Positions 1 to 64,000 of a stretch of 64,000 nt of DNA are shown here, piece after piece. The number at the start of each line of letters is the position of its first letter. Position 1 is the first letter of the stretch. The DNA comes from Massospora cicadina (Eukaryota; Entomophthoromycota; Entomophthoromycetes; Entomophthorales; Entomophthoraceae). The notes under the pieces were generated by a model that had not been told where the DNA came from, ran no database searches, and was given only the letters and a program-made list of their open reading frames with translations. The position numbers and the translations under genes are program-made. Location of the stretch: positions 44,574 to 108,573 of the forward strand of contig JAKSZP010017380.1 of NCBI GenBank assembly GCA_022478985.1. The letters are read 5' to 3'.

Positions 1-840
1 ATAGACCCAATACAATGGACTTGGTGGATGTCCTCAATAGGGATTTGTAGGCCTTTCCCAATCTCCAGATGCTTCTTTATGACCATGTCTTTTTTGGTAA
101 TATTCCTAGCAGGATATTGATGGGTCGTTGGTAAGCTGGGTTTAATACACCTGACAACACTTGAGGCTCTAAAGGGCTTATCCCATCAATACTTGTTATG
201 TGCAATAGGCAGTTGTGGGGGATCTGCAAGATAAACTTGGTGTCAATCACTTTCTGTTCACCTTCTTTGACTACTATCTCCTCAGCTGCATAAAAAGGGA
301 TACCCTCTAGCGCGTCCACCGGTTCAGGTAACTTCTTTGTATTTCTCCCCGCTGTAGTATAATGCAGAGGTAAGGCGGAAGAAGGATACTCAATTAAGCA
401 TGTACACTTTTTTATTGAACTCATTGTTAGTTAGCACCAAGGGAACTTTGTAATTAAGCAGGAAGAGATAGCCCTGCTTCAGGTTAATGATCCCATTGTA
501 CTCGAGCATAAATTGAGTCCCAATGAGCAGGTCATAAGTGGTACTAGCTAAAGCCACCGCTGGGGCTGACACAATAAGCTTCCCAAATTGGATGGGGAGA
601 GAGGAGTACGCCCCAATGGCGCAAGTGTTGTTGGGACTGGCAGTCCCAGACTCTTGGCTATATTACAAGTCTGGGGCCAACTTGATCTTAATTAGTTTTG
701 AAAAAACAACGTTCACTGGAGAGCCAGTGTCAAGGATAGCTAGGACCTGTACCCCGTTGATGAAAACCTCTACCTTGGTTAGATTCCTCCCAAGGTTAGG
801 AGAGAGCTAGAACTTCCTTAATACGGAAAGTGGACGCAAG
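1..840 (-). pseudogene. gypsy aspartic protease and protease-RT linker (A1 copy 1)
   Basis: Read on the minus strand from about 800, one frame shows a retropepsin active site (AILDTGSPVN) followed by the conserved protease C-terminus with the block DLLIGTQFMLE near 510-540. The stretch down to about 77 matches the protein just after the protease in the second A1 copy (YPSSAL.LHYTTAG and LQIPHNCLLH). The active-site DTG is intact, but the frame is broken several times, so the product cannot be made. The protease would have cut the Gag-Pol polyprotein in virus-like particles. Confidence 0.75.
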
Positions 841-2304
841 TCTATGAGCATTGTCAGGGTATTTATCTTTAATGGATTGTAGCGTGTGGACCTTCTAAAG
901 TAGATCAAATTATCATGGCAATGATATGGTCAGCATCACTGGCAGTATCAATAACCTCAAAACACCCCAGTACTTGACGGAGATAGGGTTCTACGGAGTA
1001 TTGTGGCCATGTCAACTCTTTCAGGGTTCAATAAGTCTGGTATTTCACTTCACTTGGGCTCATAGTACATAATGGCCAACATATTTGTAACCCCCTTCAG
1101 TTTCGTCATCAGAGATATTATCTATGCACCTCACATGTACAATAGAAGGGGAGTGGTGGACGGGCCTCTCTGGATCACAGGAGCTGTACTTTTGGGGCTC
1201 ACCTACCCCTTTGACCTTTGACAAAATTGGCGTAGCTTCAGCGACTTTTGTCTGCTCTTGGTGAGAAGGTTTCAGTATGTGCGCAGCCAGAGAAGTGGCC
1301 ATAGCAGTTATGGACTGCACCTTGGAAGGACTTGAGGATGGAGCCATGGTGATGAGCCCCTTAGGGGAGAGCGTGGCCTGAGATAAGACCTCAACTGACT
1401 ACACAGGATGGACTGGAGGTGCAACTGATGTGTGAGAACCTAGCCTTATTAATGGTGCATTCTTGAAAATCTCTTGTGGTGAAGGGGAGTCTATTTTAAG
1501 CCGCCTTACTGGCGCAGGCCTTGGGGTGATAACGAGCACAGGAGAGGCCAGAGGAGTATGTGTAGACTCCTTCTGTTAGGATACATTGGGTAGATCCTCA
1601 ATGACTAAGGCTTTTGGGTTCAACCCCACTCTTTGGGCGGTTCTAACTTCATAAAGATCTGCAACCTCCAATAAAGCCTCCTTTACATCACATATGCTCC
1701 AGAAATGCCGTTTAATTGAGATAACATGCCTTGCTAGAGAAGGTCAAGGGTCAACCCACTCAGAATGATAGCAATGGAATCATCAAGAGGTAGCATTTTT
1801 GTGAGTAGCAGGGGTTGAGCTCCTCAGTAAAACCGATTAACAAATGAAGCAACTGATTCTGCCCTCCTTCAGGCTAAGGTGCATGAAGGCCTGTTTTTTT
1901 CTCTTTAAACTCTGCAGGGAGCTGAATTCATTCATAAGCATATTTTTAACATCTTCCTAGGTATTAAGGGTGTCCATGTATGGAACCACTATCTCTTGGG
2001 TCATTCAACTTAAATATGGAAGGATATTCTTGATTTTATAAATGGTCGTACATGCCTTTCATAGACAAGTCATAAATGAAGAGGAACGAGGCAATGCTAC
2101 CATCACCTGAGTAAACTTGTCACGGAAGGGGTTCTTTAAATGACTGGGGTGGAGTGCTGTTCAACTGTTTAAAGTCAGTACAGAGCACTAGCTAGCTGCT
2201 CTTTCAAAGCAGCTATCCTCAATTCCATGACAGCGGGGAGGCTATAAAGGATAATCCACCCAACAGCCTTCATTTTTCGAAAGAAAGTTTGTGGTGTACA
2301 GGCT
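841..2304 (-). pseudogene. degenerate gypsy gag (A1 copy 1)
   Basis: This lies between the primer-binding site and the protease on the minus strand, where gag belongs. An open stretch (1060-1347) ends in a segment (SDDETEGGYKYVGHYVL) matching the gag C-terminal end of the other A1 copy near 27480-27530. The rest has frequent stops and frameshifts. Gag would form the particle shell. No zinc knuckle was recognised. Confidence 0.6.
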
Positions 2305-2320
2305 CCTAAAGTGAGCACCA
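2305..2320 (-). promoter_or_regulatory. primer-binding site, A1 copy 1
   Basis: On the minus strand it reads TGGTGCTCACTTTAGG, two bases after the LTR. It starts with TGG, complementary to a tRNA CCA end, and matches the site next to six other LTRs in this window. Confidence 0.75.
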
Positions 2321-2322
2321 CT

Positions 2323-3050
2323 TGTTGGATTTTAGGCGTTTATTATGCTCGCTGGTGCGTTTTGCACCCAAATTAAAACAATATTTCTGTAGGAGAAGTA
2401 ATATTTTCTACTAACGGAATATTTGATTCAGGGGATCTTGCAAACCACTTATAACTAAAACAATACCTTTTTAATAAAATTTAACATTGGTTTTACAGTT
2501 TTTAATTAAGTTGCAGTGAGGGGATCAAAAAGTTAACCCTCTCAATATCTCAGTGCTTAGTATTTAATTGAGTTGAGGCTCAAAGTTTAGATCACGCTAT
2601 GAGTGTCCAAATTAGGGAATACGGGGAGTTGACCTATCAGAGCTCTTGAGTCTCACCTCACTTTGATGGAACGGCCAATGGAGTGCAATAGAAGGTAGGA
2701 TAAATCTTTGAGGTAAGGTTGAATATATTTTATCTAATCATTGGACGGGAAAATATTTTCACCTTGCAGGACCCCTCCAACCCTATATAAAAGGGGCTGG
2801 TCTCTGCAGTGTAGGTTGAACTAAATAGCTGTATGATGGGGAGGAACCTACAAATGGCTCCCCTGACTCTGCCGACAATTTTGCATAACCCTGCTATTAA
2901 TTGTAGGCCTATTTGGATGAGGAGTGGTGGAAATTGTATTGCCCCAATTTCAGGGTTCCACCAAGAATCAGCCAGGGTCTTTTGGACAATAATATTGCTA
3001 TTTTCATCCAAAAAGCTTTTTAAACATATTGGACTTGTAATTTTCTGACA
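2323..3050 (-). repeat. 5' LTR of A1 copy 1
   Basis: On the minus strand it begins TGTCAGAAAATTACAAG and ends CCAACA, the usual TG...CA form. It matches the LTRs at 25533-26267 and 31323-32065, for example in the CCCCTTTTATA-type block and the segment around CCAATGAT. The primer-binding site follows two bases after its end. Confidence 0.85.
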
Positions 3051-4736
3051 GCTTATGGCAATTTGTACCAGAAGGGTAATCTTCCAGTTCTTAATGCTCC
3101 CTTCATCTTGAAGAATGCTTTGCCCATGTTCCAGCATATGTTTGAAAATGCTCTTGGTGACCCCTGATTCACCTGTGTGGTGGCGTACATCGATGATATC
3201 CTTGTGCATTCCCCCACCCCTGAGCAGCATGAAAAAACCTGGAGGTGGTGCTGGCTGCTTTGCACAAGGCAGAACCTTATGTAAAACCCTCCAAGTGCAA
3301 TTTTTCAGGGAGGAGGCGACCTTCCTGGGTAACTTGCTCATGAAGGATGGTTACGCCATTACCCAAGCAAGATTGAGGAAATTCTCAAGTGGCCCACTCC
3401 TACAACCTAGAAGCAGTTGAGGAGCTCCTTGGGCACATCACATAGATAGTTAAACTTCCTCCAACCCTCTTGCAGTTGGCCATGATGCTGCATCCCTTGA
3501 TAGAAAAAATTTCTGTTCCAATGGATGGAGGATTGCCAACGGACGTTTGATGTCATCAAAGAGATGTTTTTGGCGCCTCCTGTTCTCAAACTCGCTGACC
3601 CCACCAAGGCTTTTATTGTATTATGTGACACCTCATCAGCCTCTATGGTGGCAGTACTGTTGCAAGAGCTGACAGTATGGAACATTAAGTCAATTACTTT
3701 TAGTGCAAGCTCACTTCATCTGAACAATACTGGGCCATTTTGTATTGGAGTTGCTAATGTGGCGTGCTCGCTTACCCACTGGTGGTACCTCCTTCAGGGC
3801 GCGCTGCATGAGGTGACTGTGCAGTCAGATCATCAGGCCCTTATGTATTTCTGGAAACTGCAGAAGCTGGTGCATTTCCATACTTGAACATATTGCGACA
3901 TCTGCAGACTAACTTTAAAGAAATATTTGTAAAGGGGCCTTAAATTTCCTTCAAAATTTATTGAGTCAGAACCCTGCGTTAAGATTAGTGGAGCAGACGA
4001 GCAGGAGCTAACTATGGTGATTCCGCTGGCCCAGATCTAGCCATTGCTCCTCCTGAATTTTTGGTGGCGGATTGGACCCCAGATGGGCCTCTTGTCTCTA
4101 AGGTATTGGTGGTTAAATGGCCTTCTTGGAGGTGCTGGAGCTGTTGGACCAGCTGATGCTCCTGAAGCACAAGTGAGCTCATTATTAATTGCAGAGGAGA
4201 CAATTCAATTCATGTCTAGACTGTTAATTTCGCCCCAACTCCGCGCCAAAGTCATTCATGCTCGCCATGCCCCCAGCGGTTGGCTGCCCAGGCAATAAAA
4301 ATGCCTTGATTTGGTAAACTGGACATATAACTGGCTGGGTGTCACCAAGGATATCCCAGCGTGGATCACTAATTATATGACATGAATTTGAGAAAAATTG
4401 GATAGATCAGGTAAGAAAGGGTTCTCCATCCCCTTCAGCAGGCGGAAGGTCAGTGAACCTCAGTGTCAGTTGACTTAAAAGTTGAGCTTCCCAGATTCAA
4501 TGCGTTTACTGCGGTTATTGTGGCATTAGATCGCTTTATCAAGTGTTCACTCTTTATCCCTTGTTCATCGGTCATCACTTCCAAGTAGCAAGCCCAGCTC
4601 TTTGTGAGACATGTGTTCTCAATGTTTGGCTTGCCTCAGGAGTTGTGAGAGACAATGGCTGCAGTTTACAGCGAGTTTTTGGACTGAATTCTTTGCTATC
4701 TTAAAGATTAAGCCGTTCACCCAACCATATACCATA
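3051..4736 (+). pseudogene. chromovirus pol fragment (RT, RNase H, integrase), family B copy 1
   Basis: Broken reading frames in order give an RT palm with an intact active-site block (VAYIDDILVHSPT, about 3178-3220), an RNase H domain (about 3525-3890, with SDHQALMYFW near its end) and an integrase core (about 4180-4736). It matches the longer family B copy at 9638-17248 throughout. Stops and frameshifts make it inactive. Both ends are cut by later insertions: element A1 at 3050 and a family C LTR at 4737, which enters the integrase just before its YHPQ.DGQTE block. Confidence 0.85.
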
Positions 4737-5822
4737 TGTTAGGATTTTGATATGCCATATTACCCAAAAAAAACATTACATTACATTATAGCTGCTTGCC
4801 CAATAGGAGATTAGATCCTCTAAAGGGTGTGGGAGTTATTGTTTCTAAACAATAACTATTGTTGGGGAAACCCTCTGACAAAACTTAGCTATTACCATGA
4901 GGTCAATCCATTGGGTCAATCCACCAGATTACTTTAGTTTCTTTGGAATGATCCCTGACAATGTAATTACTTTATGACTCAATTAACTATTAAATAAACG
5001 GTACTTTAATCATAGTAGTCAATTGGAGTTTGTCGCTGATTGACTCAAGGATTATTTTTAGTTGGTGAAGCTTTGATGATGCTTCTGGGAGCAACTTGCA
5101 GTTTAATCTTTTAGGTGAGGCAACCTGCTGTTGATAGGTATTTATCATTATCTAATCAGGTTGCTATCCAAATAAGGGTACTCCTTTGAAATAAACTGAG
5201 ACTGTGGGGACAATTTCATCATTTAACCAGAAGAGGTGTTACCCCAGTCTGAGGTAAAACTGACTAGGAGGATTAAAAGGTCTTTGTGGGATTGGCCTCA
5301 GAGGGCTAAATCAGTGGCGATGGCTGCCATTTCCCCCAGTGGGGAGTCAACAGGGGTTAAACACTGATTACCCTATATAATTACCTTGATTTATAATAAA
5401 TAAAGCAGTAACAAAAAAAGCAAACAATTAGTTTTACAATTTAGTTTGTATATTCTTGGATATAGTTGAAGATAATAGGATTATCTTATATATTTGTCTG
5501 TTGTTTTTTCTTTAGGAAAAAGTTTCAGGTAAATGTTTCCTTGCATTTGTTAGTTACTCTCCTGCTTCTGCGTGAAGGAAGAGAAGAGCGTTAGCACCAA
5601 GTATAGCTTTGAAAAATATTTATTTGGTCTTGAGAAGCTCAACTAGGGCAATAGTCATCATAATATTGCCATCTTATTTCATTAAATCAGCAAATTTATA
5701 TTAACGCCCAATTAAAAATCTTTGCAGTAAAGCTGGGATCCAAGGCGAGCCACCCAGGTGGAAGTTTAAATTTAGTTTTAATTACTCAGGGTAATTGAGC
5801 ACACAGCTCCTAAAAATCTACA
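4737..5822 (+). repeat. 5' LTR, family C
   Basis: It starts TGTTAGGATTTTG and ends AAATCTACA, about 1.09 kb, with a primer-binding site three bases later. It interrupts the family B integrase exactly at its left edge. Its 3' part (GCGTGAAGG block and following) resembles the solo LTR at 12213-13321, which suggests related families. Confidence 0.8.
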
Positions 5823-5825
5823 TTT

Positions 5826-5842
5826 TGGTGCACACTACAGGG
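5826..5842 (+). promoter_or_regulatory. primer-binding site, family C
   Basis: It reads TGGTGCACACTACAGGG, three bases after the LTR end, one base different from the window consensus TGGTGCTCACTACAGGG. Confidence 0.75.
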
Positions 5843-5859
5843 GGTAGTTGAGCTTTCAA

Positions 5860-7300
5860 GCCAAAACAATGTCATACAAAGGAGAACTTAGGATAATTTG
5901 GATGGAGTTAAAGACCTTCAACCAGAATGTTTGATCTCTGCACCATAAGCCAAAAAAACTACTTTGGAAGAGTGAGTAACAAAAAGCTGAGGAGAAGATT
6001 GAAAAGGTTGGAAAAGTTAATAATGACCTTTTATAAAGGTCACCTCCTTGAAGCAAAAGAAGAGTGAATTAATTAAGGAAACATTATTTCAAAAGACTGA
6101 ATGTGTAACGAAAGAGACACTACCACCAGCTTCATACAATATGGTGCAAATGTTGAAGCATATAGAAGAACTTGAAAATTACAACTGTGATTGCGCTTAA
6201 ATGGAGGCAAACAAAGACAATGATAATACGCATGAAACTCCAGTTGGAAAATACCCCCTCAGAAAACTATGACAAAATCATTTGATGCAATGTTGGAGAT
6301 GACTCTGAAGCAACGCCTATTGTTAGTCATGCATTGGGCATGAATCCCCTTCCAGAGGAGTTAAGGAATTTCGAAATATGCCAAAAATTTACCCACATTT
6401 CATTGTGACAAGCACTGGCGTTTTTCTGCCTTTTTGAGATAAGAATGTTCAAATATGGGGACCAACAAAAAGCGGTAATCGTGATGAACTGTTTAGACAC
6501 CAATTGTCAGAATCTGGTGTTGCACATCTCAACTGGTACAATTGGTTATACTATGAAGCAAAGGAAGCTATTATGCTTGAGTTTGGTAGTTCTACTAGAA
6601 TGGCCAACCATAAACAAGAGTTTATGGGTACTCAATTCAGAAAGGAAGAAACTTTGACTGCTTTCACCAACCATTTTTAATTGGAATTTAGATCCTGGCT
6701 GTGGGGAAAGTACTATCAGACTTTGATGCATTAGTAGCTATGCAAGTGGCGCTTTAGTCCTACAGAGAGTTAAATGATATTATGGCATTTGCACTTGTGA
6801 ACCAAACTTCTACATCATAGAATGTAGATCATCTCAAGATGTTAATAGCAATATTTGAAGCACCCAACTGAACCTTTAAAGTGATTCAGACAAGAGATCT
6901 AAACCATAAAATTTGCTGAGACTAATAAGTATCCTGAGAATTTAGCTGTAATGGGCAATAAGTCCAAAGGACAGAAACGAGCGGATAGAACTCCAATTTG
7001 TTATTAACAATATGGAAAACCTTAAGCATGTAGTTGATCAATATTGGGATAAGAAGCTTAAGAGACAAGTAAGTTTTTTTAAGGTTAAAGTTAAGGATGA
7101 TCAAGAGTTGGGAAAAGTACCAGCAGTATAAATAGGGAACATTATAGTATGTTTTCAGACCTAACCCCTGAACTCTTGAAAGATGACATTGATACTTCCA
7201 ATTATAAATGGAAGAAGAAACACCTGATTGCTCTACCAGGTGTTCAATATGGATATAAACGCGATTACCCAAGCAAAAGCAAAGGAGATTGAACCCCTAC
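5860..7300 (+). pseudogene. degenerate gypsy gag, family C
   Basis: Lying between the primer-binding site and the protease, it has a partly open stretch (6445-6657) with the character of a gypsy capsid region. Near 7000 is a decayed zinc knuckle: the order Cys, Tyr, Gly-Lys-Pro, His and Asp-Gln-Tyr-Trp-Asp can be followed, but the second and last cysteines are lost and a stop lies inside. It would have bound element RNA in the particle. Multiple stops make it inactive. Confidence 0.55.
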
Positions 7301-7539
7301 TTTGAAGTAAGTTACTCATCCATAATCTCATAAGCTGGCGAAAAAGTCAGATCTGCTGAAAGCACTGAAGAGTTGCTCAAAACGAAACTTGATGATGTTA
7401 ATGTTTCTCTACCTATTAGTGTGATAAGGAATCATTTCAAAACTATCACAATTTAATCCATACTCTCAATTGGTGAATAATGCCGCTATCCACTCAGTAA
7501 ACACCTTAATAAAATACTCTGTGAGTGTAATTATTCTAA

Positions 7540-7860
7540 AATTATGGTCAAGTGATAAGAGTAAAGGCAATAATTGATAATGGATCACCCATCAATATAG
7601 TTTCAACCAAATTAGTAAATGTAATAAAGATTTCACCAGATTTAGAGCACCGGAAAAAGTATAGGACTGCTGAGCCAAGTACTAAAATATCCTGTGGAGC
7701 ATATAGTGCACTACCACTTTGATTTGAATCGCTGGTGGTATTAGCCCCTGCCATACTGTTTTATAATCAAATTATGACATACTCATCAGGATGAGATTCC
7801 TGAGAATGTATGGTATTAAGTGTGATGTTGAATAGAAACCCTGAAGATTTTGGGGAAAAC
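7540..7860 (+). pseudogene. gypsy aspartic protease, family C
   Basis: One plus frame reads AIIDNGSPINIVSTKLV, the retropepsin active site with Thr replaced by Asn in the DTG triad. It is followed by the usual SCGAYSALPL block. The matching proteases at 21000-21260 and 27840-28100 confirm the family. The changed triad and later stops make it inactive. Confidence 0.7.
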
Positions 7861-8060
7861 CCTGACATTGGTATACCAGCGGAAAGGAGAGACTCTGCTG
7901 AATAAATAATTATGTAACTTAATTTACAGTGACAGCATCATTCCCATTCAGTAAAAGTTAGCTGGACAAAAATGGAGGAAAATGCCAAAAATTTTATGGA
8001 AAATCGTGGGATACTATTGAGGACAAAAATGATGAACACCATTGTCAAGATTTGAAACAA

Positions 8061-8517
8061 AGAGTGATTTGAAATCCCTACTCCCAAATAAAATCTTGAT
8101 AAGTAAGCTCTTAAGCCAGCATGAATGAAACCTTAACCTGAAGGCATTAATATATGTGATTCGATCATGAAGCATCATGTACATGAGAATCAATGGAGAC
8201 GCCTTCAGGAATCCCATCCTCGCTTCCTGAACCTTGAGAGGTGCGACCCTCACTTCTGCAGTCTTGAGAATGACGCAGAACAATGAGGGTGCCAACCAGG
8301 AGATTATCCAGAAGGCAGTGAAAGATCCTGATCATAATGGTCCACAATGGTACCCAAGGCACTAAGTACCAATGCACCCTATAAAAAGTTACACTTTTTA
8401 ACTCAGTAATAGTCTGTTTTTACCCCATTTCTATTTGTTTTTTGACCTTTCCACTAGTTTACAGCTTTGAGCCCATTTGAAAACTTCAGCATCAGTCAAG
8501 AGAACTGTTACACCTAG
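8061..8517 (+). repeat. LTR 3' fragment (family G, unpaired)
   Basis: It is called because it ends just before a canonical primer-binding site and carries a TATA-like CCCTATAAAA near 8370. The left boundary is a guess; no second copy was found. The leader after it resembles that of family C (GGGGG...TTGAGCT...CAAG), so it may be a relative of C. Confidence 0.45.
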
Positions 8518-8522
8518 AAAAG

Positions 8523-8539
8523 TGGTGCTCACTACAGGG
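8523..8539 (+). promoter_or_regulatory. primer-binding site, fragment G
   Basis: TGGTGCTCACTACAGGG, an exact match to the window consensus, near the end of an LTR-like fragment. Confidence 0.7.
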
Positions 8540-9637
8540 GGCTTTGAGCTGTCCAAGTGAAAATGTTTATCACAAACAATGGAGAACAATAGAAGTCAAG
8601 AAAGTCAACCTACTGATTGGTCAAGGAGCATCACATCAATGAATTAGCACCTCACGATATGAAGTAATGCCCATTCAGCCTGAAAGCTAAGAGTTTTGGG
8701 TTACATTCCGGTTTACTCCTTCCATTGACAGTGACCAATACCAACTTCAATATAAGAACCTTAATGAAATTATTCAACAATTATTAAAAAGCATTTATTC
8801 TGTGGGAGGCCACTCCAATTGCTCCCATGCTTCTTTGGCATCTTCCATTATGCGGGATCTATATATCTTGGCTCAACTGCAAGTGGGAGAGTTGACTTTG
8901 GGAACAAAGCACTATTTCCAGAATTTCGTCCATCCCACCTTCCATCACCTCCTACAAGTAGTCAGGTTGCACCACCACAAAATATTCCAACAACTAGGGC
9001 CCACCCAGACTTTACAATCCCACGTTGTCAGTTTCTATAAGGTGGCCTCATTCTTCATCCACAATAAATTGAGAAGCCATTGTCAACTATGATTAATCAA
9101 TAAGGCCTGAAACCAACTTTTAGTGTTGATAGCGAAATTTTGGGCTACATTGAGGACCAGCTCTAACAGAATGTACAACTCCTTGAGGCTACCTGGAACT
9201 GTAAGTCTTGAAGCCCAGCCCATGCACCTGGACAGGGTTCAGCTTTCATTATAGGACAAAAAGGGGTCCAGAGGCCCAAGTGGACCCCCTGTCACAGTGA
9301 GCAACTTGGCGCACATGGTGGATGAGAGCCGGGTGACTGATCTACCCCCAAGGATAACTCATCCCTGTCTCTTCCCCTTCCTCTACCCTGTTAAAGTGAG
9401 TAGAGGGGAATTTCAGAGAGGTTGCGTAAGCCAGGGGCCACAGGCAGGCCCCTGGTACTCACTACTCCCCTAGAAATTTTTGCCAAAATTAAAAAAAACA
9501 GGTTGCGATGACCTTAAGGCCCAGTATGCAATTTTGGGCTGGGGAACTGGTTTGGACTGCCAAAGACAGAAAATTGATTCAGGTCCTAATTTACACATCT
9601 GGCTGATCATCAAGTGAGCTGGTAAAATAATCCCAAC
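8540..9637 (+). other. leader/gag remnant and diverged family B LTR start
   Basis: No gene is supported here. The first part follows a primer-binding site and should be leader and gag, but both plus frames near 8800-9090 are short and I recognise no domain. From about 9202 the sequence (ACTGTAAGTCT and a later block around GTGGATGAGAGCCGGGT) resembles the start of the family B LTR at 9638, so this is probably an older, diverged copy of that LTR. Confidence 0.4.
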
Positions 9638-10569
9638 TGTAAGTCTGGGGGGCGCCCCCTCTTTTTGGACCAGGTGGTATTCCTGTTACTATCGAAAAAG
9701 GTTCTGAGAAGGCCAGTTGCCCCTTTCATCTCACAGGGCTACCTCGCCCATGTGATGGATGAGCGCTGGGTAACAGCTCTCCCTTTGAGATTCTGCCACC
9801 CATCCATGCACATACTTCAGCCAAATTAATATGGCGGATTATGGGAAACTGTGCTGAGATATTAGAAAGTTGGTATCCTCATGGAGCAAAAGGCCCACAT
9901 GAAGTTGACAGCAACAAGCTTCGCCATTAAGGTCTGAGAGCCTCAACCCCTTTCCAACAAAGCCCAACTGGTGTGTAATTTTGTTATATGAAGTATTATA
10001 TATCAAATCATCAGCAAAGCTCACTGATGTCATTGGACCATTGGTGAATGCTGACGCCAGTTCAAAACCATCCTTGGCAGTATCAAAATCACCATATAAC
10101 ATTTATAGTTTGGTCCAATAGACGCCAGAGAAACTGGGTGTGGGCAGGTTGGGTGTCACAAATCTTTCCCTGACCTCATAGGACCGCCAACACATGAGGG
10201 TGGCCTTGGGAAGTTCCTGTGGTCTGTTGGGTGAGACGCCATCACTCCAGTCATCAAAACAAAAGAAAATTGGCAATTTGGGCATCTGTGGATGAACTGA
10301 CAGCAACTTGACTTACTACCAACAATCATAAAGTCAGTTCAAAATAATTCATTTCCCCCTTTCTTGAAGTTTGCTGGGCTAGGCTGAATCTTAAGGGACC
10401 AATCCCACACTTTCTTAAGCTATTCCCCAAGAATCAAGCATCTATTTAAGCAGTCATAACACGCTGATAAAATTAATAAAGGATTTCTTATTTTTTACTC
10501 TAATAAGAATCTTCAGATCTTGAATTTATTTGTTTAATTTTAAATTTATCTCTCTGAACCCCTGTGACA
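9638..10569 (+). repeat. 5' LTR, family B
   Basis: It starts TGTAAGTCTGGGGG and ends CCTGTGACA, 932 bp. It pairs with 15889-16819 along its length. A conserved CTATTTAAGCAGT at 10442-10454 is the likely TATA-type promoter element. Confidence 0.8.
10442..10454 (+). promoter_or_regulatory. TATA-like element in the family B LTR
   Basis: CTATTTAAGCAGT is the same in the two LTRs (again at 16691-16703), in a region where the flanking bases differ, and sits where U3 promoters lie. Confidence 0.45.
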
Positions 10570-11250
10570 ATTCCAATGTGGCCCCACGGCTTGTGTATAG
10601 ACTGAGCTGTCTCAGTCATATTTTGAATTTTGATCCCTGCCATAGTCACTTGGTTTTATTTTGTCAAGACCTTTCCAGAATTTTCCCTAATCTCACAACT
10701 CCCTACAGCCAGGCCATTGGCCCTGAGGCTGCAACAGCCTGGTTTCTCACCAGGTTGTCCTTTGCGTTTTAGACCTGTTGGCACCCACTTGTTACAAATA
10801 TCCTGGTGCACATAAATGTCAATCATGCTGAAATGCCCCTGGCATTCTGGATCGCCTTTTTAGTGCTTCTGCATCCCAGCTGGCAGGCAGTTTTAAACTT
10901 TATATGCCGTCAACATGACATAATCAACCAGAAATTGCTTCCAACCATTTCCGCCTTCTCATTGAGATGGGCGATGCAGTGGTTGGCATCTTTATTATGA
11001 ATGTTCAATTGGCAGTTTGCCATCAGTGGATTGCTTGGTTGATCACCAATGTTATAAGCAGTTCCTGGATGGCTTTGGAGGAATTGCTTCATGTTCAACT
11101 TATTCCATTACCCTCTATTTCCCCCTCAATCCACCCTCAAAGTGAGAACTTCATGTTGGATTTGCAGATTTGGCCTCAGGTTCTGTTCCCAACGTTAAAT
11201 CAGTATCCATATTGGTCCCAGGTCCTAACGCTGCTCCTGCGCCCAAGGCG
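10570..11250 (+). pseudogene. leader and gag remnant, family B
   Basis: This lies between the 5' LTR and the protease. It is repeated after the second LTR at 16820-17248, which shows its extent. A possible primer-binding site TGGCCCCACGG lies nine bases after the LTR, unlike the site used by the other families. No gag domain could be named, and the frame is broken many times. Confidence 0.45.
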
Positions 11251-11523
11251 GTGTGCTCTGGCACACCTGTTTTTGCAATCTCTTTGGTGTCAGCAGAAAA
11301 GACCATATCCACCAATAAACAGAATTACGCCTACCTTTTACTACCTTTGAAAATTAGTATTGAGGCTCACCAAATGTCCTTTGAGGCCTTGGTTGACACT
11401 GGAACAGCGGGCAACTTCATGAGTCTGGAGTTGGCCCAGCAGCTGGATCTTAACTTAGACCTGGGGCCAGCAGTGTTGGTCGCCTCGTTGGCCTCCCAGC
11501 CATCCTATAAAGTAAACGGCTAG
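11170..11523 (+). pseudogene. chromovirus aspartic protease, family B
   Basis: A 117-codon open stretch contains a retropepsin site (EALVDTGTAGNFMS) in its second half, followed by LELAQQLDLNL. The Ala-Gly-Asn-Phe pattern after the triad is the chromovirus form. The DTG is intact, but upstream gag and downstream RT are out of frame or stopped, so this is a remnant. Confidence 0.75.
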
Positions 11524-12212
11524 TGCCCATCTCAGTTCACCAGTTTATTTTTTGAGATTGCTTCTTGGCAATGCCCAACCTCAGGTTCCTGGTGATCTTG
11601 GGTGTGGGGTGGTTGCGTCAGCAGCATGTGTAAATATACTTGGAGTCTAACACGCTGTCATTTTTTAACGGCCAGGTAGAGGGCAAGTTCCCTTTTATTA
11701 ATATACCCTTACCAAGGCTCAAAAACGTAAATTAGTTACAACCCTCATATCCCCCGTAGGCTTTCCGCCAGATTTCACCGCTGCATTGATGGGCTATTAG
11801 AGTATTTTTGATTCTGAAAAGGCTAACTGCCTTCCTCCACATTAGAATTTGATCTGAATTTTTGGACTACAGTTGAGGTGGTGAATATAAACTGCCCACT
11901 GTACCTGCATACAATGGAGGAGGAGGTTGCCCTTGATGCCTGGTTTGATGACATGCTCAAGAAGGGTTGGTTATTCAAAGAGACATCCCCTGTTGTTTTT
12001 CCCATTGTCTTTGCCAAAAGGCAAATGATTCCCTTCACCCCTGCATGGATTACGGCCACCTCAACAATATCATGGTCCATGACCCATACCCACTGCCTTT
12101 GTAAGAGACAATTGGCCAAGTAATTGCCAAGTTGTGCGTGTTCTTGAAACTTGATCTAGTTAACGTCTTTAATCAAATTCAGGTGATTGAAGGTCAGAAA
12201 TGCCATACCACT

Positions 12213-13321
12213 TGTTAGATTTTAATGGTTGACTCAAAAATAACCCATCAAGAAAACCATCAATGCTGATAGATTACTCACATTGATGGATCCTTTGATC
12301 CTTCCAAAATTATCTGCATAATTTTTAAATTAGATTCACATAAAATTGCCTTGATTGCATCTAAACAACCCAATTATCGTAGCTAATGATAGCTATGATA
12401 TAATATTTTTAGTACTAGATGGTCCCAACCGCTATGATATAATATTATTATGGTCAATTATGGGACCCCCTTGGGTGAATCGAATGGGTTTACAACACAA
12501 ACTTAATTGCATATTTTAAATTTAATGCAGTTATAATTAATGAATATTAGATTTTATGTATGTTGGTCTTCATAATTGGCACAATAGTACTTGCACATGG
12601 ATGGCCCAAATAGGGAGTACCTAGTGCTATCAAGAGGCCTGCTGATATCCCAATTAGGGTTGCATCTTTATTTTTAATCCATATATTCTTTTCCCTCAAT
12701 TATTGTATTTTGTCAGCTGTATGACAATTTGTAATTGGGCTTATTGAAAGGTGAATATACACCGCTGAGGTGCTAATATTACGCCTAAAAATCTTCCCAT
12801 TTATATTAAGCAGTAGTGCCTCCAATTGGGCTGAAATGCTTGTAATTAAGTTAATTCAAGGGCCAAATTAACCTGTGGATTTTTAATACCCACTGCCATA
12901 ATCCATAGCAGATCAGCATGTCATTATTGAACTCAACAAAAGATGAGTATGGCCAGGAGATGCCCTAGAGGTATAAAATACTGATGCCTGGCCTTGACAT
13001 AAAATCATAGTCTTACCTTATCATCATCTTTTCCGTCTTTTATTATCTTTCTATTTGTGCATATTAATATTAAGAAGCGTAGACAAGCGTGAAGGGGAGC
13101 TTGTCATTCATATCTGCATCAGGAGTGTTCCCAATTATATAGGGGAAAGATACCCAGAAGAGACCAGAAAAGTCATATTTAATGTTTTAGCTTTGTGAGC
13201 TTCATAACGGTTAAGAAACACCATAAGAGACATAGCAGAATCGAGGATATATTGTCCAAAACTCTACCCACCTATCAAAACAGGAATATATTTATTAAGT
13301 GAGTAAATCTATAAACTTACA
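12213..13321 (+). repeat. solo LTR with CCACT target duplication
   Basis: A single 1109-bp LTR, TGTTAGATTTTAATGG...ATAAACTTACA, is flanked by CCACT at 12208-12212 and 13322-13326. No internal region is present, so it is the product of LTR-LTR recombination. It carries a TATA-like AGGTATAAAATAC (12969-12981). Its late part resembles the family C LTR. A micro-insertion lies inside it at 12392-12446. Confidence 0.9.
12392..12446 (-). mobile_element. micro-retroposon insertion A with 16-bp target duplication
   Basis: GCTATGATATAATATT occurs at 12392-12407 and again at 12431-12446. Between them is a 23-bp insert holding the core AGTACTAGATGGTCCC. Read on the minus strand, the insert is GGTTGGGACCATCTAGTACT followed by a short A tail, the form of an extremely 5'-truncated retroposon. 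The same core occurs in insertions at 29365, 59271 and, shorter, 24175. Confidence 0.8.
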
Positions 13322-13739
13322 CCACTATCTGGACAAGATGAGGCATATTCTGTTTAAGTAATGCCTTTTGGGCTTGAGAATGCGCCCACAACAATATTTA
13401 AAGAATGATCAATAGTGTGCTGGGTGAACTCCAGTTCACCTGCTTTTGCATATATCAATAATATCCTGGTACAGTCCCCTACTCCTAAACAGCACGTGAA
13501 GAACTTGGAGGCAGTAGTGGCTGTCTTGCATAAGGCTGGCTTGTATTTCAAGCCTTCAAAATGTGAATTTTACCAGGAGGAAGTCACATTCTTGGGTAGC
13601 CTTATCTTAAAAGATGGGTACGCCATTCTGCCCAGCAAACTGATGTCATCCACAAATGGCCAACTCCAACAACCCAAAAGCAATTGATTAGCTTCTTGGG
13701 CACTATTATATTTCTAAAATAAATCTCTGCTGCACTATC

Positions 13740-14170
13740 CCAGTTGGCTGCCCCACTCCATCCACATACATGCAAAAAAATCCCTTTTTGTGGATGCCTG
13801 AGTGCCAGCAGCATTCAATTTAATTAAGGAGTTTTTTGTGTTGCCCCCATCCTCAAGCACGCAGACCCTTCCAAACCCTATATTGTAGCATGTGATGAGT
13901 TGTTTGCCACAGTTGGGGCTATCTTGATCCAAGAGCACGATGGGTTGGAACATCCAGTTACTTATTTTTTTCTGCAAGTTCTCTTTCACTGAGAAATCCT
14001 GGACCATCTATGACAAAGAGCTATCTGCTGTGGTGTGGGCTTTGACCCACTAGCGGTATCTCTTGCAGGGCGCTCAGCATGAGTTGACTGTGCGAACAGA
14101 CCACCAATCTCTTCTCTATTTTCATGAGTCATAAAAGTTGGCACTCTGGCAGGCCCAAACCTACCGGAAT
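13740..14170 (+). pseudogene. chromovirus RNase H domain, family B
   Basis: Fragmented frames show EKSWTIYDKELSAVVWAL and ELTVRTDHQSLLYF, the conserved RNase H blocks holding the catalytic Glu and the last Asp-His pair. The first catalytic Asp is in a broken region. The neighbouring B fragment at 3525-3890 has the same domain. The domain would degrade template RNA during cDNA synthesis. Confidence 0.75.
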
Positions 14171-14499
14171 CTGTGCAGTTTCAACCTCAATATGAGTTTA
14201 TGAAAGGAGCGTTAAATATCCTCACCAATTTTCTAAGCTGCAACCCTGCACATTGTCCAGCTGACTCAGATGAGGCGGATCTTGTCACGGTCTCTCCCTC
14301 TACTCAAATTTTGGCTCTTGTACCTCCCATGGGTTTGTCAGCAGATATAGCTCAAGACACGCCTTTAATTATTCAGGTCTTAGCAGCATAGACAGCATGT
14401 GCTGAAAGGTTGGAACTTTTGGAGCGGTTGTCCCTCCCTTCCTCTAAGAATTCCCTTTATTCCATGGCCAAGGGGCTATTCTAATTTTAGCTGCAGTTG

Positions 14500-15180
14500 T
14501 GGGTCCCTCCCCTTCTCTAAGCTGAAGTAATTCAGGCTCATCACAATCCTCCTACAGTTGGTCACCCAGGGAATAAGAAGTGCATTGATTTATTTAAGTG
14601 CACCTATTATTTGCTGGGCTTGTCAAAGGAAAACCCAGCATGGATCACAGACTGTGTAACGTGCACATGAGCCAAATCAGACCGGTCTGATAGAAATGAT
14701 CTCATACATCCCTTGTAGCAGACAGAGGGTCCATGGACATTGGCGTCCATGAATTTTACTGTTGAGCTTCCCAGTTCAAAGGGGTTTACAGAGGTTATAA
14801 TGGTCGTAGACCGCTTCAATAAACTCTCCTTGTTTATCCCATGCTCTTCCTCCATCACTTCCAAAAAAACTTCCCGCCTGTTTGTGCAACATGTACTTTT
14901 GATGTTTGGGCTTATGCAAAAATTTTTCTTTGACCGCAGACCCCAATTTATGGCACAGTTTTGGAATGAGTACTTGGCGATTTTGAAGACCAAGCCCTGT
15001 CACTCCATTGTGTACCATCCACAGTTGGATGGCCAAACTGAATGGGTCAATCAGATCTTAGAACAGTATCTGTGGTGCTATGCTGTGCAGCTCAGGATAC
15101 CTGTGAAGATGACCTTCCTCTTACTCAGTTTACATAAAATAATGGAACGCATGAATCAACTGGCTTTCCCCATATGAAGC
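14500..15180 (+). pseudogene. chromovirus integrase core, family B
   Basis: The N-terminal HHCC zinc site is visible (HHNPPTVGHPG and later CVTC, about 14537-14672). The catalytic core follows from about 14740 in a 145-codon open stretch. The first catalytic Asp is changed (SMNF where SMDF is expected), the second is present (FFFDRRPQF), and the Glu is present in DGQTEWVNQ. A stop ends the frame near 15175. Integrase would have joined the cDNA to the host chromosome. Confidence 0.85.
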
Positions 15181-15559
15181 AACCTTGGGGTATAATCCCT
15201 CCTTTTTGGTTGGACAGTGTCTCCGCCCAGAGATACTGGCTGCAGCCAACCATGCTTAGCACATTCGGGCCACACAGCCCCAGGTTTGAGAGCATTTAAA
15301 TAAGGCCATAAGTGACTACAAACAGTTTGTGGATTAGAAGCAGCTCCTGGCACACAAGATTAAAGTGGTTTCACACGTCATGCTTGATACTCATCATTTT
15401 GTGGATTTAGGTGCCCTCCTGGAAGTTTAAAAGTAAGCACTAAGGTCCCCACCTGGTGGAAGAGGACTTGGATAATGGCGCCTTTCATTTAAAATTGCCA
15501 CCCCAATGGAAGAAACATCCAGTCTTCCACATATCCCAGTTGTCTCTTTCAAGGGGAGA

Positions 15560-15800
15560 TCCCCTTGGACCCAGAGCTTCTGATGATTGAGGGCGCTGAG
15601 GAAGCTGAGGTTGAGGGCATCCTGGCTTTCCAACGTTCAAGCCGTGTATTTCAATATCTAGTCGCGTGGAAAGGCTATCCAGCCTATGAGAATAGCTGGG
15701 TTGGCACGTGGGACTGTGCTAACTAGTCAGAGCTTGTCAAGGCTTTCCACACCACCATTCAGATGCACACCATCCACTCCAAAGATCGCCACTCTGATGG
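15560..15800 (+). pseudogene. chromodomain at the integrase C-terminus, family B
   Basis: The plus frame from about 15600 reads VEGILAFQRSSRVFQYLV, then AWKGYPAYENSWVGTWDC and ELVKAFH. This is the chromodomain pattern with the YLVKWKGY-type strand and the ENSWEP-type motif. In chromoviruses this domain steers integration to marked chromatin. It places family B in the chromovirus lineage. One internal stop lies before ELVKAF. Confidence 0.85.
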
Positions 15801-15888
15801 TTATTAATTTTCCTAAGGCCCATAAGAATGTGGCCCTTGCTCAATTCCCCAGTGGAGGCGCTTCCCCATCTGGAAAAGATAAGGGTAA

Positions 15889-16819
15889 TATAAGTCTGGG
15901 GGAGCACCTCCACTGTTTATACTGGGTGGCATTCCTGTTCACATCAAAGAGGAGTTTGACAAGGCCAGCTGCCCCTCTTGTCTCACAAAGCAACCTCACC
16001 CATGTGGTGGATGAGTGCTGGGTAACAGCTCTCCCTTTGAAGGCCCGCCACCCTTCCCCACATTTACTTCAGCTGAATTAGTGTGGCAGATTAAGAAAAA
16101 TGTGCTGAGATATCAGAAAGTCACTATCCCCATGGGGCAAAAAGCCCACTGAAGTTGATGGCAACAGGCCTTCGGCATTAAGGTCTTAGAGCCTCAAACC
16201 CTTGGCAACAAAGCCAGACAGGCATGTACTTTTGGTACATGAAGTATAAAGTGTCAAATCATTGGCAAAGCTCGCCAATGGCATCAGGCCATTGGTAAAT
16301 GCTGACACAGTTTAAAACCCTCCCTGGAAGTATAAAACCCCCATCTGACATTTCATGTTTAGTCCAACAGACGCCTGAGCAATTGGGTGTGGGCAGGTTG
16401 GGTGTCACAATCCTGTTACTGACCTCATAGGACCGCCCATACATGAGGGTGGCCTTGGGAGGTTCCTGTGGCCTTTTGGGCGAGACGCCATCACTCCAAT
16501 CATTAAAACCAAAGAAAATTAGCAATTTGGGCATCTGTGGATGAACCAACAGCAACTCAGCCCGCCGCCAACAATTTTGGATTCACTTTGAAATAATCAA
16601 ATTCCCCCTCGCTTAGAGTTCGCCAGGTTAGGCTGAATCTTGAGGGCCCTGATTCCGCACTTTTCTAAGCTATCCCTAAAAATTGTACATCTATTTAAGC
16701 AGTGATAACAGACTGAGAAAGTTTACAGTTGATTCTTTTATTTTTACATTAATAAAAATCTTCCCAATCTTGAATTTAATTAATTAAAGTTTGAATTACC
16801 TTGCTGAACCCCTGTGACA
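15889..16819 (+). repeat. 3' LTR, family B
   Basis: Partner of 9638-10569; it starts TATAAGTCTGGGG (the G of TG mutated to A) after the purine-rich GAAAAGATAAGGG and ends CCTGTGACA. It is followed by leader sequence instead of a target duplication. Confidence 0.8.
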
Positions 16820-17248
16820 ATTAAATTGTGGCCTCACAGCCCACATATTAACTGGGCTGTCTCAGTCGTATTTTTATTTTTGATCTCTGCCATAGTCACT
16901 TGGGCGTATTGTGTCAAGACCTTTCCAGAATTTTCCCTGATCTTACAACTCCCTACAGCCAGCCCCATTGGCCCTGGGACTGCAACAGCCTGGTTTCTCA
17001 CTGGGTTTTCCTTTGCGTTTGAGGCCTGTTGGCACCCCCTTGTTACACATATCCTGGTGCGCTTAGTTGCCATTCATGCGGAAATGCCCGTGGCATTCTG
17101 GATCGCCTTTTGGGTGCTTCTGCATCCCAACTGGAAGGCAGTCTAAAATTTATTTGCCATAACCATGGTCCCTACTTTCCAGTAAAGATTTGGGCAGTTC
17201 AGGATGCATGGTCAGACTGACTTAGATGGTCAGGTCCCAGGTTAGCAC
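16820..17248 (+). other. second partial leader/gag of family B
   Basis: It matches 10570-10920 after the other LTR closely (for example the shared blocks CAGAATTTTCCCTGATCT-like and GGCATTCTGGATCGCCTTTT). Then it is cut at 17249 by the family E LTR. It shows that family B here was part of a tandem or recombined array. Confidence 0.75.
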
Positions 17249-17802
17249 TGTTGTTATAATATAGGGCGATACCGTTGGGATATGATGTAAGGGTCACATA
17301 GGTCAAACTCACTGAACAACAGTCATATGATATTGGGATCGTCAGGCCTCTGAACACACTGGAATATATAATAAAATAGGAGCGATTGTTCTGACAACAC
17401 TTTTATTTTTAATAAATACAGAAAGAGTTGCTGTTCCACTCTCTCAATACTATTAACAACCTACTTAATTCAATAGCCCATCTTGCTTATATATCAGCAA
17501 CTTTGGACGATACCATTCACTTAGCTTAGACTATTCTATTACGCCAATTCTCATTATTTTCAGCTGGTATTCTTCAATTCTCTATCGCCTTAGTTTGAGG
17601 TGATCTAAATTTATATTTATTGAATGTTGATATCGCCTTGTCACCTTATTTGTAGGTAATCCAATAAACATTTGTTATGTTTCAATATCGCCTCAATTCA
17701 GGACGCTCAAATACTCATAAACAATCATCCTAATTGGCAGAATCTCACCATTCCGCCGTAGCTCTTTAAAGCTTATTGTCCACCCATATCAGAATCTTAA
17801 AA
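17249..17802 (-). repeat. 3' LTR, family E
   Basis: 554 bp, similar along its length to 24467-25018 and to the solo LTR at 41452-42018. On the minus strand it follows the integrase C-terminus after a purine-rich AAAAGGGGTTAAT, as a 3' LTR should. Confidence 0.85.
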
Positions 17803-18930
17803 TTAACCCCTTTTGACTGGACGATAAGTCTCCTATTGTTTATATGCTTGGAGAAACTTTGCATGCATGTGATTAATGATTCAACCACTCACTGGGTCTT
17901 AGATGGTATAAGCAAAGATGCTTGTTTTTTTAACTATTTCAAACGGATCAATCCATATGTTAGCCAGCTTGTGTTTCTGCCCAAACCTGTGCTGGTTGTG
18001 GAACAAAACCATCTAACCTTCTTTGAACTGAGCTAACCTGCTACGCCATACCTGATCAGTGGCCTGATTCTTAATCTTTTTGGACAAGCTGAATGAGTAC
18101 GCTTGTGTTTGTAACTTGATCAATGTGTCAGAAATTTTGTCAAGTACCGATGGGGATCCATTTCACAAGTATCTTATATGCACAAGTAGATCAAGTATGG
18201 GAGAGCGGGGTGTTGTACATATAATAGTTAATATGGGATCTTCTCCAGGGCAGAATGATAACTGATATTATAAGCAAAGACAGCGGTAGGCAGGAGGGAA
18301 CTCCAAATTAGAGGGTCTACCAGTTACCATCTTCCTAAGGATGTTCACCAACGTCCCATTGACCCGTTCAACCATTCCATTGGACTCAGGGAGATATGGA
18401 GTCATCAGAACCCCATGGATGCCCATGAGCTCATTCAATATGGGGAGACTGTGCAAGGTGAAGTTGGTTCCGTTATTTGTAAGAATGAACTGAGGGCAGC
18501 CATGTTGCTGGATAATACACTCAATTAAAAACTTGGCCACTGTGGCATCCCCATTCCTATATCACCTGCACTTCAACCCACCTGGTCAAGTGGTCAATAG
18601 CCACCAGAATGTACTTGCACTGGTTAGCTCTCATTGGCAGGGGGCAACAACATCAAGGGAAACTGTATGCCAAGCAAATGTGGTTTCACTATCTGGTACA
18701 AAGTCTTATGGCGGAACGGATTCTCCACTTGGCACTGTGGCAACAGGAAATAGTTTCAAGCACATCAATGTTAATGCTTTCTGAGTAATACCAATGGCGC
18801 AACAGTTTCATTGTCTTGTGTACACCACCATTTCTGGCTGCCTTGTGGGCGCTCATCATAATACCAGGCCATGCTGAGGGTCGCAGACAGTTCACCTTAT
18901 AATTGCTGATATATTTATACAATTCCTCAT
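17803..18930 (-). pseudogene. gypsy integrase (E/A2 element)
   Basis: On the minus strand, the core is in an open stretch (18268-18540) with ILTNNGTNF, where the second catalytic Asp is changed to Asn, and NGMVERVNGTLV holding the catalytic Glu. Downstream, the C-terminal domain is readable to the LTR edge (WIDPFEIVKK, FLQAYKQ). The zinc-binding N-terminal part lies near 18690-18922. Several stops interrupt it. Confidence 0.8.
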
Positions 18931-18959
18931 TCCAATGGAAGGTATTCGTTTACATCTTA

Positions 18960-19480
18960 TTTAATGCTTTTATTACTTGGGGCATTTCGTCGCCATTTTT
19001 CTGCTGAGAATTGTATCATACATCACATTGCCAAGATCTGCCATAACTGCAATGGTTGGCAATCTAGATAAGAAGCCAGAGTTCTAATGTTTTGGTACCG
19101 GTTGGTGGAGGATCTTGAAGTAATAAGCCTGCAGTTTGAGGGCCCATCATGCTAGACGCCCTTCAGACTCCTTGAGGTTCTGCAACCAACGTAACAATGC
19201 GTGATCCATTATGACTTTAAACTTTAACCCATGCAAAAAGACCCTAAATTGCTTATATGCGTAGATCACCACTAAGCACTCTCACTCAGTCATGGTATAA
19301 TTACGCTCATGGCAGTTCAGGCTTTAACTGCAGTATGCAACGGGATTCTACTCTCCCTCGTTGTCTTTCTGAGAAAGGACTGCCCCCACAACGGAAAGGG
19401 ATGCATTTGTGTGAACAATAAACTTCTATTAAAGTTCAGATAGCGTAGCACCGGTGCACTGATCAGCTCCATCCAAAGTA
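18960..19480 (-). pseudogene. gypsy RNase H domain (E/A2 element)
   Basis: Broken minus frames show VHTNASLSVVGAVLSQKD (first catalytic Asp changed to Asn), ERNYTMTE and later KVIMDHALLRWL, the standard gypsy RNase H blocks. It lies in the expected order between RT and integrase. Confidence 0.7.
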
Positions 19481-20340
19481 AGTCAAAAATGTATTGATGG
19501 CTTTCCATCCATTTGAACATGGCATCCTTTTCAACAGCTCAAATAGGGACCCCAATACAGCTGAAGTTAGGGATGAAGCGCCAGTAGTAGCCGACCATTC
19601 CCAAAAATACCTGTATGTCACATTTACTATTAGGTGTAGTCATTTTTTGGATGGCCTCCACCTTGGCTGGCTGTGGTGTCAGCCCCTTAGAATCTACCAC
19701 AAACCCCAGGTATTCCAACTGGTCCTTGAAGAAGTTACATTTGGGAGGCTTTATCTTGATGTTTGCTTCAGTGAGCCAGCGGAATACTGCTTCTAGATGA
19801 TCAAGGTGCTCAGAAAAGGTTCAAGAGAAGTTTTGATATCATTGAGGTATATGAGGACACACAACATCATCAGGTTGCCAAGAATAGTGTCCATGGCGCG
19901 TTGGAACGTAGCTGGGTCATTACACAGCCCTTTTGTCATACAGGTCAGTTGAATAAAGGCCTTTGGATGTGATTACGGCGCATTTCTCCTGTTCCGCCAC
20001 AGGCAACTAGATTTGCCAATAAATGGATATCAAATACATCGCCAAGAAGTAGCGAGCTCCTCCTAACTGATCTAATGCTTTATTATCCAAGGCAAGGGAT
20101 ACAAGTCCTCCTTGGTAATTCTGTTGAGCTTCTGGTAGTCTATCACTACCCAGTTGGTGCCATAATTCTTCTTTACAATCAGAATGGGCGAAGCCCAAGG
20201 ACCCTTGGATGAATCAAGCATCCCTTGCTCCAACAACTTATCAGTATCCTCGGTGACAATGTCTTCAGCTGCACTCAATCAGTGGAATTGCTGAGACCTG
20301 ATAGGAGGATGATCCCCAGTGTTCAATTGATTGACCACCC
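19480..20340 (-). pseudogene. gypsy reverse transcriptase (E/A2 element)
   Basis: The fingers are in an open stretch (20072-20278) with EQGMLDSSKGPWASPI and DYQKLNRITKEDLYPLP. Past several breaks the active site reads YLNDI instead of YLDDI near 19840, losing the first of the paired aspartates. It is inactive. It belongs to the same clade as elements F and A1 by these motifs. Confidence 0.8.
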
Positions 20341-21260
20341 CAAGCACATCCTAAATCATGGTCATCGACGGCAAAAATCTCCTTATACTTCTTAAATAAA
20401 GCTATTGCTTGGTCTTTTTGTTCTTCCAATAGCCCTATTAAATTCTCCTGTGGTACCACTGTCATTAAGCCGGGCTGTGACTTGACGGTTAGACCAAATT
20501 CATTTAACAAACTGAACTTGTGAACCGGAAGGAACTCCTCAATTGGGTCAAGTGTAAATACGCCGCTACTTGGTGTCAACGGATTTGCATTGGTTCATTC
20601 TGGAGATTTACTAACAAAACCTTAATCTCCATAGCCTGGAAATATAACACCTGGAGCCACATGAGGCTCAAACCGCGTTTTCTGATAGGGCCCATTGACC
20701 TCCCCATAAAGCCCATCTGGCACTTCCACCTCTAACTCAGAGTTCACTATGACTTGGTGTCTGGAAGGAATAGATATAGGCCCTGCAGCTCGGAGAGATA
20801 ACCCTTGGTATTCATATATCTGCTGGGGAAGGGGCTGAGTCTTGCTTTTTAGTAGAAGATAGCAGACTGGAATCACTATGTCTCTATATGAAAGATTGAT
20901 ATGGCCCATGTGCACTGGATCCTTTGGCACTCTGCTAGAGGTAAAGTAAATTGGGATCCTCTGCCCCAAAATTTAGAAGGTCTCCTCTGTCATATCAATG
21001 ACAGCCCTGAGATGTCGCAGAAAAGAAGTTCCAATTTACAGGTCATAGTTACTGTTGGGTAGCATTATCACTGGAGCTATAATGACAATGGACCTGGACC
21101 GCAAAGGTAGTACACTGTACGCTCCCTCAGAGACTTGCTTTCCGCTCCAGCGTCCCATACACCATTTGATGGTCCACATCATGTTTAAACATCAACTTTG
21201 CCATCAACTTAGTAGAAATTATGTTGACCAGAGCGCCTGTATCTTTTATAGCACAAACTT
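20340..21260 (-). pseudogene. gypsy protease and protease-RT linker (E/A2 element)
   Basis: The protease active site is visible near 21230 as DTGALVNIISTKLMAKL. The protease C-terminal block NYDLLIGTSF lies near 21035. Downstream to 20265 are two fairly open stretches (115 and 104 codons) making the linker to RT, with a plausible uncharged lead-in to RT but no named domain. The DTG triad is intact. Confidence 0.75.
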
Positions 21261-21739
21261 TATTTCGCTACAAGAATATGGCAGTATTTACACTCAGAAT
21301 AAGAAGAATATTGACTGTTTGATATGTGAACGTTTACGGGATCTCTTCTACCAAGGAAACTCATATCCCCTCACCAACTTTGAGGTATTCTTTAACAATG
21401 GCATCTACCAGAAGGGCAACGTTATCTCCTTTAAGAGTTGGTGCATCTGCGGTGGGATTCAGTTTGTCTGAGGAAGCTTGATCAAACATTTGGCAGGCGT
21501 ACGGCTTTGGTTGCTCCTGTAGCCCTTCATTCACCGCGGCCTTCGCTTGCGCTTGTGTCAGTATGTTCACTCCTCCAAATGGTTGCTGGTATAAAATTTC
21601 GTCATTGTATTGAGGGACTTCCGTGGGATATACTATTATTGATTCAGGGACGTTTGGGGTTAGGACACCGGAGGTAGAGAGTCCCATCCTTATTCCGCTC
21701 ATTCTTTTCCCTGATAGTACTAGTACTGTTGCACTTAGT

Positions 21740-21825
21740 GGACATAAAAGTTAGGGCAACTCCATGCCAGCTGGCCAGGGCGACCACATTCATAGCAATT
21801 AACTTTTAAGAGCCGCATCCTTAGT
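21740..21825 (-). pseudogene. gag zinc knuckle with His changed to Gln
   Basis: One minus frame reads NCYECGRPGQLAWSCPNF: the Cys-X2-Cys-X4-His-X4-Cys spacing is kept, but the histidine position is Gln. Retroelement Gag proteins use this knuckle to bind genomic RNA. Its place between the capsid region and the protease is as expected. Confidence 0.7.
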
Positions 21826-21859
21826 TTTCATAAGAGGGTCCAGACCGGTAAATTAGTTG

Positions 21860-23211
21860 ATGTTTGGTGTAACCTGGGCCATGTTGGTAGGACGATTGCT
21901 GTTACTCAGCGTAACTAGGTCTGAGTCAGTAGTTGGGCTGCTGACGAATTTTGTAAATGGACCCAGGCAGAAGTTGAATGGTTGGGAGTAACTTGGCTAA
22001 GGACGAGGCGCGGAATTATAGTAAGGCCAGGGGTTGCTAGATGGAATGTGGGCAGGATAAGAGTATTCCCTGAATAAGAGGGTCTGGCATCAGGATGTTT
22101 CTGATCCATATTGGATGGAGGGAAGTTAGAGGATATACGGCACAAGAACTGCAAATTTTTGAACAAGGGAACGTCATCATCCAAAATCAGAGAAATGACA
22201 TTGTGAAGCTCATTTATGGCTTTACCACAGAGGTCTTTGCTTTGCACACATCAGCTTCCACTAAATAGCCTGCCCCAATCAGAACATGAGCCTCTGTCAT
22301 AAATCGGTCAGTGAACTCTGTGAGGGTTTCATTACAGCGGAACTTAATAGTCAAGAAAACGCCTTTCACTGCGACATGTTTGAGGTACCCCTGAACAGTT
22401 GAAGCATGGTATCCTTTACTTCCCGGTAGGTAATGGAGCTGCTTGGAAGATAGCAGATGACTTTCTCGGCACTCCCGATATCCAAGGAAGATAGGAAAAC
22501 AGTTTAGCTTTACGCCAATATGAGGAACCTTCCACTGCAAACTCAAAACGTTTGAAGAATCTGTGGATATTCCCAATGCAATTGAATGGAAACAAGCTTC
22601 TCGATATCGACCTCCTCATCCTGTTCATATATGCAACTTTTTGAGGCATACTGAGGAATGGGTCAAGACCCATAAGCAGTCTCTTGATGAGGATCTGGTC
22701 CAGCGTAGGGTGATATGTCCGCTGTTTCAGAGGTAGCGTGGGCCTCTGCAGTGGGCATACTGCCATCACTTGAGGGAATTGGCATTCTGACTCATACTCA
22801 TATCCAGAGCTACCATTGTGGGTGTAGTAGCTCTGACCAGCGTCATAATCTTCCTCATACTGTACCCCCCCTTTTCATCCTTCCTCTTCCCAATGGGAGG
22901 GCTGGGAGGTACTGGTCAATTTCCACTCTGCATATTGCAGTTGTTTGATGGTGTCATCCAAGCGATTGGCAAGTTCCTTGTTTTGTTGTCCCAGAATTTG
23001 CATTTGACTAGATGTGATATTGAGCTGGTGCATAACAGCATCCCGTTCTTGAAGAAGTTCATCCTTTTTCTTGAGCACTGCATCAAAAGTGAGTTTGAGT
23101 TCCTCATTATTAACTGGTGCAGTGCATCGTGAAGATTCCCCAGCAATGCAGGCTTTATGAGATATAGCCAGCGACTGGAGATTTTGAGTTTTTATTGGCT
23201 GATCAATGGGA
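21860..23211 (-). pseudogene. gypsy gag (E/A2 element)
   Basis: The N-terminal part (22875-23220) is an open minus frame rich in Glu, Lys, Gln and Asp (LKKKDELLQERDAVMHQL, NKELANRLDDTIKQLQ), which looks like a coiled coil. The capsid region (22214-22770) has FFKRFEFAVEGSSYW and downstream blocks similar to the gag of family C. Frameshifts separate the pieces. Confidence 0.7.
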
Positions 23212-23229
23212 CTCATGTAGTGAGTACCA
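23212..23229 (-). promoter_or_regulatory. primer-binding site after the A2 LTR
   Basis: On the minus strand it is TGGTACTCACTACATGAG, one base after the A2 LTR end, matching the window consensus with two changes in the first 16 bases. Confidence 0.7.
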
Positions 23230-23230
23230 C

Positions 23231-24286
23231 TGTCGCAAAATCGACCATGGGCTCCACTAGTATGCCAGGCCAACAAGTATGAATATTGGTTGGCCTTTTG
23301 CCATTTTGCCTTCATTGGTGTACCAACCCCTATAAGTCCGCGTTCAACCAACAACCAACCACCAACAACTTTGCCTTAGCCCCAAGTGCTCTCAGTGTGC
23401 GCTCTGGCGAGTCCTGCCCCCATCCTGGGCGGCTCAGCACTCCCATGCTGCCCCACCCTTGTGACCCTTCACCAACCCATCTGGGCATCCCCCGATGAGT
23501 ACATCCCCTCATCTTGGGTGGCTATGGCACTCCCGCGCTGCACCCCACAAGGTTGGTGGCCAGTCAGCATCTGCCATTGGTGTCCAGATGGCCAGGTTCC
23601 CACCAGGTTCTCATAAGGAGGAGGCATGGGAGCTGGCAGCACTTGCCACTCCAGGCGTGGTCATCCACGCCTCTTGGGGATCTCTAGTCCCATATACTCC
23701 TAATCTAGCTGACAAACTACTATCAAATAAAAGTAAGATGTTGAAGAGAGATGTTTATTTGGAAGGAATGAATGACTATTTATACTTAGGCTACTGTGCC
23801 TCTATAACCCCTTGGCCATCCAAGCCAGAACTCTATCAGATTATCATTTTTTTCATTCATTTATTATAGCGATTCCCTCCTAATCTGCACATCTGATCAC
23901 CAAATATCAAATTAGGTCAATCCATCCTCAGCATGCGTCACCAGTCGATCATATATAAATTCTTATTTAGAATAGAACTTTGAGCATCCTTAGCATGAGT
24001 TGCCAGTGCTCCAAATTAGTTGGCAGAAATATATTCAAATGGATGGTAACAGAATCATTGGCTTTCCACCAGAAACTCCCACAACAATCCTCAATTTGGC
24101 ATTTTGGCAGCGAATGCAGATTCTGACAAACCTAAACACAAATTAATAATATAACATTAAAAGTATCAAACTAATCTAGTAAAAAAAAAGTATCAAACTA
24201 AGCGTTTAGCCAGCAATTACATCCAACTAACTTATACTCTTAGTCCTGATACTATCAGAAGGAATCCATTGGGTAAAATCTTGACA
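23231..24286 (-). repeat. LTR, family A2
   Basis: On the minus strand it starts TGTCAAGATTTTACCC and ends TTTTGCGACA, 1056 bp. It matches the solo LTR at 41069-42739 and the LTR start at 63749. A TATA element (AAGTATAAATAGTCATTC) at 23769-23786 is conserved at 42172-42189. It is unusual in having both a purine tract just upstream and a primer-binding site just downstream. It contains micro-insertion D. Confidence 0.85.
24159..24201 (+). mobile_element. micro-retroposon insertion D with 16-bp target duplication
   Basis: AAAAGTATCAAACTAA occurs at 24159-24174 and 24186-24201. Between them is the 11-bp insert TCTAGTAAAAA. The other A2 LTR copies (near 41155-41175 and 63830-63845) have the empty site. 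The insert matches the 3' end of the core seen at 12408, 29365 and 59271 (TCTAGTACT plus A tail), but on the plus strand, shorter and lacking CT. Confidence 0.65.
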
Positions 24287-24448
24287 TTGCCCTCCCCTTA
24301 ACCAGATGGTATTCCTTTAGCAAAACCCACCCTGATGGTGGGCCAAGACCCTCAGCGCCCCCCCCCAAAGGAGCGCCAGTCTTAACCAGTGGCTTTTGCC
24401 ACTCCGTAACCAGTCCTCCAACTACTCAAGCAGCCCACCAGTGAAGCA
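24287..24448 (-). other. short leader ending in a purine tract
   Basis: About 160 bp between the E primer-binding site and the A2 LTR. On the minus strand it ends TTAAGGGGAGGGCAA directly before the A2 LTR, which is what a polypurine tract before a 3' LTR looks like. No coding sequence. Confidence 0.5.
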
Positions 24449-24465
24449 CCCTGTAGTGAGCACCA
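24449..24465 (-). promoter_or_regulatory. primer-binding site, family E
   Basis: On the minus strand TGGTGCTCACTACAGGG, exactly the window consensus, one base after the LTR end. Confidence 0.75.
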
Positions 24466-24466
24466 C

Positions 24467-25018
24467 TGTTATTATTTTGGCCGGTACCATTGGGATCTTC
24501 CAAAAGGGTCGCACAGGCTGAACCCACTGAGTAATGGACAGACAATATGGGAGTTGTCAGTTCTCCAAATAGACTGAAAATATGAGAAAATAGGAGCAAT
24601 TTCCCCAACAACATTTTTATTTATTTTCTATAACTACAGCAACTCTTCACTGTTCCGCTCTTTCTCTACTACTAACTACTCTCCTCTTTCAATCACCCAT
24701 CTTGCTTATATATCAGCAGCTTCAGGCAATACCATTCTCATAGCTTAGACTGTTCTATTCCGCTGATTCTCATTGGTTTTGGCTGTTACTCTTCAACTCT
24801 CTATTGCCCTAATTCTAGGCAATCTAATTTATTTTATCAAATGTTGACATCGCCTTATCACCTTATTTGAAGGCAATCCAATAACAACCCATTATAACCC
24901 AATATTGCCTCATCTCAAGGCACTCAAATACTCATAAATATTATCCTAGTCAGTGGATCCTCACCATTCCGTCATAACTCTTCAGGGCTTATTGTCCAGT
25001 TATATCATAATCTTGACA
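24467..25018 (-). repeat. 5' LTR, family E
   Basis: 552 bp, minus strand TGTCAAGATTATGATAT...AATAATAACA. It pairs with 17249-17802 and with the solo copy at 41452-42018. Confidence 0.85.
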
Positions 25019-25532
25019 ATCATCATACTGGATCAGCATGTATGTCTTCTGAAGATTTTTGTGAGATAGCAAATAATGGCACATTTATCTTAATTTGGTA
25101 TGGCAAAGCATCTTATCATCACCATCCTTGGGTTCCAATTGGCCTTGATTCAATTAAACTTAGACTTGTGTGATTTGTTCTATCCATGCGATGAGACTAT
25201 TAAACATTACACGTTGGCTACTCAACTTATCCCCCACCTCAATCTAAATTCTGGTAAAACTTGCATTCTTTATGCTTCTCTCAATCACGTTCTCCAATAT
25301 TCTATTATCTTCACTGCGTCTCATACTTTTAAAAATGTGTAAACTTGAAAATTTACGCCATTTTAACCAAAATCGGTCCTCAGATGAACAAAAACCGTTA
25401 ACTTGCTTATTATGAGTTTATAGACTTCAAGCCAAAAAATAAACAAGCTAATAACTTTATACCCACCTAATTACTAAATTTTAATAGTTGATTCCTCTTG
25501 AGTTTTACTATCCACTTCTGACCTGCTGAAGG
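25019..25532. other. unassigned AT-rich flank
   Basis: About 510 bp between the E LTR and the A1 element. An 80-codon plus ORF (25100-25342) is present, but I see no motif, homologue or gene context, and treat it as chance. The last five bases, GAAGG, are the left target duplication of the A1 element. Confidence 0.5.
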
Positions 25533-26267
25533 TGTCAGACAATTACAAGTCTGATATTTCAATAAGAGTGGTTGGGGTTCAATATGGATAAAATCGGCCA
25601 AAAGACCCTGGTCAATTCTTGGTTAAACCTATCTAATAGAGTTCACTTTTTTTAACACTTCTCAGGAAAATGGCATGAGTTTGGGCATTCAGATTGCACT
25701 GACTGTGCGGCAGAATCAGGGTAGCCTTTTGGAGGTCCATACATCCCACATCCAATTTTATTTAAACTCCAACATGGAGACCGCCCCTTTTATAGGCCTG
25801 TAGAGAATCCCACCAAGTTAAAAAATATTTCTCACCCAATGATTGGGTCAAATATATAAAATGTTGCCTCACAGATGTATCCTAACTGCAACTGACTTTC
25901 CATTAGCTGTACAATTTAAGTGATGCAAGTATTGAGAGCTTCAATAGGCCAAAACTTAATATTCCTTAATTTGGCTATTCCTAGTCTAATATGAAATTTT
26001 CATTTATTACCCTTTGAACCTCAATATAGTTTAAATACTATGTGGTAAGATATAAGGAGGGTTCACTTTTGATCCCCCTTTCTGCATCTGATAAAAATAA
26101 ATAAAAATTCAACTTTTTGGTTTATTAGTGCCTTTTTTTAATATAAGTGGTCAGTAAAATCCCCTGAATCAATTTTTCCAGTAGTAGAAATTACTACTCC
26201 TGTGGTAATATTGCTGGAGTTTTGGTGAAAACGCACCAGTGAGCACAATAAAATTTAAAATCCAACT
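25533..26267 (+). repeat. 5' LTR, A1 copy 2
   Basis: It starts TGTCAGACAATTACAAG and ends AAAATCCAACT (expected ...CAACA). It pairs with 31323-32065. The two LTRs differ by many substitutions and short indels, so the insertion is old. Confidence 0.88.
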
Positions 26268-26269
26268 TG

Positions 26270-26286
26270 TGGTGCTCATTACTGAG
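26270..26286 (+). promoter_or_regulatory. primer-binding site, A1 copy 2
   Basis: TGGTGCTCATTACTGAG, two bases after the LTR, a variant of the site shared across the window. Confidence 0.7.
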
Positions 26287-26549
26287 GTTCCTGTAAATTA
26301 AAAAAACGCTTACTGAAAAGGAGGTTGGTGGGGAAATTAACCCTCACAACCTCTTCGCTGAAATTGACCCTAGGCTAGCAATTATGGAACAACAGCTAGC
26401 CAGTGCTTTGTCTCGCTTTAAAAGGCTCGAGCATCACTTATCTCAACACTCTTATAGGGCATGCCCTATTATAAAAAACCCCTCTTAGATATAAGTTCAC
26501 CCCAGGCGAGGGCAGTATTGCCTCCTTCTTCTTCGTTTATGAATCAGTT

Positions 26550-27560
26550 ATGGAAGGGGCAACTGACCAGCAAAGAATTCAATGTATCCTTCCCTTCTTA
26601 AGACGTGTGGCGCAGGAGATAATGGTTCCACAAGTGGTCACCCTCAGCAACCGTGCAGAGGTGAAGAAAGCCCTTGTCAAAGATTCTGGGTCCATGCAGA
26701 GTCTAAAAAGTAAAAACAGGCCTTTATGTGCCTTAGCCTACAAAAGGGAGACTCACTTGCTACTTTTTGTTGATTGGTTCTATAATGAAGCCCAACACGT
26801 ACTGCTTGCAAAAATGCTCCTGCTTGATGATGTTATTGTGCTGTTTTGTCTGGATTGGCGCCTCATCCCTCTTTGGCAATGCATATATCTTTCATCAAGT
26901 ATTTTTTCAAAAAAGTACGGGATATCAAGGAGGCTCTACTAGCAGTGGTTGACTTCTATGGACATGATAAAATGCAAGGAGCTCTAACACAAGAATCTCC
27001 TATAACCCCTCCAGCCTCTTATATGACTGTTTCCCCTCTAAAATCTGCTCTCAAGAAGCTGCCACCACGAGGTGCTCCTCCCCATGTGAGGATATGCAGA
27101 GGATACTAGCAGTGAAAGGGCAGCGCTTCCCTTCATCTTCCGCTTCCAAAGCTCAGCTGGTGAAGTTAGCTATAAATTTGCCTTTCTCCCCTCCTTTTTC
27201 AGAGCAGTCTTTCAAAGTTTCTGAAGTGTTGCATCCCGCTAAGGTGCTACCTCTATCCCCATCAGCATCTCCTCCAGTGGTACCTCTCCCAAAACCTATG
27301 GCCACGAGGCAACCCAAACCTGTCCCTTCCAAGGCCCAAGTTAAAGCCATAAAAATTTCAACACCTCCCCCAAAAGTTAATACAGTGGAGGAGCAAACCC
27401 AGGACCTATATTGCCTTAAGGGAAGCCCTGAATCTACCTCACACCCTATGGAGTCCTTGGCATGCATCAATAATTCCTCTGATGAAAAATCTGAAGGGAA
27501 TTATTAAGATGTGGGTCATTATGTTTTAGGAGCCTCAGGTGATGTGGAGGTACCTGACAG
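26550..27560 (+). pseudogene. gypsy gag, A1 copy 2
   Basis: Two open stretches (26550-26942 and 27094-27507) with a frameshift between. The second is Pro, Ser and Lys rich (AKVLPLSPSASPP, KPMATRQPKPVPSKAQVK) and ends DEKSEGNY before a stop, matching the gag end of A1 copy 1. No zinc knuckle is seen. Confidence 0.65.
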
Positions 27561-27698
27561 GTTGAACCTTGAAAGAGTGGATATGGTTAGGATACCCCAC
27601 CAAACTTATCTTTATCAAGTGCTGAGGGGTCTGGAGGTATTGACACTGCTAGTGACGCTGACCAGTCCATCGCCTCACTAATCCAATCCACCCAGAGT

Positions 27699-28427
27699 GT
27701 GCACACCCTGCAGTCTATCCAGAAGAAATACCCTGAGACTGCCAAAAGACTATCTTCCATTCTCCGGCTAAAAGAGGTCCTAGCTCTTACCCCCAACTTG
27801 GGTGGAACCTTAACAAAAGTGGAGATTATCATTAATGGAGTACAGGTCATGGCTATCCTTGACACTGGATCACCTGTGAATTTTATGTCATCCAAACTTA
27901 TCAAAAAGATTAAGCTGGCCCCTGACCTCGACTATACTCAAGAGTTAGGTACTGCTGGTCCCTCCAACACATGCTCTATTGGGGCATACTCCTCTTTGCC
28001 CATCAAATTGGAAATCTCTTCTTGTCAGCCCCTGAAGTGGCCTTGGCTAACAACACCTATTGATCTACTCATTGGTACCCAGTTTATGCTTGAGTGTGAA
28101 TGGGCCATTAACTTGAAGCATGGCTATCTCTACCTGCTTAACTATGAGGTTACTCTGATTCAAACCAATGATGAGCTTAGCAAAAAAGAATACGCCTGCA
28201 CAGTGGAGTACCCCTCCTCAGCCTTATCCCTGCACTACACCACGGCAGGACAAAATACAAAAATGTTGCCTCCATCAGTGGATGCTCTAAAGGGTGTCCC
28301 GTTATATGCTTCTGAGGAGGTAGTCATCAAAGCTGGTGAACAAAGGGTAGTTGACATGAAGATTACCCTACAAATCCCCCGCAACTGTCTATTGCATCAA
28401 ACCAGCGTTGAGGGGTTAGTCCCTTAG
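27699..28427 (+). pseudogene. gypsy aspartic protease, A1 copy 2
   Basis: The longest open plus-strand pol stretch, 242 codons. The retropepsin site MAILDTGSPVNFMSSKLI is at about residues 50-67, the conserved GAYSSLPIKLEI at about 105, and the DLLIGTQFML block at about 123-132. The DTG triad is intact. The rest is the linker seen also at 77-424 in A1 copy 1. It would have been translated as part of Gag-Pol; the stop at 28425 breaks it. Confidence 0.85.
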
Positions 28428-28599
28428 AGCCCAGAGTATTTCCAGGCGTATAGGACCAAGCCTATCAGCGACCCATCACTCTTTTCTGGGGAAACTCACT
28501 CCAAAGGATCTTGTCATAATAAAGTATCAGGAGATAGGAAGTGGCCTGCTAATACCCATTGAGGACATACAGCAGGTTCATTGTATTGGGTCCATGGCA

Positions 28600-29470
28600 G
28601 ATATGGCTTACCCGCCGACCAATCCTTATGTATCTTGGCTACCATTCATATCTCTGAGGAACTAACCCCAATGGAGCTCGACAAGGTCCACTCCATACTT
28701 GAGACCTATAGCGTCATCTTCTTAACCTCTGAAACTGACTATGGGCACATAAAGGGTTGGACTTACAATACTGACGTTGGGGATGCTTGACCCATCTGCT
28801 CCAAACCTTACCGCAATTCTAAAGTTGAGGAGCTAAAGATGAAGACGGAGCTCAAACAGTTTCTGGACGCTGGGTTGCTGGTTCTGTCACAAAGCCCTTT
28901 GTCGTCCCCTCTTTTAATTATAAAGAAAAAAATGGAGGTCATCTGGTTGTTATGGACTACTGTAAACTGAATAACCTCACCAAGAAGGACACCTACCCAA
29001 GCCCCCATATTGATGACACTCTGGCCCAACTCTTTGGGTCCAATTTCTTTTCTGCCATGCACTTGGCTAGTGAGTACTGGCAGATGGGCCTTTCTCCCTA
29101 GAATCAGGAGAAGTGCGCCCTTATCTGTAGCGAGGGCCTATTTCAAAACACTTGGTTACCCCAGGGGTTATGCCATGCGCCTGCCACTTTTCAGCGAGCT
29201 TTGGATCATATTCTCCAGGATCTCAACCTGAACTGTGTGATTGTCTATTTCGATGACATCACAGTACACTCCATTACTTTCAATGAGCACCTCATGCACC
29301 TAAAAGACGTGTTCCAACGCCTGCAGGCTTCTAACATTAAGTTGAAGCCATTAAAATGTACTTTTTTTAGTACTAGATGGTCCCATTAAAATGTACTTTC
29401 TTCCAGAAAAAACTGGATTTCCTTGGGCACGCCATTTCACAAGATGGAATCCACCACTATAAGATAAGGT
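28600..29470 (+). pseudogene. gypsy reverse transcriptase, A1 copy 2
   Basis: Blocks in order: DYCKLNNLTKKDTYPSPHID (about 28955-29010), FFSAMHLASEYWQMGLSP, GLCHAPATFQRALDHILQDL, and the active site VIVYFDDITVHS (about 29240-29275) with both aspartates intact. After KLKPLKCTFF the frame is destroyed by micro-insertion B, which adds 35 bp. The thumb continues as LDFLGHAISQDGI. Several stops are also present. Confidence 0.88.
29348..29399 (-). mobile_element. micro-retroposon insertion B with 17-bp target duplication
   Basis: CCATTAAAATGTACTTT occurs at 29348-29364 and 29383-29399. The 18-bp insert between them is TTTTAGTACTAGATGGTC. On the minus strand this is GACCATCTAGTACT plus an A tail. 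The duplicated stretch is RT coding sequence (PLKCTFF), and removing the insert with one repeat restores the RT frame, so the event is certain even though its source is not. Confidence 0.88.
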
Positions 29471-29559
29471 TGAGGCTTTATCCAAGATGCCGGCGCCTAA
29501 AACCCTTAGTGACATTCAGGTATCTTTGGGCATGATGAGGTATTACCATAAAGCCATCC

Positions 29560-30270
29560 CCAAGTTTTCCAAGCTTAGTGAGCCTCTCGTATGTCTCTTG
29601 GCTAAAAACACTCCATTTTATTGGGGTGCTGAACAAAAAGCCGCTTTTGAGACCTTGAAGAAGTTGCTGCAACAAAGGCCCATTCTCTGCCACCCTGACT
29701 ATGGCAAGCCCTTTATGTTGTTCATGGATGACTCTGATACGCCTGTTGGAGCCACCTTGGCTCAATTGGATAGCTTGGGGTCGATTATCCTGTGTCCTAC
29801 TTCAGCAAGATGCTTTCCAAAGCAGAACATAATTAAAGCATCACTGAAAAGGAGTGCCAGGCTGTCTTGCTTGACATAAAGTAATATCGCCCTTTCCTTT
29901 ATGGTACTTCTTTTAAAGTAGTTTCTTAACACGCCTCCCTTGAAGTGGTTGCAAAATATGAAAGATCCCACCGGACAGTTGGCACACTGGACTTTAAAGG
30001 TCCAGCACTACAGCATGAGCCATTGAGCACTGGGCGGGAACTCACCATATTAATGTTGATGGGTTAATGCGGCTTCCTATCCTTCACCTGGATAATAGTG
30101 AAGCTGAGAGGCTGCAAGACCTCCTTATGACCCATGACGCCTGGGAGGACAGATTTGAAACCGTCAGGAAAATTTTAGCCCAACAATCCTGCAACATCAA
30201 GGTGGAAAGCAGAAATTTTTATAAGAAAGTAGGGGTAAATTGTTTTTACTATCTTCACCCTTCTGAGTGA
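29560..30270 (+). pseudogene. gypsy RNase H and tether, A1 copy 2
   Basis: KAAFETLKKLLQQRPIL and MLFMDDSDTPVGATLAQLD (first catalytic Asp region) are in the open stretch 29487-29879. YFSKMLS-type and KEYQAV-type blocks follow in other frames. After 29880 the domain is broken. It leads into the integrase at about 30270. Confidence 0.75.
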
Positions 30271-31305
30271 GTCCCCATGATCATTGAGGTCCAATCTATT
30301 CTGGGGCACAGTGGCGTGCGCAAAACTTATGAATAGGTGAAGGATAGGTATTACTGGTAGAGAATCATGGAGTCTATCATAGAAGTTCTGGACTCCTGCC
30401 TTATCTGTAAGAAACAATCCAGCTACAAACCCAAGTATCAATACCAACCTAATACACCGCAACAACAGTTTCATAAAAAAGTTTAGACGTGGTGGGTCCG
30501 CTACCTCAGACTACCAGTGGAAATTTCTATATCCCAGTAGGTATTGATCACTTTATCAAATGGGTTGAAGCGGTTACTCTTCCTGCCTAGACCGCCAAGG
30601 CCACTGCCACCTTCCTTCCTAAAATATTTTAACCCGGCATAACTGTCCCTCAGGTCCTCCTTTGTATTAGTGGAAAAATTTCACCCCTAGAGTATAAAAG
30701 CTTCTAGCTACTTTATGTGGACGCAGCAAATCTTCTTGGCCCCCTACTACCCATCCACAAATGATACTGTGGAAAGAGCAAATGAAACCCTGGTTTCCAT
30801 ATTACAAAAGACGGCCAGCATAGATCCACTACATTGGGATCATCTCTTCCCAAGTGCTCTCATGGCCTACCAGATCAGCTGTCACCAGATCCTCAAAATG
30901 TCACCTTTTTGCGTGTTGTATGGTCGAGAACCTGGGGTGCCTGCATTATTAGCCAAAAATATTTCCTCTAATTGAACTGATCCTGAACAAGCCATGAAGA
31001 AGTTGGCTCAGCACATTATCCAGTTACAATCAGAGGCAATGACTAACTTGACAAAGACTGTCACAAAAAAGGACCAAGCAGCTAATGAGGTCCAGTTCCC
31101 TCTTCCTACCTTCCAAGTATCCAACTTGGTGTTATAATATCACAATTGTGTCACTCCTAGAAGTGAAAAGCTCAGGTCTATCTGAAAAGGCCTTTTTGTC
31201 ATCACTTATAAGTGAGGGGATGAGTATTCCATCAAATCCCTTGCTACCAAAGTTACTGTCAACCAAGTTCATGGCCAGCTCTTGCAGCCTTATTCTCCCC
31301 TTTAC
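30270..31305 (+). pseudogene. gypsy integrase, A1 copy 2
   Basis: The zinc-binding N-terminus is readable (ILGHSGVRKTYE, DRYYW, CLICKKQ). The core is degraded around the second Asp. An open stretch (30715-30975) holds PYYPSTNDTVERANETLV, with the catalytic Glu, and SPFCVLYGREP, the standard block after it. The C-terminal domain runs to the purine tract, with NCVTPRSEKLRSI readable. Confidence 0.82.
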
Positions 31306-31322
31306 ACCCTTGAAGGGGGTGA
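31306..31322 (+). promoter_or_regulatory. polypurine tract, A1 copy 2
   Basis: TTGAAGGGGGTGA directly precedes the 3' LTR, where plus-strand cDNA synthesis is primed. Confidence 0.6.
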
Positions 31323-32065
31323 TGTCAGATAATTACAAGTCTGATATTGAAATAAGAGCAATTTGGGGTTTGATATGGATAAATCGGCTAAAAGACTCTG
31401 GTCAATTCTCAGTGGATTCCCTATATTGGGGCAACATTTTTGTTTACATTTCTTGGGCATATAGCATGAGTTTGATTAGTTATATTGCATCAACCATGTG
31501 GTAGAATCAAGTGAGCCATTCAGAAGTTCCCCACTTTCTACATCCAATTTTGTTTAAACTCCAATGTGAAGACCGCCCCTTTTATAGGCCTGGAGGGGTC
31601 CCACCAAGTGAAAATATTTTCTTGCCCAATGATTGGGTCAAATATACAAAATTGTTGCTTACAGATATATCCTACCTGCAACCTACTTTCCATTGGCCAT
31701 TCCATTTAAGAGATGTGAGTCTCAAGAGCTTTGATAGGCTATGACTTAATATTACCTAATTTGGCTAATCATAGCCTAATACAAACTTTGCATTGATTTT
31801 CTCTTAAAACCTTATTATAGTCTAAATACTATGTGGCAAGATATTGAGAGGGTTTGCTTTTAACCCCCCTCGCTGCATCTAATAAAAATACATAAAAATA
31901 CAAGTTTTTAGTTCATTAGTGCCTTATTTTTATTATATAAGTGGTCAGTAAGATCGCTTAAATAAATTATTCTGGCAGTAGAGAGTACTACTTCTCCTGC
32001 AGTTTTGTTGTTAAAATTTAGGTGCCAAAAACATTATTGAGCACAATAAAAACTAAAATCTAACA
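31323..32065 (+). repeat. 3' LTR, A1 copy 2
   Basis: It starts TGTCAGATAATTACAAG and ends AAAATCTAACA, 743 bp. It pairs with 25533-26267 and is followed by the right target duplication GAAGG. Confidence 0.9.
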
Positions 32066-32070
32066 GAAGG

Positions 32071-32476
32071 TATCAAATTTAACCTTATACTTGATTATAT
32101 GATAACCTTTATCTGCCATAGATTTATATTATATCTTAAAATATTGTGTTCAAGGTCAATTTTTATACCCAAACTACAAACATATTGATACTAATAATCT
32201 AGTACCACTTGTTACAAGAATTTAAGTTTTTTTTATATAATATTGTATGCTAAACTTGAGCACCTAGTTTAAGACATGGGTATAAGTAAACATCTAAACA
32301 TGTAATCTTCTTTTTAAAACATAAAGCTAAGTATATGCTTTTAGCTATTTCCAGTCTGACACCTCAGCTCCAAAATTTTGATATCCTTGGCCTATTTTAT
32401 ATATAGTTGATCATTTTGGCAGTGTTAGGAAAATAGTTCACTAATTTTAAATCTTCACATACCATTTATATATATT
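32071..32476. other. AT-rich spacer, nothing recognised
   Basis: About 400 bp of AT-rich sequence with no ORF of note; the left end of the ORF1-only element follows. Confidence 0.6.
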
Positions 32477-32492
32477 AATTAATTATGTTAGA

Positions 32493-34416
32493 ACTATCTC
32501 TCTCTGCTCAGCATAACTTTCTGAGCAAATTAATTTCATTAAATTAAAATCAAACACTTAATCACACACTGAAGTCTTGCTCTAATGTTTTCAGATCCCC
32601 TGCCAACTATCCCAGCATGGGGCAATGGCAAAACTCCCCCCTCCATTTTCTGTCTGACAGGAAAACGTGCTCAGATTGGCTCGCCCAGTCAATCCAAACC
32701 CTTGGGATGATTTGTTCCTCCCAAGGATCTCAATGCCATCTCACCCAAACCCAAGCGGTGCCCCGCTGCCCCCTGGTGCTCCCCTGGAGCAACATGCATT
32801 TTGGCCTTAGGGTCAAATATGAGAAATTCTTCCCCTACAATGACCAAGCCATTATAAAAATGGCTCAGGCAGTGATGACACCAGCCTGTTTTATTGACTT
32901 CCGCCCCTATAAGGGGTACTTTAATTTGGATTCCACTGTGAAGCCAATGCAGCAACTGCAGCAACAGCGCTATTGATTTCAACAATATTCCTCTCCCAAA
33001 AACTTGGACCTATCTCCCAACGGACACCACCTTGGTGGTCCAGTTTATGGGTTTGCCCACCCACCTCCCCCTCCCCAAAGTGCTCCGCCAGGAGCTGATG
33101 AAAGGTTTGGCAGCCTATGGCTCCAACCCCATCTTACAATTTGTGGTCTCAAATGGGGCCACACGCCTTGCTGGGCCTCAGGCATATGCCACAATCAGCC
33201 CTGAATTTATGAAAATTTTTTTGGCAATTCCCCCTCATGCCACCATCCCATCTGCTCCCAACCATCCATTCTGAGCCCGCGTTGAGGGCGGATGGACAAT
33301 TTGTCCATCCTGTTTTGAGTTATACCACTCAAAACATAAATGCCCATACTCAGAAATTTCCACTGATGCCAAAAGTTTGCCCGATGCCCACCAATCCACT
33401 GCCCACCCCGCGCCAACTCTGAAATGGGGTACAATCCTACCTTCCCCTCCTCCAATGCCTGATGCTGCAGCTGCACCTACAGCCACCAATCAGAACCCAC
33501 CCTGCCTCAATGCCACAAAGAAATCCAACCAAACATTTAATTGGATCCCAGTTTGATCCCATACATCCGCAAATGAATCAAACAAACCTCAACCATACGC
33601 TGATTCCCCAATTCAATTCAACTAAAATCCATGAGAATGATTGGATGAAATCAACAAATCAGGTAATGTCATTGAAGAACCAATGCTGCAACTTGAGCGG
33701 CTCTGTAATGCATAATGGGATGCAAAATTCCCACCTCAAAAATATGTCCCACAACCTAATGCCAAACCATTCTACAGCGACCACCAGCTTGCAGTAGAAG
33801 CAGCTGCCACACCAGATTGCTGTCCGCTTTGCAAAGCTGCCACCAAATCTGTGGCTGCGCTCACAGGAGGAATTCCACCTCCCGTCATCCCCATAAATCT
33901 TACTGCACAAAGTAAGATCAACATGAAAACTTTACAAAAAAATGTAACTGAAGTCATCCAGAATGTGGTGACAGTAGCATGGAATCTGAAAGCAAAAATA
34001 ACCCAAACCATCATTTCCACATTCATTAAATTCCCAGATGCTCACCTCAAATCTGAAGATGCTTTAGGCAAATACATCGTTGGTATAATGATGGCTGGCA
34101 ACTATTTGGAAGTTCCAGTCATCAAGGATATCAACCCCATGCCGCCGATGCCCCCACACCCTTACTATCTGCCTTAACACGCACCCTACTCTGGAATGAG
34201 ATGGATGAGGCTGAAGATGAGCCCCCCAATCCTCCCTCCCCATCCACCATGAAGGGATAGCAGTATTCACTACCCACCTGGTTGGATATTTTGTTAGGTA
34301 CAATTAAATCAATCCATCCATTTTGGGCGTTTCATTTAAATTTTATTTTTTTTATTATGATTTTAGTTTTAGTTTGGTAATGTTTGTCCCCTGGTTGGCT
34401 TACCTCAGTTAAATTA
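32493..34416 (+). mobile_element. non-autonomous ORF1-only LINE derivative, copy 1
   Basis: A 1.9-kb unit with an ORF1-like gene and no endonuclease or RT, ending CCCCTGGTTGGCTTACCTCAG then TTAAATTA. That is the same 3' end as the full LINE at 57084. It is flanked by AATTAATTATGTTAGA at 32477-32492 and 34417-34432, a 16-bp target duplication, so both ends are known. It looks like an internally deleted LINE that kept ORF1 and the 3' tail. A second copy of its ORF1 lies at 53556-54560 plus 63395-63748. Confidence 0.85.
32600..34180 (+). pseudogene. LINE ORF1-like RNA-binding protein, copy 1
   Basis: Broken plus frames show in order: a conserved start region (WGNGKTPPSIFCLTGK), a region with FIDFRPYKGYF, a well-conserved block (LVVQFMGLPTHLPLPKVLRQ with LMKGLAAYGSN, about 33029-33120), a Cys-X2-Cys-X4-His-X4-Cys knuckle (33302-33343), and an Ala-rich C-terminal part (33851-34177) with a helical look. 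The middle block and knuckle match ORF1 of the LINE at 61479-61811. It probably coated the element RNA. About five frame breaks. Confidence 0.78.
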
Positions 34417-34432
34417 AATTAATTATGTTAGA

Positions 34433-36900
34433 GTATAAATTACATCTTAGTCAATAGTTTCATACTTATTTTTGCATCTTAGAAAGGCCATTTTACATTT
34501 ATATCATATTTATAACATTATATAACAAAATATCTGTTTACTTCTCCATAACTTTTGTTGTCATAAATAAATCTAAATTAAAAGTCAATGTTTAATAAAG
34601 TAATTGCTGGTAAAAATTTAGATACGTTGATGAAATACTAATTGAACAAGTATGAAAAAATTAAGCAATGGGAATTCTATAATATAAAAGCAATAAATAT
34701 AAATTTAAACCAAAATAGACACCTATATCTTGATACAAAATAATTTTTAACATTGAGCTTGATTTATATCAAAAAATGAATCATATGGCATACTTTGTTG
34801 TGCATCATTTTAGTAGAAATTTATGCTGTTATAGTTTAAGAACTTATGACTATATATAATCTATATTATGTAAAACAATTTATATTTTATCAAGTAAATA
34901 TGAATATAGGTATCCATTTTTATTAGATTATTTAAAGTTGTTCTTTATGGTTTATAATTATCTTTAAGAATAACACTAGTTTGAAGGGGGTGGAAGGCAA
35001 GTTGGTAGGGCATACAACAACATGAAGAATGTGAGTTTAATCCCGCCCTTTGCACAATAATCTTGGTGCCAGCTAAATGTTCCTGCTGGCGGTTAGTAAG
35101 GTTAGAAACATGTAAACCTTACCCATGACATAAACAAAAAAATTGATCCCCAATCCAGAGATGGAAAAACACTTTCTTAGATGGAGTTAACCCAGTTCAG
35201 TATTAAATTGATTTCTTTTTCATTGCAATTTGATTATGTGCATCCTCTGGTTGACTTTCATCAAATTAACAGAATAACATCTGCTTAATTAAAGTTGAGT
35301 TGACCTAGGGATATATATATTGTATACAATAAGGCTTTGAAAGGAAGTGGAATGAGGGTAAATCCTGGAAAACCTCCACATGTAGAATCTATAGGTCAGG
35401 TACTCCATATACCACATTGCTATCTGATATTTCAGTTTAAGGTATTTTAGCAAAACTTCAATAATGTCAGGACAAAGCCTTACATGTTTTAAATACCTTA
35501 GACACCAGAATTGATATTTCATATTGACAAACTATGCTGAAAAGTGAGATCAGTCAGAAGCCAGAAATTAAGTGGTGATCTTAAGGTGATTAATTACATA
35601 CCAAAAACATACCTACAATAAGGTTGAACTTTTTCACCTATTAGAACTATAGCACAAGAGTTTTTCTGAAGCTCAAAAGAAAACTATGCCATTTTTAAAA
35701 AATCAATTATGCCCAAAATAATCCAGGGATAAGAGTTAAATATATAAATATAGCATTCTTACTGTTGAATTTTTGTAGTGAGTAAACCATTACTAGAGTA
35801 TAATCAATATTTAATTTCATTCCTAAGTAATATCTATCCCAATCAGCCATCCCAATCTCCTAGTTTCCCATCTAACCATTTATTTCAGATGCCCTATTTG
35901 TGGGCAATACTTTCCACTAACATACATCACAATATCCTTAAGCGCATCTAGCATCCTAGTCATTATTAATCAAAAACCTTGGTTATGTTAGTTCAAGGGT
36001 AACTACCCCAACCAGCTTAACAGGACCCCAATCCCTGCAATTTGACCACCTACTTTTGTCAGATATATCCTACCATATAGTTGCATTTTGTAGACTCATT
36101 TTTCATAATATTTCAAAAGGCTACCAGAACCACTATAAGGATTTTTATCCTAAAGTTTTATGATGCAAAGGTCAAAAAGAAGGTGATAGAGTTACCAAGT
36201 GTATGATGTGGCTATAGCTAACTAAAAGCTTTCAGTCTTTACCACAAATCTCTTGCCTAAATGATATCCTTGCAAAATTAAGCAATGTCCTCATATTATT
36301 AGAAGCATAGTTTAAACCTTCCTCAAGCTTTATGTATGGTATAATTAGAAAGTTTAAAAAGTGGGTTAAAATTTTTTGAAGATTCCTGAATTAGTTCATC
36401 CAAACTTTAAAAGATGTAGAGGTCTTGTCAAAAGACTTTGTTTATTCAAGCAACATTTAGTAATTTCCTCAAATCCTTTCAGACTAGATTTTAGGCATGG
36501 TTGGTTTTGCTAAAATTCTAGCAGAAATATATTACAACTGAATATTATATATGTACTTTTCTAGAGAATTTTAAGATGGCAGGTTAGGACAAGGAGTTGA
36601 GGCACTTTACTTTCACCAATGACTGTTTAGCTATCTCGCCAAATTGATTAGACACCACCTAATTACGCTATCATTAAAAAAGAGCAATGAAATTACTCAC
36701 AGTCTAATGTTGGGTGTTGGCAGACTAAAAAAATGGAGGCTTTCAAAATATTACAATAAGAAAATCATCAAACAAATATTTACTCATTAAAAATGATCAC
36801 AGTTTACTAATTCTTAAGTGTAAACTATAGGTTTGTAAAAGAATTTTATAAAACTACACTTTATGGAAATGTGGTTCCTCAAAAAACTTTATCTCAGAGC
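34433..36900. other. AT-rich spacer with a tRNA-like head
   Basis: Apart from the tRNA-like segment at 34984-35056, I see nothing: short chance ORFs only (for example 35289-35522 minus), no retroelement motif and no long repeat. Confidence 0.5.
34984..35056 (+). repeat. tRNA-derived SINE head
   Basis: A box-like AGGCAAGTTGGTAGGG (34995-35010) and B box-like GAGTTTAATCCCG (35033-35045) have tRNA spacing, and the first segment closely follows the D-arm pattern of a tRNA. The acceptor ends do not pair, so this is not a tRNA gene. The unit may extend to about 35160. No target duplication was found. Confidence 0.5.
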
Positions 36901-37950
36901 ATTGTAAATTCTTTTATGTTTAATGCACAGGTTTGAGGTGTGCATTGAATAGATTGTTGATCATATGATAAGTGGGTGGGTTGATAGTAGTATAAAGACT
37001 ATTATCCTAGCTGAACTCTTCACAACTAAAATGAGTTTCTCAGGTGCTGACGATCTTCCTTCTGATAACTTGAGGTATCTGAAATATTCCAACAACGGAA
37101 AACTATCCCTTCAACTCTTCCTCTAGAGTTGGCAGCTTCTGGACAATAAGGGAACTTCTCCCTTCCAGTCTTGACACAAGAGATCCTGAGAGCTTGAAAG
37201 CAAAGACAGACAGAGGAGAACTATCCTTCCAACTCTTATTACAAGAGCACAATACAAATTTTTATAAAAATCTAAATAGTTTTCATAATTATTAAGTCTG
37301 CCTTTATTAAATATTTTCAAGGGATGTATATAGAGAATTTGGCGCCCAACTCTTCCATTGACACCCCAATAGGAATGGCATTTGTTGCTAATAATTTAAC
37401 CCCTAATTTTTATCCAAAATAATTATTACTTAATCTTCCTAATCAGATTCCACTGCCAACTAGGTCATGACGCCTCCTGGGTGGATATCTAATGAGCATG
37501 TCCTAATGCCTTACCCAACCCCCAGAGGATTATACTTATTAGGCTATCAACCTGCTTAAGTAATGGGACCTTTTATCCATTAATAGCAGGTCACATTGCC
37601 TTTTAGACTGACCTGTAAGTTGCTACCAATATAAGCGTTGTCAACGTTTAGCAATTGCCAATATATTATTATCAACTGGTGACAAACCCCAACCAATCTA
37701 CACTTATAACTTAATTATTGATAGTTAAACTAATAGCTGAAACACTTTTAAGCATTGTCATAAACTACCCAGAAGAACATCACTAATATGGTGTAATTAA
37801 ATCCTGCAAATTATGAACATTTTAAGGAACTAAACCTCCAATAGTTATCAGATTATAGATAACTCCCACATCCACTACTGGTTTTCATGTAATTCATCTC
37901 AGCGAATAAAGTGTATCTTACTTACAATTAATTAATCTGGATAATTGGGC
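36900..37950 (+). other. possible orphan LTR and leader
   Basis: A TATA-like AGTATAAAGAC near 36989 is followed about 350 bp later by TTGGCGCCCAACTC (37338 onward), which looks like a primer-binding site of another type. No second copy or LTR edge could be fixed. The rest of the stretch up to the F element has no gene. Confidence 0.28.
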
Positions 37951-38721
37951 TGTTATCAGTACTATGGCGTCAAATTTTAACTGCACAGGTAACTACACCA
38001 ATAATTTAAAGTATTGTATGAAGGACAATAAATTTGATCAAAACCTCACAAAAGGAAAGGTAGCTTCTGTAATAGGGTTTTTAATTTTTAAGAAAACAAT
38101 AAAGCACCTCTTAGTATCAAATACTGCTAGAGGCTCATAAGCTTGATAAAGTAAATGAACAGATAGGCTGATACAACTTCTTCCAGAAAAATCCTCTTCC
38201 ACTTAGCAATCCTCTCAGATATCCTATGTCTAATGAATTTTTAATAATTCTTTCCATGGTTACTAAGCAGCACCTCTGAATGGCAGACTAAAATCACAAT
38301 AATCAAATTGGGTTGGAAAGAAATAACTAAGGTCAATGCTTTTCCATATAAAGATATTATATGCCTGATGCAGTCAAGACACCATCTATAAGCCCTAATA
38401 AATATAGGACCCTATTACTAATAATTTTACACTGACATATATTAATGTAGAATAGTATACTAAGATAAAATAGGAGGCAATATAACGAATAAGGCCACAG
38501 CATCAGAAGCCAATAATTTAGGAAACAAGAGATGTTCTGGCGGGTCTCAGGGATTCAATTAATAGTAGACTTATACTTTAGGCAACTAGTATAAAAGCTG
38601 AGGCCATGTGGCGAAGTAATTCTATAACAATAGAATCCACTGACTAATTATTAATTAAATTAGGACATTAAATATTTACAAAAAATACCATAACCAGATG
38701 GTGGTCAAAACAATCATATCA
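37951..38721 (-). repeat. 3' LTR, family F
   Basis: About 770 bp, similar along its length to 45858-46619 (for example AAATGAACAGATAGGCTGAT and AATATAGGACCCTATTACTA in both). On the minus strand it starts TGATATGATTG after the purine tract and ends GATAACA. Confidence 0.82.
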
Positions 38722-38749
38722 TTTCCCCCCACTTGACCAAACATTGGCT

Positions 38750-39900
38750 GACAAAGCTTTGTTTGGGTCAACTAACTCATTGATAACTTAGGGCCATCAG
38801 GCAATTTCTGAATATATTTCTTTATAAATTTTAGCATGCATCTGGTTAATAAGGTGGTCTTTAACTGGATTATTCAGAGTAGAAACATCTGTAGATGTCT
38901 TCTTGATGATCTTAAAAGCACCTATCATATGTGCTCCATCTTGTTAGTTCATCCAAACCCATAATTATCATAATACAAAATGAATTACATACAGAAAAGT
39001 GGGGTGCTGGCTGCTGGTCTGCATTATCAAAATCACAAGATCATTTTTCTGAGCCAGCGCATTAAAGTATTTAGCACTTTGTAGTTGGCTTAAAGTCTGC
39101 ACCAGCGGTTTAAAATATTTTATGGGTGTCATGGCTTCCTGACTAACTCAATATAAAATTTGGGGAAGCTTTGGTTGCTTCCCATAAAGTAAAACAAATG
39201 GTCAATGCCCCATGGCCATGTGATAAAGAGATATTATAGACAAAAATAACTGAAGAAAGGGAAAGTTGCAGCTTGATGCCTCTACCATTATTATCTTGTG
39301 CAAAATCCCAACAAGAGTACCAATCACTCATTTGATGGTGCCGTTGGTCTCAGGTGGTAGGGTGTAGACAATACCCCATATATACTCAAAATTTTATTGA
39401 GCTTAAAATCATCTGGGATGTAAAGTTAGTCCCATTAATAAGCAACAGAAATTGAGGGCACACATGCTGATAGTAATGACTTTCTAGAATAACTTTTGCT
39501 GTAGTCGTGGAGCCTATATCCCAGACCACTTTGGCCTCCACCCATTTTGTGCGATGGTTGTTGGCCACTATTATATAGTTAAATTAACCAGAAGTGTTGG
39601 TCAAAGGGCCCACAACGTCAATAGATAAAGTATGCAGGAAAAGTTGGGTTCAATAAACTGATAAGAGATGCATTTTTGGTAAGGGCCGTCCTCCTGGCAT
39701 TCCTTTAAAACATAAAAGGTTTTAATGAACGTCAATATTCAAAGATTCTCAATAGTGATGCTTTTTCAATAGTTTAGACATTTCACTAAAACCACCATGC
39801 CTGTCACATTGTGGGCCCTGATAATAATATTGGTTTGCTACATTGGTCAAGATATTGTTAATTGCTGACCACCAAGTAATTTATAAAGCTTCCCGTTTTG
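38750..39900 (-). pseudogene. gypsy integrase, family F
   Basis: Minus frames show KWVEAKVVWDIGSTTTAKVI and, a little further, NGTNFTSQ with the preceding catalytic Asp lost (LLLINGTNF). The C-terminal domain is read between about 38750 and 39140 in pieces. Heavy decay with many stops. Confidence 0.7.
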
Positions 39901-40440
39901 GACAACCATGTTATTTTAAAAATCTACTAAGCAACGCTGAATTTCCACTGTATTAGTGTCATACTTTTAGTTTAGCATTTTGTCAAATAATCCATTGGCC
40001 ACATTAACCATTGAAACCATGGTAGGCAATCAAGATAACCCATCAGCGATTTGATGCTTAACGCCAGCTCAGTGCTTAATTTTCAGATTGTATTATTGCA
40101 ATTTTAAAGACCGGTAGACTAAATTTACCTCTGGTTTTTTAGATTCTGCATGTAATGCAGAGAGGGATAATTACTTACTACAGTAAAGCGTACTATGTGG
40201 GCGTAGCCATAGAATTGTTCACACATGTAAATAGCTTTCAGGCATTCCTTCTCAGTCACCGTATAGTTTCATTCATAAACGTCCAATATTTGGCTATAAT
40301 AAGCCTTGGGATGCTCAATTTCATCAGAATCAAGTTGAAATAACACCACCCCGACTACAGTGAGTGAAACATCCATTTGAATAATAAATGGTTTTTTGAA
40401 ATTAGGGCACATTAATAGTGGCGCTTGGTTCAGGTAAAGC
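39900..40440 (-). pseudogene. gypsy RNase H domain, family F
   Basis: Lies between RT and integrase. Blocks such as AKPDF-type and a chain similar to the E/A2 copy (LPWLQ..., RNA*KLFTCVNNS) can be followed but only loosely; assignment rests mainly on position. Confidence 0.5.
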
Positions 40441-41063
40441 CATAGTTTATCAAAGGCCAGTTGACAGTTCCCAGTCCACTCAAAGGATACGCCATTTTGA
40501 GAACGTGAAAAAAAGGTCCCTCTATCTTACTAAAGTTTTCTACAATCTGGTACTTATAGCCAATCATTCCCATAAACACTTGAACGTCAGGCTTGCTACC
40601 AGGTTGTGCCATGTGTTCAATAGCTTCAACCTTTTCTGGTTGGGGTCACAAGCCATATTTATCAATAACATACCCCAAATATTCCAGCTGATTGCAGAAT
40701 AAAATTACACTTATGCAGCTTGATTCAAAATCAGCCTTGGCGAGGCGGAGAGAAACTTCTTCCAGGTGCTTCAAATGATTTAGTAAACGTTCCAAAAAAG
40801 CGTTAATATCATCTAAATAAACTAGAAAGCAGTAAATTTTTTTAAAATTCTAAGGATATCATCCATAGCCTGCTGAAAGGTCTTGGTGGCGTTCCAAAGC
40901 CCTTGTGGCATTCTAGTGGGTTTATAAAGGCCCTGAGCCATAATCATAGTATAATTTTCCTTATCCTCCTTGGCTGCAATCTGCCAGTAGCCAGAAATTA
41001 ATTCATGGCTGGAAAGAATTATGCACCGCCCAAGCAGCCCAGCGCATCATCAATTTGAGGTAA
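40440..41063 (-). pseudogene. gypsy RT, palm and thumb part, family F
   Basis: On the minus strand it holds PLPQIDDALGCLGGA (41040-41063), the block before the active site GLYKPTRMPQGLWNATKTFQ, and the active site FLVYLDDINAFLE (about 40800-40840) with both aspartates intact. The thumb continues as LEYLGYVIDKYGL and a motif with VQVFMGMIGY. The N-terminal part of RT is across the solo LTR at 42745-43080. Confidence 0.85.
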
Positions 41064-41451
41064 AGGATTGTTGGAAAATTAACTAAATGGGTTCCTCCAA
41101 ATAATATCAGAATCAGGGGTGCCAGTTAATTGGGTGTGATTGCTGGCTAATCGCCTAGTTTGATATTATTTTAATGTTATATTTTTCAATTGGTGCTCCC
41201 CATTTGGGTGGGTTGAGCCTTTTGAAGTATTGGGGAATAATCCTCAATAGTATAAATACTTGTTTTAGGTTCAGCGGAATCTGTGTTTGATGCCAACTGC
41301 TAATTGTGGCCGATTGTGGTAATTTCTGGTGGAAAGCCAACATACTTGTTATTAATCATCTAGCTATGATTTTGCTGCCTAAATTTGGAGTATAAGCGAC
41401 TCATGCTGATAATGCTCAAAGTTATGTTTATAATAGAAGTTTTTATATGGC

Positions 41452-42018
41452 TGTTGAGAAATTTATATGATTGGACGATAAGCCAAAATAACCACTGGTG
41501 GATCATTGGTTAACTGTCATGATTAGGCCTATATGGGTATTATCAAGTACTCAAGTTGATTAGCGAAGTTGACCTCAGCATATAGGAGGAATTATGCCAA
41601 AGATATAATGATTAGGCAGTTAGGAAATGTTAATGCATGACAAATAATTGGTAAATCACCTCAAACTAGGTGATTGTGAACTTAATGAAGATAGACTCTG
41701 CTGGACCAATAAGAATATGTCAGAATGAAGAATCTAAGCAAAAGGGTTAGTATCAAATGAAGTTACTAACATATAAGCAAGATGAGAAGGTTGGAAAGGG
41801 TATGTTTTTAAAGGAAGAAGAAGAGAGTTTATAGGAAGTTGTGAATATGTAGTATAGAAAATAAAGGCTTGTAGTAGAAGCAATTGCTTCAGATTTTTAT
41901 TATATTTATTAAGTTATCTTAGGACTGACGTTCTACATATTGACCATCCATTGCTCAGTGGGACTAACCCTGTGCAACCTCTTTAGCATATATCTGATAT
42001 ATTGCTGAAATTATAACA
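41452..42018 (+). repeat. solo LTR, family E, nested inside the A2 solo LTR
   Basis: It starts TGTTGAGAAATTTATATG and ends AAATTATAACA, 567 bp, and matches the E LTRs at 17249 and 24467 (shared blocks TATATAAGCAAGATG, CATTGCTCAGTGGG, CCTGTGCAACC). Flanks ATGGC (41447-41451) and ATGAC (42019-42023) agree in four of five bases. Confidence 0.85.
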
Positions 42019-42171
42019 ATGACTAACTGGTGATTAGTGCCAAGGATGAGATGACCTAATATTTGTTGATTGGGATGAGCATAATGGGAGGGAATTTCTA
42101 TCATAAATGACTGCAATTGGTTGATGTTACAGTTTGGATGACCAAGAGGTTTTCATAGGTGCAGTATCCTA

Positions 42172-42189
42172 TGGTATAAATAGTCATTC
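42172..42189 (+). promoter_or_regulatory. TATA element of the A2 LTR
   Basis: TGGTATAAATAGTCATTC matches the A2 copy at 23769-23786, followed in both by TTCC and AATAAA-like sequence about 20 bp later. A likely pol II promoter. Confidence 0.5.
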
Positions 42190-42744
42190 TTCCCTCCAAA
42201 TAAAGATCTCTCTTTTGCCCACCTCTACTTATTTAAAGAAGCAAGAGCCACTAAAGTGGGTAGAGGTGGGACTGGAGATCCCCAAAGTAGGCGTGGGGTG
42301 ACACGCCTGGAGTGGCCAACGCTGCCAGTACCCATACCTCAGCTCTACAAGAAACCAACGGGAACCTGGTTTACTACACCAACGATGATTTGCTGCTGGC
42401 CATCAGCCATGAGGGTGGTGCAGCATGGGAGTGTCATAGCCACCCTGGATGGTGGATAGACTTGCCAGATCACACCCAAGAGGTGCTGGCGATTGGTTAT
42501 GAGGGTGATGCAGTGTGGGAGTGCTATGGCCACTCAGGATGGGGGATGGACTTTCTGGGCACACCCAAGAAGGACCATGAGGCTAAGGCAAAGTTGTTGG
42601 TCTTCTGGGTTGGCGTGTAGGACGTGGACTTGTAAGGGTTGGTACGCCTATGAAGGCAAAACAGCAAGGGGCAGCCAGTATACATACTAGTTGAAATGGC
42701 ATACTAGTGGAGCAACTGTTTCAAAAGACATTTCTGAGAATGAT

Positions 42745-43960
42745 AAAAATCCTTTTTGGTAATACTATTAAGCTTCTGATAGCCTATACCATGCAGTTTG
42801 AGCCATCTTTTTTAATAATCTACACCAGATAGGCCCAAAGACTCTTGGAGAGCACTATCATCCTGTTTTGCATTAGCTGATTAATTTCAGTATTCACAAC
42901 TTCATCCGCCGCATTTGAACATTTAATTTGGCAAAGTAAATCAGTGTATTATTTTCAGTATAAATATTGTAAAGTACATCATGGGCACAATTAAAATAAC
43001 AGTGTTCTTTTGCAAATATAATGCTGTAGTTTTTGAAAAGGGACAGCGCTTGATCCTTCTCATCCTCAGTTATCATATCTATGCTTTCCTATGGTACTAA
43101 AGAGCAACCAAATTTATTAACATTTCCGCTAAGGCCTAATTCAATAAAGTGGCCAAAATCAGAAACGTTTTGAACTTCTTTAACAGGTAAAACGTGTATA
43201 AAAGTGATAATCTTTAGTTAATTTATCTGGATAGGATAGGCATACAAATTAGCTAAAAGCGCCTGAATTTCTCCATGGTTAGGGAGGATAATCACAGGAG
43301 TGGAAACTGATTCTGAAATAGAATGACAGAAAGGCGTGAATATTTCACTATATAAACCTTTAGGTTTTTTAACTCAATTTTAGTCCCCACTATCACCTGA
43401 TGACCTGGTGAAATGGCTGTATTATGATTATCATGTAGCATAATCCCAGTAGATCCTGCAATCTGGTTGGGTAACAATCTCATCTGGTCTTAATCCACTG
43501 GCAACCTAAGGGCACTATACCATTCTTAAAACTAGGATTACTAATTCCTGAGATTAAGGTGCTGGGATCTCATCCTTATGATGATAGAATAATGGAATGG
43601 TTTGTCTGAGAATTTCAAAGGTGTTCTCATCAATGCTTTCTTTGACTCCATGTGTCCTTATAAATGAGGTCCCAATTAGTAAATCTTAGTTTTTAATTAG
43701 GAAACACAATAGCAGAAGTGGAGATCACTAGTGAATCAAATTGTAGCAGTAATGTGCTGTACATCAAATCAGAAGTTATAGTCTATGGGACCATGGTATT
43801 ATAAATTTTCTGATGATTTATGTTGGGAGCAAGGCCATTCACTTCACCAGCTTAGTGGAAATAATAATAATTGGTGCCCCACCATTATCAAATTGTATGA
43901 GTTTTAATCTTATTTACTAAAATATCAATATATGTGCACTTAGAAGCATAGACATTCCCT
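42745..43960 (-). pseudogene. gypsy RT N-terminus, linker and protease, family F
   Basis: On the minus strand from the right: a protease active site reading FDNGGAPIIIISTKL (about 43890), where the DTG triad is changed to DNG; the block LIGTSFIRTHGV; a linker with EKDQALSLFKNYSIIFAKEH (43000-43070); and the RT fingers, readable to KRIFI/KKDFY before the solo LTR. Stops occur throughout. Confidence 0.75.
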
Positions 43961-45834
43961 CAACTTTATTGCTAGGACATCCAAAGTGTCCTCTTGACTT
44001 AAGAAAATTTTAATCTCCAATCCTAGATGGGGCTAGATTCCGTCAAAGTCTCTATAGGCAATGCCACTTGGACTCTTCTCAATCAGGGTATATCACAAGA
44101 GGTAGTTGAAAGATCTTAAATACTAAATATTGAGCATATGGCTTCACTACTATTTTTGGTGCCAACTCAGCTTCACATTTTTTTGGGGAGTGGTTGGTCA
44201 CAGCTACCCTGTCATTCTCTACTATATGTTGTGCCACTAAAAGAGGAGACGTCAATGTTATCCTTCTTCAAGATAAAAAATGGGCTCACAGTTTTTTCAT
44301 ACTTGGGATTATTTTTAGAAGAGGTGGATGTAGAAAATCTCTGTTCTACTTCACCCTGACTTTTTCCAAGTCCTCTCCTTTTATGGGGTTCATAAAATGA
44401 ATCCTAAGCTTAGGACTTGACCTAATGCAAATGATTGGCATAATGCCCCAAATTCTTTCAAAGATAACAGAGGACCTGATTAATATCAGGCTTCTCAAAC
44501 CAAGGGCCATACAGACAAGTTAATTTCTTATTGAGTGAGAAACCCCAATTAGATTTTTATGAAGTTTCCAAGGACTTGGATTAGGCGCTTCAAATGTGAC
44601 AGTGCAATGACAGAGAAACTTTACCATATAGGTAATCCATTCTCCTTATTTAGAACTGGTATTAAAATGCAATACACTTCCATATTAGCTTGCAGGCATG
44701 GTGAATCAAGATCTGAGTGTCAAAATTATTATAACGTTAGCCCCAGAAAGAGTTTGCGCCTCCAAATAAAAGAGTTTAGAAAATACTTGAATAGTCCTTT
44801 CAAAAAGAGATATCAAGTAGTTTTATTTAATGATTGGGCATCCTTTCATCTATCTCAAACAAACTGATAAGAAGGACCTTGGCATTACAGTAGGATATTC
44901 TAACCTTCTTTAGTTTCAGCATAACTAACTTCTGGCTTTTGGAGTCCAACAAGTTCATTACCTCTGCCAACCTAGTGGCCTTGGGCGCTCTGCCCATACT
45001 AATTTTGAATAAGTCCAAAGGTATATGCACATTTACACTCCTATTGAACCTGATAAGCTAACCAGGTCGACCATAATTTGAGTCTCATAATTGCCAAGCC
45101 CCTGGGCTTGTGATAACCCAGGTGACGTTCTGAGTTGCCCAATCAAGGGATGGGAGTAGCACGGTGGGAAGCCAATGCAATGTCAGAAAATGCGGAAGCT
45201 CCAATAGTCAGAACAGAGGGGAAAACAGCAGGCAAGCTACCCATAACACTCACCTCCTCACCCTCACTAGCATGTTCCCTTGGAATAGTTTCAGAAGAAA
45301 CTGGATTTCAGCAACACTCAAAATATCCTGACTTAATTCTGACTTAAATGGATTCATAATATCCCAAAAATGGCAGCATCCCACCTGCAACGTAATCTCC
45401 ATATCAACAATTATTTGGCCATCAGCCAGAAAGTCCGCTTTCAAAGCACTGTTTTCACTTACTAAGGACCATACCTTTTGTCCCTGAGTGCTAAATTACA
45501 TATTTAAGGAGTTGAGCACCTGGTATAAATCTTTAATGGATTAAACAGCTCCATCCTTATTGCTATCAAGGCCGCCAAGGTGGCGTTGAAGAGTTGCCAT
45601 ATCATTTACTAAGTCTTTTACTTGGCAATTATAACATAATATGATCTCTGAAAGTAGGCCAATGTGAGTTTTCAATTCCCTTTATAAGCGAAAAATTTTA
45701 TCAAAATGAAATAGCAGGGCCTCATAGCCAGACCCCAAGAAGTCATATTGTTGCATTATCTCCACCCAGAGAAAGCCTTCATCTGGTTTATCAGAAGACA
45801 TTCTTAATATACTGCTCAGAGAAACAAGTTGAGT
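43961..45834 (-). pseudogene. gypsy gag, family F
   Basis: It lies between the protease and the primer-binding site. The N-terminal part (45440-45834) shows MSSDKPDEGFLWVEIMQQYD-like sequence followed by a coiled-coil-like stretch. The rest is too decayed to name domains, and short plus ORFs across it (44138-44867) are chance. Confidence 0.55.
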
Positions 45835-45852
45835 CACCTGTAATGAGCACCA
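45835..45852 (-). promoter_or_regulatory. primer-binding site, family F
   Basis: On the minus strand TGGTGCTCATTACAGGTG, five bases after the LTR; one change from the consensus in the first 15 bases. Confidence 0.72.
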
Positions 45853-45857
45853 ATTTC

Positions 45858-46619
45858 TGAAACTGACACTAGGGTTTGTAATTCAACTGCACAGAAAACT
45901 ACACCAACAACTCAAAGTACTATATGAATACAGAAGCTTTGATCAAACCCTCACAAAAGAAATATAGCTTCAGCAATAGGATATTTTATTATGAAAAAAA
46001 CAAGAGAGCATCCAGTAGTATTGAATATTGCCAGAGGCTCACAGGCTTGCTCAAGTAAATGAACAGATAGGCTGATACAACTTCTTCCAAAAAAGATCTT
46101 CTTTCCTTTTACAATTCTCTCATATATCCTACATCTAATAACTTTTCATTGGTTCTTTCCATGGTTACTAAGCAGCATCTCTAAATGAAAGACTAAATTG
46201 TAATATTCAAATTGGTCAGAAAGTGAATAACTAAGGCTCAAGTCATTTCCATAAGATGATGTAACATGGTGATGTAGTCAAATTACCAGTGGATGGCATA
46301 ATAAATATAGGACCCTATTACTAATTATTTTATGCTGGCATGGGGCAACATATAATAGTCATTAAATTAAATAAGGAGACAATAAGGCATTTGAGGTCAC
46401 AGTGTTGATGGCCATAAATTAAATAATGAGAGATGCACAGGTGAGGATTTAAGATTTTGATTAATAGAAAATCAGTAAATTATGCTACTACATATAAAAG
46501 CATGGGCTGTGGAGCAACCTATTACCTGAATTAATCAAATCCACTATCTAGTTATTAGTGTAAAATAGAGAATAGTATAATTAAAAATAGGATCCATATG
46601 GTTGGTCAACCAAATTACA
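45858..46619 (-). repeat. 5' LTR, family F
   Basis: Partner of 37951-38721. A TATA-like ATATAAAAGCATGGG sits near 46490 on the plus strand in both copies; the minus-strand start is TGTAATTTGGTTGACC. Confidence 0.8.
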
Positions 46620-46625
46620 ATGGGG

Positions 46626-47019
46626 AAGAAGCCACCACCCATCTTTCAATAAAGATATGCCCCAGATCATTGATATTGACAAGAGTCAGAGACCTAGGGT
46701 TGGTACCCCTCTTAGTCCTAAAAGGGCTTATATTCCTTTCCAGTTTAATAGCTCTAGCAGAAGACCTTAAAGTGTTGAAACCCATAAATCTCAATTTTTA
46801 ATATAGCTTCTAGGACCTGAAAAGCCATCATATAAGGGCAATTAGTTTTAGATGGTTTAGATTTAAACAATATAATTTACTTGCTCATCCTTGAACTATG
46901 CTTAAAATAGTTGGTTTATTGCCACAAAGATAATACATATAGATAGATTATTTAACCAAATTTAATATGATTAAACTTATATTTGCTATAGCTTTTTACC
47001 ATTGTATATTCATGCCACT
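46626..47019. other. spacer, nothing recognised
   Basis: About 390 bp; a 67-codon plus ORF that begins inside the F LTR is chance. No motif seen. Confidence 0.5.
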
Positions 47020-47470
47020 TGTTACCACAATTAGGTTGTTAAAAGCCTAACATGGTATCTCACTGTACAAAGCGCTCAATTTTTAGATGGTCTTTTTCAA
47101 AAGGGCATCTCAATTTTAAAAATAGTTTGTAAAACTTTACCTCAACTTTATAGATTTCAAAGTGTCAAAAGGACCTATATTAGCAGCTGTTTCTGATAAT
47201 TTTCATTCTATAGAAGTTAATTTTTTTATTGAAACCTTTGGCTGTATTGCTCAAGATTGCACAGGTTATATTACTCCACCATCCCAAATCTAAGCTTCTC
47301 TTTCAGCCAAGAGCACTCCATCTGGGGTATTCATTGTGCTCAATTTTTGCCCCTGCTTGTTGAAAAAATTTATATAGAAAAATTATTACCCAACTTTTAT
47401 CTTTGCTTTGGTCTATATCTGCACCATTAGGTTTAATATCTTATAGAGGTTATTTTTCCCATTACCTACA
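47020..47470 (+). repeat. direct repeat, left copy (possible TRIM LTR)
   Basis: It starts TGTTACCACAATTAGG and shares ordered blocks with 47667-48100 (TTGCACAGGTT, AAGCTTC.CTTTCA.CCAAGAG, CAATTTTTGCCC, TTGGTC.ATA.TTGCACCAT, TTTTTCCCAT). The copies are strongly diverged. Confidence 0.6.
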
Positions 47471-47666
47471 ATTAAAATTATACTTATTGCCTCCCCCTGA
47501 ATGCCCATCCATATGCCCACATGTTACTTCATTGTGTCTTCAGAGACTGAATCTATTGTGCTTCTCTGCTTATGTTTTGCTTCCATGAATGTGCTAGTTT
47601 TAACTTATTGCTATTGCCATTTTCCACTTATGGTGTCCTATAAAGCCTCCATTTAAAAGAGGATAG
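47471..47666 (+). other. segment between the direct repeats
   Basis: About 200 bp, ending in the purine-rich TTTAAAAGAGGATAG before the second repeat, as a purine tract before a 3' LTR would. No coding sequence. Confidence 0.4.
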
Positions 47667-48100
47667 TGTTACAATTAGGTTATTAAAATCCTGGTATACT
47701 ATCTATGATGTCAAATGCTTATATATATATACAAGAGGGAGTTTTATTTCCAAATAGATTGGCAAACTTTATCATATATACTAATTTTGAGGTACCTATA
47801 GGATTTTATATCAGCAAATGTTGCTGAAAAATATTTTCTGATGGTAGCTAGTTAAGCACCAACCTTTAGAAACATCTTTCTCAATATTGCACAGGTTTTT
47901 TACCCAAACATACCAGGTATAAAGCTTCCCTTTCAACCAAGAGAATCCACATCATGGTTATTTATTTTTCAATTTTTGCCCTTACCACTGGGTTTTTTAA
48001 GAGACTACAATATCCAAATTTTAGCCTTGAGTTGGTCCATACTTGCACCATATGGTTGGGAATCTTATCACAGGCATTTTTCCCATAAACTTGTAGCATT
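47667..48100 (+). repeat. direct repeat, right copy (possible TRIM LTR)
   Basis: It starts TGTTACAATTAGG; partner of 47020-47470. Right edge approximate. Confidence 0.55.
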
Positions 48101-48830
48101 CTAAATCTATAATTGAATTATATTTTTAAGGTATAAGACCTATTATCAGCTCTTCATAAAATTAATATAAGTATATTGGTGAATTTGCATATTTCATTAT
48201 TATGGTGGTGGCCAATAATAACACATTTGGATTATTAGTAATTGGATTCTTTGTAATATAGAGATTTGTTCTGCTTCATTTGCATCTATCCATTAGTAAT
48301 CCTTGATTAAAGTAGCCATTAAATAGGCAAAAATCAACAAAATAAAATGGTAGGTATTATGATGCATTTTTAAAAACTTTTATTTGTATACAAAGATCAC
48401 TGGTCCTACACTACCTTTAAGGCCAAATGGAATACCAGACCAAGGTAAACTAACTCTCATATATATTAATAGGCTGTAAGCTACCAAGGTGATACATCAA
48501 GTTTTTTGGCAGAATAAAACTTATAAGCTAATATGAAAAGCTGGTTTAACTACCCCTTGAGCGTTTCTGTGGTGCACAAAATGTACTAGGTGGAGCTAGC
48601 CCTCCTCCTTTTGAGTGGCAGCTGGCACTAACACAGACATCTCAGATAATGGCTGTTGTATGGCAAGTTTTATTTATAAGTTAAGTTATTAATTCCTATT
48701 TTTTATTGGTTGTTTTGGTCGGATTGCCTCGAATAAATATTTTTATTGGCTGTTTCAATCTTAAAGCCAAAGGCGCTTTCGCACAATAAAAAATAGTATA
48801 AAATGATTATTTTTTTATTTTTTCTCCGCA
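48101..48830. other. AT-rich spacer
   Basis: No gene or repeat is recognised. It includes the region just 3' of the 163-codon minus ORF. Confidence 0.5.
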
Positions 48831-49322
48831 TTACTCAAGTATTTCCTTATAGTTAATTCCAAAAACTCCATCAGGAAATTTTCCCTCGATGAATATGGGA
48901 AGCAGTAGGTAGATGGACTTCGATTCAATTTGAATGTGCTGCATCCGTTTAAGTTGCTTGAACCAAATGTCACCTGAACCAAAGTAGCTAAATCTCCATG
49001 TGTTTGAGCCTTGCCCATTTGAAGCAACTTTCCATTTTCGGCCGGTCCAAGTTAGGGCGACTGTACAGGAAGCAATGCAAAACTTCAACTTTGGAATGAC
49101 GATATGCGCTTTCCCCCAAAAAAACTGACCTGGCGCCTCTTGAAGACTCCCCCATACAGTATTAGTCTGTGGCACGAAGCAAAAAGGTTTGGGTGGCGAG
49201 GTGTGATGGGAAGCAAATCCATTACTTGAGCCACCAGTCCACATCATTGCGGGATCAAGTAGCATAGTGGCGTTTGGCAGAACCCACCCAAATGTAGATT
49301 TTTGGATGGTAAAGTTTAACAT
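48831..49322 (-). CDS. hypothetical protein, 163 aa
   Basis: An uninterrupted minus-strand ORF, the only one over 150 codons in this window that I cannot tie to a retroelement. The protein is Trp-, Phe- and Ser-rich (GKAHIVIPKLKFCIA, WTGRKWKVASNGQG), has no signal peptide, membrane segment or motif I recognise, and has a hydrophobic stretch near its C-terminal third (YLLLPIFI). No neighbouring gene gives context. It may be a real small host gene, an exon, a retroelement piece or chance; length alone in AT-rich DNA favours some past constraint. Confidence 0.35.
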   Translation of the reverse strand: MLNFTIQKSTFGWVLPNATMLLDPAMMWTGGSSNGFASHHTSPPKPFCFVPQTNTVWGSLQEAPGQFFWGKAHIVIPKLKFCIASCTVALTWTGRKWKVASNGQGSNTWRFSYFGSGDIWFKQLKRMQHIQIESKSIYLLLPIFIEGKFPDGVFGINYKEILE

Positions 49323-50492
49323 TTTGATTTAGAATGGGTGGCGAGTGATCATTTAAAGCATCTTTTCAAGAAAACTATGAATAAGCTATGTGAATCTAAA
49401 TACTATATGATATTAGGTACTAATTGACTAATTTTAGCTAATATTGATTCCAAATGAGTAGGTTTTTCAGTCTATAGTTGGTATACACTGTAATTGGATA
49501 TTATATCACTGGAATACCTGAAAATTGACAATATATCTTAACTACTTTATAAATATTAAATATCAAAAAATTATAAACTTTTATTGTGTGATCCTCTGAT
49601 AGGTCGAGGTATATTTACAGTGAACATCAAAGCGAATGGAAATTTTTGGAATTGGTTTGATCGTCAGTCACTATCCCTTCCAAATGGAATATCTGATTCA
49701 ACTCCAAAAATCATAGTGGATAACTTATTTACACAACGCTTCCAACAATGTACCAACTGTAATTTTGATTTAAATTGGCTTAGAGCGTTATAATTGGCCT
49801 TCCTAATTAGTACCAAAGGCTATCTATTGGTTTCAGAATTCATATTTGAAATAACGTGCGCATCATTTGCAACTGAGTAGGTAACTTCAAGTTGATGACA
49901 ACAACCAATCTGATTTTTAATTTTTGAAAAAAATAAAATATTGGCTTAGTAAGTTTTAAGGAATTTTTAAACTTTCATACTACTGGTGGTTCCAAAAGAA
50001 TTACATTTTCTTTACTACGGGGTATCGGGTTCTAATCAATAAAATTTTAGAGTACAGTTAGTTAAACCTAATTAAATTTATATTAAAAATGTATAGATGC
50101 ATGTAATAAACATGGTCAATCTATAGATAGTTATAAGAGATTTTGCAAGGTAAATAAACGTTTAGTCAAGCTCCTATAGCTTTAATCCTACTGGCTTATT
50201 CCGACGAGGAAATATGGCATAGGTTTAAAGTAGTTCATTGAACCGAATTCAATATTTATCATTTTTATTGAAGATCATGTTGATTTAATTATAAGGTAGA
50301 CTTAAGATTGTGATTAAGTAAACATTCAACAATATTTTGAGTTATACTGCGGATTAAAAGATTATCAATGCGTTGTATAGTACTATTAATCTTCATTTTA
50401 GTTTCCTTGTAAACAATTCTACTATGATGATCCAACTACTTTAGTATGAGAAGCCATCCTGCTGATAGTATAGTATTCATATTTTCTACCTT
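49323..50492. other. AT-rich spacer
   Basis: A 69-codon plus ORF (49584-49793) contains FWNWFDRQSLSLP and FQQCTNCNFDLN but has no recognised domain and no partner. Nothing else seen. Confidence 0.45.
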
Positions 50493-50503
50493 ACTTACTT
50501 TTA

Positions 50504-50642
50504 GTATTTCAGGTGGGTCGACCTTAGGACAAATATACTACACCAAGAATTTTTCTAGCCAGTACAGGTTTCGAACTTATATTGAACAAAACCAGCACTA
50601 GGGAGGAAGCAAGAATTACCCTGCCAGACTGGCCACCCTTTA
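50504..50642 (-). mobile_element. SINE-1 copy a, tRNA-derived
   Basis: Minus-strand copy of the unit at 50825-50953, with the B box region (TTCGAAACCTGTACTGGC) and the same 3' end (GGTCGACCCACCTGAAATAC). Flanked by ACTTACTTTTA at 50493-50503 and 50643-50653, an 11-bp target duplication. Confidence 0.8.
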
Positions 50643-50824
50643 ACTTACTTTTATAATCTTAAGAAATTAAATTGGTAGAATTATTTAGGAAAACTGGTAC
50701 TTATATTTTTCTAAAAAATTATTCATATATAGACTTAATATATATTTCCACTTTTTTAGTATTATTAAAAACCTTAAGAGTACTTTTATAAAAAAGTATA
50801 AAATTCTTAAATATATCATTCTGA

Positions 50825-50953
50825 AGTGTGGTTAGCCGAGCGGGTAAAACTGCTTCCACCCCTAGTGCAGGTTTTGAGTTCGAAACCTGTACTGGCTAGA
50901 AAAACTCTTGGTGTGGTATATTTGTCCCAAGGTTGACCCACCTCAAATACTTT
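50825..50953 (+). mobile_element. SINE-1 copy b, tRNA-derived
   Basis: 129 bp with an A box (GTTAGCCGAGCGGG, 50831-50844) and a B box (GAGTTCGAAACC, 50876-50887) at tRNA spacing, closest in pattern to a Leu or Ser tRNA. The 3' part ends GTCCCAAGGTTGACCCACCTC. Flanked by TTAAATATATCATTCTGA at 50807-50824 and 50954-50971, an exact 18-bp target duplication. Internal pol III promoter expected. Confidence 0.88.
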
Positions 50954-51367
50954 TTAAATATATCATTCTGATATGTAGGCTCTTGGAAATATCTATATTT
51001 TATTAGCAGCTTTATATTATACTTGCAAGTTCTTATAAAAGCTTTTAGATACTGTTAATATATGTTTATTCTAAAATAATTGCTATTTAAAAATTATAAT
51101 ATCTAATCTATAAGTATTTTATACTAAAATAGGATTATTTTTATGCTCAATACTTTTTACTTTTTAAGTTAACTTTAATACTTTCTATTTTAACAATAAA
51201 AATAAAAAGCTAATGAAATATATAATTATAAAATTTTTGATAGTAGTTTACTTTACCTGATTTCTCTGTTCATGATAGATATATTTCTAATTAAATATAT
51301 AATATACTAGCATCCAGATACCCATGCTTCTCTACGGTGTTTATAGTTTATTAGATAATTTATATTG

Positions 51368-51610
51368 ATAAACCACTAACTGATTAGCATAACCATTAAT
51401 ACCAAATCAACCAATCACCAACTTATTTTATAAGACAAATCTAAACTTATCAAAACAACTAAAACCACCAATTACTTGCCAAAACCGATTAACTTATTGA
51501 ATTAACCAATTACTAACTATTTACTAAAACCATTAAACTTATTAATCAACCCAAAACCATCACCCATTTGGCAAAACCATTGAAACTATTGAATCAACCA
51601 AAACTCAAAC
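51368..51610 (+). repeat. degenerate minisatellite
   Basis: Loose repetition of a unit around AAAACCATTAAACTTATTAATCAACC with spacing of some 45-60 bp, strongly diverged. No coding sense. Confidence 0.45.
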
Positions 51611-51817
51611 TGCTTTTCCTGTAACAATACACTGATTAATATTAATAATTATAGGTAAAATATTTTAACGTTTTAAAAGATGTTTTATTTTGCAAAATTA
51701 ATATTTTTATATTTTTTAATGGATTAACGTATTGTCATAGAAGATACATAAGTGTGAAAAATTACAAAGCTTTAGCTAGTCTAGAAAATTGGTTAAAAAT
51801 CAGTCGCAAGATTTCAC

Positions 51818-52073
51818 AAGTAAGGACCTCTACCGCTGCCTCCCCGAGTTCGATTCCGGTACTGGAACTTTGGGTAGGGGACAAATATAACTGTTGGCGT
51901 TGCGCACCAATGCCCCGAACCGAGATAGCGAATAGCAAAGGCGGTCCATGGAGTTCCTGGCCTATCATACGCCGCGCGTGGAGGCTTTCCGGATTTTATC
52001 CTCCTTTCCCATTCATTCGATTTCCCTTAATCGGTGCGGTATCGTCCCCAGGTCGGCCCACCTCGAAAATTAT
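51818..52073 (+). mobile_element. SINE-2 copy a (5'-truncated)
   Basis: 256 bp with a B box (GAGTTCGATTCCGG, 51846-51859) but no A box, then a GC-rich body shared with 52480-52729 (CCCCGAACCGAGATAGCGAA, GGCGGTCCATGGAGTTCCTG), ending TCCCCAGGTCGGCCCACCTC then A-rich. Flanked by AAGATTTCAC at 51808-51817 and 52074-52083. A 120-codon ORF across it is chance. Confidence 0.85.
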
Positions 52074-52479
52074 AAGATTTCACTACAAACAGATATACAG
52101 ACACCACAGCGAGTAGAGAAAAATGGTTTAAAAACATATAAAACTTTCACTTCTTATGTATAAAACTTTTTATTTAATTATGGAAATTAAAAATCCGGCT
52201 TTGAGGTTCACTGAGCCCCTTCCGTCTAGCTATATCCAAAGCTTAAAACTATATGCCATAGTTTTAGCTGGGCACCATACACATATATATACAAACACTT
52301 GCTTTTATTATTATAGATAGATTTTGTTGTATTTTAAAAATAACTATTTTTATATAGTGCCCTTTTTAACCCTTAAACAGATTTGAGGAAAAATGTTTGT
52401 GCAAATTATAGGGGCACAAAAATAAAAATTTAAATAGTTCAAAAATATAAAATTTTAAAATCATTATTGCGGAGAACAA

Positions 52480-52729
52480 CCACTGCCTCCCGAGTTCGAT
52501 CCCGGTAATGGACTTTGGGTAGGGGACGATTTTGACTGTGTTGGTTTTGCGCGCCAATGCCCCGAACCGAGATAGCGAATAGCAAAGGCGGTCCATGGAG
52601 TTCCTGGCCTATCATACGCCGCGCATGGAGGTTTTCCGGGTTTTATCTTCCTTTCCCATTTTCTTCACTTCCCTAATCGGTGCGGTACCGTCCCCAGGTC
52701 GGCCCACCTCGAATAAAATTTAAATTTAA
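52480..52729 (+). mobile_element. SINE-2 copy b (5'-truncated)
   Basis: 250 bp, similar to copy a throughout and much more GC-rich than its surroundings. B box GAGTTCGATCCCGG at 52492-52505. It ends TCCCCAGGTCGGCCCACCTC plus GAATAAAATTTAAATTTAA. Flanked by ATTATTGCGGAGAACAA at 52463-52479 and 52730-52746, an exact 17-bp target duplication. Confidence 0.9.
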
Positions 52730-52919
52730 ATTATTGCGGAGAACAAAACAAAAATTTGGTTTTTGAAAAAAGAAATTGATTTACAATTCGAAATTGAGCA
52801 AATAGCACATATATTTTAATTCGTTATATATTTGCGTTGAAATATGAATAAAAAAGCATAGTTTCATTTCTGCTTTGAATTCCATCGCCTTCTGATTCCA
52901 TTTTTAGGGGTAAAATAAA

Positions 52920-53071
52920 TTACACTTAAAGGTGTAATGAATGGGCAAAAAAATATTACACTTAAAGGTGTAATAGGCAAAAAACAAAGAACACTTAAAG
53001 GTGAAATGAGAAAAAAACAAATAACACTTAAAGGTGAAATGAGCAAAAAACAAATTACACTTAAAGATGAA
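52920..53071 (+). repeat. minisatellite of small hairpins, about 5 units
   Basis: Units start at 52920, 52957, 52990, 53023 and 53056 (33-37 bp). Each has ACACTTAAAGGTG followed by an A-rich linker such as GCAAAAAACAAAT. In the first two units the arms TTACAC and GTGTAA pair around TTAAAG. No gene next to it. Confidence 0.85.
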
Positions 53072-53555
53072 ATTTCCTGTTTAAGGATTAATATACTAAT
53101 GAATTAAACTTCTTAACTTACCTTGTAGTCAAGTTTCAGGTCAATATAGACTGACTAAAATTGTATTAACCAACAAAGTTCTCAAAACAAGTCAATAAAA
53201 ATATCGCTAAGGTCATAAAACTAACCTACCTAGGTAATTTGTAAAATATGACATATATTACAAAAGATAGGTTTTGTTTAATGCTTCACATTCCTTAAAA
53301 TCAGAAATTAAAGATAAGAAAGTTATAGAATTTTTCTAGTACAAATGGCTGCAAATTAAGGCTATGATTTAGCATATCTAGAAAACTTTACAATCTAACC
53401 AGTGGAGATTGTAGAGCTAGATAGTTGTGAGCTAGAATATTAACATCTACACATAAAGAAATAAAGAAATGTTGAGACATTTTACATTTAGATTTCCACT
53501 TGAGTTCACTTTTGAGAAATTTAATTAAGAAATAAGTTTAATTTTCCACTGCCAT
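53072..53555. other. AT-rich spacer
   Basis: No gene or repeat seen; it leads into the ORF1 copy. Confidence 0.5.
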
Positions 53556-54560
53556 ATGGCCACGCCCTTTTATAATATGTCCATGGATCAGCTGCCTGCT
53601 GCTCCAATGTGGGGTAGCGGTGCTCCACCAATTAGTATTTTCTGCCCTGCAGGCAAATGCATTTGCATAGGGTTGAATAGCCTGCCATCTTCATCCAGCC
53701 ATTTTGTCCCCCATGGGATTTATCACTCCACCTGGCATGCATCCACCCTTCTTGCCCCCATCCTCTCACCCTCCCTCAATCCACAATCTGATTTTGCCTC
53801 CAAGTTGACTATAGGCATTTATTCCCATATGCTGACAAGGCAATTATTGAATTGGCCACTGCTGCATTTGTGCCAGCTGGCTTTGTCAATTTCTGCCCTT
53901 TTAAGGGCTATTTTGTTATTGGATTCCAGACATAGGAGGCTGCTGCAGCAGCATCTTCTACTCCCCTTATTTTTAAAAATACTCCCATCTCTATTACCTG
54001 AAATCACCTGCTACAGATACCACAATGGTGGTGTCCTTTTCATTCCTCCCTTCCTATCTCCCACTCCAAGTTTTGTATGATCAGCTGATGGCAGGGCTTA
54101 TGGCATATAGCTCACAGCCCAACCTTGTCTTTGCTGTTCTCTCCAGTATAGAGTGCCTTGCTGCTCCCCATGCAACTGCCACCATTATCCCACACCACCC
54201 TGCCATAGCCCACCAAATCCTCCTATGCTTGTATTGCAGCAGCGCGTGAGCACTTTATTGGGCTCAGGTGGATAATAGTCACCAAATTTGTCCCCTCTGT
54301 TTTTAGACTTGACCATACCAAAAAATTCTGCCCCTGAGCCACTTCATCTGATACAGCTTCAGAGCCACATTCAGAAGGTTCTGAATAGGGTATTTTACTG
54401 CCCCCTCTCACTTAACATTCTCATTCAATGGGACAGAGCGGAAAATTGGCCCCCATCAAATCAACCACCCACATTAACCCATCTAATTTTACTTCCACCA
54501 ATCAGTTTCAGGCTTGGACCACTATTTGCTCCCAAGCAACCCATTCTCCCACTACCACCC
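53556..54560 (+). pseudogene. LINE ORF1-like protein, copy 2, 5' part
   Basis: Similar to 32600-33340: MWGSGAPPISIFCPAGK at the start, GFVNFCPFKGYF-type block near 53880, the MVVSFSFLPSYLPLQVLYDQ and LMAGLMAYSSQ block near 54025-54110, and a decayed knuckle near 54280-54330 (CPLCF, then a frameshift, then DHTKKFCP). It is cut at 54560 by LTR element H and continues at 63395. The last five bases, CACCC, are the left target duplication. Confidence 0.82.
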
Positions 54561-55125
54561 TGTTGAGATTGAGGAAGGTCTGAAGGTGGGTCCTTCAAAG
54601 CTTGCTGAGGTGGACAGGTGAGGGGAGGACTTAACCTTAATATCAGGTTCAGAGGTCCTAATAGTTAATAGTTAGGGACTTAACCACACTGGTTCAAAGG
54701 TCTCAAAAATAAGAGAGTGAACTTTACAGAGAGCCTAATTAAAGGTAGAAGTGTAAAAGTTATTTTATTGAGTAACTCATTTGAACCTTAAATAGTGCTA
54801 GTAAAATAAGGGATAAAATAAGGGATATAAGGAATGATTGGCGCATACCCTGGTGGAATTGGGACCTGTAGGAAAGTCCCAATACTGGGATAGATGGGAA
54901 TAGATAAAACTATGGATAGAGATTAGATAACAAACTGGAAAGGTTAATTATCCCCAAATTTGGCATAATTCAGGCAAAGCCCCAAATTTGGTATTCCAAT
55001 CAAAAACATAAAATTGAACTCCATTCTCAAAATTATTGGGCCATTTGAAAAATGTGCCCTTTATATGAATATATTGACCTTTCCCCTGGACAAGGCTTTC
55101 ACCTAATCCTAGGAGAATCCTGACA
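54561..55125 (-). repeat. 3' LTR, element H
   Basis: 565 bp. It matches 62796-63394 closely apart from a 45-bp-scale duplication and a short deletion. The last codons and stop of the element H gene (stop at 54948-54950) lie inside it. Confidence 0.92.
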
Positions 55126-55145
55126 ACGCCCTTCCCAAGCCTTGT
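55126..55145 (-). promoter_or_regulatory. polypurine tract, element H
   Basis: On the minus strand AAGGCTTGGGAAGGGCGT directly before the 3' LTR start TGTCAGG. Confidence 0.55.
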
Positions 55146-56200
55146 CCTAGAAGAGTAAGTTGGGCCCTGAGGGTTAAGGTAGACAGAAGGCTTAAGCTCA
55201 GTGGTGTACGGAGCCTCAAGCCTGATGCAGACCAGGTCAGTGATGCTGGTGCGGGAGTTGTGGAAGTAGAACTTGATATGATCAGCCAAGGTGTGATGTG
55301 ATTTGGAGAGGATCATGAGACTGCGGATATCAGTGGCTGCAACGTCTAGATTCTCATGGCGGTGCTGGATGGTGTTGGCAGGGAACGCCTCAATGTAATT
55401 GAGGTCACAGTACATGGAAATGCGGAATGGGTTGCTAGGTGAGTCAAGGTGGGGTACTGCAAGGAAGGCGTTGGCGACTCCGCAATATGCTTTTAGAAAT
55501 TTATGGCTGTTGCCACTGAGGGCACCAAAGTCAAACCCAAGCAGCGCCTTGCCAAGCGCATCTGTCATGAGGTACTGGGTGTAGGCATAGAGGCTGAAAT
55601 GGAGATTGCTGGTGAGGGTGATAGCGGAACTGGTGACAAAAGCATGAATAGAAGAATTGTTTTTGAGCAGGCAGAGCAAGAGGTGGCCAATGTCCATGTG
55701 GGTAAGGTTGTTGGGCAAGTTGAAGGTGAGGTGTGGATGCCTGAACTTGGAAGCATCTCCAATGATGCCTTGCTCATGTTCACACTTGATAGCTTTGGCG
55801 GGGCTCAAATGGAGCAGCTCAAACACCTCGTCCACCCCAGTATCATAAAGCTTATAGGGGTATGCCTGCAGATGGTCATTGAGCGCCCACTGAGACTGGA
55901 TGGCAGATGAAAGGCGGCCAGCTCCTTGGGCACCATCTTGAAATCTGCTTGGGGATGGGACCCAGAAAGGCGATGGTGTGCTTGTCAGTTTTGAGGTTGA
56001 GATGGAGTTCAAATCGATCCTCCTTGTTCTCGTGCAGGTTCTCCTTGCTAACCCACTTCAGATGTGGCATAAATGTGTCGCTGATCACCTCATGGCAAAG
56101 CTCATCACGCCCAAAACAGACGCTCTGCATCTCTGACTTGGGCAGCAGCCAATAGGATGGGCCAAAATGCTGGCAGTTTTTTCTGGGGTCAGCATTTATT

Positions 56201-56620
56201 TTAGTAATGTCTGGCCCAATTTCTGAGGGGAGCCATCAAAGTCAGAAAGTGGTAGCATTTCCAAAAAGAAGTCATTGAGCTTCGCTTTTTCTTGACTCTC
56301 ATTTTTGCAGGGATTGGCGCTATCCAAATATGAGGGCTGAACCAGGTAATCCAAAAATTTTGCTTTAGTAATTTGTGGCCAAATTTTGGGAGGGGCGCCT
56401 TTAAAGTCAGAAAGTGATAGGATTATCAGAAAAGGGGTTATTGAGCTTCACTTTTTAGGACTTGCGTTTTCATAGGGATCAGCGTTATCCCCATCTGAGA
56501 GCTGAAACAGGTAATCTTGATACTTTATCTTAGTAATATCTGATCCAATTTTTGGAAAGGAGCCATTAAAACTGGAAAGCAATAGCGTTGGCAGAAAAGA
56601 GTCATTGAGATTATTACCAA
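56201..56620 (-). repeat. tandem 164-165 bp repeat inside the element H gene
   Basis: Unit starts (TTAGTAAT on the plus strand) at 56201, 56365 and 56530; about 2.5 units. The period is 55 codons, so the repeat keeps the frame. Each translated unit has a core like SDFKGAPPKIWPQITK, then a Tyr/Leu-rich stretch, then an acidic Asn/Asp-Pro segment. Confidence 0.75.
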
Positions 56621-57239
56621 TGGTGCTAAGGTAAGTCCCAGATATTTTGCCTGGCATTTGAATCAAATCATTGCACTGATTGCTTTTGAGGCTTCCCAAA
56701 AATTCCTGCAGCTTGCTGCCTTTGTCAAATTTGGAAGCTAGTTCTCAACTTGTTGGCTCAACTTGTTTGGTCCAATTGCTCAGATGATGCTCATCCAAAT
56801 TTAAATTCAGCACCTTTAACTCCAAACACTCAATAAAATTTGTTCTAATTTCTTTAAATCAGAGTGGAAAATGAAATCGTTGCAGAGAATGGGTATTAAT
56901 CGCCTAAATAAATATTATTGTTAGTATTTCAAATCATTTGTTTATAAATTCTGAGTATTCCAATTTGTTTGATCTCCGCTTTTTGACTGAAGGATAAGCA
57001 TCTCCTGAAGGAAAATCTCAGTGATGGTGGTCTTGTATTTAACCAAGAGTGCATCAACATTTTCCATTATCTTGTTCCTTTCTTTTATTTAACTGAGGTA
57101 AGCTGACCAGGGGATGGACATTACCAAATATATGTAAAACTAAGGAAATAACTGACAAATATAAAAATTGGGCACCCCAGGGTACTCAAGTTACCCCTGT
57201 TGCCAGCGAGACTGCCAGGTATGGGGGGTTGGTGCACTA

Positions 57240-60200
57240 CTCCAAGGGGGTTTCCCCTGCTATGGAACAGGTGTGAAGGAAAGGGTCTGTGTGGAGGAAC
57301 CAGAGTGGGAACCATGATTCTATGAGCGCTTTTTGCCTTGGTCTCATATATCCATAGAGCCAGGCTTGGAATTGCTCCAGTAAGTGGACATGGAATCTGT
57401 TAATAACCCCATGAATGGTTGGGACCGTGCCCTTGAACGCATCTAATGCAATTGTGTGGATTGTCCACATTGCAATGGATATTATTAGGGAACGGAGGGT
57501 AGATGGGATTGGTGACTCAATCTGGAGCGCGAAGATGCTCTTTGATATCAAGAATTCTTGTTTGTTTTGGATCTTAAGCAGGCGTGCGACTTCCTGCCAT
57601 ATAGCTTTGGTTGGGGGGCATGTTTCTAGGCGGTGATGTAAGACCTCCCTCCATATACTGCACATGTTTTGTGGAGGGAGTTGGAACGGTCTGCCGTCCT
57701 ATAGGTCCTTCTCAGACAGCGCCAGGCGTTTGCTCTTATCCTCGGCTGTAGGAGTGGGTGGTGAGTCATTTTTCACATTGCCTTATGTGTGGTTAAATCA
57801 TAGAGAATGTCCAACATATCTAGGTATTCTATCCTAGCTATGTTTGGGGGTTGTTGCGAGCATATCCCTCTGGGGGTGGTTTTCTGGGTTTCTTAATTTG
57901 AATTGGGGGCTGGGTCGTCCCCTTCCCTGTATAGTACCCATGTTCTCTATGGTCCATCCCATATGGCGGATAGTTTGGAGGATATGTTTGAAATGAGGGG
58001 AGGTTTCATGTGGACCCGTTGCAGTAGGGTGCTTGGCAAGGTATGAAAGTAGTCTGGGTGGACTATGTGGGTTGGTTAATTTGAGCGCCTGTGCAAAGTT
58101 AGTCCTTGCTGCTCTGGACCAATGTTGTTGCAGGAGGTCTGGAGCAAGGATTTCCTTTATCCAGGTACCTAGGATGTGATTTGCATGGCTCTCAAAATCT
58201 ATTAGTCCCATGCCTCCGCTTGAGCGTAGTCCAAATAGTGTTTCCATCCGTATAGGAGGGTGAGAGCCAGGCCACAGCCAGCCCTGGATAAGCGCGCGGA
58301 TTGAGGTTATAAAGGTAGGTGAGAAGGCTATCGCGTGGGCCTGGTACCACAGTATTGGGAGGATGAGTGAGTTAGCAACTGTAACTCATCCTATTAGTCC
58401 TGGGGTTCTTCCCTTGAGGGAGGCGACGCGTTTGGATACCCGTTGTAACAGGTTACTTTCCATTGTCTCATTAGCATATCCCCCTGATTCTAGCCAGATT
58501 CCAAGGTGTCAGACAGGAGTGGTGGTGGAAGGTGTTGCAAAGTGTAAAATGATTGGGTTTTTTCTTCGTGTGTTGGTATGAGGTTCTGATGTTGTGGCCC
58601 AATTGTTTGTGTATTTGCCTAAGAGGATGATTTCCGTCTTTCTTTTGTTGAGTGATGCATTGCTCACCTTGGAGTATTCCTCTAGAGTGCGTTCCAGCTG
58701 TCAGGCATCTTCATAGTTTGCTATGCCTGCTACGCAGTCATCCGCAAAGGCCAGTATCTTGACTGTTGGTTGTCCTTATGCGGTTATCCCCATAAGACGT
58801 GAGTGAGTTACTTGGAGGAGTGGGTCAAAGCTGAAATTGTATAGCAGTGGGTTGAGGGGATCCCCTTGTTTGAGCCCTCTGTGTGGTTTAATCTTGTTTG
58901 TTAGGAATTCAGGGCCACATACAGCCATGGTTGCAGATTCTGTTAGGAGCATCGCCCATTTTATGACTCTTGGTGGGAGTTTGAAGGCATGTAGACATTC
59001 TTTTAGGTATGGCCAGCTAACATGGTCATACGCCTTTTTTTGATCCAAGAAGACCAGGGCACCAGTTGCTTAGTATTGACAAATGTTTGCAACAGGGTGA
59101 ATGTTGTTCCAGATTGAACACCCTGGTATAAACCCAAACTGGTTGGGTGATAGGACGTCAGATGCAATTGCGCCTAATCTAGCTGCTAAATTTTTTGTTA
59201 GAATTTTTGTGTCAGTGTTGGAGAGTGCAATTGGGCGCTAGTTGGCCAGGTCCAACTTGTCACCCTATTTTTTTTAGTACTAGATGGTCCCAACTTGTCA
59301 CCCTATTTATACAAGGTTATAACGTAGGATTCATGGCCTCCTGGTAAAAGTCATGTTTCCAATAAGCTCTGGTTCATAGACGCCAATAGGAGGGGGGCGA
59401 TTTGATGAAAATATTTTTGTAAAATTCGTAGGGTATCCCATCAGGCTCTGGGCATTTCCTACGTGGTGCACCGCAAATTGTCTCCCAAAGCTCCTCCCAT
59501 GTAATAAGGGATAGTATATTGTAATTCAGTGGTGTACTTTGTATCTCAGCAGTTTGTATAAATTCTTTAATTTTTTGTGAATCTGTTGGCTTTTCACAAT
59601 ATAATTCGGTGTAATAGTGGTATACTTCCTCCTTGACCTCCTCAGGGTTGGTTGCCACAGTGCCGTTGATCTTGCAGACCTGTGTGCATGTGGGCTGGTT
59701 TCTGCAGGAGTTTAAATTGGCAGAAAAAGTATGTTGAACAGGTTTCGCCTTCCTTTATGAACTTATCTTTGTTCAATACTTTGATTCTGTGTTGGTGTTC
59801 AAAGATGAGATTGTTAATTCAGGCAGAAATTTCTGCCCATTTGCATCCCCAGTTGGGGCTATAGCCAGATCTCAGAGTATTTATTTCCAGGTGGTCTAGT
59901 TCCGCCAAGGTACGCTTGATTGTGGCCATGTCTGCGGTGTACTTACATGATGCAATATGTCAGGTTTTGTTGATTAAATCCTTTTTGAAATTTTCCCATG
60001 TTCTGATGGAATCTGAAGTGAATGGGGCTGTGAATTCTGGGTTCATAGCCTTGTTTTCAACCCAGTCAGATATCTTGGGCAATTTTATATTTTCCAGGTG
60101 AAGCTTTCTCTAAGGCGACACCTGTGTGTGGGATTGGGTTGGCACTAACTGCACTGTAACTAATTGTTGGTCAGAAAAATTGATCTTTTTTGTTATAAAT

Positions 60201-60960
60201 TTGGAGATTCTTGAGCAGTGGGATTGCGGGACAAGGATGTGGTCAATGCGACTCATCATTATGAGTGCTCCCTCATGTATGTTGGGCCACATCATGTGGG
60301 GAAGGAGTGATGAACTGGGGGGAAGAGCATCCTGTAAGCCAAGAGATGCATTTATTGTTCTGAATTCAATGTGTTCAGGTGGGTATCCCCTGGGATTAGG
60401 CCATCGATCTGTATTGGGGTTATCTCAGCAGTTGAAATCGCCTAACATAATGGTATCTGGTGGGAGGGTGAGAGTAGGAATGTTTTCAAAAAATTGCTTT
60501 CTCTCAGTTGCAGCGCACGGTGAATATATACATGCTATCAAAATTATTTCCTCTTGGCACATGATTGTTGCTACCAGGACTCAACCATGCAAGTGTGATG
60601 ACAAATTTGTAATTTTAAATTTTTTGCTGTTTTGGATGATTACCCCACAGTGAGACATCCATACTGATTGTGATGGTGTGACCCTGGTTGGCCAGGATTC
60701 TTCTTCCCCTTGTAGACAGTAGGTTACTTGGATGGCCAAGATGTCTACAAGAGGTTTTACAGGAATGCCAGCTTTTTGGCTTGGGACGTATGAGCCCTGG
60801 CTCCCGCGATGTTTAGTGTCCCTATTGACACTGAGGTGCCCGCGGCGCCTCAGGAGCAGTTGGGAGGGCCCTCTGGCCCTATCCCACCATGGCTCATTTT
60901 TGCCATGCTCCACGTCTGTACTCCAACTCTTTCAAAGCCATTGTTAGTTCCCTTGATCTG
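57240..60960 (-). pseudogene. LINE ORF2: APE endonuclease and reverse transcriptase
   Basis: Minus-strand order: endonuclease from about 60900 (TLNIAG near its start; SRIDHILVP near 60230, the block with the conserved Asp), then the RT: GDKLDLANWRP-type block near 59250 with Trp changed to a stop, DQKKAYDHVSWPYL (about 59000-59045), GLKQGDPLNPLLYNFSFDPL, and an intact active site LAFADDC near 58750. Thumb and C-terminal parts follow, with GGMGLIDFESHANHILGTWI (58170-58220) and a final Cys/His segment near 57620-57660. At least ten frame breaks. ORF2 protein would nick target DNA and prime reverse transcription on it. Confidence 0.9.
59252..59308 (-). mobile_element. micro-retroposon insertion C with 19-bp target duplication
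   Basis: CCAACTTGTCACCCTATTT occurs at 59252-59270 and 59290-59308. The 19-bp insert between them is TTTTTAGTACTAGATGGTC, minus strand GACCATCTAGTACT plus an A tail. It splits the RT block GDKLDL and shifts the frame by 38 bp. Confidence 0.9.
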
Positions 60961-61246
60961 ACCCAATGATTTAATGGAATTGTGGTTTTTTGCATTTGCG
61001 TCAACTTTTCCTGCACAGGTCTCATGTTGATTTGATGCGGGTTTGTTTATTGGATTTTGAATTTTTGAGGTTTGACTCTGGTGAATTGTGCACCATATTT
61101 TCGCCCAAATTGTGGTTGCATTGTTCCTCAATATGTGCATGACTGATGTCGCTTTGTGACTCAGTCAGGTTAATGTGAAAATTTTTGACCTGGGCATATT
61201 GTTCTGATTGGTTAGTTTGGTGAATATCCAAAATATCCTCCCAAAT

Positions 61247-62270
61247 TTATCCAGGATTAATGGCAGACTCTGCGTGTGCCGCCACTACAGCCGCTGCTCG
61301 TTTGCGGACTTTTTGTGCTGCTTTACGTTGTTTGCTTGTAACTGGGTCCACAATGGAGTATAATCCATCTTCACCCCAGCGGAATGGGTGGTGACCATCA
61401 GTCATTTTGGAGAAGTTTTCATTTTTCATCCATTGCTTCCTCAAAATAGTCATTTTCCATTAAGCCCTCTTTCACAGGGCATGCATGTTCCTTGTGGCCC
61501 AGTGAGCCACAGTGGTTGCAAATGGGTGGTGCGCATTCTGGTGTAACTCAGAACTCGGCTAGCTGGCCCCAATCTTCAAAGTGAAATTCTGCTGTGCGTG
61601 GAATTCTGAATAGGTCTTCTTCCACTTCTGGGAAGGGATTGATTACAGCGATAGCTTTGCCCATGCACAGGTTGGGCATCAGTCGAAATTGCTGTAATTC
61701 AAGTTGCTGAATTTCTCTGTAGGCCACAAGACCTTTGCGGAGCTCCTCCTTGATTACATTATGAGGAAGGTTGGTGGGGAGTGAGTCAAAAGAGATGAAC
61801 AAAGTTTTCACTTAGTTCTATATGGTGCACGCAGTGCACACAATTTTTTCCCTCAGGGAGGACAATTTTCACACAGACTTTTGCTGTGGCATTGGCTTCA
61901 TCAGCTGTTTTGAAACCAATATCAATCCAGCCATGGTCCATGTTGTTGGTGGCTACATACACCGCGTGAGGGAAAAGTGAGGGCTGTGCCTCACATGTTT
62001 TCTCCCACAGGGTCAGTGACTCATCCCCAAGGAAGAGTCTGATCCCATGTTCCACCTTTGATAAGGGTTGATTGAACTGAATATACTATATTGCGCATCC
62101 TTTACAGTGAATACCATAAACCCAGATGGTGTCTGAGTTTGTGATTTCTTTGCGGAGTGGGTTCCTGGTCCCCCTCCAGGGCGTTTCTTGCCCTTAGTTG
62201 CACCGTTAAGTGCACCGCTCACTGCGACGCTTGCCCATGTTGTATTATTTTTATTGATAAAGTCGCCCAT
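61247..62270 (-). pseudogene. LINE ORF1, RNA-binding protein with CCHC knuckle
   Basis: The start is at 62270 (MGDFINKNNTTWASVAV), about 80 bp inside the element. A basic Gly/Lys-rich segment follows (TKGKKRPGGGPGTH), then a domain with GWIDIGFKTADEANATAKV (61880-61960), then LPTNLPHNVIKEELRKGLVA (61735-61790), then the knuckle CNHCGSLGHKEHAC (61479-61520), then a Lys/Ala/Arg-rich tail (KQRKAAQKVRKRAAAVVAAH). Frameshifts near 61810 and 62060 and a stop before the knuckle break it. The shared middle domain and knuckle identify the two ORF1-only copies as relatives. Confidence 0.88.
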
Positions 62271-62352
62271 CTTTTCTGTGTGTGATTATCCAAGTTTGTT
62301 GTTCAAATCAAATTGTAGTAACTAAAGTGATTGTTATGAGAAAGAAAAGCCC

Positions 62353-62721
62353 TTATCTTGTTCCTTTCTAGTGTAATAATTTTAAGGTCATGAACCATTT
62401 TATAATTGTTAACCATGATGTAATGGGAGGAGATTCTAGCATGATTGTGGACCCTGATGGCCTGGGCAAATGCAAAGTAGTTTTTTAGGTAGGCGCAGTA
62501 TTCAGGATTGGATAAGTTTTGATAAACTTTTAACATAATAGAAATGTACTCACTGGCGCACTTATCAGGCAGAATTTGAGTTATATTAATGATTTTAGTG
62601 TATAAATCAGTCCAGTGTATGCTTGCTCATACTTGGCAAAATGGTCAGTCACCTCTAACTTATAGATGGGGTCCTTCATTTGGGATTTTTTACTCACGGG
62701 AGGTTGACTAATTTCTTTCAT
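62353..62721 (-). pseudogene. element H gene, N-terminal part
   Basis: The likely start is the Met at 62721 (MKEISQPPVSKK), because the earlier Met at 62790 lies in the primer-binding site. One frameshift lies near 62620-62640. The protein has a helical, Tyr-rich stretch (NPEYCAYLKNYFAFAQAI). The frame runs into the LINE target duplication and resumes in phase at 57066 on the far side of the LINE, which shows that this and 54948-57066 are one gene. Confidence 0.75.
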
Positions 62722-62775
62722 AATGGTTGTTGTCCTAAGAGAGCGTATTAAGCTCTGGGTGCAGCTTGGAAGGGA

Positions 62776-62792
62776 CCTGGCAGAAAGCACCA
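62776..62792 (-). promoter_or_regulatory. primer-binding site, element H
   Basis: On the minus strand TGGTGCTTTCTGCCAGG, three bases after the LTR. It shares TGGTGCT with the window consensus but then differs, so a different tRNA is likely. Confidence 0.6.
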
Positions 62793-62795
62793 GTT

Positions 62796-63394
62796 TGTTG
62801 GGATTGAGGGAGGTCTGAAGGCGGGTCCCTCAAAGCTTGCTGAGGTGGACAGGCGAGAAGAGGACTTAACCTTAATATCAGGTTCAGAGGTCCTAATATT
62901 TAATAGTTAGGGACTTAACCTAGGCAGGCTCAAAGGTCCCAATAGTTAATAGTTAGGGACTTAACCACACTGGTTCAGAGGTCCCAAAGACAAGAGAGTG
63001 AACTTTACAGAGAGCCTAATTAAAGGTAGAAGTGTAAAAGTTATTTTATTAAGTAAATTATTTGCACTTTAAATAGTGCTAGTAAAATAAGGGATATAAG
63101 GAATAATCAGCACATACCCTGGTGGAATTGGGACCTGTAGGAAAGTCCCAATACTGGGATAGATGGGAATAGATGAAACTATGGATAGAGATTAGATAAC
63201 AAATTGGAAAGGTTAATTATCCTCAAATTTGGCATAATTCAGGCAAAGCCCCAAATTTGGTATTCCAGTCAAAAACATAAAATCAAACTCCACTCTCAAA
63301 ATTATTGGGCCATTTGAAAAATGTGCCTTTCATATGAATATATTGACCTTCCCCCTGGACAAGGCTTTCACCTAATCCAGGGAGAATATTGACA
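62796..63394 (-). repeat. 5' LTR, element H
   Basis: 599 bp, partner of 54561-55125; it holds an extra direct duplication of the GGTCCCAATAGTTAATAGTT segment near 62920-62985. Confidence 0.92.
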
Positions 63395-63748
63395 CACCCA
63401 CCCAAATTCTAATACCACTATTCTTGTGAACCAGAATACATGGGACCTATTAGCCAAGGTTGGCAAATCAGGTAATGTTATCATGAGTGAGCAAACTGGT
63501 CCACCTCTCATCAAGTTTGATTATGGTCAGGCCAAATTTTTCCTTTCTAATTTTGATAATACACCACCCCCCAAACATTTCACTCCTAAACCCAATGCCA
63601 CCCCCTACCAAAGTGACTACCAGCTCACCTTAGCTGTGGTGGCCTCTCCCCAAAGTCCAAACCTACACAAAGCAGTGACCAAATCAGTGGATCAATACCA
63701 ACTAGGGCTGCCCACACTCTACTTCCCCCCAAATTCCCTGAATCTCCC
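63395..63748 (+). pseudogene. LINE ORF1-like protein, copy 2, 3' part
   Basis: It continues the gene broken at 54560. SGNVIMSEQTGPPLIKFDYG and FTPKPNATPYQSDYQL match the copy at 33660-33810. The region after it is replaced by an A2 LTR starting at 63749, so the element's 3' end is not seen. Confidence 0.8.
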
Positions 63749-64000
63749 TGTCAGAATTTTAACCAGATGAATCCTTCTGATAGTATCCAAAGTAGGGGTT
63801 TTGGTTAGTCAGGTGTTAATGCCGGCTAATCACCTAGTTCGATACTATTTAATGATATAAAAATATTAATTGTTTTAGGGTCAGCGATTTCCAGTTTGGT
63901 GCTACTATCAAATCATGACCGTGGGAATTTCTGGTGGAATACCGCTGTATTCAGTTACCAGCATCTAACGAATAATTTTGCTAACTATAGTTTGAGTCAG
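63749..64000 (+). repeat. LTR start, family A2 (cut by the window edge)
   Basis: It starts TGTCAGAATTTTAACC and follows the A2 LTRs at 41069 and 24286 (CCTTCTGATAGTATC, GCTAATCACCTAGTTCGATA, ATTTCTGGTGGAA). The rest is outside the window. Confidence 0.85.

What the first reader, a model, noticed from the sequence alone, without database searches (positions are those of the whole stretch)
12392..59308. A family of ~11-23 bp retroposon insertions with a constant core and 16-19 bp target duplications
Four sites (12392-12446, 24159-24201, 29348-29399, 59252-59308) show the same event: a target string of 16, 16, 17 and 19 bp is exactly duplicated, and between the copies sits only a tiny insert. 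In three the insert is GACCATCTAGTACT plus an A tail (with up to six more 5' bases, GGTTGG, at 12430); in the fourth it is TCTAGTA plus A's. The A tail at one end, the long duplications and the microhomology (GG or TTGG) at the other end fit target-primed reverse transcription of a specific RNA 3' end that stops after about 10-20 nt. Three inserts stop at nearly the same base, which ordinary random 5' truncation does not predict. Empty sites exist: the RT frames at 29365 and 59271 are whole without the insert, and other A2 LTR copies lack the 24175 one. I know of no described element this short.
Basis: partly seen in the sequence, partly recalled or inferred. Interest (0 to 1): 0.86.

Follow-up and report, generated by a model that had tools for sequence, protein, structure and literature searches.

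The report
Fungal LINE leaves mostly tiny copies
The tiny inserts are the last 14-43 letters of a 6-kb jumping gene in what is very likely the cicada fungus Massospora; about nine in ten of the roughly 25,000 copies bearing that end are this short and most of the others are full length, likely because the copying enzyme either stalls at once or runs to the end of its template.

Summary
In detail: three window sites carry GACCATCTAGTACT plus A's between exact 16-19 bp target duplications; the fourth (TCTAGTA) is a probable rare 3' variant. The idea of a separate ultra-short element does not hold: the string is the 3' end of an APE-type LINE of 6.0-6.4 kb, found 24,723 times in the 1.47-Gb assembly (very likely Massospora cicadina). 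Nested pattern counts give three classes: about 69% stop before a C run 14-28 nt from the A tail, with diffuse ends; about 21% are 40-43 nt long and begin at one exact nucleotide, the last A of AATAAA; about 11% go further. Words 1.0, 4.7 and 6.0-6.4 kb from the 3' end occur 3,222, 3,155 and 3,020 times, so intermediate truncations are rare. I propose, as inference, that the reverse transcriptase either stalls within the first ~25 nt or copies to a template end, of which there are two: the LINE RNA's own 5' end and a discrete end about 42 nt from the tail. It is a known kind of element with an unusual all-or-nothing length distribution.

The parts
12392..12446 (-). Class A copy: 23-nt insert 12408-12430 (GGTTGGGACCATCTAGTACTAAA) between 16-bp target duplications 12392-12407 and 12431-12446
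24159..24201 (+). Probable rare 3' variant: 11-nt insert 24175-24185 (TCTAGTAAAAA) between 16-bp duplications 24159-24174 and 24186-24201, inside an LTR; two related LTRs have the single target
29348..29399 (-). Class A copy: 18-nt insert 29365-29382 (GACCATCTAGTACTAAAA) between 17-bp duplications 29348-29364 and 29383-29399, inside a decayed Ty3-type RT region
59252..59308 (-). Class A copy: 19-nt insert 59271-59289 (GACCATCTAGTACTAAAAA) between 19-bp duplications 59252-59270 and 59290-59308, inside a decayed older LINE

Best explanation
The inserts are ultra-short 3'-end copies of one 6.0-6.4 kb APE-type LINE, and they most likely arise because its reverse transcriptase either stalls within the first ~25 nt of target-primed copying or else runs to the end of its template. 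Shown: the shared 3' end, target duplications of mostly 12-19 bp that mostly start with A, a short A tail, three discrete length classes, and few copies between about 43 nt and full length. Inferred: (1) class A (14-28 nt, diffuse ends) comes from stalling in a GC-rich predicted hairpin beside the RNA 3' end; (2) class B (40-43 nt, starting at the last A of AATAAA) comes from run-off at a discrete 5' end of a short 3'-terminal LINE RNA; [quoted passage not shown] (4) 5' junctions are sealed with 0-5 nt of microhomology or a few untemplated bases.
For: String present 24,723 times, control 0. 79 copies examined (76 of the 100 listed hits, all on contigs C1-C8, plus 3 in the window): 47 class A, 3 stopping in the C run, 19 class B, 10 class C; duplication of 12 bp or more found within 420 nt in 62 of 79. 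Nested counts: 7,773 reach AATCCCC, 2,657 reach AATAAA. Flat counts beyond: 3,222 (~1.0 kb), 3,155 (~4.7 kb), 3,020 (5' end). Of the 10 long sampled copies 8 are full length and 8 have exact duplications of 13-19 bp. Class B starts at one nucleotide: 19 of 19 sampled have the A; CATCGATG.. 5,814, with A 5,750, with AA 3,155. RVT_1 and Exo_endo_phos domains in the long element; closest solved structures are LINE-type RTs including human LINE-1 ORF2p. First duplicated base is A in 56 of 61 and second in 56 of 61; A tail beyond the target's own A's has mode 5.
Against: The hairpin is no more stable than dinucleotide shuffles (z 0.03, -0.36, 0.02, -0.55), a 125-nt stretch prefers another fold, and its outer stem is broken in 3 of 8 full-length copies. 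No RNA data: the ~42-nt RNA is not observed. Junction microhomology is modest (27 nt in all against a permuted mean of 15.5; 25 of 2,000 permutations reach it; 32 of 44 have none; one of the 44, L028, is mis-scored). An intermediate copy exists (L072, about 0.5 kb). CTAGTACTAAAA occurs 40,235 times, control 534, so many copies are shorter than 14 nt or mutated and the short class is not bounded by these counts. Seven sampled short copies gave only a 9-11 bp duplication.
Confidence: 0.55

Rival explanations
1. Abortive target-primed reverse transcription on full-length RNA alone: both short classes are RT stops, class A in the hairpin and class B at an exact block such as a protein or base modification at the AAUAAA hexamer; RT that passes both is fully processive.
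For: Needs only one template; class B ends inside AATAAA, a hexamer that host factors bind (recalled); all classes share the same 3' end and target features.
Against: Class B ends are single-nucleotide sharp and include the hexamer's last A, whereas a bound factor would be expected to stop RT before its site (recalled reasoning, not tested).
Confidence: 0.33
2. Ordinary random 5' truncation of a LINE, seen by chance as short copies.
For: Short truncated LINE copies are common in general (recalled).
Against: Counts hardly fall from 1.0 kb to the 5' end (3,222 to 3,020) while 89% of ends lie before AATAAA.
Confidence: 0.04
3. An independent element or small host RNA about 20 nt long, not derived from a LINE.
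For: The window itself holds only short copies and no longer one.
Against: Sampled long copies continue from the same 3' end into a 6-kb LINE with its own duplications; no paper of the held library contains GACCATCTAGTACT; no Rfam match in the window or in L073.
Confidence: 0.02
4. Filler DNA from repair of staggered breaks, without reverse transcription.
For: Microhomology and extra bases at some junctions.
Against: One fixed 3' end, an A tail, duplications starting with A, and full-length LINE copies with the same kind of duplication.
Confidence: 0.01

Closest known systems
LINEs of Massospora cicadina, reported as L1 LINEs making up 6.3% of its genome (eLife 2024, PMC11105155, section 6 read)
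   Same: Same organism very likely; APE and RT domains; part of the LINE expansion reported there
   Different: That section describes share and age of LINEs, not copy lengths or 3'-end copies; which of its families this is was not tested
Human LINE-1
   Same: ORF2p is the closest named solved structure; A tail, target duplications, full-length and truncated copies, junction microhomology (general features recalled)
   Different: Here few copies lie between about 43 nt and full length, one truncation point is a single nucleotide, and the A tail has a mode of 5
Stringent-type LINEs such as zebrafish ZfL2-1 and ZfL2-2 (PMC4176376, passages read)
   Same: A specific 3' end is used; a stem-loop near it is predicted here
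   Different: There the stem-loop was shown to be bound and needed; here it is only predicted, with weak support
SINEs
   Same: Class B is a short unit of nearly fixed length with a fixed 5' end, spread in thousands of copies
   Different: No separate head: the whole unit is LINE 3' sequence of 40-43 nt

Membership tests
APE-type LINE (non-LTR retrotransposon) | Reverse transcriptase domain | tested here: met
   RVT_1 E 7.8e-31 in L073:6672-9449
APE-type LINE (non-LTR retrotransposon) | Apurinic-type endonuclease domain upstream of RT | tested here: met
   Exo_endo_phos E 3.5e-8 in L073:5859-6398, a separate open stretch in this copy
APE-type LINE (non-LTR retrotransposon) | Variable-length target duplications and A tail | tested here: met
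   61 clean cases, 12-22 bp, mode 17, tail mode 5; 8 of 10 long copies with exact duplications
A named LINE clade (L1, Tad1 or other) | Place in an RT tree | not tested
   No tree was built; best listed protein relative 34% identical
Ordinary 5'-truncating LINE | Smooth spread of 5' ends along the element | tested here: not met
   Nested and internal word counts
Stringent-type LINE | 3' stem-loop required and bound by ORF2 protein | tested here: inconclusive
   Hairpin predicted, not better than shuffles; binding cannot be tested here
SINE | Own head (tRNA, 5S or 7SL derived) distinct from the partner LINE | tested here: not met
   Class A and B units consist of LINE 3' sequence; no Rfam match in L073
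SINE | Separate short template RNA | not testable with these tools
   No RNA data; sharp class B end is indirect support

The most novel reading that the evidence does not exclude
The LINE is accompanied by a discrete ~42-nt A-tailed RNA cut from its own 3' end exactly inside AAUAA^A. The LINE machinery inserts that RNA thousands of times as a head-less micro-SINE, and RT itself works all-or-nothing: it stalls in the first 25 nt or goes on to the template end. The genome is then a nucleotide-resolution record of some 25,000 or more initiation events, about nine in ten of them ending within 50 nt.
Probability: 0.45. Interest if true: 0.85.

Novelty: new variant of a known kind. Interest (0 to 1): 0.74.

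Why it matters
Why most LINE copies are 5'-truncated is an old open question (recalled). Here one family has left some 25,000 scorable events with three separable outcomes, two of them possibly run-off ends, so stalling, template ends and processivity can be told apart from genome sequence. Inserts this short escape usual repeat annotation (recalled), so LINE insertion events could be undercounted in other genomes if their LINEs behave likewise.

Tried and rejected
Exact 17-mer hits in two viral contigs sit in alike flanking sequence without duplications and were taken as chance. A known structured RNA as source: no Rfam match in the window or in L073. A recalled likeness of the reversed string to 5S rRNA was dropped because the A tail lies on the other strand. 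A hexamer-bound factor as RT block was demoted, not excluded (rival 1). Near matches at 46842 and 61812 show no duplications or tail. Papers: no held paper contains GACCATCTAGTACT; listings showed no title or abstract start that describes such a length distribution, and one search listed nothing. Only open-licence PMC papers are held, so this is weak evidence of absence. Papers seen: PMC9584336, first of three parts; PMC11105155, passages and section 6; PMC4176376 and PMC13174262, passages only; the rest listings only. Not done: clade tree, whole-genome 5'-end histogram, count of CCATCTAGTACTAAA.
Full report
1. Observation. The four sites are exact. In 20 dinucleotide shuffles no exact direct repeat of 14 bp or more appeared at period 20-110; the window has 7, of which 4 are these sites and 3 are of tandem-repeat type. 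On the element strand three inserts are (GGTTGG)GACCATCTAGTACT plus A's; the fourth is TCTAGT plus A's. Two LTR relatives keep one copy of the 24159 target. The RT frames hit at 29348 and 59252 carry adjoining motif parts on the two flanks, read apart, but also stop codons, so they are decayed.

2. Where it is. The only protein hit of one window ORF is from Massospora cicadina. The window's assembly has 1,469,884,898 bases in 16,968 contigs and its contig C1 is 1,107,499 bases. The published M. cicadina MCPNR19 assembly is 1.488 Gb in 19,694 scaffolds, longest 1,107 kb, 92% TEs (PMC9584336).

3. Genome-wide. GACCATCTAGTACTAAA occurs 24,723 times, control 0. The script found a duplication of 12 bp or more within 420 nt in 62 of 79; of the other 17, 10 are long copies whose duplications lie farther away and 7 had only 9-11 bp.

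4. The parent. Sampled long copies share up to 6.4 kb. Of 10, 8 are full length, with the upstream junction 6.04-6.43 kb from the core and one or two copies of a 376-bp 5' repeat; L080 reaches 6.08 kb by its duplication with a deletion near its 3' end; L072 is about 0.5 kb. Exact duplications of 13-19 bp flank 8 of the 10; L072 shows one with a mismatch by eye and L074 gave none by exact search. L073 carries RVT_1, Exo_endo_phos and, below its cut-off, zf-RVT, and its RT matches human LINE-1 ORF2p. No clade was assigned.

5. Three lengths. The sample gives 47 class A, 3 stopping in the C run, 19 class B and 10 class C. Genome-wide, 7,773 reach AATCCCC and 2,657 reach AATAAA; by subtraction A is 16,950 (68.6%), B 5,116 (20.7%) and C 2,657 (10.7%). 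These are approximate: B copies with a changed AATCCCC fall into A, and at least one listed C hit is chance. GGGTTGGGACCATCTAGTACTAAA occurs 10,294 times. Past AATAAA the counts hardly fall: 3,222 at ~1.0 kb, 3,155 at ~4.7 kb, 3,020 at the 5' end, each with up to 2 mismatches and control 0; they exceed 2,657 because that pattern is exact. By eye from the listings, 37 of the 43 class C ends listed on contigs C1-C59 have an exact 4.7-kb word (33) or 5'-end word (4 more) at the expected distance; the listings show exact words only, so this is a lower bound. Shorter ends exist: CTAGTACTAAAA occurs 40,235 times, control 534, so up to about 15,000 more copies are shorter than 14 nt or mutated; one 13-nt insert with a duplication was seen among the fetched loci.

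6. Sharpness. Class A ends spread over 0-11 nt upstream of GACC in 44 copies with good duplications; 32 show no microhomology and 12 show 1-5 nt; 12 show extra bases, one of them (L028) mis-scored because it is a C-run stop. Class B: 19 of 19 have the A before CATCG or CATTG and 4 of 19 match the element further. Genome-wide, ends with CATCGATGAATCCCC number 5,814, with the preceding A 5,750, with AA 3,155. About 71 of the 100 listed class C ends carry that exact string (by eye), which puts about 1,900 of these in class C; a second A then occurs in roughly a third of class B, close to random flank. So the B end is in effect one nucleotide, the last A of AATAAA.

7. Integration. In 61 clean cases the first duplicated base is A in 56 and the second in 56; lengths are 12-22 with mode 17; the A tail beyond the target's own A's has mode 5. 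This fits target-primed reverse transcription by an APE-type enzyme at nicks next to T's, on a fixed and short-tailed 3' end. Nanopore-based assembly may blur A and C run lengths. Duplications differ at 5 of 687 bases in class A and 5 of 299 in class B, so many insertions are recent.

8. Mechanism (inference). Two sharp ends (B and, in the sample, mostly full length) and one diffuse end (A) suggest run-off at two template ends plus stalling near the start. The predicted hairpin is no more stable than shuffles and a longer stretch prefers another fold; this step is weak. The main rival keeps one template and makes B an exact RT block at the hexamer. RNA 5' ends would decide.

9. Known or new. 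LINEs are known, and L1 LINEs are reported as 6.3% of this genome. In the listings I saw no description of a LINE whose copies are mostly either under 50 nt or full length; open-licence papers only. I rate it a new variant of a known kind.

Noticed in passing
window 54948-56057 (-): A 369-aa open frame whose only database relative is annotated as a cytochrome P450 of Massospora cicadina (68% identity over 28% of the frame); perhaps a transposon-derived stretch inside that gene model.
   Followed up: no
window 57237-62300 (-): A decayed older LINE that hosts the 59252 insert; its 3' end does not resemble the tiny inserts (by eye).
   Followed up: partly
window 52917-53060: A minisatellite of about 33-bp units around ACACTTAAAGGTG.
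   Followed up: no
L071, L073, L077, L079 versus L074, L075, L076, L078: Full-length LINE copies carry either two or one of a 376-bp repeat near the 5' end, like the 5' monomers of some LINEs (recalled).
   Followed up: partly
L080, near the 3' end: A nearly full-length copy lacks about 116 nt just upstream of the terminal 83 nt yet kept the same 3' end.
   Followed up: no
P0002: The best listed protein relative of the LINE RT is filed under a plant, Thalictrum thalictroides (34% identity, 5,255-base contig), perhaps a contaminant.
   Followed up: no
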